The position numbers and the translations under genes were made by a program. Below, one piece after another: positions 1 through 64,000 of a stretch of DNA of 64,000 nt. This DNA comes from Tribonema minus. Its lineage: Eukaryota > Sar > Xanthophyceae > Tribonematales > Tribonemataceae. The notes under the pieces are model-generated. The model worked only from the letters and a program-made list of their open reading frames with translations. It made no database searches and was not told where the DNA came from. The stretch spans positions 1,302,001 through 1,366,000 of the forward strand of contig JAFCMP010000445.1 in NCBI GenBank assembly GCA_017506865.1. Reading direction: 5' to 3'. The number at the start of each line of letters is the position of its first letter. The stretch's first letter is position 1.

Positions 1-2
1 CG

Positions 3-803
3 TGCATCAAGTGCGGCTACCTCAACGGCGTGCGATGGCTTCACCCGTGGACCTCGAATCTGGACTTGGACTTTTGCCAGCTAGCTGCACGTGCTGGGCG
101 CTTTGAGATGCTGCAGTTGGGCCACGCCCATGGTTTCCCCTTGGATTACCGGACCTGCCGGGATGCCGCACGCGGAGGGCATTTCGAAATGCTGCAGTGG
201 GCACGTGCCAACGGATGCCCCTGGGACGACATGACAACCTTACAGGCTGCAGAGCATGGGCATCTGCACGTTGTGCGGTGGGCCCGAGAAAATGGCTGCC
301 CTTGGAGCATGGACACAACATACGCTGCTGCCATCAGCGGGCACCTGGAGCTATTGCAGTGGCTGCTGAGCGATGGGTGCACGCAGCACCCTGAGATCTG
401 CCGCATGGCTGCGGCCGGTGGCCATATCGAGATGCTGCAATGGGCGCACAGCAACGGTCATTCCTGGGACGAGTTCACGTGCAGCGCTGCTGCGTCTGGC
501 GGACACCTGGAGACCCTTCAGTAAGCGCGAGCAAACGGGTGCCCATGGGATGCGAAAACCTGCAGGGCAGCTGCATCAAGTGGCCTTCTGGAGACTCTTC
601 AGTGTGCTCGCGCGAACGGCTGCCCTTGGGACTCGGATACGTGCAGCGCAGCGGCATTCAATGGCCACGTGGATGTCCTGCAGTGGGCGCGCGCCAACGG
701 CTGCCCCTGGGACTCGGAGACGTGCAAGTGGGCAGCTGTCAGGGGGCACACAGAGGTGCTGCGCTGGGCGCTGGCCAACGGGTGCCCGCCGCACAACGCG
801 TGA
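3..803 (+). pseudogene. Ankyrin-type repeat protein, 5' partial, with one in-frame stop
   Basis: The frame enters from the left edge and holds about ten repeats of 26-28 residues with the pattern G-H-x-E-x-L-Q-W-A-R-x-N-G-C-P-W-D and a T-C-x-A-A-A helix. This variant of the ankyrin fold is common in stramenopiles, other protists and large DNA viruses, and it serves in protein-protein binding. No other domain is visible. A TAA at 522-524 stands where the repeats have Trp (LQW-ARANG), and the same frame then continues through three more repeats to a TGA at 801-803. Other genes here end in TAA or TGA, so stop-codon reassignment is unlikely. Either the protein ends at 524 or this is a fresh pseudogene. 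There is no sign of an intron at the stop. The repeat identity is clear; the substrate and partner are unknown. Confidence 0.75.
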
Positions 804-3354
804 GACGGACGCAGGTGACTATGCGTGACATCAGATTCTCACGTGCTGTGCGTTGCCAGTCACACTCTGCACTGCAGCACATGCTTGCGCTACGATGACA
901 CGCATGACTGTCACCTCCCGCATCAGTGCTGCATCAATAATTGTTGCTGTGCATGCAGCTGGAACAGATATCTGCACCAGGTGCAGTCGGCAGCAAGTAT
1001 GGTCCAATCCCCGTGCAGTCAGGCCCTTAAGCACACCCTCGCTGCTTTCCGCTCGCCTGTCTCCTCCTGTCCCCTGCTGATTCATAGCAACAACTGCCTG
1101 TGGCAACTACATGACGGACCTGAGGAGGGCAAGGAGAGGGAGGGGAGGCTGACTGTTACTCTGACTGCATTTGAACGCGCATTCAGCAATCCCTGCTGGC
1201 GCTGAGGCACCAGTCGCAGTGCGCGATGAAGCTCATGTGCCCAAGCAGGTGACCCAAATGCACGTTTGTGGCGTTACTGAAGTGTTCTATAGACTGCTTC
1301 TGCATCAATATGAGTAGTTCCTTATAATCATTGTATAGGGTACAACCGGCATGGCAGCATTCATGAGGGCAACGTTGAATATGGTGTATTTGCTTCAATC
1401 ATTGTAAAGGGTAAATAAATTACAAATTCGGCAATGGCAGCATTCGTGAGGGCAGCGTTGACTGATGCATGCCACGTAGCAGCTGCTCAGATGCAGTCAC
1501 CTGCATCAGCGTTGCAGACAAGTCAAGAACTGCGACCACGACACTGCACCAACTGAAGGCTGCAGCAGATGAACGTTGTGCGCGGATACGACTAGCTGAA
1601 ACCTTGCATGAGGAAAAGACCCGCCGCGTGCAGTGCATGCGCGGCTTATTGGTGCAGGCTTCAGACGATGCCAGTTCATGCGTCATGCTGCTGAATTTGA
1701 GTCACCCGCGAGTCACTGTGAATCTGAGTCGACATGAGTCACTCATGCATGATCCTGAGCACTGCGGGCTCACTTAAGCTGTGCACGCGCACGAGGACAC
1801 ACACCTGACCCTCACGCCTATCCTAATAGGGCTTGCTGCTGTGCACGCATTGCCTTTGCTTGCAGGTAGCCTGAACCACAATGGGAGGTGCCATTCCTAC
1901 TCGTGGTGCGATCATGCGACAGCAGCATCGCCACAGTACTCAGTAGATGGCGCCAACAGCCAAAGCGCAATCTGGCAGTCGTGCATCGCGCTCCTGTAGA
2001 TGCACGATCACCAGTTGCTTGCGCGCATACAACAGTTGTACTCTTGATCACTTGTGTTTGGGCGGTTTGCGCAGAACTCAATGCGCTTACATCCTGAGCT
2101 AGAACGCGGTAGCAGCAGCTGTAGCTCACTGTAGGATTCCACAATAGCCAGACCGATTGCACAGCACAAGTGCGCACAGCTGCTGCTGCCTTGCAAAGTT
2201 TGCTGCACAGACAATACACTGCATGCTGCACGCCCACATCATGTTCAGAGTCCGCAGGAACCACTGACGCCAAGAGCATACAACAGGAAATATCAGAGGT
2301 CTGTCTGACTGAAGCAGAATGTCATTGTGCTGCTGTCTGCTGGTCATTTGGCGGCGCACCAGAGATTACTGCTGTAACTGGTGCTGCTAGAGATGCATGG
2401 TATCTGAGCGTATTGCTCCATTCGGCACGCCATGACTTGCACTTCAGCGCATGGACAAATACAACAAATGTGTGTGCATCCTCAACTGGTGTATGTGGGC
2501 TCTGTGTCGTACCGCGCTCATAAATCATCAACAAGAGTGAGCAGAGCTAACGTCATCAGTATGTTGTAATAATTTGTGTGCACAGACATTGTGTAGTCAT
2601 TTGCAACAGCGTACAGTTTGTCCGGAGAGATGGCTGCTTCGATCCTGTGTGTGTTAAGATGCGTGGGCTGGTGTGCAACTGAGCATTGCGCTGCACAGGT
2701 GAGCTTCAAACTTCATGCTGGCTGCACGTCAAAGTAAAAAATGAGCCAATTGTCAAGTCAAACCGAGCAAAACAATGACAAATGAGAACCACCTCTTGGA
2801 GGGAAAGCTGCCCTACTGTACACTGCAATCACTGTAGTCGATGCAGCGCATCTTCACACATGCAACGCCATTTCATCGCCCTATGAAAGCATGATGAACA
2901 CCACGGCGACAAGCAGCAACAGCAGAGCATAGCAACTTCCTCGATCAAACAAACGATGACATGTATGCACAACATGTGTACTTGAAAGTGTACTCTATAT
3001 CTGCGCGAACCTTGATGTCTAAGCAGTGACTACTTACTTTCTTCGTGCCCCCTTCACATGATCGTACTGAGTAAACGATCAGTGCTATGTATGGTGCATG
3101 CGAAGGAAAGCGAAAGCCGATGGCATATGTCAACAACACTCATGTAGACTTGGCCAATGTGTAACCTGCTCTTCACAAGGTAATTCAGGGAACCTGACAG
3201 TGTTCGCCTGCATGCTGCACGTGCCGACTGCAAGTGCTCTGCACATTATTTCGGAAGAGCACGTGAGACACGCAGCAACAGCTTGGCAAGCATGATACAG
3301 GGAGCACACAGTGGCGATGATTCACACACTCCAGAACAACTGCAGGCAACAAAC
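804..3354. other. Intergenic stretch, no supported gene
   Basis: Short ORFs occur on both strands, but none has a recognisable domain or convincing splice-bounded coding. A small decayed tandem duplication is visible: the block around 1335-1390 recurs around 1410-1465 (GGCATGGCAGCATTCATGAG versus GGCAATGGCAGCATTCGTGA). I see no RNA gene. Confidence 0.5.
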
Positions 3355-5634
3355 TTACAGTTTACTATTCTGAGATGGTGGAAAATACAATGGGTCGAAA
3401 CCCAGCACTGTCAATACGCACTGTCGAGAAATGACAGTCAACCCCAGCTGTTTGGCACGATCGAGCACCGCGCTAGACTCTGAGCCGGGTTGCAGCCATA
3501 GGTACTTGATGCCCGCCTGCGCTGCATCGTCCATGACGCGCATTGTTACATGTGGTGGCGTCACCACCGATACGGCCACCTGCCAGGCACACACAGACAC
3601 CAAACAGGAGGAATTTATCTGATTACTCATGGTCAAGGGCGGATGCACGATGTCACCGACTTCTACTAGCAAATTTCACTTTATGTGTGGTGGCGTCACC
3701 ACTGATATGGCCACCTGCCAGGCACATACAGACACCAAGCACATTAGAGTCTAAGGGCAGCGCCCAACGATGCAAACCAACACCAGCTATGTACTTGATG
3801 TGTCGTGAAGTCACCGGTCACAATGGGCGGGGGGGTGATGGGGCCACCTTTTGAAAGAAGGTCGCAACGAAAATGAGTGAAAGTGCCAAGGTGTCATGGA
3901 TTTATCACCATGCGCTGCGGAGAAAGCCGTTGTGATGTGAGCAAAGAAATGGACCTTGGAAGCAAGCAAGCAAGCAAGTGAGAAGCATCTTTAGCACCGC
4001 AATGGTGGTGACCTGACAGGAACGGGTGAGACAGGCTTGCAGTCGGCAGTAGAGAGCGTTATTTTATGCTGCAAGTACACGTGCATTTGCACGAGAGGGT
4101 AAGCAGCTTTGCGACTATGCTGATAGCACGTGCAGACGGGTAACGGTCTGCTCTGAAATTCCCAACCGCGTGACGCGCCCTTGACACATGATGCAGTCAT
4201 CGCATGCACACCGCTTCTGCGCATTGCTCATCAACTGTGCCAGTCTTTTGCCCGCCACCTCAACGCTTCTCACCCTGTATACGTACCCTTGAAGTAATTA
4301 CTCATGGGTGTATACTGTCAACCAGTCCGCATCCATGCGCACCCCATGATCACCACATCTCATAGGCAAGCAGCACGGGTCTAGATACAATACCAATAAC
4401 AATGTACCAAGAGCCACATGGCACCTGTGGATGCACCAACGTGCACAAATTGCCTGCACACGCCTGCACGCTGCAGCTTGCGCAGCACTAGTTCAACATG
4501 AAGTAGCTGAGCGCTGGTGACGCACCTCACTCCGCGGCTCCGGCAGCTGCGACAGCGAGGCCACACACGCCACGCCCTCTATAGCCATTGCCTTGGGGTT
4601 AACGGGAGTCACGGCACGATCGTGCTGCAGGTAGCAGCGCAGGCACTTGTTGCCATACTTGGTGCGGTCCTGGCTTGCTCCCACCTGGGGTAGGTAAGTA
4701 TGCCTGGGGTTAGTTATGGTTACAAGTAGGTTAGGGTGCGGGCAGCTGGGGTAAGTAGGGTTGCGCGCACCTGCGGTTAGTAGGGTTACATATGTTAAGG
4801 CGGGTGTGGCAGATGTCGAGAGGAAGTCGATGTGCAGGTGCTTGCACCCTGTGTGCGAGCAGACACTCTCGGCACTGCAGTGTGGCAGAGTTCACGTTGC
4901 GGTTGACCGCCGCGCTGCTAGTTTGTCTCTGAGCAAGTACAAAGGTTTCGTGGGCACCATGCGGAGCGGTGACATGCGATGGATGCATGCAGGGTGCAAG
5001 TCTGGGCGGCGCTGCTTGTGCAGAGAGGGCAAGCTTGTTTACTTTGACGTCACCACGGAGCGCCCAACACGCAGCACAGTACAGCTTCAGCGTTGTGATG
5101 CGTCAATTGTAGCAAACCCAATCACACAATCAAGTGTGACTGAGACTCCTCAAGCTGGCATGTTAATAGGTAGAAACGATTGCGGAGACATCTATTCTTG
5201 CCCCCGACAACAGACAACAGATGCCAGTATCCATGAGTTCTTGCTATGGGACGGTGGCAGCTGCGGAGTTGATCGCTTGGAAGTTCAAGCGCGAGCCATG
5301 CGTACCCAGCTGTAATACATTACAGACTTGCACAGCGATCTTCTGGCAGCTCACACGGACGTGCCGTGCTGCTGGGCCTTACTCGAAAAATTCGGTTCAA
5401 GTTCTTTAAAGAAAAAGATTCACATGCACAATCTTACTCCAAACTAGCATCGACAGTCAAGATACATGCTGAGGTCTCGCGGCAGCTGAGTGCGTCGTGC
5501 ATCAGGCAATACGCTGTGCTTTCCAAGTGAAAGAGACGCAGCCACCGCGGTCGACTCACCACAGCGTAGCGCGGATGTGCCAAGAAAGCCACCACCTGCT
5601 TCGGATCTACGGAGCTCTTCTTCTTGCTCGACAT
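3355..5634 (-). CDS. CoA-binding domain protein (YccU-like, CoA_binding_2), three exons
   Basis: Exons on the minus strand are 5634-5560, 4684-4526 and 3579-3355, all joining in phase 0, giving 152 residues, the usual length for this family. Residues 1-25 begin MSSKKKSSVDPKQ and lead into the first strand (FLAHPRYAV). Exon 2 supplies VGASQDRTKYGNK, then PVNPK, then SLSQLPEP. Exon 3 supplies VAVSVVTPPHVT and GIKYLWLQPGSES, followed by QCVLTVLGF. These are the Rossmann-type CoA-binding motifs (VGAS..R.K.G, VNP, TPP, WLQPG.ES) in family order. Donors are GTGAGT and GTGCGT; acceptors end CAG. Members bind CoA, but their reaction is mostly unknown. The TAA overlaps a possible donor (GTAAGT), so a different C-terminus is possible. 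An upstream in-frame Met at 5697 is an alternative start. Confidence 0.87.
3686..3739 (-). repeat. Tandem copy of the exon 3 acceptor of the CoA-binding gene
   Basis: This block repeats 3551-3604, which holds the end of intron 2, the CAG acceptor and the first bases of exon 3. It still carries TGCCTGGCAG followed by GTGGCC and the codons for the VVTPP motif. The copy lies inside the intron, about 135 bp upstream of the true acceptor, and does not continue into the rest of the exon. Confidence 0.8.
4685..4800. repeat. Degenerate TTAGGG-like repeats next to a splice acceptor
   Basis: Intron 1 of the CoA-binding gene holds loose repeats of CTGGGGTAAGTAGGGTTAC type right beside the exon 2 acceptor. 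They resemble decayed telomere-like DNA or short decayed copies of the acceptor itself (CACCTGGGGTAGGTAAG). The two readings cannot be separated by eye. Confidence 0.4.
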
Positions 5635-6349
5635 GAAAACCTCCAGTGCTCTTCCAGTAGGAGTGCCCTGGTGTATCAGCACAGTGCTGGAGCACACACA
5701 CCAGCCTCACCAAAACCGCGATGGTGAAGTTCACTTCAAGTTCAAAGTTCAACGTCAACTTGAAGAAACATGGACGACCTAACCGCACGCACCCAACAAA
5801 TGCAATGGCAGCGAGTACAGCAGTCTTCCGAAATACGCGCCCCGCCCTCTGATTGCGAGGGCTAGCCGACCGCGCCTGTGCTGTGTACTTCCAGCGCCGT
5901 CTGAGCAGCCCCTGATTGCCAAGTCAACACCATCCGCTTGTGAACGGCGAGTTCTTGGATCCGCTGCTGTCCCAGCCGCCTGCGCCTTGACACGCCCTGG
6001 CGGACATTTGTAAAATGCTAATAATGATGATGCGGCGCGCCTGAGAAGCGGGGGGCCGTCACACAGCTGAAGCTTTGTCTCTACGCACAGTTACGGTTAG
6101 GCTTCACAATGTTCAAATGTGAGCTAATGTGAGGTCCAGGTCTATTGTCCTTTAGCCGCAAAGCTGTCCATTTTGACCTTAACGGAAACAAAGCAGTACC
6201 AACAGCGGCACTCATGACAGCAGTGATCCGTTGTGACTTTTCTGAGGGCTAGCCGACCGCGCCTGTGCTGCGAAGTTTATGTGCTCTCAAAGCACCATGA
6301 GCAGCCTTTTTGGGAGTTAAGCTAGCACTTGTGTACAGTGAGTCCACAC
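5635..6349. repeat. Upstream region with a decayed copy of the next exon
   Basis: The block from about 5850 to 6065 is an older duplicate of about 6240-6460: both start with GGGCTAGCCGACCGCGCC and share CTGCTGTCCC, CCTTGACAC and GCGCCTGAGAAG further on. The left copy no longer keeps an open frame. At 5731-5766 lies a cluster of the ACTTCAAGTT/AACTTGAAG motif that recurs through the window. No gene is visible here apart from the start region of the CoA-binding gene. Confidence 0.55.
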
Positions 6350-6457
6350 CTGCTGCTGTCCCTGCATCCTGCGCCAGAAGACCTTGACACCCTGGCCGGC
6401 GATCTCAAGAGCCTGTGATAACTGTGGTGCGCCTGAGAAGAAGTCGTCGTCGTCACA
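6350..6457 (-). CDS. Orphan exon of an unrecognised minus-strand gene
   Basis: A 36-codon open exon is bounded by a CTGGCAG acceptor and a CAGCAG/GTGTGG donor. The peptide starts CDDDDFFSGAPQLSQ and continues ALEIAGQGVKVFWRRMQ, which looks like a helix-strand coding segment, not noise. Phase is 0 at both ends, which would fit the exon candidate at 7536-7928 just upstream. The frame also runs on to a TAA at about 6323, so this could be a last exon. A decayed duplicate lies near 5950-6060. I do not recognise the family. Confidence 0.4.
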
Positions 6458-7535
6458 CTGCCAGCGGAGCACTTTCTTCGTTCACGGTTAATGATGCTGT
6501 TCGCTGCCACCGTCGCTTCCCGACATCCTCGAGGAGCGTGGTTTTGGCAAGCAGTGCAGAGCTAGGCTGCTGCTGAGGCCCTGCGGCTGAGGGCTTTCAT
6601 CGGTCCTCATTCGACTCACTGCTGGAGCTAAATCCTGTGCCGCAGTTTTCGCCTGCCAGTGCCCCCCACCCACCTCCAGGGCCCTTGCTATATATGACAT
6701 AGTAATGCGGGCCAAGTCTATACAGCCATTGAGCCTTCATGTATACCATCATAATGTCAAAACGCATCAATATCAATCACAGCGCGCATCTGCTGCCTCC
6801 TCATGGCGACTCACTTTTTGAGCCAGTTGCAACACTGCGCGGCATCCAGTGCCAGGAAGGTGCTGTGGCTGTTGGGACTCACTCTCGTGACGAATGGCTG
6901 CACTCAACCATTTGAGAGCCGGTCTGGTTGGCATATGAGCCGTGACTTGACGATAAAGTGATTGGCACATCAATTCAACTCAAGAGAAGGTCGAAGGCTG
7001 TGCTCCACAAGCAGGGTCAAAGCAAGCCGTCTGTCTTACAATATTATGGCAGCCTCTGCGTTGCAGAATCATGGCAACCTCTGAACAGATAATTCTGCAG
7101 CAACAGCACACCTGACACTTTTTAGAATCGTCTCAGCAAGCTCTTCTTGTCCGCAACAGGCGACATACTTGGTACCTTCTAGTTGCAGAGCAGTTTTGCA
7201 GTGTGGCCAGCAGCACAAACGGGGGGGAGAGGGGGGGCGCAAAAAGCGGGGCGCGCAGGCGCAGTTGTGGCAATCTGATGGTTACAAGTGGTCACCATTT
7301 GTTCACTCAGCCTGCCGCAATGTAGACTCCACCAATGGCCCTGCATCGCCACAAACTTCCTTGTCGTCACGTCATGTACATCTTGACAGTGCAATGCACG
7401 GCACTGCGACCTCGCATGTCGACCATTAGCGACATTAGCCACCCACCTCTTCCAGTTAAACCTCTACACAGGCTTACTCAGAGTCTCAAAGTGCACCACC
7501 ATTCTTACACAAGAAAGAAAGCCACAATATCTTAC

Positions 7536-7928
7536 CCATTGACCCTGCACAAAGTATGACCCCCCTGGTTCCAGGGTATGCTTCCTCCGCCCCGCCCCCT
7601 TATGTACAGCCGCTGCTACATTATATACAATGAAGGTGTGTGTGCCATCATCTGCGAACGGCACAGGCGCTACCTCCCCCGCCGACTGCCGCCCGCAGCG
7701 CCAGCGCAGCGTAATGCCACATGTCTCATTCCAAACAAACGTACATACAAACCTACAGAGCCACTCGCGCCGACATGACACGTGCGGTGTGCGCGCCCGC
7801 TGCACATCGAACACCGCCCTGCTGACAGCAGATTGCACTCGCTGCTGTTGTGACACGAAATCCGCACCACTGCGCCGCCATCGCAACGGCCCAGTTTGCC
7901 GATCAAACATAATCAACACCACAGCCAC
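7536..7928 (-). CDS. Orphan exon or ORF, unrecognised
   Basis: The open frame ends at a good donor (CAATGG/GTAAGA). Its last 70 or so codons read like an extracellular or beta-rich domain: WNETCGITLRWRCG, then PFADDGTHTFIVYNV, then TLEPGGSYFV. A likely acceptor (GATGTGCAG) lies near 7815, which would make the real exon shorter than the ORF. It may belong with the exon at 6350-6457 in one gene lying between the CoA-binding gene and the plastid-targeted gene, all on the minus strand. I found no start codon with a convincing context. Confidence 0.35.
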
Positions 7929-8056
7929 CCCCTCTCGGGCCGTGTCCCGCCCCCAGCCTTGTCATCTCACAAGCAGCACGACAGGTGGAAGCAGCACGCG
8001 CCGCCGTTCTGCGCAGTCAGCACTGACGCACCACCTCCCGGATCAGTGCGCACGCA

Positions 8057-11000
8057 TTAAGTGTTGATGCCGTCGAGCATCGCTGTGATCGCGTGCACCG
8101 CGACGACCGCCTTGGTCATGCCGATGGGCCAGTAGGCGTGCACAAAGCGCCAGAGCGTGGGGCCCGCGAGCATGGCGTAGAGCGGCATGATCTGCACGCG
8201 CGGCGGGAGCGTCACAGGGCACAGCAGGAGCGCCACAGGGCGCGGTAGGAGCGTCACAGGGCGCACCAGGAGCGTCACAGAGTGCATCAGGAGCGTCACA
8301 TAGTGCATCAGGAGCGTCACAGAGCGCAGCAGCAGCGTCACAGAGCATAGCGGGAGCGTCACATGGCATGTCAGGAGCGTCACAGAGCGCAGCAAGAGTC
8401 CCAAAGCGCAGGAGCGTCACAGAGCACAGCGCGAGCGTCACAGGGCGCAGGGGGAGCGTCACAAGGCACGTCAGCAGCGTCACAGCGTGCAGCGGGAGCG
8501 TCACAGAGCGCAACAGGGGTCACAGAGCGCAACGGGAGCGTCACAGGGCGCAGCGTCAGCGGATGGTGACAACATGACGCGCAGTCAGAAGCTGATTAAA
8601 AGGGCTATAGTTTGTAGTCAGTGGCGTAGGGACGTCAAGGTAAGGCTAGCCGCGACTTGACGCGCTCTTGTGTCACCATTTCCACAGGGTTGTTGAAGCG
8701 ACACAGCAAGCGGAAATGGGATGGAAGCAGCGCATAAGGAATCCACAGCGTCGCCGTGGACTGCGAGTGAGTAACCGTACAGAGCTGATGGCTATGATGC
8801 TGATGGTTATGATGCTGATGGTAACGACGTAAAATTTCACAACGTGGCCTTGGACTGAGTGACTGATGGCTTCTTCTCCTCAGCACATGCATGCGGCTGT
8901 ATCTCAAGTCACAAAAGCCGGCCAGGTGCATGGCGCGCTGCTGCACAGCACTCAGCAGAGAACAAAAAGGTTCATGTAGTTGGCAGACAAGACAGCACCC
9001 CACTCAGCACCGTTTCCCCAGCCTGAGCGTTGTGGATGAGTGGCATACAGTTGTTTACAGGCGCATTCGCAGCATAATCATGTGGTCACGTGCATTAGCC
9101 AAGGGGCCTCAAGCTGCACCCATGTTCATCTACGGCTGCCCTAAGAACAACCGCTGCCTCAGCGCTCCACCAAACATCAGTGCTCAACTGGAACCACATA
9201 CACTTCGAAGTACGACAGTCAGCGCCAGGGTCCAACCACATGGGTGATCAATCAGAGCCACACGCGACCGGAGTGAGGGTTAATGCTAGGGCAAGACCAC
9301 AATCAGTGCTTAGTCAGCCCACAAAAGGTCAGAGTTAGGGTTAAGGCTAGAGTAAGACCACATCAGTGCTCAACGAGCCCAAATAGGGTAACAGCTAGGG
9401 TTAAGACAAGGGCAGGTATTGCTCACCTCCGTGGTCAGCCAGCCCAGCACAGGGTTGCCAGGGATAGGCCCGACGGGCTCCAGCGAGTTGCTAGACGTGC
9501 TGGCTGTGGGCCTGGCCTTGGCCTTCTCCGCATCGGTCGCATCCGCCCGCGGCTTTGCGGCCTGAGGCCTGTTTTCGGCCATAATCTTGGTGGCATGCTT
9601 GAGCGCGTTGGCCTCCACGCGACTCACGGTGTGGCTGCGGTGGCAAGCAGTCGCGTAAATAAGATGAGTTGCAGAGCTGAACACGTGCCGTGATCTCAAG
9701 AAAAGAAACAAAAAGCGTCGGCACAGTGTGGCGGCGGTGGCAGGCAGGCGTGGATAAGATGAGTTGCAGTGCTCAATATGAGTGATGCATGCCGTAATTG
9801 CACAAAACACGTCAAGCGGTTCTGAGGTGCCGGCGAAGAAAGGCTCGCAGGCTGCAGAGCAAATTGTCACTTCACCATCGCAACGCAGCTGAAATTCTTG
9901 TAGCTGATGGCCGTTCGCGCAAGTCATGGCAAGTATCACATCGCCGGTGCTGCCAAACCACGTGCTGTCACGACTGCACAGAGCAATGAAGGTTTATGGA
10001 AACGAATCAAAAGATCGTAGAGCTCTAGGTGACAAAGGATGTTTAGCCGCAAGTGCCTTCCACCAATAACCGTGGTCGCCGCTGTTGCAGTCATCGGCCA
10101 CGAGTCAAACAGTGCCATCATATCCACAGGTCAAAAGACTTCTGTGTGCGAGCTTTGTAGCGTTCGAGGGCATGGGTGTTCAGTATGGAAAGGTCTGACG
10201 TGTTCGGTAGGCCAGCTCCAGCTGGTAGCCCAAACACAGGAGGTGCAGCAGCTATTGACAGCGCTCTTGAATGCGCGTAGTGTAGAAGGTGGTGTGCGGG
10301 GTTTTGAACCAAACGTGCGGCGACACGAAGGCTCCAGGTTGTTTAGCACGAGCTATCCGTAGCGTTCTCCTTTCCTCACCTACGAGCAGTAGTGTAGCAG
10401 CGGAGCGCGTGTCAGGAGCCTTGTCTGGTCCCCTAGCTTCGCCGCGCTAGAGGTGTAAACCACCTGTTCTAGCTCCATCTACCCAGTTTCCACTCCGTCT
10501 CGGGTAGTCCGTCAGCAATGTTTAAAAAAGGCAACGTATGTGGTACGTAATAGCTTTATTTTCCTCGACTTATTGATTATGCAGGGCACCGATATGTGCT
10601 CCCCTGCATAAGCGAATCATATTCAATGATTCACATTATGTAACTTCCCGTTACATCCTGATTCAACCGGTTCATCAAACTTCAAGTTGAAGTTGAAGAA
10701 AATGAGTCGTACGGTCAGATCACCCCAGAGTGGGGGTGAAAAGTCCCATTTGCATTTGCAGGGAGGTTCCCTGTACGCACCATATTCAAAGCTTTGAGCC
10801 ACACTACTTAGCTTTGAGCCACACTACTTAGCTTAGGTTGTGGTGATTCATAGCTATAAATACCGAATAAATACGCTAGTCGTATTTATTTTTGTTTGTT
10901 GGCTGTTAATTGACGAATGATAATTCTGAAATACTTTTTAGCTAATCGTTCTGATAAATGATTGACATGATGTCTATTGTGTACTTTGGCATACCTCTTG

Positions 11001-14000
11001 CTAAAGTTTCTGAGCTTAATAGTGAGTCTGAATGTTGAATATCCGTGGTTGATCATGTCCCTGGAATATGATATGACCCTGTTCATGAAATAATTTGGTT
11101 TGGTGATAATTCGAGTAAACCTGTACAATTGTGACCAAAAGACACCATACCTTATCTCGTCGGAAAGTATTGTCAGCATGGTTGGAAATCGAATGTAATC
11201 CTTGAAAACGGGCATGTGTCGCAGTTTATCATAAAGGTCTATGGTAAAATGCTCAGTTTTTGTTACCTTGATTTGTAAGTCAAGATAGTCTACTGTGGTA
11301 CCTGATTGTTCTAGATTGAGTTCCTGTAAATATCTTGTTAGCTTTGCAAGTAACCTAGAGTGTTTTCACAAACACAAATGTTGAAAATGGGGTATGATTT
11401 TCTTCCGAAAGATTCAAACCCCAAGCAGTGCGCCCGCAGGAGCGTCACCTGCGGCCCTCGTCGTTGTCGCGCTGGAAGACGAGCACGCCTTCCTTGTCCT
11501 GACAAGTAGAACAATAAAACGTAGAGACCAGTGATGCGGCGGGTAGGGACGAGCACTGAGTGAACAAGTGCAGCGAAGACGTTGAGTGAGACACTGTTGC
11601 CACTACACTTCCCAGGAACGTTTTGCCAGCATCAGATCTCGCATCAGCCGCCAACAGACAGGCTCACACGCGCACTGTGTGTGCACAGGCTCTGACTTGT
11701 CCTACACCACAGCCCACCTGATTAGGGAATTGTGATTGTAGCAGCGCTCTGTCGCGCCCTGCGAGAAGCACGTGCGACGTGCGCTCTGACCTAACAGACC
11801 CTACACAAGCTCTCAGACGGCCCTAGTGGCTGCGCAACTGGCGCACGGCGCGCGAGCCTGTGCGGCGCAGTGCAGCGCTGTGCACGAAGTACGAGCGACG
11901 TGCGCTCTGATCTACCAGATCCCGCACAAAATCTCAGATGATGCCACTGAAGGAGCAACTGGCGCGCGGCGCGCACCTGCACGGCGCAGTGCAGCGCCTT
12001 GCGAGAAGCACGTGCGGTGCGACACGCGCTTTGACCTACAAAATCCTGCACACGATCTCAGATAGAAGTGCATTCCTATTGAACGGCGCAATGCATTCCT
12101 ATTAAACGGCGCAAGTGGCGCACAGCGCGCACCTGTGTGGCGCAGTGCAGCGCCATGACGCCGTCCTGCGCGAAGAACGTGCGCAGCGACACGGGCGCGG
12201 CGTGCAGTGCGCCCAGCGCGACGGCGGCGAGGCCGTCCGCCAGATGCAGCGACCCGCACTGCACCTCGCTGCGCAACGCACAAGAGAAGGTAACTTCCGC
12301 AGGTGACGCACCAAACTAGTGACACACCACACTTCATGTCAAAGGTTGTGATGGGAGGCAGGTGCAGCGATCCGCACTGCGCCTCGCTGCGCAAGGCACA
12401 ATTGTAAGAGAAGTCAACTTCCGAAGGTGACACACCACACTTCTCATCACAGGTTGCGAGACTCCATGTCACAACGCGCCAGGTGCAGCGATCTACACTG
12501 CACCTCGCTGCGCACGGCACGGAGGCTAGACGCAACTTCTGCAGGTGACGCACCAGACTACGCATCACAGCACATAGGGTTTTGTATCGCACCGCGCCAA
12601 GTGCATGGCACAACATCACCATTGAGAGAACTTGAAGAAAGGCTGCGCATGGCCGCAGTATCCAGATCAGCGCTGTCTAATTGGCGCGTTTTGCGCCAAG
12701 CATGGCAACTCCTGAAAGTGGAAAGCTCATGGCAGTCACAAACTGCGAGGTGTGAAGCGCAGCCACGCACTGTGTTGTTTTGCGTCTACTCACTTGAAGT
12801 GCGCCTCGAGACGGCCATCTTCCACGCTGTACAGTCCGCTGATGGTCTGTCCCACCGGAGGCAGTGCACAGCAAGCAACACAGCACAGCAGCAGCAGCAG
12901 CAGCAGCAGCGTGTCATTCAGCCGCATTCTAGGGCAGTACAATGGACGTGTAGCAGCCTGCATGGGCAAGCGAACTGCAGGCAGCGCCTCCTTCACACAC
13001 TTGGACAAGTTGAAGTTGAGACACGATATGCGTTCATTCAAGAGCCCTTGATCTGACCAAAGCAACACAGCTCTCATCCGACATGAGCCTTCACTTCAAG
13101 CTGTCAACAGCATTGCAAGGTTCTCGCAACCCGAACGCAGCGATTGCAGCAAGCCCTGACACTGTGGCCACTGTGCGCTGACGCACCTCTGTGATTCGGA
13201 AGGGGCCGCCGCCGCTCCGGTCAATTTTAATGTGAGGCGCAGGGGCCGCACCCAGGCGCATGTCGAGTCCGCCGGAGTTGCTGCTGGGGCTGGCCCATGC
13301 GCCGCGCGCCGAGCGGCCGGGTTGCAGCTCCGGGACGATGCTGCAGATGCAAGTGTCAATGTTGAAGTTGTGTGAGGGGAGTGAGGGGCGCCTGAGGATA
13401 ACTTTTACACAAGGCCTTTCATAGATGATCTCCAGTAGCAACGGGCCGGGCTACCACTCCTTCAGCTATACCTTGAGAAGAAAGGCCGCCCCAGGTCCCA
13501 ATTCGGCGCAGATGGTGCATCGTGAAAGTGAGCAACTGTGAGTTCCTTGTGATAACTTATGGTCTGAACACTGCACTGTGCTGTGGAAGAGCATGAAAGG
13601 CCGACAACTGACACGCCATTCACTCATACACGCAATGCCATGCATTCTGCCATGATCCATTGATATGACTACACACGTACAGCACGGCTCTCAGCGTGTA
13701 CCTGTAGCCAGACGCTGAACACAGCATAACATGCAACGCATTCACACATTCATTCATGAATTCATGTGCGCTCGCCAACGCTATTCATGGCAGTGATTAT
13801 GATCAGACTGACCTGCCAGCGGAGAAGACCAGGCGATAGAGGCCCTGCAAGGGCGTCTCTGCAACCATGTCCGTTGCCTGTGTCAGGTACACACAACAAC
13901 AAAGGGCAGGACGAGAGGTGGATGAGCACTGCTGCGGTGCCAAAAAAGCCACAAAAAAGTGAAAGGCAAATAAAAAAAATCCAGGGCCCACAGACACAGT

Positions 14001-17000
14001 CACATTATCCTACCTCAGGTCTGCCATGGGCCCATGCACCTGTTCGCGCTAACATGAATGACATTTCGTGCTGCTTGTAATTGCACCATATGCATGTAAT
14101 ACACCGACATTTGCTTGATCTGACAGCTCCGCTCCACTGTGCTACTTGCAAAAAAAAAAGTATCGTCCAGACACTGTCCAATTGCGGCAGTCGGTGGCGT
14201 GACACAACACAATTGGCCCTTCAGTGTTGTTGAAAACTGCACGGTCAAGCAATCGACATCAACAGTATCAACATTCAAGAGCACTGCTATCAAGGTACCG
14301 TCATGCAGGGGGGCTCACCTTGGCGTGTGCCTGCAGACATGCCAGCGCCTCGAGCATCGTGCCGTAGGGGATGCGCTTGTCATTCACTCCCTGCACCACA
14401 CACCAGCAAGTAAACATGAGGCCACACGGTCCACTGCTGGTCTCTCCAGTGATGAGAAAGGTTGTACAAGAAACGGGGCCGAGAGAAGGAAGCAGCAATC
14501 ACCGATGGATGACACGCGGAGTGCGGGCCTGAATACGTCTACGCAGCGGACACGTCAGACGTTACAAATATGGTTGGGTTGACCTCTCGTCCCCTGCGCC
14601 AGGTCTCACATCGGCCGGCAAAACCAGATCACTTGAATGACAGTAGTCCTGTGGCATGGATGCTGTGTCGCTTCATCTTGTGAAACCGCTTGTCAGGCGC
14701 ACCCTTGGCCATGAACTTCAACATGAGACCTTTGTGCTCAATGGCAAACTTCAAGCAGATGGGTGGCAACACCAGTGCTACAACATGCGACACTCCACAA
14801 CAATGCGCGTTCAGAGTCACACACAGGTTCACATACAACACACACGCGTGCTACAATCATAACGCGTTGTTGGTGGCACAGAGCAGATGATTTCGCTGAC
14901 GAGTAGTCACCACAAATTGTCGTCACACCGCCCTACAAGGCACAATTGGACACCCCTCTCAGTGCATATGATGGCTTGGTTTCAAACCTCAGAGCGCTCA
15001 CAAGTCGCTGCGCTCTGACGAGATGCATGTTGTGGCTCAACGTCGCCTACTCCCACACACCACCCCTGTGCCGCCGTTCACTTGTCCTCATACAATGCCT
15101 TTGTCCACTTAGCATGTGCGAACAGTGCCGTGTGTGAGCCTGCAATGCAGACACCGCAAGGTTGCATTCTGACGCCGCCCGGGCCTAAACTTCAATGTAT
15201 AAAGTTCAACATACGAACTGTACCTAAAGGACACCTGGGGCACTTGCAGTCTCTGGCATCAGCGCTCCATCAAAGCACTTGCTGTAACACAAGGAGCCGT
15301 CCTTCTTGCGCTGCGCAGAGTAAACTTACTTCACAAATGTATAGACTTCAACATATGAACTGAACCTGAACGACCAGGGCAGTTTACAGTCTCTGGCGTC
15401 AGCACTCCGTCAAAGCCCTTGCGGTTACACAACGAGCCGTCCTTCTTGCGCTGCGCAAAATCAATTCAATGCATGAACTTCAACGTATGAACCGTACCTG
15501 AAGGACCAGGGCAGTTGCAGTCCCTGGCGTCAGCGCTCCATCAAAGCAATTGCGGTTGCACAAGAAACCGTCCTTCTTGTGCTGCGCAAAGTCAACTTCA
15601 ATGTATGAACTTCATATGTTCCGTCCTTCTTACGCTGCGCAGCAGAGCAGATGTATGAACTTCAATATATGAACTGTACCTGAAGGACCAGGGCGCTTGC
15701 AGTCTCTGGCGTCAGCGCTCCGTCGAAGCACTTGAAGTTACACAAGGAGCCGTCCTTCTTGCGCTGCGCAAAGTCGCCGCTGTAGTCTACCTCACACTCA
15801 AACGGGCTGCAGCACGCGCACAAGAGCAGCACCTTGTGTGTAAGTTGCTCAAATTCAAGTGCGTGAGGTCGAATCGTTGCCGCGCTGTACACATGAACCC
15901 GCGTGTTGATTTCACTATGAAGCACGATGTGGCTGACGGTGTTGTAACAAGCCCCAGCACACTGTGCTGCGCTGCATTCAACAAGATCCGCACAGATTTT
16001 GCTCTCCCAGCAACAATGTGTGCTTGACACATTCTTCTGTTGCAAAGCCGTTTCAAAGCCCCCATGCAAATAGCCTTAAAATTTGTACATCACAGCCAGC
16101 TCACATAATGCTACATATCAGAGTTTGTCCATTACAGTCAGCTTTTAGCCAGTGGCAACTGATGATAAGAGACAACGTCAGAGGCTCAAAGTCAAAGATG
16201 ACTGTGTGCACGCATTGGCCTGTGCGTTCAATCACAACGGCGGCGCTACGTAGTTGCCTTACTATGTGAAGTGACGTCATATCATGGGTGAAGATGTGTA
16301 GCCACCGCGCTGCAGTCCTGCCGCCCTTCACGTAACATCACACCAGTGACCTCTGCATTGTTTGTCTCTGGCCATTACAACGATGTGTTGTGATATGCTT
16401 CAAGTGAAGTGAACTGACATAATGTGATTTAGGGCAGCAATGCCATGCCAATAAACTGGTGTAGCGAATGGGTGCTGTAATTTTCTGACCTCAGGTTTCA
16501 GAGTTCGATCGTGCAGGCAGCAGATTGTGCTTATGAAATGCTCATCTGGGCAGCTTCACAACCGCTGCGCCAGCAGAGTGCACAACTGCGACACAAAGCA
16601 GTTGACATGTGAAAAGCATCAAGCATCTGCATGATATGATTTACAAGATCAGCTAGTGATATACAGGGCTCATCAAGACTCATGTAATGCAAGCAGGCGG
16701 AAAGCTACTGTATGGCGTGATGAATTTGCCAAAGCAGCTGTGTCAGTTATCGAACAAACTGAGATGTTGCCAGCAGATTCGGCTGCCATTGGTGCTCAAA
16801 CACACGATGTGGTGCTCAAACACACGATGAAAGTGGCCAGTCAGGCGTCACGATACATCGAACAACAGACATGGGCACACTTACACAGCCATATAACTGC
16901 AGGCGAGTACCGTCCAACTGTTACAACAGTAGAATTCAAATTGAGAGAGCCACAGCAGAAGCGTTCGTCCGCGTTGCAGTGCTCATAGCTAGATGCAAAT

Positions 17001-17306
17001 GCTTCGAGCTATGCCGTCATCATTTGGCAGGTTAGGACCTGCACCATATGCTGGTACTGGGTGCCAAGCATGGTCAGAACGCGAGGACCTGTGAAGTGTT
17101 GGATATCTTTCGATGTCAATCCCTGGTTGCGAGCGGGCTACGAGATAAGCAACTAGCTTCAATACCTTCCTGACTCACCTCTCATCCTTAAACTGCAGCG
17201 GCTTTACGCTCCTCCCTCTTATTGCCCCCATTGGCACAACCGGTCTCCAGGCGCAAGCTGTTCGTGCTGACATCACCAGAGCCAGGCCTACCAGTTTGCG
17301 AACCAT
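8057..17306 (-). CDS. Plastid-targeted protein, ten exons, loosely PAP/fibrillin-like
   Basis: Exons (minus) are 17306-17179, 15806-15680, 14390-14319, 13877-13813, 13340-13187, 12846-12794, 12268-12133, 11498-11449, 9634-9427 and 8191-8057. All phases agree, giving 375 residues. The N-terminus MVRKLVGLALVMSARTACA is a signal peptide followed by WRPVVP, which is A-x-A / W-x-P, the red complex-plastid import motif, then an Arg-rich transit stretch. Exon 2 is Cys-rich (ECEVDYSGDF, DGSLCNFKCFDG). Exons 3-8 recall PAP/fibrillin: TPLQGLYRLVFSAG, GLYSVEDGRLEAHF, then TFFAQDG followed by DKEGVLVFQRDN. That family binds lipids in plastids, but the match is weak. The C-terminus is Ala/Lys-rich and then hydrophobic (MPLYAMLAGPTLW, AVVAVHAITAML), perhaps a membrane helix. 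A further possible exon (14748 to about 14650, FAIEHKGLMLKF, GAPDKRFHKMKRH) lacks a donor in the right phase and was left out. Confidence 0.7.
8206..8561. repeat. 21-bp minisatellite, about 17 units
   Basis: The unit is close to AGGAGCGTCACAGAGCGCAGC, with most units exactly 21 bp and a few shortened. It lies in the last intron of the plastid-targeted gene and begins only about 15 bp from the acceptor of exon 10. Because 21 is a multiple of three, long open frames run through it on both strands, encoding 7-residue peptide repeats; I treat these as by-products. Confidence 0.9.
9180..9426 (-). repeat. Decayed copies of the exon 9 donor region with TTAGGG-like motifs
   Basis: Downstream of exon 9 of the plastid-targeted gene, blocks near 9275-9335 and 9340-9395 repeat the pattern GGGTTAAG...GACCACATCAGTGCTCA..CAGCCCA seen at the parent junction 9397-9460. 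A fainter copy lies near 9180-9240. The telomere-like GGGTTAAGG strings are part of the duplicated unit. Confidence 0.55.
9724..9783 (-). repeat. Tandem copy of the exon 9 acceptor
   Basis: The block repeats 9627-9686 at an offset of 97 bp: GTGTGGCGGCGGTGGCAGGC against GTGTGGCTGCGGTGGCAAGC, both followed by AAGATGAGTTGCAG. It carries the end of intron 8, the acceptor and the first bases of exon 9 of the plastid-targeted gene. Confidence 0.7.
9998..10240 (+). repeat. Dispersed repeat R3, copy 1
   Basis: This block is found again, inverted, at 42440-42690. Shared stretches include AATAACCGTGGTCGCCGCTG, GGCCACGAGTCAAACAGT and AAAAGACTTCTGTGTG. Both copies sit in introns of minus-strand genes, in opposite orientation to each other. 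There are no clear terminal repeats and no coding domain; a SINE-like or other small mobile repeat is possible. Confidence 0.75.
10798..10833. repeat. Short direct repeat beside the retroelement fragment
   Basis: The 21-bp string GCTTTGAGCCACACTACTTA plus one more base occurs twice head to tail. It adjoins the AT-rich retroelement fragment and may mark its insertion edge. Confidence 0.6.
10886..11355 (-). mobile_element. Retroelement fragment: C-terminal part of a reverse transcriptase ORF
   Basis: An AT-rich ORF in an intron of the plastid-targeted gene carries VDYLDLQIKV, then DLYDK, IRFPTM and RYGVFWSQLYRFTR. This pattern (YLDL.I, YDK, FP, YGV..SQL.R..R) marks the segment after the catalytic core in reverse transcriptases of some non-LTR or Penelope-like elements; I cannot decide which. 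The piece is a strongly 5'-truncated fossil: no catalytic core, endonuclease or terminal repeat is visible. It is much more AT-rich than the surrounding intron. A near-palindrome (AATAAATACG...CGTATTTATT) lies at its 3' edge, 10864-10890. I see no sign that it is active. Confidence 0.6.
11740..12132 (-). repeat. Decayed tandem copies of the exon 7 donor side
   Basis: Three blocks (about 11740-11840, 11845-11950, 11955-12065) repeat the 3' end of exon 7 of the plastid-targeted gene and its donor. Each has GGCGCGCACCTG-like donor sequence, GGCGCAGTGCAGCGC, then a diverged AGAAGCACGTGCG stretch, ending in an intron block (TCTGACCTA...ACA.AATCTCAGAT). Confidence 0.7.
12243..12600 (-). repeat. Tandem copies of the exon 7 acceptor side, unit about 119 bp
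   Basis: The acceptor of exon 7 (12268/12269) and its flank recur near 12361 and 12482. Each has GTGCAGCGATCCGCACTG or close, then CCTCGCTGCGCA, then AACTTCCGCAGGTGACGCACC. The copies contain the acceptor and about 25 bp of exon start only. Confidence 0.75.
12886..12910. repeat. (CAG)8 microsatellite
   Basis: A perfect CAG run, read as CTG on the coding strand, lies in intron 5 of the plastid-targeted gene, about 40 bp upstream of the exon 6 acceptor, in the position of the pyrimidine tract. Confidence 0.9.
15190..15679 (-). repeat. Tandem copies of the exon 2 donor half
   Basis: The last two thirds of exon 2 of the plastid-targeted gene, with its GTACAG donor and nearby intron, recur as blocks near 15207-15330, 15358-15470 and 15487-15600, plus a short piece near 15613-15650. 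The spacing is 130-150 bp. The block at 15498-15581 keeps an open 84-bp frame (DGFLCNRNCFDGALTPGTA) between a GCGCAG acceptor-like site and a GTACGG donor, in phase 0 at both ends. The other two blocks have lost the frame. Confidence 0.8.
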
Positions 17307-18679
17307 AGCGGAGCTGATATCAAAGGCGCGTGGGCTGCTGCCGCCTTGTGCAAGGTCTGCTGCTGCTGCGCAGATGTAGCCGATATCGCTGGTGATGCGG
17401 GCGGTTGGCACGCGAGTGTCAGTTCTTTCGCCAAGGGCAACTTGCAGATGTGAACTGCAAGTTGATGACGGCGCGAAAACACAAAAGGCAGGCAGGGAGG
17501 GAGTTGGAGCACGCACGTACGTTGTATCTGGCTCCAGGAGAGACTCAGTCTACGCCAGTTACGTTGCAGGAAGCTGTGTTGGCCTCAATGAGCTCTCTGC
17601 TGAAGCTTCAGCGGTAGTTCAAGCGCTCCTCGCTACGGTCATTGGTGCCCCATTCACATTGTGGTCAACAGTGTCAATGTCTTCTCTGGACTACTCACTG
17701 GACTACCCAGGGTTCACACTAATCAGCGCTCATTCACAGTCCAGTACCAGTCGCACAAAGTGGTTTCCGAGTCGAGAGAGTCGATAGAGCACTCAGTGAT
17801 GCCGATGGGAGGTGATATTTTCATGCCAGTCAGCTGCAGTCAGCTGACAGTCACAGCCTGGTCATGACCGACAGTGGCATGCATGCATGCAATGGCATGC
17901 ATGCATTGCATGCATGCATGCAGCTCATGGATCATGCGACTCGCCTTTTTGGAGAAGCGAAGAAGTGAACCATGCTGACAGCGAGGTAAGTATCTCAGAG
18001 CTTCTACGACTGGGCAGTGCGCCCTCACATCCCCTGTGCAAGCTTCACAATCTCATTTTTTTTCTCTTCTTGGCCGAATTCAGAATCGTTCCCAGCAATA
18101 GCACATCATAGCACAAGGTTGTCTTTCAGTGTTCGAGCGCCCTGCTCACTGGTGCTTGCTCATTGGGGCTACTGCTGCTTTCCACGCAGGCCCCGCTCCG
18201 GCGCCGGTGCCGAAAGCTGGCACAAGACGTGCTGGCTCAGGTGAGCTGCGCTTTCTTGGGATTACCCTCTGAGCAGTATTCCTGCACAGAGCATCATTTG
18301 CATTTCATTGTCGTTCTTGCTGCAACACCATTGCCATCACTTGATCTCTGCGCGCGTGTCAGCCTGTTCAAGTCGCTCTCTTTGTAGCTCATGTTACAAA
18401 GTCAAGTGGTACTCAAACAACTTCCGCTCGAGGAGCTGAAACCCTATGGATATGCAAGATATGCAGGTCTGATGCTTCTGCAATGTGTCTGCTCGTAGCA
18501 CGCTGTAACTCAGCTGAAAGCAAGCCCTGCGTTGTACACTCAGCCAGGTCTAAACAGAGTCCCCTTGCGACCCCTACAACTAGATCGAAGCTCGCTGTTG
18601 TCTTTACAAGTTTGGGGCGCAGCCAGTGATACCGTGACTTGCTGCAACAACCTTATCTGTAGCACAGTGGAAAGCTCAT
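17307..18679. other. Spacer between the plastid-targeted gene and its upstream neighbour
   Basis: This holds the presumed promoter and 5' region of the plastid-targeted gene. I see no clear core promoter motif and no gene. At 17876-17922 there is a run of GCATGCATGC-type sequence, self-complementary and able to form a hairpin. Confidence 0.5.
17876..17922. repeat. (GCAT)n self-complementary run
   Basis: Interrupted GCAT/ATGC repeats form several overlapping palindromes over 47 bp. No gene overlaps them. Confidence 0.85.
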
Positions 18680-20581
18680 TCAGCTAGCAGTTGCTGTCTT
18701 GTCAAGCGCCGCTTCTGCCGCCCCCCTACGCCAAGTACTTGGCTTTTCTGACTTGTCCCCAAACAACGACGTGAATCCACCACTATACTTTTGGTTGGCT
18801 TGAGCTTTGGGGAGGCTTACAGCATGAGGTGTGCAATGTCTGTTGGCGTTTGATGCAAATTTTGTGGTGTCCGTTCTGTACCCTAGCATTGCATAGGCGA
18901 GCCTGCCTTGATTTGATGCCAGCGTAGAAAGCAGTCTCAACGTGTACACTGAGTGATGGCGACCGCGCCGCCGCTGCTACGTGCTTATCAAAGTATTCAA
19001 GTGAGGATGAGAGGCGCTGTTACCTCCTTCCATAGATCACTGATTGTGCCATTGCTCACCCATTTCAAAAATGTCCTGTATTGCTCTGTCTGCTCTTCAC
19101 CAACAAACTCAACAAGGCTGCTCCGCATCAACTTCAGCCGCTCAATGGTGATAACAGCGCAGCAATGAAAGTACAAGTTTACAAAGTATTGTAAGTTTAT
19201 ATCCATGTGCTAACTGGTGGGAACGAGAAGCTTGGGATTTATTTGGTGTTTTTTTGCACATGGGTGCTGAAGCAGGCGGAAGCGGCGCTGGCGTACCGAA
19301 GGCCTTTGACGCTGCGGCGATGGAGCCTCCCTGCTGTTGCCCTGTGAACAGGTATGTAGTGCACCGTACTGCATTCGTGGACGCATACAAGCTGAGGCAG
19401 CGGCACACGTTGTGCGCTGGCGCAGCATGCCCTACCCAAAGCACAGCAAATGCCAGTGGGTCATGCACTGTGGGCATGAATCTCGCTTCACCGCATATAT
19501 GCGCTTTTGCTGTGCGATGCAAACGTTACAACAACTTGCTTTTCATGAGCACCAGTCTACGTAGTGATTGCTGCGCCTTTCTGCCTACAAGGTTGCAAAT
19601 TGAGTGTTTGTAGAACTTGCAACGCCACTGATTGCAGAAATCCTAAACTGCAACTGGCCAAGTCTTACCACTGTCTTGCGTTTCTTGTTGTGGCGTGCCA
19701 CAGCAGGAGGCTGGAAGGAGGGTATGCCGTGAATTAGACTGCTGCGGCGCTCAGAAGGTGGGCAGCGTGTGAACTGCTGCATCGCTCATCAAGGCAATTG
19801 TTTGTCACAGCTGATTTGGACTGCTGTCAGTAAATTTACTATGATGTTAGTAGTTCATATATATCTGAAAGGAGCCACGCACCTGCCCATGCTATGTTTG
19901 CAAAGCTCTGGTTTCACTGGATGCAAACACATGATTGACACGGCATGCACATACTAAGAGAAATAGAGAAGACGTGAGAGGTGAAGTGCAGATGTGGGGG
20001 AGCTATGCTCCGTATGCATTCCAGCGGTGTAACCATGCCAATGCGCAGTTTATAAGATGCAAGTCCAATACACACTGTGGCATGCACTGCGACTAGGTGT
20101 GCTTCACAAGGCAACACTTAAAAATCAACTTCAGCAGGTCACCTCAGCTTGCTAGTTTCAGTGATGCTCAGCAGTGTGAGGCTGAGGGCACAGCTGGGCC
20201 TTAAGATGGGAACACCTACGGGCGCGTTAAGTGCCCAGTACTTCAAAGTAGTTGTTTCATAATGTGGTGGCATTGAGTACAGTCACGCACCTGTGCGGAT
20301 TTGAAATGCTTCAAGGCTGCAGAGTCGTGCGCTGTTTGCAACGCCGCTACTTCGCAAGGTCCCCACTGATGAACAGGATGCAGCCTGTTTGTCAGGCATG
20401 TACGGTTGTGCACTACCTTCTTCGTGACACAATGAGCACAGATTTATCCAAACAGCTTTGTGCAGACACGTCCAATCTTGTGGCAGATTTATGCCGACCT
20501 CTTGCACTTTTAAGGCTTTCGACATACCTGTAGCTGGACACCGTATCGAGGCCTGGCTGTGCCTCCAGCCTGAGCCTCACG
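18680..20581 (-). CDS. Unrecognised gene, at least seven exons, 5' end not found
   Basis: Phase-consistent exons (minus) are 20581-20528 (VRLRLEAQPGLDTVSSY), 20316-20291 (a 26-bp microexon), 19916-19883, 19741-19669 (SLIHGIPSFQ, VARHNKKRKTV) and 19341-19297. An exon at about 19110-19060 or 19024 follows, with SSLVEFVGEEQTEQYRTFL, and the last exon at about 18900-18680 carries SGGFTSLFGDKSEKPSTW and a TGA. The penultimate exon is a helical segment that recalls harmonin-like domains or the tail of ZNF598-type proteins, but only by general pattern. The junction into the last exon is unresolved. No start codon was identified; it should lie upstream of 20581. Donors are GTATGT, GTGCGT, GTAAGA, GTACGC and GTGAGC. 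Confidence 0.55.
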
Positions 20582-21949
20582 CTGCTTAACGTCCGATGAG
20601 TCAGAGAGGAAAGTGATACAAGACGTGGCCGAGGGCTCAACATTTTAATGGCGGTCGATTTGCGTCTTTCGGGATGGTTCCGCAGCGCTCATCACACTGA
20701 CCACAATTCCGGCGATGCAATGCTGTGACACACGTTTGTCGTGATGATATGACGCACGTCTTCGAGACACCTAGCACCACAGCAACAGCCCCTTGTGCAC
20801 TGACATGACGCGCAGTCTATGTCCGCCGTTTGCTGCCAAGCAAGACAAAGTCTTTTCCACCACAGAAAACATCATGTTGTATGTGCACACACCTTGAGAA
20901 GAATCTGCTGTACTCAATGTCAATTCTCAAAGGACTCTGTGGTGTTCCTCATAACAGCACCTGCTTACGCACTGCAAACAGAAGCATGTCGACGTAGTGG
21001 AGTTCTGATTTGCTAAACAGATGTGCCAGGAAGCGGCATGCCATTAGTACAACGAACATGATCACACGTTCACAAGCTGTCATATGCGACAATGTGCGGT
21101 ATCAGGCCAGTTTGATGCAAAGCAGACACCTTGAGTGCCAGCTTTGTGTCACCGCTATGGCCTCTGCTGCCTCTGCTGCGCAATCGTCACCTACGAATCC
21201 TCATGTGGCGTATGCTGGAGCGAGATCTGGCGCATCAGGAGCAGTTACAACCTGACCATGCCACTGAGTAGCGCTTGTTGCATTTGCCCAATCAAGGATG
21301 CGAGCATACTTCATCTGATCTTCCAATATCCCATCTGTTTCACTGCTTACACATGGGTCCTCACTCTTGCAGGAGCTTCTGAGGTGTGCAAGCACAAGTT
21401 CATGGCTGGTGCGTTTCAATAGGTGACACACCCATTTTCTAGCATCTTGCAACTATTTGTAGATATCTGGTAATCTGTAAATAGCAGCACATCCATGGCT
21501 CCGCTCAGTGGTTGACACAGACTCTGGTTGATGCTATGCTGCACTGTGCCACAGCAATGCTGCAGTCAGGAAGGCCATACTTGGAGACATCCATTTATGA
21601 AAATGCAGTCAATGCAGGTAAGCCCCCAAGGCTATTTGCACAATTGTGCTACTTAGCATTGTTTGCTCAGCATCATCGCTCGCAGCTTTTGTTTTTTGCT
21701 GTCCAAGTGACACTTGATCGCACTTGAAGCAGTCAATGTACCTACACCTACTTGTAGGTCCTGCTTACTCAACATGACAGCTCCTCTGGCTCATTGGTTT
21801 GTGTTTGCTGATTAATCGCATCACTTGAGAGTTGCACTCTTAGCCTCCCAAGCTCTGAAATGTAGGTGTACCAGCAATTGCGGTTCAAGGCGTACTAAAA
21901 TGCATATCATGTACTAGGAAGCATGTGGCTTCACTTTGTGTAAAGCTGC
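20582..21949. other. No supported gene
   Basis: This must hold the missing 5' exons or promoter of the minus-strand gene to its left, but no ORF here has convincing splice borders. I see no repeats of note. Confidence 0.4.
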
Positions 21950-22199
21950 AGAAGTTATGACTTGGGCGCAACAGCTCAAGTGCAGGCGCAAGCACACTGC
22001 GCAGGCACCTGCGCAGGGTGCATTTGAATCCACACCCTGCTGCACTTCCGCTTGCATGTAGCTGATGAAAATCCTTGATTGACGCAGGGGGTAGTGGTTT
22101 CACGCATCAACGCTTCGCTTTCGCAGCGCGGCTGAAACTTCAGCGTCTTCCACTTAAGTGTGAATGTCGCAGCAGTATGGTATTTGCCCTCCAGCCGTG

Positions 22200-23630
22200 T
22201 AGTGTTGCTGGTTTGTACACAGCTGTAACTCTACCGCCACCAGCACCTGCGGCTGATTTAAAAGCGGCATTCAGGCCCTAAGTCCGCCAGCATGTCATTT
22301 CAACTGGTGGAGGCGGTTTATGGTTTGGATGAAGCTGCTGTTAAAGCGCCCCTTTGTCAAGTTCAACTTCCATAAGTTTTGGGGTCAATTGCGTTCGCTG
22401 CATGCCTTGATGCATGAACTGCTGATGATGGCACTGGTGCCTTAATTCAAGACCCATGCTGTTGAACAGCCCTTTCGAAGCCCGGCGCCTTCACCTGCAG
22501 CCGCTGAAGCTAACCATCTCAGCCTTTCAGACACCGACGTCAGCGATGGTCCCCTCAGCAAGCCTAACAAGTTCTCGGCGGCAGTCGCACGAGCTGGTCG
22601 GACGCGAATACGGCGACGCCCCAGCGCTCAACCTGGCTGCAGCTGCAGCAGTTGCCGCCGGTAATGCACTAGAAGCCCCCCTGGCTGATGAAGGGGGTGC
22701 CAACGAAGGCGAGCCCGACGCCGCACAGGCTCCTGGAGCAGACTTGGTGCTGATGTGCCCCAAAGGCCCCCTTGTTCTTGGGGCAGCAGTACGCTCCGGC
22801 GCCCTTGAGGGCCTCGTTGATGATGCGGTGCCGCCCCCCCCCTCAATATCGGTGATGATGGGGGGGGGGGGGGGGGACCGTGTTACGGGCGCCAGCGCCC
22901 ACTGCTGCCCCGAGAACAAGGGGGCCTTCAGGCACGCCAATGCCTGCTCCTGCTCCAGGGGCCAGGGCGATGTCTGAGACAACAGCGCTCGCGCCCGCTT
23001 TCAACAGTTGGAAAGGCTGCCGGTGCACCATGGCTGCATCGCCCATGTCCGCCAATACAGTCGCCTCCAGCTTTAGGGGGGTTTCCGGCACCCCAGCATC
23101 TGCTGCTGCTCCAGGATCCTGTGCGACGTCCGGGTTGCTGTCGTTGGCACCCCCCTCTATCAACCAGGCAGGCATCACCGGCGGCAGCTGCTGCAGCAGC
23201 GAGGTCGAATGCTGGTGCGCCACCGTACTCGCGTGCGACCGGCTCGTGCACGACTGCCGCCGAGAACTCATGGGCTCGGTGACAGGACCCACGCTGACGT
23301 CGGCGTCTATAACTTAAAGGCTGAGATTGCTGGCTTCAGCGGCTGCAGGCGAAGGTGCCAGGGGCTACTTTCTTACAATCAGCTAACGAGACATGCGACT
23401 GGAGATCATGCGCCTGCAAAGCGGGATGCGGTGTCTGCCGTCAGCATCTTGTTGATTACACTTGCATGGCGGCCTTGGAGCACGCTCGTGTACCGACAAG
23501 GCTGTCCAACAGCATGGGTCATGAATGGAGGCACCGCTGCACAGGGGCAGTTCTTGCATCTGTCTAACATGATGACAACACAAGATCATCAAGACTTGCG
23601 ATCTTAGACGCACAGTGCTGGGTACGGCTG
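22200..23630. repeat. Inverted repeat with facing copies of ORF family R1
   Basis: A plus-strand R1 copy (ORF 22456-22977) faces a minus-strand copy (ORF 23292-22843). They meet at a G-rich centre (22861-22876). Both encode an Ala/Gly/Pro-rich protein part with PLVLGAAV and P-E-G-P-L motifs. The arms are diverged and contain some frame breaks. Confidence 0.65.
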
Positions 23631-24487
23631 ACACTTTGTCTTTTTTCTTATCAAAGTCATGTTGCGTATCTGCTGCCTTCTCTGCTCTAAGGGCCAGTCG
23701 CCTTCAGCGCTTAAAGGTGCACATCGGGCACTGCCAAGGTCCCGAGGCCTCAGGATCACCAATGGGTAGTACCCACTTTCAGGTCGGCCCCCAATGCAAT
23801 TTGTTTAGCGCTTTGTTGTGTTTCAAAGGTCTCAATTGCACCTCACCAAAATGCTGCATCGAGTGACCTTTAGTGGCAGCCCCTTCACGATATAATCAAT
23901 TTTAGGTCTGCCCGAGTCTCTGCCAAACTGACAACCGCAGATGTGCCATTGGGAAGTTTCATGCACGCCTGGAACATTTGTAACAGCACTTAGAACTTAT
24001 GACAATGGTCATATATTACTGGGCACCAGATACTGCTGAAGTGCCTGCTAGACACATGGTCAGTTCATCGTGTGCATGCGAGAAGGACATGCTTGTGTGT
24101 GAGTACTGCTGCCAAGCTATGGATGCAGCGGCATGCACATGCCAATACATACGTAAGCGTTTGAGATGCGACCCCAGTATAAGTGCACTGTCACATACTG
24201 AGAAGTAGGTGCTTTGCACAAGCTGAGCGGCACAATTAGAAATGCTCACTTCACAAGCGCCTGTCAGCAATTCATCTTGTAATCTGGGCTTGTTGACGGG
24301 TGTCAACCACCTTTTTTTTTCTACCTTACAATGCTGATCATCAGCGGCAGTGCGCGTGGCCTCATCTTACAAGCTGACTGCCATGATCTACATCAAGTGC
24401 TTGTTCGTACAAAATGGGCATGACCATCACAGCAGAGCAAGCTATGCGCAATTCATGTAGGCATATAAAGAGAATGACAATGCATAA

Positions 24488-24830
24488 TGACGCGTGAAGA
24501 AGGCGCATCTTTCACCAAGGCGCGGTGCGTATGCAAATGTTGACTTCAAGTGGTCATTACTGGCACTGTGTCACTTGCTTCACCATGTGTACATCATGCG
24601 AATGAGGCTCATGGAGCTGACGCGACGATGCGCAGTTGTACCTGGTGATGGTCTGCTTGATGCAGCCGCGACAGGCTTGATGCTGGCTACTTCCCCGGGC
24701 AGTTGTCCAATGAGGCGGGCGTGGGCTTCGGGCATCAAGTTAAAGTTTCCGGCGGGCTGGACAACCTGGTGAGGGGAAGTCGCAGTAGCAACTTGAAGTG
24801 GCATACTTCAAAGAAGTGGGTGTCAACAAC
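24488..24830 (+). repeat. Dispersed repeat R2, copy 1
   Basis: R2 is a block of about 300 bp containing GGCGCGGTGCGTATGCAAAT, CACCATGTG.ACATCATGCG and GCAGCCGCGACAGGCTTGAT. Other copies lie at 27247-27590 (plus, nearly identical), 27846-28110 (plus), 28850-29140 (minus), 29786-30100 (plus) and 32740-32930 (minus, partial). Short open frames exist on both strands, with no known domain. Confidence 0.75.
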
Positions 24831-25169
24831 GGGGAGGATGATTTAAACGCATTTCTCATCAGGGTAGCCAGGGTCACGGCACACGTGGCTTCACTGTATG
24901 CAAAGCTGCAGAAGTCATGACTTGGGCGCTTCAGCTCAGGTGCTGCAGACGCAGGCACACTGTGCAGGCGCGCGCGCAGGGTGCAGTTAAGCTCACATCC
25001 TGCTGCACTTCCGCTTGCATGTAGCTGATGAGAAACCTTGATTGACGCAGCGGGTGGTAGTTTCATGCATCACAGCTGTGCTTTCACAGCGCGGCTGCAT
25101 CTTCAGCATCTTCCATAGTGATTATTTGAGTCATCCACCACCAGCGGCTATTTCAAAAAGCTGCACTCA

Positions 25170-26390
25170 CGCCCTGAGTCCACCAGCATGTCATGTTTAC
25201 TGTTGCAGGCGATCATGGATTAATCAAGCTGCTGCTCAACTGCCCCTTTGTCTGTCAACTTCAACTTCCAGAAGTTTGGGTCAACCGCAAAGCGTTCGCT
25301 GCACGCCTTCAAGTTGATGCGTGAACTGATGATGATGGCAGTGCCTCAGTTCACGACCTATGCCGTTGACTTGCTCCTTTTCTGCGCCCGGAACCTCCGC
25401 CTCAAGCAGCCGCTGCCAACTATCTCGCCCTTGTGGACACCGACGTGAGCGATGGTCTCCTCACCAAGACCGATGACTATTCGCTGGCAGTCGTGCGCTA
25501 GGCCTATAGAGCACATAAAAACGGTGGTGCTCCAGAGACCAATCCGGCTGCTGCAGCAGCAGCTGCTGCTGATGCGCTAGACGCCCCCCTGATTGGTGTG
25601 GGGGGTGCCAACGACGCTGCGGTGGCTGCACCTGCTGATGCGGGGGAAGCCCCCCACGCGGATGAAGAAGCTGGCGATCGCGTCAGCGCTCAGGCTCCTG
25701 GCACTGCAGCAGGCGCTGGGGGGCCAGAAACCCCCTAGAGTTGAAGGCGGCTGTGTTGGCGGACATGTTTGAGGGCCTGAACGCGATGCTGCTGCACGGC
25801 TGCTGCTGCCGTGAGGCTGCTGTCGCCCCTAGCATCGCTTTCAGGCCCTCAGACATGTCCGCCGACCAAGCCGCCTCCAACTCTAAGGGGGGGGGCGGCA
25901 TCCCAGCGCCTGCTGCTGCCCCAAGAGCCTGAGCGCTGACACGATTGTCAGCTTCTGCAGCCGCGTGGGGGGGCCTCCGGCGCAGCAGCAGCAGGTGCAG
26001 CTACTGCAGCGTCATTGGCACCCCCTCCAACAGCCAGGGGGGCTTGAAGTTCTAGCGCATCAGCAGCAGCAGCAGCCATATTGGTCTCTGGAGTGTCACC
26101 GTTTTCACGTGCTCTATGAACCTGGTGGATGACCGCCAGCGAGAACTTGTCGGTCTTGGTGAGCGGACCGTCGCTCACGTCCGTGTCAATTTGGGCCAGA
26201 TTGTTGGCAGCAGCTGCAGCTGGAGGTGCCGGGCGCAGAAAAAGGGCAGGTCAGCGGCATGGGTCATCAACCGAGGCACCGCTGCACAGGCGCAGTTCTT
26301 GCATGTACCTGTCTGACGTGATGGCAACGCAAGGAAACCAAGGCTTGCGATCTTAGACGCACAGTGCTGGGCATGGCTGACACTTTGTCT
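25170..26390. repeat. Inverted repeat with a second pair of facing R1 copies
   Basis: The arms converge near 25800. The left arm carries GGCGGACATGTTTGAGGGCC and the right arm, read on the minus strand, GGCGGACATGTCTGAGGGCC. The minus arm keeps a readable R1 segment (SDGPLTKTDKFSLAVI, then ARENGDTPETN). Compare the pair at 22200-23630. Confidence 0.7.
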
Positions 26391-27845
26391 TTTAACCAAA
26401 TCATGTTGTGCATCTGCTGCCTTTGCTCTCAGAGGCAGCTTGCCTTCACGGCTTCAAGCTGCACGTGGTCCAGGAGCCAACTCGAAGGGCCTAAGGCCTC
26501 AGGATCACCACTTTCAGGTCAGCCCAGAGCACTTCATTGAGTGCCTTTTGTGTTCCTTAGGTCGCAATTGCTATTCACCAACATGCTGCATCAAGTGACT
26601 TATAGTAAACTGCGGCAGCTCCTCCGCAACTCGATCATTCTTTTTGAAAAAAATAACCGCCACGTCCGACAGAGTCTCTGCCAAACTGACAACCGTAGAT
26701 GTGCCATTAGGAAGTTTCATGAAGGCCTGGAACACTTGTAATGGCGCCCAGAAATTATTGCAATGGTCATACATTATTGGGCACCAGGTACTGCTGCTGA
26801 AGAGCCTGCTAGACACATGGTCAGATCATCGTGTGCATGCCATGCAATGCGAGAAGGACATGCGTGTGTGTGCAGTGCCGCCAAGCTATGGATGCAGCGG
26901 CATGCACATGCCATTCCATAATTAAGCATTTGAGACGCGACTCCAGTCTAAGTGCACTGACATACTGAGAAGTAGGTGCTTTGCACAAGCTGAGCGGCAC
27001 AATTTTAGAAATGCTCACTTCACAAGCGCCTGTCAGCAATTCATCTTGTAATCTGGGCTTGTTGACGGGTGTCAACCACCTATTTTTTTTTACCTTACAA
27101 TGCTGATCATCAGCGGCAGTATGCGTGGCCTCATCTTACAAGCTGGCTGCCATGATCTACATCAAGTGCTTGTTTGTACAAAATGGGCATGACCATCACA
27201 GCAGAGCAAGCTATGCGCAATTCATGTAGGCATATACAGAGAATGACAATGCATAATGACGCGTGAAGAAGGCGCATCTTTCACCAAGGCGCGGTGCGTA
27301 TGCAAATGTTGACTTCAAGTGGTCATTACTGGCACTGTGTCACTTGCTTCACCATGTGTACATCATGCGAATGAGGCTCATGGAGCTGACGCGACGATGC
27401 GCAGTTGTACCTGGTGATGGTCTGCTTGAATGCAGCCGCGACAGGCTTAATGCTGGCTACTTCCCCGGGCAGTTGTCCAATGAGGCGGGCGTGGGCTTCG
27501 GGCGTCAAGTTGAAGTTTCCGGCGGGCTGGACAACCTGGTGAGGGGAAGTCGCAGTAGCAACTCGAAGTGGCATACTTCAAAGAAGTGGGTGTCAACAAC
27601 GGGGAGGAGGATTTGAATTCATTTCTCATCAGGGTAGCCAGGGTCACGGCACATGTGGCTTCACCGTATGCAAAGCTTGCACAAGGTAGCTGGCACAACT
27701 GTAAAATGCATGCTTGAGAAGTAGCTGTCAGCAATGCCCCTTCCAATTAGGCTTGCTGATGGATGTCAGGCACTGAACATTCCTCGTACCCTACCCTCAA
27801 AATAACTGTATCTACACATCAACGCGCGATGAATGAACAACCTCA

Positions 27846-29150
27846 ACAAGCGCGCAGCGCGCACGCAAATTTGAACTTGAAGTAGTCATGACCGGCACTG
27901 CGCTTCTTCTTCGCCATGTGCATCTCATGCCAACAAGGTTCATGGAGCTGACACGACGTTGGTGTTTTTATCTGGTGATATGCTGCTTGAATGCAGCCGC
28001 GACGGGCTTGATGCTGGCTACTCTGAGCGGCAGTCGTCTGGTGAGAAGAGCGTGGGCTATGCATTTGGCAAGTCACTGGATATCCTGGTGAGGAGAACTT
28101 GAAGTAGTAGGGGTGGCATCTAAAGTGAATGTCCGCTGGTCAGCAGAGTGCACTGTACGGAATTTTTCTACAATGTACGAGGCCAACTTGGCGTTCAACA
28201 TATGCAGGATTTGAGCAGCACAGGGGAGCGCCAGTCGTTGTGAACTTCATTTTTGGCCAGTTTTGCCCCCTCCCACCCCCAAACTCTCAAAATGCCCCCC
28301 TCAATCTGACATAAGTTGACGAGTGTTTGCAGCAAAACAAGTTTTTGGGACCACAGAAAGTAGACAAGATTTGCCACAAGTGTGTTGGGAACCCAGAAAC
28401 TCAAGGATTTCCATTTCTCATGTCAGGAGTTACAAACGTGAACTAGCCGACACTCGGCGAGACTATGCCTACTTAATAGTGTTGGTGGAAGTGAAGGTAA
28501 CGCAAGGGTTTGATGACAGGGGTGTGATCTAGCTGACATGGAGTAAGACGTCCCTATTTGCGCAGTATTTGATACATGTGAAGAGAAGCAGCCAAGATGA
28601 TGAGGATAAAAAGGGAGAGACACCTGCATATTCAGTCAAGCCCATGGGGAAAAGGAAAGGAGAGGGGGGGGGGGAAGGGGGCATTTTGAGAGTTGGGGGA
28701 GGGGGGGGGGGAGGGGAACTGGCCCAATTTTCAAAAAGTTAACAACGATTGGCGCTCCCTTGTGCTGCTAAATCCTGCATATGTTGAACGCTAGCTTGGC
28801 CTCGCGCATTGTAGGAAAAGCCGTACAGCACACTTTGCTGACAAGCGGACGTTCACTTTGTGGATGCCACCTACTACTTCAAGTTTCTCTCACCAGCATG
28901 TCCAGTGGCCTGCCAAATGCATAGCCCACGCTATGCTCGCCGGACGGCTGCCCCTCAAAGTAGGCAGCACCCACGCTGTCGCGGCTGCATTCACGCAGAC
29001 GATCACCATACACCAACGCACATTGTCATGCAAGCTCCATGAACCTCATTCGCATGAGATGCACATGGTGAAGAAGACGCGCAGTGCCAGTCCTGATCAC
29101 TTCAACTTGAAGTTTGCCCATCGTGCTCGCAGTTCGTATGCTCACAGCGC
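27846..29150. repeat. Long inverted repeat, arms about 450 bp
   Basis: The left arm 27846-28305 and right arm 28645-29150 are inverted copies: both include an R2 block, a GAATGTCCGCTGGTCAGCA block and an ATATGCAGGATTT block, ending in the C-rich/G-rich tracts at 28265-28305 and 28660-28720. The spacer (28306-28645) is unique. The structure resembles a foldback element or two R2 repeats joined head to head. Confidence 0.8.
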
Positions 29151-29774
29151 ATGTAAGCTGGCAGCTGGAAAGCAAGCGTCACCGAAGCTCAGCCAGGCCA
29201 GCTCCGGTTGGTTGCAGGCTGAGCTGCTCGCAATCGCGACAAGCACGCACGGAGCGGTGCGCAGCGCGATGCTGCCGCAATGCTGCTGCTGCCGCGATGC
29301 TGCTGTCGCCCCTAGCATCGCGTTCAGGCCCGCAGGCACGTTCGCCAACATGGCCGCCTCCAGCTGCAGGGGGTTTTCCGCCACCCCAGTGCCTGCTGCT
29401 GCCCCAAGAGCCTGAGCGCTGACGCGATCGCCAGCTTCTTCATCCGCTTGGGGGGCTTCCCGCGCATCAGGTGCAGCACCCCCTCCACTAGTCAGGGGGG
29501 CGTCTAGCGCATCAGCAGCAGCTGCTGCGGCAGCGGCAGCAGCCAGATTGGTCTCCGGAGAACCACCGTTCTCACGTGCTTTATACGCCTCACTAATGAC
29601 TGCCAGTGAGAACTCATCGGTCTCGCTGAGGGGAGTATCGCCCACGTTTGTGTTTACAAGGCCTGAGAGGTAGGCTTCGGCGGCTGCAGGCGGAGGTGCC
29701 GGGCGCAGAAGAAGGCCAGGTCGACGGCATAGGTCATTGATTGAGTAACCGCTGCACGGGGGCAGTTCTTGCAT
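29142..29774 (-). CDS. R1 family ORF, alanine-rich protein, 210 codons open
   Basis: This is the longest open R1 copy. It has a conserved segment (VGDTPLSETDEFSLAVISEA, then KARENGGSPETN), a poly-Ala stretch, DEEAGDRVSAQALG, then LQLEAAMLANVPAGLNAML. The same order of motifs occurs in the copies near 22.5, 23.2, 25.6, 26.1 and 34.6 kb. I do not recognise the family. It could be a lineage-specific gene family or the coding part of a mobile element. The last 45 or so codons differ from the other copies and may be chance read-through. Confidence 0.45.
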   Translation of the reverse strand: MQELPPCSGYSINDLCRRPGLLLRPAPPPAAAEAYLSGLVNTNVGDTPLSETDEFSLAVISEAYKARENGGSPETNLAAAAAAAAAADALDAPLTSGGGAAPDAREAPQADEEAGDRVSAQALGAAAGTGVAENPLQLEAAMLANVPAGLNAMLGATAASRQQQHCGSIALRTAPCVLVAIASSSACNQPELAWLSFGDACFPAASLHAL

Positions 29775-30100
29775 GTATGTGCCTTAAACAAGGTGCGGTG
29801 CGTATGCAAATGTTGACTTCAAGTGGTCATGACCGGCACTGTGTCACTTCAAGTTGCTTCATCATGTGCATCTCATGCAAATGAGGCTCATGAACGCCAT
29901 GACATGGGGCTGACGACAAGGCGCATTTGTACCTGGTGATGTTCTGCTTGCATGCAGTCGCAACAGGCTTGATGCTGGCTACTTCTCGGGGCAGTCATCC
30001 AAAGAAGCGGGCGTGGGCTTCGGACCTCAACTTGCAGTTGCCGGCGGGCTGGACAACCTGGTGAGGGGAAGTTGCAGTAGCAGGTGGCATCCTTCAAGTG

Positions 30101-32339
30101 ATGCTAATCTCAAGTAGGCATACACAGCGAATGACAACGCATAATGATGCGCGAAGATTTGCTGTGTTGTTTCGAGAAATGTGACAGCTCAATTTCTACC
30201 TGTGTCACTGTTGCTAGAATAAGTACTTTTCTGTATCCTCCTGTGTGGGCCAGCACATGACTGACCCGACCCACACATGTATTCCTCCTGATGTTCGCAC
30301 TGAGGCCTTGGATCTTCTCAGAGCACAGGATATGGCTGTCAAGATGGTGTTTTGACGCACATCAAGCACACAGCGGGTTAAATTCCAGTGGGTGATTGCT
30401 TCCAGTAACTTTATCGACTTTATCGTGCAGCGTGCCTTGATTCATTTTGCTAGTTCTGAACTGCATTGCTAGCAAGGTCCAGGCGAACATGCGCTTTGGA
30501 TTTTGTGCAGGTACGAAAAAACTCAAGTTTTCTGCACAGTGCAATTTGACCAACTCCGTCATCTCTCCTGTCACCATCGAGACAAGGAGGCTATTCACCT
30601 AGTTAACCTTGCATATTAGCCACAGCAGGCATTGCGAATGACCCGTCTACCCTAGTGTCTTGTTTACTGAAGGCCGTCAAGTAAGGCTGTGTACGCCATG
30701 CCCTGAACACATCCATGTGCCTGTATGGGAAAGTCTGCATCTAGATGAGCTTTGCTTGTACAAGGGCCAGTCAGTGTTCACAGAGTTCTCAACATGTTTG
30801 TTCTCCCGTAGTCTCATACTGCGCATTGACTGGTCACCGGGTGCCAGTTAACTCCTCGTGCAGCCATATTATTGTGGTGCTCGTTCATCCACCGCGCGCC
30901 ATGCAATGCTGCCGGGCACAAACTCCAATGTGTACGCACGTACGTGGTTGGCTGTCAGATCAACGCAGTGACACAAATGTCTCCTTGTTGCCTGCTGTGT
31001 TTGCTTGCCCGCAGTGCCAGGCAACATTCAGTGGGAGCGACGTCCAGCGTATCAGAAGACTCCGCCTGAATCGCTTCTGAGGCCTTCCATGTCTACCGGC
31101 TTTGGCGTTGACCCTAATGCCATGCCTGCAAATAGACCAGGCCTTTTTGCAGTCACTGATATCCTGGTCTCGACTCAGCATCAGCAACACAGTGCATGCC
31201 ATATGCTCAGCAGTTCGTCGCATATAGATCATGAACTACGAACGAGCGTAGTTTTGCTCACAGGCTTGAGAAGTGACAGCTAAGGCGTGTGAAGTGAATG
31301 GAACTGCTTTAAAGTTTTTGTATGTGTGTGGTGTATCGAAGATAGTCTTCTTGTTGTTGCTTTCCAATTGATCATGCCGTTGCTTGCTGGTGGCTGGTGC
31401 CTTCATATGATAGCTTTGTTGGTGTGGGTTTTTGTCCTCTACGTTGCCCTCAGTTGTGTGCACATACGCCTGATGAATCACAATGGAGTTTGTGAGACGT
31501 GATTTCAGTCCGGGGGCATGCAGAGACGCGTGCCTGCCGCAGGTTCTGGCGTCATTGCCACAATGCACACCAAACGTGGTGTTCCTGTTGTACTGATCGC
31601 GCTGTTGTATTCAAGGTGCGTGGCTGCTGAAGTGTGTTGAGCAGTGGCGCTTTTCGAAGAAGTGATGCTGCCATCGCTTGCCATTGATCAGCTGCAATGC
31701 TCTTGTCCAGTCAAGGTGCACACAACTTCATGGATGGTGCGTGCTGTGGCATCTTCAATTAACATCATAACATGACTGTTTCAGAGATGCTGCTGTTGCA
31801 GTTTGCATGTTGAAGGTGGCTGTGATGATGGACTAATGTTCCTCTACTTGCCAATGCACTCTTTGCTGACGTGTACTTGCAACAAGCACGCTCATAAATT
31901 TAATTGCCAGCAGCAAAGCAATGTACATAGAGCAATTTACGCGAGTGCTATGCAATGGCGGCAGCATTTGTTCTGGGGCACAGTGCGCGGGCACATTGGC
32001 AGGAGCGGAAGAGGGGGATGGAGGGGTTCACATATTTTCTGATCCTGGTGAGCTGCTACGGTGACGCACATGGAAGAAAGTGCGATGCACCTGCTACCTG
32101 GCGACTCCCTCCTGAACCACATTCTTACTATAGTGCGCGCTGTCTCATATCTATGCCTGATAATTCCCACTTGCAGTGCAAGAATACACAGCGCGCTTAT
32201 TTGAGCACTTGAACTGGAAAAGCACCACACATATGCAGCCATGTCTTCACACATTGACAATTAAGCACATGTCTGGTCTGCTGGCTATGCTAGTGGGCGA
32301 TAGCGGCGTCGCCGCTGCCGCCGCCAGTGATTGCTGCTG
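30101..32339. other. Unassigned region between repeats
   Basis: I see no supported gene. Two open stretches deserve a note: minus 30598-30362 (78 codons, with VSMVTGEMTELVKLHCAE and FFVPAQNPKRMFAW) and plus 30966-31080 (VFACPQCQATFSGSDVQ, a CxxC-containing piece). Either could be an exon or a mobile-element remnant; neither shows a full domain. Confidence 0.35.
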
Positions 32340-33800
32340 AAGTTACAGCTTGGCGGCACTGCGCACACCAGCACTTTCAGCTTCTTGCACGCACACTACG
32401 ATGACCGTGTGCCTATGTCCCTTGGAGACACAGTATGTTCACAAAACCTGTGCATACATGTGCAAGCCAATCTCATTGGTGTACTGACTACGATCCAATC
32501 AGCTGAACTGATAAGCCGCCATGATGTACAGTATAAGGTAGGTTTGAGGCACTGCTCACCTGCCAGGCGGGTTCTGTGGCAGCAGAGGCCACCCGCCGAG
32601 CACTGCCACGTCCAGCTCCAGCGCGTGTCTAGCACTGCGGCTCACACCAGGAGATACAACACAGTGGCGCGTCTCATTAATATTAAGCGTGCAGATTGTT
32701 GCAATGAAAGAGGTCCATGTTCTACATAATGCAGCAGGTCACCATACACCAACGCACATCATCATGTAAGCTCCATGAGCCTCATTCGCATGAGATGCTC
32801 ATGGTGAAGAAGAAGCGCAGTGCCGGTCATGACCACTTCAAGTTGAACTTTGCCCATCGTGCCCGTGCAAATGCGTATGCTCACAGCGCACATGTAGGCT
32901 GGCAGCTGAAAAGCAAGCGCCACCTATGATCAGCCAGGCTACTGTTGGTTGAAGTGGAACTGTTGAAGTTGTGTCTGTTCCCTTGTGTAATGTACCAACA
33001 TCACAGTGCATGTAGATTAGACTCGCATCTCAAATGCCCATGGGTTGACATGTGAATGCCGCTGAATCCATGGCATGGGGGCACTACGCACACAGCACTT
33101 TCGGCTTCTCACACACATGCCATGATGTGGCCATGCGGCTGTGCCCATTACAAACATACGGTACTTTCACAAAGCGTGTGCATACATGTGCAAACCAGCT
33201 TCAGTAGTGTACGAGGGCATGCTGGAGCTGGATGAAGCAGCGCTCGGCAGGCGGGCTCGCTTCCTTATTGTGTCAGGACGCATGGATGCCGTTGCTTGCA
33301 GAGTTCTGTGACTTTGCTGACGCTCGCCGACCGTGTTGTATCTCCTGGTGTGAGTCGCAGCGCTAGACACGAGGGCGCGCAGGACCTTAATGTAGCAGCG
33401 CTCGGCAGTTGGCCTCTGCCACAGAACCCACCTGGCAGGTGAGCAGTGCCTCAAACGTACCATAACATGTACATGTAACATGATGGCGGCTTTAGTTCAG
33501 CTGATCGGATTGTAGTCAGTACGATACGATCGTAGTCAGTATGATCCGATCGTAGTCAGTACTATCCGATCAGCTGAACTAGCAAGCCGCCGTCATGTTC
33601 AGTTCATGGTAGGTTAAAGGCACTGCCCACCTGCTGGGTCGGTTTTGCGGCAGAGGCCACCTGCGGAGCGCTGCTACATTCAACTCCAGCGTGCGCTCGT
33701 GTCTAGCGCTGCGACTCACACCAACAGATATCGCACAGTGGCGGGTCTCAGCGAATTTTAAGCGTGCAGGTTGTTGCAATGAACGAGGTCCATGTACTAT
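32340..33800. repeat. Repeat family R4 with a palindrome at 33300-33760
   Basis: The block 32340-32715 recurs in parts: 33065-33210 matches its left part, and 33560-33800 matches its right part (GCACTGC.CACCTGC, GAGGCCACC.GC, GACTCACACCA). An inverted copy lies at 33300-33500. The centre at 33500-33560 holds three head-to-tail copies of a 20-bp unit like GATCGTAGTCAGTAT. All copies share readable pieces such as RHCSPARRVLWQ and AAHTRRYNTV. Confidence 0.7.
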
Positions 33801-33885
33801 GGAGAGGTCAGTCGCGCGCTGCAAAGCAGGACAACCGTAGTCGCGTCGCTCAAACATGTCACGATACACCTGCACGCGGGTTGAT

Positions 33886-33983
33886 GTTGGGGTTAGGGTT
33901 AGGGCTAGGGTTAGCGTTGGGTATGGGGCTAGGGTTAGGTTAGGGCTAGGGCTAGATTTGATTAGGATTAGGGTGGGGGTTAG
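33886..33983 (+). repeat. Degenerate interstitial telomere-like repeat
   Basis: About 98 bp of GGGTTAGGGCTAGGGTTAGC-type sequence. This is the longest of several TTAGGG tracts in the window. It has decayed and lies far from any visible chromosome end. Confidence 0.85.
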
Positions 33984-34304
33984 CGCGCGCTGCACGTCAA
34001 GGCACTCTCAAAAGCAGTCACGTGCGGTTACAGAACAGTTCAACCGTGCTGAGCGCGACGACCAGTGCTTTAGTGACACCTACTTACAGAGGAAGTGAAG
34101 TCTACCGCATGAAACGCACAAAAAAGAGGGCGAGACGCGTGCTTGACACGCGCGCCTTGCACTTCGACCTACTTCTGTTTGTTGGGGATTCAGTCCCACC
34201 ATCACAGTGACTTTCATCATCAGCGTTCACAAACGGAGCCCTTGATCCAATGCTTCCAAGGGCCATCAGCTAGGGCGGACACCCTGTGTGTGCCTCGAGT
34301 CACA

Positions 34305-35224
34305 TCATACGCAGCAACTGAATGCTCTCGATTCAACAGCGTCGTAGCAAGTGACACCGGCTCTGGCACGTGCGCGTGCACCAGCAAATTCCAGTGCGCA
34401 GAAGTACCTGTGCGCCGATGCCGCGGCTGGTGATGGTAGCGGGGGGAGCATCGCCTGCAGGCCCACAGGCACGCCCGCCGACCAAGCCGTCTCCAAATCT
34501 AGGGGGGGGGGCGCCACTCCAGCGCCCGCTGCTGCCCCACCAGCCTGAGCGCTGATGCGATTGTCAGGGTCTTCGACGGCGGGGGGGGCATCCGGCGCAG
34601 CAGCAGCAGGCGCGGCCACTGCCGCAGCTGGGCCACCCTCCAGTGCGCCACCAGCGTCCCGTTGCACAGCGCCAGCGACCGCAGCCTCGGCGGCGCCCGC
34701 TCCAGCGGCCACTGGGGCTTCTGGCGCAGGCGCAGCAGCTACCGCAGCAGACGGGGTGAACGCTGGGGCGCCGCCGTCCTCGCGCGCGTGTAGCTCGCGC
34801 ACCGCTGCCACCGAGAACATGTGTGCCTCGGTCAGCGGAGCGTCGCTGACATCAGTATCGGCCTGGGCAAACTGGGCTTCACGGACTGCAGGCGGAGGTG
34901 CAGAGCGCAGAAGCGGAGCAGGTCATTGGCATACGTTCTGACCTGAAAGTTTGCTGCCTTCATCATCAGTTCATGGATCGAGGCACGCAGCGAACGCACT
35001 GCAAATGACCCGAACTTATTGAAGTTGAAGTTGGCAAGACCCAGGGGGAGCAGCGCAAGCCAAAGCCCAACCACCTGCGTCGGGTGAAGGAGTAGTGAAT
35101 GACATGCCGGTGACTTAGGGGGCTTGCATGAACCTGTCGCCCCCGTGCTGCAGGCGCGGCGCTGGAGCTGCAGCTGTGTACAAACCGGCAACACATGACT
35201 GCAGGAGGAAAAATAATGCTGCAA
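34305..35224 (-). CDS. R1 family copy, best preserved, two overlapping open segments
   Basis: The upstream segment (35224-34832) has a hydrophobic stretch (VVGLWLALLPLGLANFN) followed by KFGSFAVRSLRA and HELMMKAA. The downstream segment (34820-34305) has FSVAAVRELHAREDGG, Ala/Pro-rich sequence, NRISAQAGGAAAGAGV and LDLETAWSAGVPVGLQAML. The first segment also appears near 22350 and 25250, always placed the same way before the Ala-rich part, so both belong to one unit. A CCTGCAG acceptor-like site lies at the change of frame, so an intron is possible. The function is unknown. Confidence 0.45.
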
Positions 35225-38200
35225 CCACTGAAGTCAAGCAAAGTGCCGCGGCGATGTATGCAACCACAACTGGCTACATCATTTGAGACAATTCGTGCAG
35301 GTGCGCGCCGGCGGAATTTGACTGCGGCAGGATTTGAGACGTGTGCGCGCACTTAACGCAGGAATGCAAACCAGGCAGGCGAGCGACGGTGGTGGCCGTC
35401 AGCAACAAATTTCAAGTAGAGCAAATTGTCTTGTTTCTCTTACCCTCCTGTCGTCGACGCGCGTCCATGGCTTTCAGAGCTGCGCGTGTCGTCGCCATTC
35501 TGCGATTGGCAGTTCCAGTAGGGCATGAATGAAGTCACCAGAGTGTGTGTGCATCAGTCACTGGAGCCATCGATTGCTGGTAAATTGCAGTCTATCAGAC
35601 TCATACCAATCCTAGTACTGCTAGATTGACCTGAGAGCTTTCAGGAAGGGTGAATCAAAGAGATACATCACATCAGTCAAAAACTCGTGTTTTCTCAATC
35701 ACCTAGCCCCGCAAGCCTGTGGCCCCGACGGTGTCGGCTCGCTGAACGATCAGCTGAGACGTCCCCTCCTTGTAATGAGCGAGCGCAACGAGTCCTGACC
35801 AAAGGATAGTCAGGTCCTGACCACTGCTAAGCGCCATATCCCGCTCTGGCACACGCACAAGCGCTGCATAGTTGGTACTTGCTCCGCAGCCGCGCCGGGG
35901 GCCAAGCGGTCACAAGAAGGCGGCTCCCTCAATACTGCACTTGCAGATGCCTGCGTTGGATATGGGTGTCGATACACGTCGCTACATGATGCCAGGTCGC
36001 GAGCGCCGTGCTCATGTTGTATCTCTCATGGTGGCTCACCTCAATCCGGCTTGCCTTGCAGCAGCTTCCCTCCCAGCTCGCCCGCCCGCCGCTGCCTATT
36101 TTGCAGCCAACGTCTTTGACGAATTGAAGTTCCATGGCTAATAACGCTCGATCAGTGGGCGCGGGCCACGAGCCATGCAGCGGCTTTGAGGGGCAGCGGG
36201 TGGCGGGGGAGGCTCGCATGACGCGCCAGGCAGCCAGGCGCGTGGTACGCCGAGTAGCCGCGGCCCAGATTCATCTCCCGCTGGTATAGCTTGATACATG
36301 AATGAGCTGCTCACAACAGCATCTCGCAGGCGGCCATTCCGTCATGCTGCGGGCCGGTTTCGCGTGCAGCCAAGGCACTGGGTGCTCCTAGTGACTTGGC
36401 TTGCCGAACAAAACGTGCGCGCTGCGTGCGTGATAGCTGCATTGCGCCTCTACTTGCTCCTGACCTCCAACCTGAGCAGACGAGTCTGACGCGTACTGGG
36501 ACGACACATAGCGTCGTCGCCAGCGAGCGGGCATCGACATGGCGGCGGGGCCTGCTGTTACGGCTACAACCGACGATTTCGACCTCGTTGATCAAAGACG
36601 TTTCAGCTTTTGGCTGGAAACACACAGACTTACGTCGCCTAGCACTGTCAGTGCCAGGACATGCACGGTCGCAGCCAGCAGACTTACATCGATGGACTTG
36701 GAGTGCAAGAGCACTTAACACGTCGCAGCATCACCGTCAAAACTCTTGCGATTGGCCCGTCATACAGGTTGTGCCTGCTGAATATTTTTGGCTGGGCCTA
36801 GAGAGTCCCGTGGCACGGGCTGCTTGGCGCCATCAGAGAGAGAGACGAGCATCTTTAGTGCTGGCGGTCTTGTGGAGAGCGCACGACGCGGCTGAATATG
36901 GAGCACCTTCTTCAGGGCGAACATGCCGGAGGAGCTGACTGGGGGGAAGGGAGCAGCGAGCCTTGCATCGAGCCTTGTGCACCTGGGAGTTGGACTGGCA
37001 GGCCTGGCAGGCATCTGCTAAGAGATTTGTAAGCAGCTGCAGACGCTGGGAGGAGGTACATAGCCTGCTGGTGAGGTATGTGGCTCTGGCACGTGCAGGA
37101 ACGGAAGCTGTGGGTGACACCACCAGGCAAGCAATGCACTTCTGCTGCAGGCATGTGTACTCAACATCTACAACATGCTGGCACAGGACGTCCATGATTG
37201 TCAGAGACATGGAGCAAAACTCCACTCTCTGATGCGCAAGCAGCTTCTTGTGATGTACTATGGACCAGCTCCCTGTGGCCTGAGAGAACATCAGGTCACC
37301 TCAACATGTCAAAGCGCACCAGCAGTCAGGGAGCCGTCCGTGGGCGCAAGAGGCCCTGTATCCCTCGCATGCTCCGGCAGGACTCCCTGTGCACGAAGAG
37401 CGTGACCGCGTACACATGGTGTGTGTCCTTGCTCAGTTGCTACTCATATTAATCAGAACATGGAGGCAAATAGGCAGCCCGCCCGCCTCCCGAGCATTCC
37501 TTGGTGCAGATCAGTGAGGCAGTCTGTGACGGCGCGTCTGGAGCCCTCAGCCACTTCTGGCGCCGGTGCTGTGGTGACGCGTCAGCGCTCCTGAAGTCGA
37601 GCACGTGTGCTGAGCTGCTTGGCATTTGCGCGCAGTGCGTGCGGTGCTGGTATTCGGAGTGCGCGCTGTGTCGGCGACGCAACCCGTCGCTGCAAACTTT
37701 CTGCTGCGCGCGGAGCACTGGCGGCCGGCAGGACTCAGACTCAGATGGGGGACGCAGATGAGTTCATTTGCAGCAGCGGGTCATCTGCGATCGGGACGCA
37801 ACCAAGAGGACGGCAACTTCAACTTTTGTGACATTGTCACCCATCTCTGGACCGGATGCGATAGGAGGACAGCAGCCGTGATTGTGTTGCTCAAGTGAAT
37901 GGAGCAGCAGCACGACAACGAGAACCGTGTCAACGGACGATAGTGCCACAGTGATCGGCATTTCAATCAGCCGCTGGTGGGCATTGACAACTGGATGGCG
38001 TCGGTCGGCCATGAGGCCTGGCTTACTGCATGCACAGGACTGCCCCCCTTGAACATATAGGTACCTTGGGTTCAACGTCTGAAGCACCACTTAGGCTTGA
38101 GCGTCCGGCACTTCTCATGTCTCCTGCTGCTTGCACTGTTGCTGCTGTCCACGCCTGGTGCCATGTCTAATGCGGCAGCCTGCGCGTTTGTGCTTGTAGG

Positions 38201-39439
38201 TGTGCCGCAGTGCTTAGGAGGTGGCACATGCTCACATGTTTTGTCTGGAAATTGCCTTGTGGCAGCTCATTGTCAGACGTGTGATCATGACTCGTTTACT
38301 CTAGAGTGGTATACACATACTTCCAGAATGTACACGTGCACGTGTGTGAGAACTTGCCAGTAACAAATAACCTCGCAGATGATCAAGTGCGCAGCGCTGC
38401 TGGCCAACCAATCTGGCACTCGGTCAACCAGCGTGTCAGGTGTATTCGATGGTGACAGGAAGCACGAGCAGTGTCGGCATCATCATCAGCATGTTTGTAA
38501 ACAAAAGTATGCAAGTGCAAAATAAGGTGTGAATCACGACGAATGCACCTTCCCGAGGAAAACGCGCCAGCACTCTGGGCTGTGTCAAGTTAGGGTTAGG
38601 GTTAGCCGGAGGCATCAGCATCCAGCGTTAGGTGCTGAAGCCGTGTCCGCATTGCCAGCCTGGTGTTCAGACTGCTAGCGTGCACCATAAGACGTGTGCT
38701 CGAGTGCCGGGTTTGTTGCAACTCCCCAAGGTAACATGCGTTTCAACCATGATGCAAATTCACCATGCCAGCTGTCCGCACTACATGTATTGAATGATGC
38801 AAACTGACCATGCGATCTACCCGGTCGAGACTGGTGGCATGCAGCGCACTTTCAGCCCATAGACAGGCAATGATGGCAATGGCAGTGAAGGCCCTGACAA
38901 ACCCGATGCACGCACAGGATCGACAGCGCATGTGCTTACGTGTCGTATCACAATGGCAAAGGACCAGACACATACCACAAGTGACATGTGTCCACGGTTT
39001 GCTGCTTATTTGTGTATTTGGTCTTGTTTTGGTCTCAGCAAAACGCCCGTCTTTGTGTCACATACAAGCTAAAAACACGCAGCACCCGCTGCTCCGCTCT
39101 GTATAGCTGCTACCATTTGCCACGCAGCACGACACAGCACACGCACCACTGGACATCGTACAACACAAAACAGCCAGTTTTGCCACAAACTTGCAGCCCC
39201 CCTCCTTCCCCCCCCCCCCGCTTACCAACGCCGCCAGCCAACCACAGCAAGCAGCATGCTTTCGCTGCACTCAGCTCAAGCACCCCTCTACACCTCGTCC
39301 CTCATCAGGCGCAGCAAGGCATAACTCAGCGCGCATTGCCCACCGTCACAGCCCTGAGCGCTGCTGACGGCACTGCTGCTGAGCGCTGCGCAACCACCTT
39401 GTTGTCGAGCGCTGCTGACACATCTGCTGCTGAGCGTTG
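35225..39439. other. No supported gene; possible coding pieces only
   Basis: A 180-codon plus-strand ORF at 36396-36938 overlaps a 136-codon ORF on the other strand and has no recognisable motif. The short stretch around 36905-37020 (TFFRANMPEELTGGKGA) reads well but has no clear exon borders. A leucine-rich open piece near 38100 lacks an ATG. A TTAGGG tract lies at 38589-38606. Nothing here is strong enough to call. Confidence 0.4.
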
Positions 39440-39463
39440 CCCCCCCCCCCCCCCCCCCCCCCC
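39440..39463. repeat. Homopolymer C24
   Basis: An uninterrupted run of 24 C lies 7 bp past the NECAP stop codon, reading as G24 at the start of the NECAP 3' UTR. Its length may be unreliable because of sequencing slippage. Confidence 0.9.
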
Positions 39464-39469
39464 ATAAGG

Positions 39470-42400
39470 CTAGAAGGTGTACTCAGCGAAAGGATCGCTG
39501 GGCGCCTGCTGCTGCTGCTGCGGCCGCTGCTGCTGCTGCTGCTGCTGCGGCGGCGCGGCGTGGAACGCAGGCGCGCCCCCTCCCCCCATCCCCCCAAATG
39601 GATCCATCCCGTACTGCTGCTGCTGCGGCTGCTGCTGCTGCTGCATAGGAGGCGCGCCAAAGCCCGGCATCGCCTGCTGCGCAATCGCCCCCGGGAACGC
39701 TGCGGCGCTGCCGCCGAAACCGCCGGCGCCGCCACCGCCGCCGCCACTGCCAAACCCTCCGAGCAGAGAACTATCCCCAAACGGGCTAGGAGCTGGCGCA
39801 GCAGCAGCGCGTGGCGGGCTCAGCTGCTGCGTAACGCCGCCGCCGAATGCGCGCAACAGGTCGCCGCCGCCGCCGCCGCCGCCAAATGGGCTGCTGCCGC
39901 CGCTGCCGAATGGGCTACCGCCACCGCCGCTGGGGCTATTGTGCGCTGCCGGCGCTTGCGCCGCCGGCGCTGCAGGCTCTTCGAGGAGAGACCCTGTCAT
40001 GGCAGGTTTGCTGCGTGTGGAAGGGGTGTCGCCGGGGGGCGGCGCTAGTAGGAAGCCGCCGCCGCTGCCGCCGCCGCCGCCGCCTGTACAGTTGTCATCA
40101 GAGACATGTGGTTGAGGTGGCGCCGTGGCTCGCATTTCACGCTGAGCGGGAATGGCCTAGCTGGCAGTGAATACAAAAGAGACTCATGAAGTTACAATGA
40201 GACGACATGGCCAATACCGCAGCCACTGGTCGAACGTTAACGTGATTCTACCTATCACCACGCGCACACACGCATCAGGGCCTTCTCTGTGACATGCCCT
40301 GGTCGAAATGCAACGCGATTATAACCCTAACCCTAACCCTAACCCAAAGCGCACGCACACATCAGGGCCTTCGTCATTGGATAATAAGTGCAATGCAACA
40401 ATCGGCTTGTGCAGGTCACGTACGCCGTATCAATCGCGCCAGAATCGCATTGCCAACCATGTACGCCGTATCAATCGCGCCAGAATCGCATTGCCAACCA
40501 TGTTCAACTTGAAGTTACTAACCCTAGCAACACCCCAGTTCTGGTGACAAAATGGGTGAGCATGATCTCAGCGCCAGCCTCACTGTCACTGCCATTGTAT
40601 GTAGAGGTTCAAAGATACTGCCGGAGTTATACGCATACTTCACACAGTCCACACTATGATGATGATACCGTATCATTGATACGTGGTCGCAAAGATGCAG
40701 GGACATGCCGGAGATATAGTGTACGCCGATTTCACTTCGAGAATGATATGCGTCGCCACGCCCCCACCGCGCCACTAAGGAAAATGTATTGTCATCCAGT
40801 CCTTGCGGCTGACGCGTTCGGCGTGACCTCAGAGCCCGGCTATGAAAAGAGTTGCCGGGCGCATGAAGGTCAAATCACTTCCCGTTGGAAACGTAGCATG
40901 AACGTGAGGTACCCCCCCGAGAAAGCATTCAAAACGCATGATACCTGATACACGTTACATATTTATAAATACATACTTCGAAGTACGTACCCGTGTTTCC
41001 GGCGCGCCTGCGCCCCGCCGCGCCGCCAATGTTCATCTTGATCTTCTCCCCCTCCTTGAGCGTGAAGTCCATGGCGGGGCCCTTGGGCGTCAGGTCGCCG
41101 CCCCCCTTCTCCATCGCCGCCTCACGCGCGACGTCCTGCGTGCCGCGCAGGTAGCAAATCAATGTTGAGCGTTGACATGCGCGTTGAGTGTTGACATTTG
41201 TGTTGAGCGTTGACACGTAGAAATGTAGTTTCAGTGTTGAGCGTTGAAACGCACGTTGAGCGTTGATGTGCATGTCGAGCGTTGACACGCGCGTCGAGCG
41301 TCGACACGCACGCCGAGCGTTGAGGCGTGCATTGAGTGCTGGTACGCGGACACGAGCCGGAGTACCGCATGAACAGCGGTGACACGCAGGCACAGCGAGC
41401 GCGTCATCGCATGTGGAGCGCTGCCGCACGGGACAGCGAGCGCGCGTTGCTGCAAGCCGAGCGTTGATACACAGGCATCGGCCAGGCCATCACGCGTTGA
41501 CATGTGGGCGTCGCGTGCGCGCCATTGCACGGTGAGCATTGACTCGCGGGTGCAAGTCGGCTCATCATCACATGTATATTGGCGACATGGAGCTTCAACG
41601 AGCGGGTACAGGCCTAGTAGTCGCACGTCGAGCGCTGACGCGCGGGCTGGAGCCGAGCGGTCACTTTCTCGTGCTAGAAGGCGGAAATCGGTTGTGGTCC
41701 CCCCCCTGACTGATCCGTGCACCGGGGTCCACAGATGTGCATGCATCGCTTCCTGTGTGATGGTGTGTGTATGTTGTAGCGGTGACGTGGATTAGGGTTA
41801 GGGTTAGGGTTAGGCAGCGCTCAGCTCTACATGCCATCGGCACCAGCTTCAAGCACTCCTTCGGAGCTACTATTGGAGCGCAAATGGCGCCTGACAGCGG
41901 TGCCCGTGGCGTGTTCACGCACCTTCTGGAACTCTTGGAGTGCGACGTTGAAATCGAAGGACGCGTTGCGGTCGTTGAAGGCGAGGCCGATGAACGCGTG
42001 CCGGCCGTCCGGGCTCTCCACCTTGAGCACAAAGTAGCGGCTGCTATCCTTAACCTGCCTCGCGCGCAGCACAGCAGGATGGCGCGTTATTACACACTGA
42101 GGTGGAGGGTGCAACTCGCTGCCTGATGTCTAAAACGTGGCTCGCAGCTGCGGCAACAGGATGTATCATTGGGGCTCTCCACTTTGAGCACAAAGTAGCG
42201 GCTGCTGTCCTTGACCTGCAGCCTCACGCAGGATGGCACGTCACTTCAAACTTGAAATTTCAAACTTGAGAGCGCGGAATGGCGTGTTATCACATCCTTA
42301 GGGAACAAGGGTGTGAGTGTCTGCCTGCAGGCTACGGATCACTCACAACATGGGCAACAGGATCTATGTAGTGCATCAGCGCTTGCGGCCCACGACCGCT

Positions 42401-44512
42401 GATGGCCGCTGTTGTAGTGCATCAGCGCAGGGTGGCGCATTATCAAACACACACCGGCTGGAGCTGGCTTACCAAACACGCGAGACCTTTTCATGCTGGA
42501 CACCCAGCCTCGAACGCTAAGAAGCTTGCACACAGAAGTCTTTTGAGTACTGTGGATATGCTGGTACTGTTTGACTCGTGGCCAACTGCCGCAGCAGCGG
42601 CGACCACGGTTATTAGTGGAAGCCATTCAATCTGACGGCTAACCACACCTTGTCACTTGGAGCTCTACGATCTTCTGTTTCGTTTCCACGTCACACTGAA
42701 GGGCGCAGCTCAGGGTGGCGCGTTGTTTTACACGGAAGGCGAAACGCGTATGACTGTCTGCCTGAAGGCAACACGTGGCTCACAGCTTTGACAAGATGAT
42801 ATAGTACATCTGTGCTTGCGGCCCGCGGCCGCGAACGGCCGCCATTGCCAAATGCAAAGCAAAGCGGTAATGATGGCCGCCGCACCACTTGAGCGGCTGC
42901 CAGGCGAGGTAAGGCTGCCAGGGAAGGCTGAGGTGAGGCTGCCAGTCTATATAGAACATGTGATCCTTGTTTTTTACGCAACATGACGGAGAAATCAATC
43001 AGCTACAGGAGGGACTTGGGGTAATGGCTAAGTCGGGGTAGTTCAGGGTTAAGATCAGGCAGGCCTGCCGACTTGCACTTGAGGAGGGTGCATCGCGCGG
43101 CGGTTCAGTGCTGGGGGCTCAAGCACAGGAGGCTTGAATTTCAAAATAGCCGCTCAACAGTACCCAGCAACTCTATTGACACTTGCCTTACATCACAAAG
43201 GGAGGACGCAAGATCGTGGACAACTGATTGGCTAGGGACTGTTTGAATTGTCAAGCGGCACTTCAGAGACGTGCATGGTGCAGCGGTCAGGATTAGGGTC
43301 AGGGTCAGGTCCTGTGGGCGTGAGCAAGCCAGACAGCGCTGCTCAACAACACACACCAGTGCTCTGGCACTTGCCTTGTCCACGGAGCCCTCCTTCACCC
43401 TGCTCATGGCAAAGATCTTGCCGTCCGTCTTATTGGTCAGCTGAATTGTGGCGTCCTTCCCGCGCTGCACTATCCTCAGGCGCCCCGACCACCTGCGGCA
43501 CACGCCGAGCAGCCGCACAATCGACGGAACAATCACCATTGAGAACCAGTCCAAGAGCACATTCAACATTATCGTCACTAAAAAGTAGAAATACGCGAGC
43601 AGGCTGCGTTGTTTGATGTTGAGCGTTGCTCGTCGGGTCATTGCGTGCACCGTCAAGAAGCAGCTGCCGAGAGGCAGCAAATACATGTATATGTTCTAGC
43701 CTGCGCCCTCATACTGTGTCCCGTGTGCAGACTGCACAGTGCACGGCAGGCGGGCACATGGCATTATTTGCATCACTGTAGCAGGCGCAAGCAGGAAGGG
43801 ACGGCTGCAGGCTGCAACCGCAGGCATTGCATCATGCCCCAAGGTGCAAAGACCTTGGTGGTTCTGCGTGTTGAGGGACACGAGGCGTGCTGCACCATTG
43901 CGAGCATTAACGTTGTGCAGCAGATGTCAATTGATTTGAGCACAGCAGCGGTTGGAACACTCTAGCAGAAGACTTTCGGCTTCCACAGGGCGTGTGATCT
44001 CATACCGCTGGTGCTCGACAATTACACATGCGCTTTTTTGTGCGGAAAATCTAGTTTCGGCAAAATCACGCCTGCATGCACGTTTTCAAGAGCGCATTGC
44101 CCTTTGTTCAACAGGCTTGGCCTCAGCGATGCAAGCAGACACCATGCTGATCCCATGAGATGTGCACCAGACCGATTCTCAACTAGAGCGCAGCTCCATA
44201 CACGACATGAATGACACGTTGTGCGCCAACATCTGCACACACGTACTTCAAGATGTGATCATTACTGCAGTTTTTCCAGATAGCTTCAAAACCCACTCTG
44301 CTGCAGTGACGAAGGCAACAATGTGGCGTACAAATTTGGGCTTCGTTCATATGTGAACTCTCAAACGTCTTGTGAACTAGTACTCTCTCCACTCACATGG
44401 ACTCCGTCATGTCAGCCGCCAGCCAGCCCGTGGCATTGCGTCGGGGTGGCAGCCTGAAGGCGAAGCACTCAGGTATCATCACCAGCGTGTGTTCCACCAC
44501 ATCATCGTCCAT
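39470..44512 (-). CDS. NECAP: NECAP endocytic adaptor (adaptin-ear-binding coat-associated protein)
   Basis: Exons (minus) are 44512-44397, 43492-43375, 42054-41923, 41135-40991 and 40083-39470. The phases agree throughout and give 374 residues. Residues 1-170 are the PHear domain: MDDDVVEHTLVMIPECFAFR, LPPR, MWSGRLRIVQRG, KDSSRYFVLKVE, GRHAFIGLAFNDRNASFDFN, ALQEF, then MDFTLKEGEKIKMNIGG. The tail is Gly/Pro/Gln-rich with PFG and DPF motifs and ends DPFAEYTF; animal NECAPs end in a WxxF adaptin-ear motif, and here the Trp is absent. NECAP binds AP-2/AP-1 and works in clathrin-mediated endocytosis. Intron 2 has a GC donor (GACAAG/GCAAGT). The gene starts head to head with the C3orf33-like gene. 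The long tail is the least certain part, but its frame is open over 200 codons on the expected strand. Confidence 0.92.
40321..40345 (-). repeat. Intronic telomere-like repeat (CCCTAA)n
   Basis: About four perfect CCCTAA units lie in NECAP intron 4, in a block flanked by duplicated CGCACACA..CATCAGGGCCTTC sequence. Confidence 0.9.
40425..40501. repeat. Short tandem duplication, two units of about 37 bp
   Basis: The string TACGCCGTATCAATCGCGCC followed by AGAATCGCATTGCCAACCATG occurs twice head to tail, with no differences, in NECAP intron 4. Confidence 0.9.
41160..41400. repeat. Minisatellite of GTTGAGCGTTGACACGCGC type
   Basis: Units of about 18 bp, variable, lie in NECAP intron 3 directly upstream of the exon 4 acceptor. 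Looser copies continue to about 41660. The open frames through it on either strand are repeat by-products. Confidence 0.85.
41791..41814 (+). repeat. Intronic telomere-like repeat (TTAGGG)n
   Basis: Four near-perfect TTAGGG units lie in NECAP intron 3, about 110 bp downstream of the exon 3 donor in transcript direction. Confidence 0.9.
42171..42222 (-). repeat. Tandem copy of the NECAP exon 3 acceptor
   Basis: At an offset of 161 bp from the true acceptor, this block repeats the CAG, the start of exon 3 and 15 codons of it (KDSSRYFVLKVESP, still readable), with a few base changes. It lies in intron 2. Confidence 0.85.
42440..42690 (-). repeat. Dispersed repeat R3, copy 2
   Basis: An inverted copy of 9998-10240, in NECAP intron 2. 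The shared core reads AATAACCGTGGTCGCCGCTG on the minus strand. Confidence 0.75.
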
Positions 44513-44715
44513 GTTCCTGCCGCTCCAGCTGCGATGGCAGCTCGACGCTGAATACCGTACTTTAGCCGAGCAACGGAACGATGCGGATGGCTGCACAAAG
44601 GAAAAGGACCCAACAATGATTGAATTGAAGGTTACATTTTCCGAGGAAGTTGGGGACTTTGAAGTATGCGATCCACGTCCACGCTGGAAAAGCTTGAAAC
44701 CGGCAGGGCTAAGTG
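44513..44715. promoter_or_regulatory. Probable bidirectional promoter, NECAP / C3orf33-like gene
   Basis: Only 203 bp separate the two divergent start codons. No TATA box or other core motif is clear. The assignment rests on the geometry and on the inferred first exon of the right-hand gene. Confidence 0.45.
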
Positions 44716-47700
44716 ATGGGCGAGCAGGAGCAAGGGGCGGTTTTGCCAGATGCGTCTCCTGCCAGCAAGAACCGAGGCGCTGCCAACACCAGGTGCAGGA
44801 CTCGATTTTTTTGTCGCGTTCCGAGTGTGTTCATGTGTTTGGCACTCACCTGCGATGCTTATGTCGGATCAGTGCTGCAAGAGCAATTTTTGCCAAGAAT
44901 GGCCATTATGCTGCTGTTGCTGTCGTAAGATGAGAATCCTGCAAAGGCAAGCCACAAAAAGCTGGATGTTGCACTTCCCACTTCACGTCGTCCTGTGTGA
45001 TTGCGGTCGACCGTGCTCGTGCGATCTGTGATTTGCTTCAGCCGCTCGCGAGTCTGTGGACAATTTGATTTCTGCTGTTGTCAATGCACCCCACTCGGTA
45101 ACAAATGGCTCACTGTGCACCAGTGTTTGAGTACTTGAAGGCAGCTGACCTGCCATGGTGGCCATTGTGACAAAAAAGTAAGTTGCTGTGGTCGCCTCTC
45201 AATTGCATGGCGACATCCCAAAGATTGACGCTGACCCACATCCGGACCTACTGCTGCAGCGCACAGTGCAAACCAGTGCCGCAGCCTCTGCTCAATGCTC
45301 ATTTGCCACCACTTTCTGTTTTCATGGTCGCAGTCGAAGCAGCTGGTCGCATTCCATCAGCCACGCGGTGTCGGAGAGCGTCAACGCGCACCTGCGCGCG
45401 TACCGTATGACCATGGCAACGCTCATCATCGGAGGCGCTGCGGGCGTGGCATTTGTGGTGCACCGGCGAGGCGTGCGCGGCTTCAGGTCAGTGATCATCA
45501 GTGCTCATCAGTACCCAGCTTCATGCGGTGAGCGCTGCCTTGTGCCTCTGTCGTCAGTAAGGTTATACGAGATCGCGCCCCAGCTGGTATGTCAAAAACG
45601 CAAAAGTCGACAACTGATTTCAGTGCCCCCGCGTCCTGGACACGCAAAACAACAGATATACTGACTTGATGCCCCTGCGTCCGGGACACGCGAATCAACA
45701 AATATTCATGTATATGGCAGGAGGCGAACTTGTTCTTCACTTCATGGAGGAGGCACACTCCAAAAGTATATTTCACAAAGCCCAGGCTCATCACCAGAAC
45801 CATGCCATCAAGAGTACAAACTAGACGGCAGGGGACTTCTTGTGTTTGGCACTCCGTACACTATGGAAGACCCTTCGTACCTGCTCTTGCTGCGCTCCGC
45901 CATGAGAACCTCCACACTATCTACTGGCACCATGTACGGGTTCTGCTGATTCCAGCATACCACTTTCTGCTCTACACGCGCTGAAGGTCGCCGCTGGATC
46001 TGCCGGAAGGGTACTTTGTCAACCGCAGGCGCATAGGGGTGCGCGTGGTGGCAGCGGAGGGGCACGCGACCGACCGGAAGGATGGACTTCAGATGGTGAG
46101 GCTCAGACGTTTCGCGCCCAGCGCTCAGCTGTTCAGGTGGTATGTATGTATGCATTGCAGTACATACAGGTAGGGTGCGCGTGGTGGCAGCGGAGGGGCA
46201 TGCGACGGACCGGAAGGATGGACTTCAGATGGTGAGGCTCAGCCGTTTTGCACCCAGCGCTCAGCTGTTCAGATGGTATGTATGTATGTATTGCCATATA
46301 TGCAGATGGTGAGGCTCAGACACCCCCAGTAGCCAGCGCTCAACTGTTCAGAGTATGTATGCTGTTGCAAACTTCAAGGTATGCATGTATACTTCTGATG
46401 TATATCCTGTGTGAAGCGCATTTGGATTGGCTGTGCAAGTCTGCGAGGTTCTTTGGATGGCTGGTATGCCAGTTGTGCAGTCTGATTGCGTTTGCCGTAG
46501 AGTAGCGCATTGCTTCCTACATGAAGGGTAATGCTGCCTCTGATCATGGCAGAGGTTCCGCGATCTGCAAAGCTCTCGGGCACAAAGCGTTGTGCACCGT
46601 GTGCCGCCTTACTGTTTACAATCTGACACATGCCACAGTTGAATCCCGGCAGTATACAAGGCGCAACGTTGCTCCCTCGTATTTGATAAGCAGCGCGTCC
46701 ACACAGCTTACACACCTGGTTGTGTTGGCCCAGCAGTGATTAGCATGGTCAAGCAGTGATCAGCAATGAAGACAACCACGCGCAGGCGCTGGCACGGATG
46801 CAAACGCGCAAAACCGCATTCCTTATCCGCCGCAGGTGCCTTGCGGTGCAGAGCTCGCCTTGACTCTACTAGAGCTAAGGCTCACTCTGGCTTGACCCCA
46901 ACGTCTCGCAACTGTGGTCACCAACACTTTGCACCGCCGCAAGCACTGCGCTCCGCCGGTCGCTCTCAGCGGCAGAGAGCACACCGGCAAGTGCAGCACC
47001 CCTTCACAGTGCTGACAGCATGCTTTTGTTGTGCTAGCTCAGGATTGCCGAGTCACCTAAAGCAATGATCTGCCAAACAGCTCGCGAACAAAACTGCACT
47101 TCAACTAACGCAAGTGCAAACCTCAACTTGGGCATCTGCCCCTACTTGTGCAACAGCGCCATATCGCAACAGTTGCTGACTGCGTGCCTTTGTTGTACTG
47201 CTGCAGGTGACTCTCCGTCTGGAGCACTTCACGCCCGCGCGGCGGCTGCTGAGGCTGCTGCCCCACAAGCAGAACGAGCCCCACGTGGCCCCCACACAGG
47301 ACCCAGGGCAGCTGCTCCTGGTACGTTGTGTGTACTTTTTTTTCATTTCGCTACGCTGGGGGCGCGAGAAGCCCTCTCTTTGGATGTGCACTCAACGCAA
47401 CACTCATTTTCCGTAGAGAGACTCAAACGCAAACAGGCTTCCCCCTCTTCACATATATGTACTCCTTATGTACTCCTCATGTATAGCCTCCTCAGTGTTG
47501 GAAACTCCGGTTGTTGCGTCGGTGCTATTTGTGGCATGGCACACGTTGAAGTCCGGGTGGGCGTTTTTGAGCCTTGCGTTCCAGTATATGTTGGTGATCT
47601 GGGCCTCTGATCATGATACACAAAGGCATGCATGATGCAGCACCACAACCTTATGATTACTTTAATAGCCTGATGCAGCACCTTAACTTCATGATTATCC

Positions 47701-50700
47701 CCAATAGATCCAATAGATGCGCATACCCCCTAGTTGACGACTTGCTCCCAACAGCATTGACTTCAACTTATCAAGCTGAAGTACTCCTTCGTTCAGCGCA
47801 CCCGCTGATGGCGGCGCGCACAGCACCAATGACACCCTGTACCCCATCCACACGCTTGCGTGAGCACATCAGTTGAGCACTGCTGCATTGCGCCTGCTGG
47901 ACACACTGGCGGAACGCTTTCGCCACCGCGGCCACCGCCCCCCACAACGGCGTTGCACACCATGTTGGCGCACCGCCACGCAACACATCACTGCGTACGC
48001 ACCTGCCGCCTCGCACTCAGCCTCTTCACAACACCTGCCCTTATGGCCTGCTTCGATAGCCAGCGGACGGCACCTCCCGTCTGTCCTCTGTCTGAGCATC
48101 ACTGCAATCCCCCCAGCCCCCCCCCCCCCCTGCCGCAGGCACGGCCCCATCCACTCAGCGTCGTCACCCTTCCCTGCCTTTCCACCGTGCTTCAATCGCC
48201 AGCAGATAGCACCCACCTGCCTCTCCTCTCTCTGACCATCACCACTTCATTTTCCTCCTGTGCCGCAGGCATGGCTCCACACACAAATGATAAGGTCAAA
48301 CATGAAATTTAAACTTGAACTTAAATGGGAAGTTCGAGGTGACCGTATACTACGTATGTGTACTTCTACAAGCTTATCAGGGCGGTGTATGTATATCACG
48401 AACGTATGACATAGAGCCGACCGTATCTGTCAACCCTGCCCGTCTCTTCTGTCTCTGAGCATCACCACTTCGGTTTCCCCCTCCCCCTTCTTCCGCAGGC
48501 ACGGCTCCACGGCATCGCCTGCACGCAGGACGGCCACCGCCCTGCACCCGCACTCAGCGTCTTCGTTACACCTGCCCGTCTGACCTGCTTCGGTAGCCAG
48601 CGGATGGTACCCCCCGTCTCTCCTCTCTCTGAGCATCACCACTTCGTTTTCCCCTCCCCCCTTCTGCCGCAGGCACGGCTCCACGGCGTCGCCTGCGCGC
48701 CAGACGTTCATCACACCTGTCCTTCTAGCCTGATTCAATAGCCATTGGCCAGCATCATCTGCCTCTCCTCTCTCTTAGCATCACCGCCATTTTCGTTGTT
48801 TCGTCTGCCGCAGGCGCGGGTCCATGGCGTCGCCTGCACGCCAGACGGCCTGCGCTGGCTGCTCGAGCACGTGGCGGTTTCGCACGCCACGGGCGTGACC
48901 GCCACCGCGGAACTGCTGTACCGGCAGCGCTGGCGCAGCGCGTGTGCTGCGGCGGGCGCTGCGGACGGTGACGGCGGAGGCGCTGGGGAAGCTGGCAGCA
49001 GCGGCGGCGGCAGCGGTGGCGGCGGCGGCAGCAGCGGCGGCAGCGGCGGCGGCAGCGGTGGCGGCGGCGGCAGCGATGACGGGTTGGCAGCGCTGCGGTG
49101 GGGGAGCGGCGACGGAGGTGCGCGTGGCGTGCACAGAACTGCTTCAAATTTAAAGTTGTCAAGTACATGACGATGCTGATTGCAGTCGCCGTCGCAAAGT
49201 GCGCATGCAGAATAAAGCGACTATGATGGCTGCGGGCGGGAGAGTGGGCCGCAGTAGCGACGGCACCTTGGGCGGGGCGGGCGGCGGTTTCAAGTTGATG
49301 TGATGATCGTTGTGACAGCCGCGTATCTTGTGCCATTGCAGCGCTGCCGTGCCGCGCCTGTGAGAGTCGAGATCGTGCTCTGCTGCTACTTAAGGTTAGG
49401 GTTAGGGTTATTGTAGGGTTGACGATGCCGCGGTGGATCAGTGGCGGTAGCCATGGCGGTAGCCATGGTGATGGTTTGGGCGCACGTGTGCTGCCATTGC
49501 GGCGACACTGCGGCCAGCAACAGCGCATACAGATCATTGTGGAAGTTTATCGTGCAAGTGCACTCTACACAGGCATTGCATGGACACGCAGGGCCCCCAG
49601 CAGCGTGTGATGGCATCACAGCATGCTGGCCAGCACAACTAAAACCACTCACACCTTGCAAGCACCATCGTCACAGCTTATGTAGGTTTACACAACTCAT
49701 CTGGTGCACGGTGGATTGCTGATGGTACTGGCTGGTCTCGATTGCCGCTGACGTGTCTGCGTAATTATTCAAAAATACATGTCACACCTCCATATATTGC
49801 ACTTCAACTATTTTTTGGGGGTCTGATCCTTGCCGTAACCGTTATCTCTTGACACCCCGTCTGATTCCACAGTACCATCTCTCTGCAGCGGCGGCAGCGC
49901 ATTGCCACACACAATGTTGAAATTAGTATGTGTCTACAAGCAGCACTGCTAGCTCTCTTGCATCCGAGCGACCACACCACCTGAGCCGAGAGCGACACTG
50001 CACGCCTGCTGCCCGCAGACCTGAACGCGTCCGCAGCTGCGGCGGCAACGGCGCAGCCCCCCCTGGACTCGGATGATGTGCTCGCCGTGAACCTTCGCTA
50101 CTGGGACAAGCGCGCCCTGCCGTTTGGCATTGGCGGCTACTGGTGGGCTTGGCCGCATGACGCTGGGATCCATCTCATCAAGCAGGGGCTGGCCAGGTGC
50201 GTCACTTGTTGTAGTTCGTGAATTCATGTCTATGTTCGCTGGTGAATGAATGCTCGGCGTGGCCGCATGACGCTGGGATCCATCTCATCAAGCAGGGGCT
50301 GGCCAGGTGCGTCATGCGTCGTGGTTCATGAATTCGTGGCTGTGTTTGCTGGTGAATGAATGGTGGGCGTGGCCGCATGACGCTGGGATCCATCTCATCA
50401 AGCAGGGGCTGGCCAGGTGCGTCGTGCGTTGTAGTTCATGAATTCATGTCTATGTTCATTGGTGAACAAATGGTGTGCGTGGCCGCATGACGCTGGGATC
50501 CATCTCATCAAGCAGGGGCTGGCCAGGTGCGTCATGCGTTGTAGTTGACGAATTCGTGTCCATGTTCGCTGGTGAACAAATGGTGGACGTGGCCGCATGA
50601 CGCTGGGATCCATCTCATCAAGCAGGGGCTGGCCAGGTACATAAATGTTTTGTGCAGTGTTGTTCATGAATTCATGTCCATGGTCACCGGTGAATGAATG

Positions 50701-53700
50701 GTTATAGTTCGTGAATTCATGTCCCAGCTGATGTGTGCAGTGCGCGGGGTACCAATAGCAAAAGCATTCAGCAGGCAGGCCTGGTATATGATATCACGTT
50801 TTGAGTTGTGATTGTTACCAAGTCAATTGAGGCGTACATGCAGCGGTCGGCATGCTTACAAAGGTAGGAACTGGCGAGTACGAGCGATACTGGGGGGTCA
50901 GCAGCCTGCCATTTGGCACTGCAGCTAGCGATGAGCCGTGCATAAGTTGTTCAGGCACCTGTACGGGCAGTTGTGATGCACACAAACATAATCCTAAGTG
51001 ACTCTAGCAGGTCAGCTGACTTGATGTTGAGGTGCATGACTAGGCAGGACCGGTACTTGTGCATTGGGTACTTACCTACGCCAGTTCAGTCCGGGATCAA
51101 GCGCCATCAGGCAGGAGATATGGTGTGTGTGACTGGAGGCGTGCACTGGCTAGCGTAGTGCACCATCCTCCAGGCGTAGCCTACTTCATGTAACGGCAGC
51201 TGAATAAATTCCCTTAAGTGCATGTATGAAGGGCATGCAGGAAAACGCCGTTCATTTGTTTATAGAAGTAGCAGGCCTAAGCACGCCAGCTCACAGGAAT
51301 GCGGAGCCTCGGGTTGAAGCGCAATGCATATGACCTCAAGTGCATCCAGAGCATCATGACAGGGATGTCATTCTAGACAACAGCCACTGCTGGTTGAACT
51401 CTCTTGCAAGTTTAACATAAGCACTGAAGCGCCCATGCAGTACTGCCCTTACATGTAGCGGCCTGATATCGCGTAATTCTGAATAAGACAACGTTCACTT
51501 GGCTGATCTGAAGTGTGTGGCCGCAGTACATATCGCCACACCATCTCCCTGATGTCACAACCTGGATGCACTGTAACACCGATGATGTCAGTTCTTGGTT
51601 TTCCACTCGACTGTCACGTTTGCGCTTTGCAGTCAATCAGATCTGCCGGCAGACTGCTGACCCTGATAGGCAACGCACATGCCGATGGGCGCGTGCCTCG
51701 CAATGGTGCGCCTTGAAGTTTGATGTTGACTGTAGTCACTACTTGATGTGTACTGTCCCTGGCGCGCACGAGCTTCGCGCACAATGCAGGACCCTAAGCA
51801 GCGGCGCTTGACATGGACAACAATACTTTACTTTCTGGTGCTGAAGGTGCATCGCAGCAGCGGGGCTGATGTAATGCTGCTGTGGCGCGCTGCAGACCTG
51901 CCGCGGAAGCGGGAGACGACGCGCTTGCGGATGAAACCGCCTTTGACGGCAGGCAGCGGTGGCCGTTTCTGCCACTGGCTACGCGGCAGGTACGCCGGCA
52001 AGCTCTGAGCACTGCTGCATGACTCGGTGGAAGCTGGCATCCACACACATCGAAAGAATGCATTCGCAGTATTTCATAAGTGACTTACAATGTACCATGC
52101 ACATGTTTCTGAGTATATATGTATATATATATATTGCTGCCGCTATGCAGACTCAACAAGCTACGTCAAGAGAATCACGGTATTAACATTATACTACAAG
52201 TTTTCCCAGCAAGCAAGAAGCTCAAAGTCTTTTACGTCAAGCTACTGAAGGATTATCTTGAGCGATTGCTGCATCAGAAGCTTTTATTATCCCAAAATCC
52301 TACGAAATTTTTCATTGATTGCTTCAATTTTGTTTAGGTTTGAAGCTTTCAAGTTCAAGTGTTTTAAATGGCAATTTTAATATCTTGAATATCAAAAGAA
52401 TATATGTTAATATCGCTTTTTTGTTAGCTTGTTCGCATTTTTCTCATATTTTTCTCATGCACACAAGAGCATCGGTCTGTTTGGTATTCAAAATTAAACG
52501 TGTAATTCCAACAAATTAAACGTGTAATTCCAACGTAGAAGAATTCAGAGATAAACTAGATTTTAAAAGTCGCTTTTTAAAAAAATATTATTTTCAGATT
52601 TTAAAATTGAGGATTAAGTTTTAATGGTTTGAAAAGGTACGCTTCCTAAAAACTGTCTAGAACATACATTGTTGACAAAAACAGGTCTCAAAGAATCAAA
52701 AGTTATCAAATAGAAACTCTAGACCGGCAGGTGCAAAAACAGCATCAACATTTTTTTATTTCAAAATCAACCTTCCATCAGGCGCCTCTCTGGATTATTA
52801 TACATTAACAAAAAGTTCCACTTCTGGGGCTTTTATTATTTTTCTGTCTTTGACTGCCCAGAAATAATCAGTAGGCTGGGTTTCTGATTGAACTTTCTAA
52901 TGAAAACTTTGGCTTTCGTTTCTATTGTCGTTCGATTGATAAATTTTGTAGATGTTGCCTCGTGCCTGTTTAAGAATGAGTCGGCGAGGAAATGATATTG
53001 AAGTTGGAGGGTCACAGAGAATCATTGATACTGAAGGTCAAGGTCGCGTTGAAATGATTAAAAAAAAAGCGCTCTGCAACTGAGGAAGATGAAGTGCTGC
53101 TTTTCCTCCATCATCATCTCTGGGTAAGCGAGCCGACCAAGGTTTAGGAGTAGGCAGCTAAATAATCAAATGAGAGAATGCTACGTCGACCATGCCTCAC
53201 TACCCAGTGCCTGCAAATGACTGGCGCCACAAATAATTCTGCAGCTTTGCCCGATGCAACTGCAGGCGCTTGCTTGCAGGGAGTGCACCACCATCCCATG
53301 CCAGCACGAGCTTCAACCATGCATATGCATTCGTCAGCACACTGTCGGCGCTACATGAACAAAATGTTGCACTTCTGGGGCTTTTATTATTTTTTCTGTC
53401 TTTGACTGCCCAGAAATAATCAGTAGGCTGGGTTTCTGATTGAACTTTCTAATGAAAACTTTGGCTTTCGTTTCCATTGTCGTTCGATTGACAAATTTTG
53501 TAGATCTTGCCTCGTGCCTGTTGAAGAATGAGTCGGCGAGGAAATGATATTGAAGTTGGAGGGTCACAGAGAATCATTGATACTGAAGGTCAAGGTCGCG
53601 TTGAAACGATTAAAAAAAAAAGCGCTCTGCAACTGAGGAAGATGAAGTGCAGCTTTTCCTCCATCATCATCTCTGGGTACGCGAGCCGACCAAGGTTTAG

Positions 53701-55430
53701 GAGTAGGCAGCTAAATATTCAAATGAGAGAATGCTACGTCAACCATGCCTCACTACTCAGTGCCTGCAAATGACTGGCGCCACAAATAATTCTGCAGCTT
53801 TGCCCGATGCAACTGCAGGCGCTTGCTTGCAGGGAGTGCACCACCATCCCATGCCAGCACGATCTTCAACCATGCACATGCATTCGTCAGCACACTGTCG
53901 GCGCTACATGAACAAAATGTTGCACTTCTGGGGCTTTTATTATTTTTTCTGTCTTTGACTGCCCAGAAATAGTCAGTAGGCTGGGTTTCTGATTGAACTT
54001 TCTAATGAAAACTTCGGCTTTCGTTTCTATTGTCGTTCGATTGACAAATTTTGTAGACCTTGCCTCGTGCCTGTTGAAGAATGAGTCGGCGAGGAAATGA
54101 TATTAAAGTTGGAGGGTCACAGAGAATCATTGATACTGAAGGTCAAGGTCGCGTTGAAATGATTAAAAAAAAAAAAGCTCTGCAACTGAGGAAGATGAAG
54201 TGCAGCTTTTCCTCCATCATCATCTCTGGGTAAGCGAGCCGACCAAGGTTTAGGAGTAGGCATCTAAATATTCAAATGAGAGAATGCTACGTCAACCATG
54301 CCTCACTACTCAGTGCCTGCAAATGACTGGCGCCACAAATAATTCTGCAGCTTTGCCCGATGCAACTGCAGGCGCTTGCTTGCAGGGAGTGCACCACCAT
54401 CCCATGCCAGCACGAGCTTCAACCATGCACATGCATTCGTCAGCACACTGTCGGCGCTTCATGAACAAAAAATTGCACTTCTGGGGCTTTTATTATTTTT
54501 TCTGTCTTTGACTGCCCAGGAATAATCAGTAGGCTGGGTTTCTGATTGAACTCTCTAATGAAAACTTCGGCTTTCGTTTCTATTGTCGTTTGATTGACAA
54601 ATATTGTAGATCTTGCCTCGTGCCTGTTGAAGAATGAGTCGGCGAGGAAATGATATTGAAGTTGGAGGGTCACAGAGAATCATTGATACTGAAGGTCAAG
54701 GTCGCGTTGAAATGATTAAAAAAAAAAGCGCTCTGCAACTGAGGAAGATGAAGTGCAGCTTTTCCTCCATCATCATCTCTGGGTACGCGAGCCGACCAAG
54801 GTTTAGGAGTAGGCAGCTAAATATTCAAATGAGAAAATGCTACGTCAACCATGCCTCACTACTCAGTGCCTGCAAATGACTGGCGCCACAAATAATTCTG
54901 CAGCTTTGCCCGATGCAACTGCAGGCGCTTGCTTGCAGGGAGTGCACCACCATCCCATGCCAGCACGAGCTTCAACCATGCACATGCATTCGTCAGCACA
55001 CTGTCGGCGCTGCTGCTGCGCGACGCTGCGCAACACACAATTCGCCACGCTCAAACCAAAGTATTTGCCACTTGTTGAACGCCAGTGGGGATCATTGCTA
55101 GGTTCCCACCAAGAGCTCCGTGCAGCTCGCTCCCCCTGAGCCGATGCCTCACCTTTTGCGCGCACACTCTCTAACCTTAACCCTAACCCTGACTTCAACT
55201 TTACCGTGCAGGAGCTGCAGCGGGACGCGGAGGCGCGCTGCAGAGCCGAAACCGTTGCGCGTCGGCACTTCAACGGTCTGTGGGCGCGCAGCGACGAGCA
55301 GGGAGTTGAAGATGGAGGCGCGCACATGCGCGCCGCCGCGCTGGCGGGCAACGCCGCGGCTGCCGCAAAGCTTGCGGGGGGCGCTCTGAATGTGGTGAGG
55401 GGGTGGTGGCAGCGGCTGCGCAGGCGGTGA
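44716..55430 (+). CDS. C3orf33-like protein (membrane anchor plus SNase-like fold), eight exons
   Basis: Exons are 44716-44792, 45334-45486, 45987-46095, 47207-47320, 48814-49117, 50019-50196, 51896-51989 and 55212-55430. All phases agree, giving 415 residues. Exon 2 has AHLRAY, then a membrane segment (MATLIIGGAAGVAFVVHRRG). Then come SPLDLPEGYFVNRRRIGVRV, VTLRLEHFTPARRLLRLLP, ARVHGVACTPDGLRWLLEH, a Gly/Ser linker, VLAVNLRYWDK, and WPHDAGIHLIKQGLAR. The last exon has ELQRDAEARCRAETVARRHF followed by NGLW, the classic AE..AR....GLW tail of staphylococcal-nuclease-like proteins, and ends WWQRLRRR. This order matches the C3orf33 family of animals and protists. Catalytic residues of true nucleases are not evident. 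Exon 1 (MGEQEQGAVLP) is the least sure. Introns carry extensive junction duplications. Confidence 0.85.
46096..46345 (+). repeat. Tandem copies of the exon 3 donor end
   Basis: The last 58 bp of exon 3 of the C3orf33-like gene and the next 78 bp of intron recur at an offset of 136 bp (46174-46300), with a shorter third piece at 46301-46345. The exon part of the full copy differs at two bases, both synonymous (His CAC to CAT, Thr ACC to ACG). Confidence 0.85.
48060..48720 (+). repeat. Four decoy copies of the exon 5 acceptor
   Basis: The pyrimidine tract, CAG and first bases of exon 5 (true acceptor 48813/48814) are repeated upstream near 48137, 48268, 48498 and 48671. All have TCTGAGCATCAC or close, then a C/T-rich tract, TGCCGCAG and GCACGGCTCCA or close. 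The copies at 48498 and 48671 still read ARLHGIACTQDG and ARLHGVACAPD, against ARVHGVACTPDG in the exon. Confidence 0.85.
48968..49077 (+). repeat. GGC/AGC-rich coding repeat (Gly-Ser linker)
   Basis: Within exon 5 of the C3orf33-like gene a low-complexity stretch encodes about 30 Gly/Ser residues. It interrupts the SNase-like fold between two conserved segments and is probably a flexible loop. Confidence 0.85.
49392..49411 (+). repeat. Intronic telomere-like repeat
   Basis: About three TTAGGG units lie in intron 5 of the C3orf33-like gene. Confidence 0.85.
50148..50720 (+). repeat. 110-bp array built from the exon 6 donor, five units
   Basis: The units start at 50148 (the real exon end), 50258, 50368, 50478 and 50588, exactly 110 bp apart, with a short remnant after 50698. 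Each has about 47 bp of exon 6 (GGCCGCATGACGCTGGGATC through GGGGCTGGCCAG) plus the donor and about 60 bp of intron. The exon part is identical in all five, while the intron parts differ from each other at roughly one base in five. Four units keep GTGCGTC as donor; the fifth has GTACAT. Confidence 0.95.
52100..52810. other. AT-rich intron segment
   Basis: This part of intron 7 of the C3orf33-like gene is clearly more AT-rich than its surroundings and leads into the 553-bp array. Short ORFs exist, but none is recognisable. It may be an inserted element of unknown type. Confidence 0.5.
52811..55013 (+). repeat. 553-bp tandem array, about four units
   Basis: The units repeat with a period of exactly 553 bp (for example the string starting ATGCTACGTC at 53178, 53731, 54284 and 54837) and are about 97% identical. 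Each has an AT-rich half and a GC-richer half that looks like ordinary intron. Two complete units carry the full plus-strand ORF (SRRGNDIEVGGSQRIID, then TEGQGRVE.IKKK); in the others it is shifted by the length of an A run. The array lies in the last intron of the C3orf33-like gene. Confidence 0.92.
55171..55190 (-). repeat. Intronic telomere-like repeat next to an acceptor
   Basis: CTAACCTTAACCCTAACCCT lies 22 bp upstream of the exon 8 acceptor of the C3orf33-like gene, in the position of the pyrimidine tract. Confidence 0.85.
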
Positions 55431-56009
55431 CGGCAGCGACTGCGGGGGCAGCAACCGTGCCGCAGGCGCTGGGGGCTGGCGGCACTGTGTGGAGCTGCAG
55501 GCTTGTACCAAGAGCGACCGTCATGGGCTGCGCCAGATCCGTTGAGCCGTCCTGTGAACAGGCAGAAGCAGAGATGGCAATCCCAGGAGCGAACAGCTTC
55601 AGCATGAGCAGCATTGTTACCGTTGGTAATCATGTGGTGCTTGAAGAAAGAAAGGCTGTTTAGCGGCAGCAGTTGCAGCCGCCAAGCTGTGATCTGCGAG
55701 GATGTTTAGGTGCAACTGGTCTGCTGCGTGACACTGTGTGCATGTGGCGGCCGGATGGCAGCAGCTGTTGCGGTGGTCCCAAGACAGCGGCGGCAGCAAC
55801 AGCATTGGCAGCAGCAGCACGTGCAGCAGCTCTGTCCCACTGGTTCTGGTGCTTGGCTGGTAGCGGCACAGTGTGCGCCAGGTTGAGCGTGGTTTAAAGC
55901 TGCAAGCTGTGTCTGCTGGAAGTACAAGTTCATGCGTACTAACTACGGCGTGCCGCAGCTGGACGGTTATAAGCATTGGAGCACTCACACACAGTATCGG
56001 CATAGACGG

Positions 56010-56049
<40 letters not shown>

Positions 56050-58662
56050 GCTGGTGAATGTGGCGGTGCACACGCGGCGTCGGCCAATGAGCGTTCAAAC
56101 CGTTGCGCGTTGTGACAGTTTCACATGTGAGTACCGGCCAATGGTCTATCACGGCGCAGGCACAGCAGCGCACTGTGCCCATACTGCCGCTGTCATCGAC
56201 GCTGCAGCAATGATGTAAAAAGTTGCACCAGGCCCTGTAGCACTATTCGCCAAAGTGTGGCGGTTCCGGCACGTTGTTGAGATGTTGAGATGTGCAGTGC
56301 CACAATGACTCATCGGACAATGTTTCACTGTAAGTGCTACTCCACTGCACTGCGATTCTGCGGCATTGGTGTGGCCAAATCAAATCAAAATGAAGATTCA
56401 CCAATTTGTACACCAAGTCTTCCATTTGCGGTGCTTTGTGGCTTGGCAGCTTGAGGTGTGATCCATTATGATACTAGTAGTGGCCATGATGTATGCTCAG
56501 CTGTATACAGCCATTATGGTATCATACATGATGATAAGGGCCGTTCTGCGCTGAGGCTTTTTACGTGAATATAGATGAAAAACAGTGAATGTTGTGGCAT
56601 ATTGCAGATGGATTCACAGCGCCCTTTGGAGGGCCGTGAAGAACAATTAAGTGAATGAATACGAAACCAGCCAATCAGATTGCGCCCAGCTGGTGATGAG
56701 GGTCGCTGGCCGTGCGTCACTCAGCACGCCCAGGCATGGCGAGAGTGGCTGTGCTGCGCCATGACTACATGATACCGAGCCGCTGCTGCCCGCGCCACGA
56801 GCGGTGTGCTGAAGGGCTGTACCTGCGCTGGTCGCTAGCGCTGCGAGTGACGTCGCGTTGGCCACGTATGTGAAAATTACGGCGCTGTACAGAACGCGGT
56901 TTAGAATTCACGCTTGGATTCACGGCGCAAACTGGCTGTGCAGAACGGGTCTAATTATTCATGTGTGTCAAAGTGATGAAATTGTCACAATCATTCTTGA
57001 CAATGATGCTAGACTAAGTGCCAACTTCAGCACGACCATCTTACAGCTACCACCATGATGATGCATCATCGATCCACTAGTAGCACCAATTTAACATTGC
57101 AAGCATGCGATGCGGATGGTCACAGGGTTACAGTGCCATCTTTAAGTTATACGCCACTGTGACAGCTGCCACTCAGTGGAGCCACTCAATGATGATCCTG
57201 GGCATCATGGTGTGGCTACCTTCAGCGCATTCAATTTGCATTGAGCGATGATTGATTGGAGCGGTGAGCCTCAAATTTGGGCAGCGGCAGAGGTGCCACT
57301 GGTTTCAGTTGTATAAAGGCCTTAGGCTGTCATGACCATGGCATTATATATGTACATAGGCTGAGCCTGTGTCCGCGCATGCATACATGCAGTATGAGCT
57401 GGGCACGCCCGCACAGGGTCTGATGATATCCACATTGACAGTGTGATGATTTTGGCTTGCAAGTGGCACCGTGAGTGAGCATTAAATTTTGTGTTGAAGT
57501 TATGGACTTCATACATCATGCTGTTCCGCGCGCACACTGGAGACGACCATCCTACTGAATTCCTGCAGCAACGTTGCAACGTTGGCTGCTAACCCTACTG
57601 TAAGCTACTATAGGCGCCTTTAAAAGAATTTGAAGTTCAAGTTTAACTTACTAGTAGCTCGAATCTTAAACATCAACGATTGTCTGCCTGAAGTATGGTG
57701 TACATAGATATCTCCTGGCTGTACATGCCATAGTGTGCATGTGCCTGTCAGACCGAGTGAGTGGTGACAACCGCGTGTGACAGTGTCCATGATGATCCCG
57801 GCGCGTGCACATATGTGCCACAGTGCCTACATATATATGGTGCACCACTTTGAAATTTTCAAGAACTTGATAGATATATATATATGTAGTACCGACATAA
57901 TATGTTGTTCGTACTTTGAAATAAATTCTCGCTCAGGGCGCGAAAAAGCCCAGATGATTGGCATCTAGCTTTAAGGAATGTACATGTCGTATGACAGTCT
58001 GAAAGTGTCGCAACGACAACCACTCAAACGCCGCCGCCGCCAAATGGCATCTCGGGGTCCTCCCCTACGTCCTCCTTCGTACTTTTATTGATTTCGCTTC
58101 GCTAGGGGCGCAAACCGCCGTCTCTTTGGATGTGCATACTTGTCGGTTTTTGCTCAGGGCGTGTCATTTCAGGTACCGAGATGCACTGTGCTGACAACAA
58201 ACGTACCTGGGCGCACAGGCGAGAGCTAGCTAGCCCAGACGGTGTGATGTGTACTGTTAGTCTACACGTGTCATGTGAGGATCTGGAAGACGTCTCAATG
58301 ACAATCACTTCAAGATGATATCGGCTTTTGTCGACAAAAGCCATCCCCCCCCACTACATGTATACATCCTCATTCATCTGTCCGCCCCCTTTGGACTCTG
58401 CTGAAGCACCATGTGGAGCGCTGCCGTCTCAAGGAGCCGACTTTCGTCTCAACTGCATGCATATCTCAACATGTGGCTCAATAGATGCAGAGGTATCAAC
58501 GGTGTGCAGAAGGACATCGCAGTTTCTCAATGCTTCGAACGTTCGGTGAGACACACTCCAAAGCTCCGCTTTTCGAACGTTCGGCGAGACAAACTTCAAG
58601 CTCCCAGGGGGTTCTGTAAATTCCAAATGCCTGACAAACAGTGTTCAAACAAAACAACAAGC
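55431..58662. other. Intergenic, no supported gene
   Basis: The first 800 bp are GCA/CAG-rich, probably the 3' flank of the C3orf33-like gene. I see no splice-bounded coding sequence. There is a short decayed duplication at 58536-58600 (TTCGAACGTTCGG..AGACA twice). Confidence 0.45.
56013..56045. repeat. (CAG)11 microsatellite
   Basis: A perfect CAG run of 33 bp in the intergenic region. Confidence 0.92.
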
Positions 58663-59064
58663 ATGCGTGCATCTACGGCTCGCAGCGCGGCATTTCTGCT
58701 GACAGCGCTCATCACGAGGGGTCCAGCGCAATGTTATGCAGCAGCAGCCGCGTGCAGGTGCAACCCTTTTCTTGAGGAGTTGCCTGCGGACGTGCACTAC
58801 CGTGAGGTTGGCGACACCTCTACCTGCCCACAGCCGGCCTGCCCGGTAAGTTGCTTTGCTGCACGCTATCCCTTCATCACGTTGTCTACATTACAGAACG
58901 GTGCATGGGACGCAAGGATGAATGCCCGGCTTTAGCTGGTCCGCATCCTCCTGAAACAGGCCTCGCCCAAGGGGGTCATCCTGGTAGCATCAGTCAGAGC
59001 GTGCCAGAGCGGTCTGCGGCCGGACACGGATCTGAAACTGGGTGGCACAAGCGCGGCACTGTAG
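58663..59064 (+). CDS. Probable small secreted or lumenal protein, two exons
   Basis: Exon 1 (58663-58845) encodes a signal peptide (MRASTARSAAFLLTALI, then a likely cleavage after AQCYA), followed by a Cys-containing part (CRCNPFLEELPADVHYREV, then STCPQPACP). It ends at a strong donor, CCG/GTAAGT. Exon 2 (58960-59064) after GAAACAG continues in phase 0 with SPKGVILVASVRACQSGL and ends LKLGGTSAAL and a TAG. The second exon recalls ILEI/FAM3-type domains only faintly. An alternative acceptor at 58895 gives a shorter tail (NGAWDARMNARL). A further coding-like ORF at about 59268-59468 may be another exon if the TAG is skipped. Confidence 0.5.
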
Positions 59065-59231
59065 TGGCCGCCGCTTTACATCGTATCACGATCTTACAAG
59101 AAATCCTTTCAGAATCTGCACTACCAGTGAAGTCAACCGTCACACTGTGACAGTGTGTCGGGCTTCACGCGTGAATGAATCAGATGCATGAGAGCCATTC
59201 TGTACGGCTGGTGCAGCCTTAATTTCTGGCG

Positions 59232-59468
59232 TTGATTCACGTGCCAGCGTTCCATACGACAGCAGCAATCGTGTGGTTCATCGAACGTGACCTGCGTCAG
59301 AGGTCGCTGACGACGCAGCGCATGCTACGGCGCCAGAGCGGTGCTGCTGGCCCTAGCAGCATTTCCACAGGCCACGGCACGCGCAACGACAGCAGCGCAA
59401 GCCACTATGCCTCGCCAGCGAGCGCCTGGCGCACGCACTATGGTCGGCCGCGCCGTCTTGATTGGTAG
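59232..59468 (+). CDS. Coding-like ORF, possible last exon
   Basis: The open frame has a hydrophobic start (AIVWFIERDLRQRSL) and a Ser/Arg-rich end (SAWRTHYGRPRRLDW and a TAG). CAG acceptor-like sites lie at about 59255-59262. Base composition fits the exons nearby. No family was recognised. Confidence 0.3.
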   Translation: MIHVPAFHTTAAIVWFIERDLRQRSLTTQRMLRRQSGAAGPSSISTGHGTRNDSSASHYASPASAWRTHYGRPRRLDW

Positions 59469-60149
59469 ATGCTCTCGCACTTCTTTCATTACACCATGTT
59501 CCGTTCATCGAGCCTGAAAGGTCGTCGTGAAAGTCACGTTATGCGGCATTTCATGATCGACGCCACTGTTTTTCATGATATTTCACGCCAACTTGGGACG
59601 TACAGAGTGGCTCTGATGATTGTGATCGTTGACATCACTGTGAAACACAGTCTGTCAGAATGCCTTCAGCGACCTCGAATAAAGCAATTTGCAACGCACT
59701 CAGCGACCTCGAATAAAGCAATTTGCAACGCACTCAGTAAGATCAATCATTTTCCATGCCGCATTGAATTTCTTATTCACATCAGATTCTTGTAAACAAC
59801 AAGGCTTATGTAGCGCATAATATGCATATTATTCATTATTAAGTCCTTCAATTGAATGATCAAATGTCACAGTGCACTATGGTTACGGTAGTACTACTAG
59901 TAGCATCGCGTGTGCCCTATGCTTTAAGGGCTTGCTCAGTGGGAGCGTCACCTGCCTCAGGCTTGCCTGCATTTGCACATTGACACTCTTGCACGGGATC
60001 TGGTGGTGGGGCGTCTCGCTGGCCAGTAGGCTTCGGAGTACCGTGGGCCAAAAGGCCCGGCCCCGTATTTTGATATTCCTTTAGGAGGAGACTCAGTCTG
60101 AGAGAAAGGCCCCGTGTTTTAACACAAATTGAAAGTGAGTTTCACATCA

Positions 60150-60392
60150 TATGACATCATGATGATATTGAATTATAAAAATGATTGAAACACTTGAATC
60201 TTGAATTATAAAAATGATTGAACCACTTGAATATTTATAATTGAACCACTTGAATATTTCAAGTGGTTCAATCATTTTTATAATATTTCAAGTGGTTCAA
60301 TCATTTTTAAATTTAAAAGATCATCATGATGTATAATATTTCAAGTGGTTCAATCATTTTTATAATTCAATATCATCTGATTCATGATGTCA
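60150..60392. repeat. Palindrome built from a 25-bp unit
   Basis: Three forward copies of AAAATGATTGAACCACTTGA plus AT-rich ends (60177-60255) are followed by three inverted copies (60256-60370). The outer arms (ATGACATCATGATGATATTG and its complement) extend the inverted repeat to about 240 bp. Confidence 0.9.
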
Positions 60393-61638
60393 TTGATCAG
60401 ATTGTCATATTTGTGGTAAGTTAACTCTGAAAGCGTCGTTACTAAGTAGTACGTTTGGTTTGCCTTGAAGTTCAGTAGTGCACTTTTTCATACTATCCAT
60501 GATGGCATGATGATTGGATGGTTGTTAGACCTACAATAAAAGTGTATTTAGAACTTGAAAACTGCATTTTTAAAACTGCATTTTTTAACTCAAAGTTCAA
60601 AGTCTAATAGCGAGGTTCGTGTGGCACATGTCATTGAGGCGAGATATCAAAGCAAATATTTAACAAAATGCTGAGGCTTACTACTGTACTGTAACAATCG
60701 GACTCAGGCTGAGTATATTATGACTCTATTTTGTTGCGTAATTTATAAGAAGTCAGCAAGTCAAGAGGCTTTGTTGCCCCAGCATCATGATGGCTTTCTT
60801 TCATGTGATTCAATCGGAGGTTTAAACCTCCTACTGTAACATCAACTTGAAGTACTAAATTAAATAGTACATTTGACAACAGTAACTGTGTCACATTAGA
60901 TTGAATCATAATCATTGATTGATATGTACATATTATTATTGCACAATTTGCACAATCATGATGTCATGCCTGTCAAACTTCGTGTCACACTGGCAGTGTA
61001 GTGCTTGTTTATTCAATTCGGAACGAAGTCCACCAATGCAATTCGGAACAAAGTCCACCAATGGCAAAGTACACTTAGTCAAACTTGATTGAAGTGATCA
61101 AATAATTAAAATGCAGTGCCAGGAGCAAGTTCTTCAGAGTACCATCATGATCATCATGAATCATGATCATCACATAATGATTGACATGGTGCTGCTGATT
61201 CTTCTTCTGAGTCAGCATGCTGACATCAGATTCTGTCACACTTGCTGTTTAAACTTATAGTTTTTTAAATTCAATCTAAGTTAGTTAATGGCGACTACAA
61301 CTACTAGGCTAGCTAAGCCTAAGGTTCATGCCACAGACTGAGTCACACTGTTCGATTTGCATCATGACACACTTTTGAAACAGAATCGATCTGATTCTCA
61401 GACTCAGTGACTGAGTGAATTAATAATTAAATTTCAAAATGCTAATCTTCAAGAAGTTCCAGATCGGACCCACTGGGCCACTGTGACAGCTGTAAACCTT
61501 CAGATTCAGAATCTGATCTAAGATGGAGCACTGCTCAAACTCTAAGTTTATGCTCTAGTACCTGTGAGTGCTACCTGTCAGTGAATACATTCGTGATGCT
61601 CAGATATCAAGCACTTGAGACTTCTGTACTACCAGACT

Positions 61639-62036
61639 GAATTATTTGGGGCAATCCCTGGATACTAAAAGGCACCACAGGACATTAATGCAATGATCAA
61701 GTTGAAGATTGCACAACCATTTGACCGAACATCAACAGTTCGCTTCAGCTCGCTCTGCGGATGATGGTGCGATCTTCAAACTTCAAATTGGACAAACTTG
61801 ACTCGAGACGCTACTGTAATTGAAGTACAACTTCAAGTTGAAGTTTAACATCAACTGTCACGCTCAGTATTGACCATCATCTTCAATTTGAAGTTTGACG
61901 GTTGCATCACCGTCCGCACAGCATCCTGAAGCGAACTGTTGCTGTTCAGTCGAATGATTGTGCAATCTTCAACTCGATCATTGCATTAATGTCCTGTGGT
62001 GCCTTTTAGTATCCGGGGATTGCTCCAAAAAATTCT
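61639..62036. mobile_element. Foldback (MITE-like) element, about 400 bp
   Basis: The ends are inverted repeats of more than 110 bp: GGGGCAATCCCTGGATACTA at the left and GGAGCAATCCCCGGATACTA at the right on the other strand, continuing through AAAAGGCACCACAGGACATT. The centre holds the ACTTCAAGTTGAAGTTTAAC motif. There is no ORF. A target-site duplication is not clear because the flanks merge with AT-rich sequence. Confidence 0.8.
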
Positions 62037-62833
62037 TTTAAAATTTTTATTGAATTTTTAAAAATTTAAAAGCTAAGCAAATCCTAAAACCATTAGTCTT
62101 TCAAATTGGTTTTGAATCCGTAATGTAATTTAATCTACCAGAATGTTTTCTCACCAAAATTTGTCAAATTGAATTACTTAGGAGCTGGACCACTAGGGGG
62201 AGACAAACAAGTTATTTATTAGTCCTTGGAGCGGCAGCGGTCATTCCACGCCTGGCCCAATCGAGACCTCACTGACACAGTCAGACGGAAGCTGAGTTCC
62301 GTTTGACAATGTCTCATTCGTTGTTTACTGTTGATTGCGTGCTCACCTGATCCCCAACAGGAATCGCCCGAGTTTGCGACAGCCGAGCTTTGCTCCGGAG
62401 ACATGGGCTGCCCCAGCAGGTGAGCTTCTAGTCCCCATAGAATTTCAAAGTATAGATCGGTACACACTGTCAGTTGCTGTAGAGCCATAGTGATTGACAA
62501 TTGAGCGTTTTTTATAAATCACAAATTCAATGCTGGGCCAATTTTTTTACTACTTACACTGAGTCTCGCCATCCACTCTCACGCTGGTTTGAACTTCAAC
62601 TTCTCTTAGACTCTTTGAATAATGAAGTGCTAAGCCTTCAAGTACTCAAAGCTGCAGGCTGAGCCCTGCGTTATTGATTACCTCTGAATCAGCATCATGT
62701 TGAAATGCTGCAGCAAGCGCTGGCAGGTTCAAGTTGAAGGTTTTCATAAACACAATGTCATGCCATCATGGTCAATTTGAAAATGGTCGTATGCTGCCAT
62801 CAAGACTACAGTGCTTGCAAAATCAGCTCTTTT

Positions 62834-62906
62834 TTCTTTCCTCCCATTTCAATGCAAATCTTGGATCTTTTTTCTTTCCTCCCATTTCAATGCAAATCTT
62901 GGATGG
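62834..62906. repeat. Short tandem duplication
   Basis: The string CTTTCCTCCCATTTCAATGC followed by AAATCTTGGAT occurs twice, about 43 bp apart. Confidence 0.85.
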
Positions 62907-64000
62907 TCAACTTGAAGCCTGAGATGTCTCCAAAAATTGTGCGGCGCCGATAGCTTCTTGGCAAGTTGCTAACAGTATCACTAAGCTGTCTCTGTCACAG
63001 CGCCCGCCTGACAGCCTGAGTGTTAGTGGCTGCAGCTGTCGCAGTAACTGGTAGGCCTTCACTGACAAGTTGTTTATACATATACCAAGAAAACGACCCT
63101 GAAAGCCCAAATGCTGTGCAACCGATACGATTGTCCAGTAGTAGCCTCCAGCCTGAGGGCAGAAGTATCATCTAAGTTGGGTGAGTCAGAAGTCCGTAAC
63201 GGTTGCAGTACCGGGCCTGTGTCAGCGACATCTGCTGACACAGCTCCCTTTGCAGGCTTCCTGCAGTTGACGGTGATCCTAATGTGATATCATGCTTCAA
63301 TGGTGATATTTACACTTCAACAAGCGAACAGTATTAGTGAATGCAAGTACAGTAACTTCAACAAGCTAATAGTATTAGTAAATGCAAGTACAGTAACTCT
63401 TTAGAACAATAATTATTAAATTTCTGAACGTGCAACGCCACGGCTCACCAAGTCGAATTTTAGCTTACTAATAGCTTCACTCAACAGTTAGTTCAACTTG
63501 GCAGGTGCGTCCGACACGGAGGCCAACCTCAGGCTGTTTGCAATCACTGACAACTTCAAAGTTTGCGCGACTTGACTGACCTTTCTTTGGCAAAAATTGG
63601 TGTTCAGTTGCATTTGGACTTTCACGGTTTTGTTGGGGCGCAGCGAGCAGCTGCAACAGTTACTGTCACAGGTGGTGTGAGAGATACTATCAGGACTCAC
63701 TGACATATTAAATGGTTCATAACATCAAGTTGTTGGACTGCGTTGAGCAATGCTCCACACAGTGTCACACTGCCAGGCCCTGCTGTTGTTCTGCCGCCAC
63801 GCAGACGGCGCTCGCACAGACTAGTCATTAGGCAGGAACTGCTTCTGAGGGTCGTACGCGTACTATTTCCAAAAAGTCAGATTGAAGCCTGCTCAGGCCT
63901 AACTTGAATTTTGCATTTGAAATATTCCTGCCATCCATTTGTCCATTTGTCACATGTACTACCGGGTAATAATAATAATTGAAATAATAATTATTATTAT

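Follow-up and report, generated by a model that had tools for sequence, protein, structure and literature searches.

Duplicated exon-intron borders adjoin the functional ones in four genes of a 64,000-base window

The window, by which we mean the whole stretch of 64,000 bases of eukaryotic DNA that was analysed, holds four genes that we could model, with 25 exons, 21 introns and 42 exon-intron borders among them.

3355..5634, minus strand: CoA-binding gene, exons 5560-5634, 4526-4684 and 3355-3579
8057..17306, minus strand: plastid-targeted gene, 10 exons, 375 aa, frame intact, GT-AG introns
39470..44512, minus strand: NECAP gene, exons 44397-44512, 43375-43492, 41923-42054, 40991-41135 and 39470-40083
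45334..55430, plus strand: C3orf33-like gene from exon 2, 7 exons with an intact 389-aa frame; exon 1 was not found

The three exons of the CoA-binding gene join into an open frame of 152 aa, and residues 22-135 of the protein match Pfam PF13380 (CoA_binding_2) at E 4e-30, a match that crosses both exon joins. The five exons of the NECAP model give a 374-aa frame without a break. Exons 2-4 match Pfam PF07933 (DUF1681, E 2e-38) and the NECAP2 chain 6owo (E 2e-27), and these matches cover two of the gene's four joins; exon 1 was placed by a weak Pfam match (E 0.033) that lies under the cut-off of that model. "Plastid-targeted" and "C3orf33-like" are labels taken over from the first-pass annotation, and the two models that carry them are built solely from intact frames and consensus splice sites. 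The plastid-targeted gene product has no match in Pfam or NCBIfam. Likewise, the C3orf33-like protein has no Pfam match, and nearly all of its matches in the PDB fall in a glycine-rich stretch. A candidate for its first exon at 44397-44472 was rejected, as it breaks the frame and lies over NECAP exon 1 of the opposite strand. All modelled introns are GT-AG (20/21) except NECAP intron 2, which is GC-AG and has at 43369-43374 the sole non-GT donor among the 21 (AAG|GCAAGT).

Six-frame Pfam scans covered 3-8, 13-22, 27-32, 34.7-39.7 and 56-61 kb; at 0-3 kb the plus-strand frames were scanned, and the scans also took in some frames of 5.6-8, 10.6-11.45 and 43.3-45.3 kb. They recovered the CoA-binding, NECAP and ankyrin genes and a fragment of the complex I 30 kDa subunit, together with two weak matches below cut-off, DUF4329 and P19Arf_N. 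The segments at 8-13, 22-27, 32-34.7, 39.7-56 and 61-64 kb were covered at most in part, and further genes may lie in the window, also within the "outside genes" controls used below. An Rfam scan returned nothing at gathering score. The ankyrin-repeat coding sequence lies at 192-787 and contains an 81-base repeat. The complex I fragment, at 19167-19253 (Pfam PF00329, E 3e-7), has no further exons that we could see by eye, and is perhaps an organelle-derived insertion or a pseudogene. Inside intron 8 of the plastid-targeted gene, an open frame of 159 codons occupies 10886-11365 on the minus strand; the minus frames of 10601-11450 have no Pfam match. Single-protein scans, which reach close relatives only, found no relative of the plastid-gene protein, a NECAP fragment or the 10886-11365 frame among viral contigs, and none of NECAP among genome contigs.

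Nine of the 42 borders, five acceptors and four donors in eight exons of the four genes, recur in the adjoining intron, one to four extra times each. Self-comparison matches were accepted from a score of 40 upwards; 20 sets of random gene spans with matched dinucleotide content yielded none, their top score being 30. The duplicated borders, with the features that adjoin them and one orphan duplication, are as follows.

3551..3741, minus strand: CoA-binding exon 3 acceptor duplication, functional 3551-3606, copy 3686-3741
15191..15775, minus strand: plastid-gene exon 2 donor array, four copies (3 extra) of a unit of about 142 bases
12238..12570, minus strand: plastid-gene exon 7 acceptor array, 2 extra copies
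11741..12196, minus strand: plastid-gene exon 7 donor array, 2 extra copies, perhaps 3
9625..9776, minus strand: plastid-gene exon 9 acceptor duplication, 1 extra copy, AG lost
42011..42252, minus strand: NECAP exon 3 acceptor duplication, 1 clear copy, with probable older units farther up
42311..42842, minus strand: probable older units of the NECAP exon 3 array, a direct repeat (d 437)
42453-42688: dispersed element inside the probable older NECAP units, splitting the 42311-42842 copies
46037..46370, plus strand: C3orf33-like exon 3 donor array, 2 extra copies
48012..48850, plus strand: C3orf33-like exon 5 acceptor array, five copies of the 3' splice site (4 extra)
50141..50723, plus strand: C3orf33-like exon 6 donor array, 110-base unit, five border copies (4 extra)
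5856..6490, minus strand: orphan local duplication near 6350, 5856-6093 and 6243-6490, about 240 bases

Every exon with a gene model that the first-pass annotation had named, namely CoA-binding exon 3, plastid-gene exons 2, 7 and 9, NECAP exon 3 and C3orf33-like exons 3, 5 and 6, does carry a duplicated border, and plastid-gene exon 7 has arrays at both. Its description of each copy as part of the exon plus adjoining intron is also borne out: the aligned blocks at 9/9 duplicated borders straddle the existing border, so that intron and exon sequence are both copied. The orphan exon it placed at 6350 fared less well. The duplication there is real, with a local score of 124 against 36 for the best of 300 shuffles, but neither a domain nor a gene model accompanies it, and as an exon it is at most putative.

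Identity between copies ranges from 93% at CoA-binding exon 3 down to about 70% for the oldest C3orf33-like exon 5 copies. The arrangement is mostly head-to-tail, as had been claimed, with the exception of CoA-binding exon 3, whose 56-base copy (52/56 identical) lies 135 bases upstream of the functional acceptor; the 79-base spacer between the two is unrelated to either flank and resembles the filler left where a break has been repaired, or a piece inserted later. The spacers between copies at plastid-gene exon 9 and NECAP exon 3 showed no significant homology (P 0.15 and 0.45). The 42311-42842 repeat probably belongs to the NECAP array as an older portion of it, since a dispersed element separates its copies. 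At C3orf33-like exon 5, the last of the five 3' splice site copies opens into the reading frame. The exon 6 unit of the same gene starts with TGGT, and TGGT follows the last copy, a 4-base microhomology found by eye. The same genes also contain arrays away from borders, at 52801-55011, 9271-9414, 8197-8561, 41162-41323, 40420-40503, 45609-45700 and others.

On balance we favour the view that these copies reflect ordinary short tandem duplication in genes, tolerated since splicing ignores half-exon copies; the probability that we attach to it overlaps with that for pure chance. Duplications with units of about 60 to 175 bases would arise, probably by slippage or microhomology-mediated repair, and the arrays would then expand by unequal exchange. 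A duplication across one splice border would yield a working junction and a half-exon copy within the intron. Exon definition is likely in these genes because their exons are short and their introns long (medians of 132 and 907 bases in the four models), and a half exon without a partner splice site at exon distance would then be ignored and the copy tolerated. Further rounds would lengthen the intron while old copies decay. Because half exons would go unseen by splicing that pairs the ends of exons, their tolerance could be explained without machinery specific to borders. Tolerance alone leaves an excess over intron-only duplications unexplained, and detection covers part of it.

Whether that excess goes beyond chance, as the first-pass annotation had held, depends on what is counted. 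In a founding-unit null, each array was collapsed to one unit and placed at random in genes. A border is spanned by 9/12 events with units of at least 60 bases, where 2.95 are expected (P 2e-4); runs with 40 borders gave P 1.1e-4 or 1.6e-4. The count of 12 joins 42311-42842 to the NECAP array, and with that repeat treated apart the result is 9/13 (P 9e-4). Restricting units to 60-250 bases gives 9/11 (P 2e-5), and admitting all 20 arrays gives 9/20 (P 0.002). Counted over the whole window with units of 60-250 bases, two minisatellites and the long-unit arrays being omitted, 9/16 arrays fall at borders, which make up a 7.5% target (P 5e-7; 3e-5 with a 1.7-fold detection advantage); the seven non-border arrays in this count are at 192, 1307, 9271, 22919, 33211, 40251 and 55788. 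Three further arrays sit 6, 13 and 27 bases from a border. These results speak for borders as true hot spots, at which a border-tied trigger (transcription- or splicing-linked breaks, nucleosome edges or splice-motif microhomology are candidates) would repeatedly start duplications, with introns growing outward from their borders. The tendency of distant copies to be older points the same way: within arrays, divergence increases with distance from the exon in 13/18 comparisons (permutation P 0.08).

Several results weigh against hot spots. Border copies are easier to detect because one partner is constrained, an advantage that a simple simulation puts at 1.7-fold. With advantages of 1.7, 2 and 3, the 9/12 count gives P 0.0035, 0.008 and 0.043, and the 9/13 count reaches P 0.11 at 3-fold; for 9/20 the values are 0.061 at 2-fold and 0.22 at 3-fold. 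Counting plastid-gene exon 7 once leaves 8/12, with P 0.051 at 2-fold, and among events of at least 85% identity 4/5 are at borders (P 0.024, or 0.11 with a 2-fold advantage). A footprint null, in which border positions are shifted against fixed whole-array footprints, is conservative because arrays grow after starting. It found borders in 9/16 clusters, which include a glycine-run repeat and two minisatellites, against 5.5 expected (P 0.033). Adding short-unit arrays gave 9/21 (P 0.19), or 12/21 within 30 bases of a border (P 0.029), the low-complexity coding repeats at 39506-39656, 39716-40081 and 49001-49075 having been dropped from the list of 21. Per position, at score 40, intron interiors lie in local duplications as often as borders do (199/800 and 8/42, the test having missed NECAP exon 3), compared with 27/440 for exon interiors and 20/800 outside genes; the introns are so filled with copies that this test does not tell borders and intron interiors apart. 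Finally, the evidence comes from one 64,000-base window, chosen because the pattern stood out in it. We rate true hot spots as possible, on the unlikely side. A conveyor belt, with borders recurrently duplicating beside the functional one so that older copies are pushed into the intron and introns grow outward, we consider unlikely.

It is also rather unlikely, in our estimate, that chance and attention account for everything, with random tandem duplications, a reader who picked those at borders and no border excess at all. The weak footprint P values and the non-border arrays of the same genes fit such a reading, yet the search was blind to borders and most long-unit events nevertheless span one. 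Local-duplication clusters are themselves concentrated in genes, with 16 in the 26.7 kb of gene spans and 7 in the 37.3 kb of the rest of the window (P 0.006). We read these counts as a suggestive excess at borders, seen with founding units and weak with whole footprints, added to a more distinct excess in genes.

For the most part, the copies look like neutral remnants. Between functional and copied sequence, exon-derived positions diverge by 12% (107/875) and intron-derived positions by 26% (243/928), close to the 1:2 ratio expected if constraint acts on the functional copy only, the pairs not being independent. Between copies, divergence is 13% in the exon part (96/762) and 27% in the intron part (253/922). 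The lower exon-part value fits copies that arose one after another from the functional border, or copies that are themselves constrained; it is unexpected for neutral copies of one age, and in this respect counts against the explanation by tolerated duplication. General selection on the exon half of the copies was considered and rejected. It has support in the C3orf33-like exon 6 array, where variable columns number 4/53 in the exon part and 19/48 in the intron part (P 1e-4) and only the outer exon bases vary, and in the exon 5 array, whose exon part is less variable (P 0.013). At plastid-gene exon 2 (P 1) and the exon 7 acceptor (P 0.24) exon-part conservation is not significant, and the trend is reversed at the exon 7 donor (P 0.026).

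These patterns bear on the proposal that selection keeps the copies as alternative or decoy splice sites with a regulatory effect on output, of which nonsense-mediated decay and recursive splicing at AG|GT are possible routes. Apart from the conserved exon part of the C3orf33-like exon 6 array, what favours it is the state of the splice signals. GT or AG is kept in 18/20 copies, and between copies core splice bases differ less than flanking intron (16/162 vs 253/922), with nominal significance in two of six arrays (C3orf33-like exon 5, P 0.032; exon 3, P 0.047). However, neutral decay at 13% per site predicts about 15/20 retained, so that 18 is near neutral (P 0.10); one copy has GC, and the plastid-gene exon 9 copy is without AG. 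AG|GT occurs at 5/9 duplicated borders compared with 20/42 of all borders. Use of the copies would moreover be harmful, as computed extension of the exon to any of the 19/19 tested copies meets a premature stop and truncates the protein. We consider selection for such a role improbable.

An RNA-templated origin, which had also been suggested and in which reverse-transcribed pre-mRNA or lariat pieces would be reinserted beside their source, is very unlikely: that the copied segments contain a border agrees only very loosely with an RNA intermediate, nothing specific speaks for one, and the copies hold unspliced intron, adjoin their source mostly head-to-tail and, for all nine arrays and both strands, match nothing farther away in the window (E 1e-4).

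For ordinary tandem duplication, tolerated by splicing, count the nine border-spanning duplications in modelled genes, the divergence ratio near 1:2, the premature stops, the near-neutral retention of GT or AG, the excess of clusters in gene spans, the non-border arrays in the same introns and the TGGT microhomology. Against it weigh the over-representation of borders (9/12 and 9/11 in the founding-unit nulls) and the CoA-binding exon 3 spacer, which is not simple slippage. Borders may be somewhat hotter than chance for duplication, and a process started at splice-site motifs, as the first-pass annotation proposed, is possible. Its further idea of long-running intron growth is partly upheld, in that the copies do lengthen introns; the trend for farther copies to be older makes growth over time plausible.

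Minisatellite arrays with polar growth consist of multi-copy tandem units and grow with a bias to one end. The present arrays share both features and differ in that a splice border forms part of the unit and the functional exon fixes one end. A literature search revealed no genome-wide border duplication in titles or abstract openings among the matches listed. The closest precedent, as outlined in its report, is potato RdRp, in which a tandem duplication across an intron-exon border produced a new, RNA-confirmed intron (PMC4974935). There as here, the duplicated segment takes in an intron-exon border, with the intron's 3' end and the beginning of the exon copied together, and direct copies side by side that hold both intron and exon are found at all nine of our borders, with a spacer at CoA-binding exon 3. 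The potato case, so outlined, concerns a single border and a new intron, whereas here nine borders in four genes are involved, donors as well as acceptors, with up to five copies; its splicing is confirmed by RNA, and the copies in the window are known from genomic sequence. In Drosophila cases (PMC2891723), and in those treated by the review PMC3443670, exon segments that carry an AGGT proto-splice site are described as duplicated in tandem. They share with ours a tandem duplication involving splice signals, and intronisation follows in them. Those duplications are described as starting inside an exon and creating an intron; in the window, 9/9 blocks straddle an existing border, none being a wholly exonic segment with AGGT, and an existing intron is lengthened. 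Introner elements, described in Amoebophrya (PMC7789003) as families that spread and that have inverted repeats along with short direct repeats, are similarly repeats tied to introns of protist genomes. Unlike those families as described, the copies in the window are local to one border each, and within the window we found none of their sequences in introns of different genes on either strand (E 1e-4). What is unusual here is the density, 9/42 borders, and the multi-copy arrays.

Should one splice border in five throughout a genome have decaying copies beside it, introns would be growing in part from their own edges, and splicing would regularly have to pass over up to four acceptor copies. 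Long RNA reads for a single assembled genome would put both consequences to a direct test.

Repeats of other kinds are present in the window. The 52801-55011 array, in the last C3orf33-like intron and 200 bases from an exon, comprises four copies of a 551-base unit that are about 97% identical; it is recent and intron-only. A dispersed element of about 235 bases occurs at 42453-42688, in a NECAP intron, and inverted with 82% identity at 9997-10226, in an intron of the plastid-targeted gene. The segment 21922-34900 contains diverged repeats in direct and inverted orientation, the longest of 1.4 kb and many of them about 2.8 kb apart; its 27-32 kb part has no Pfam match. Short internal repeats of the telomere-like TTAGGG type occur at 40322-40345, 41794-41811, 49398-49409, 33890-33901, 38592-38603 and 55178-55189, several of them in introns.
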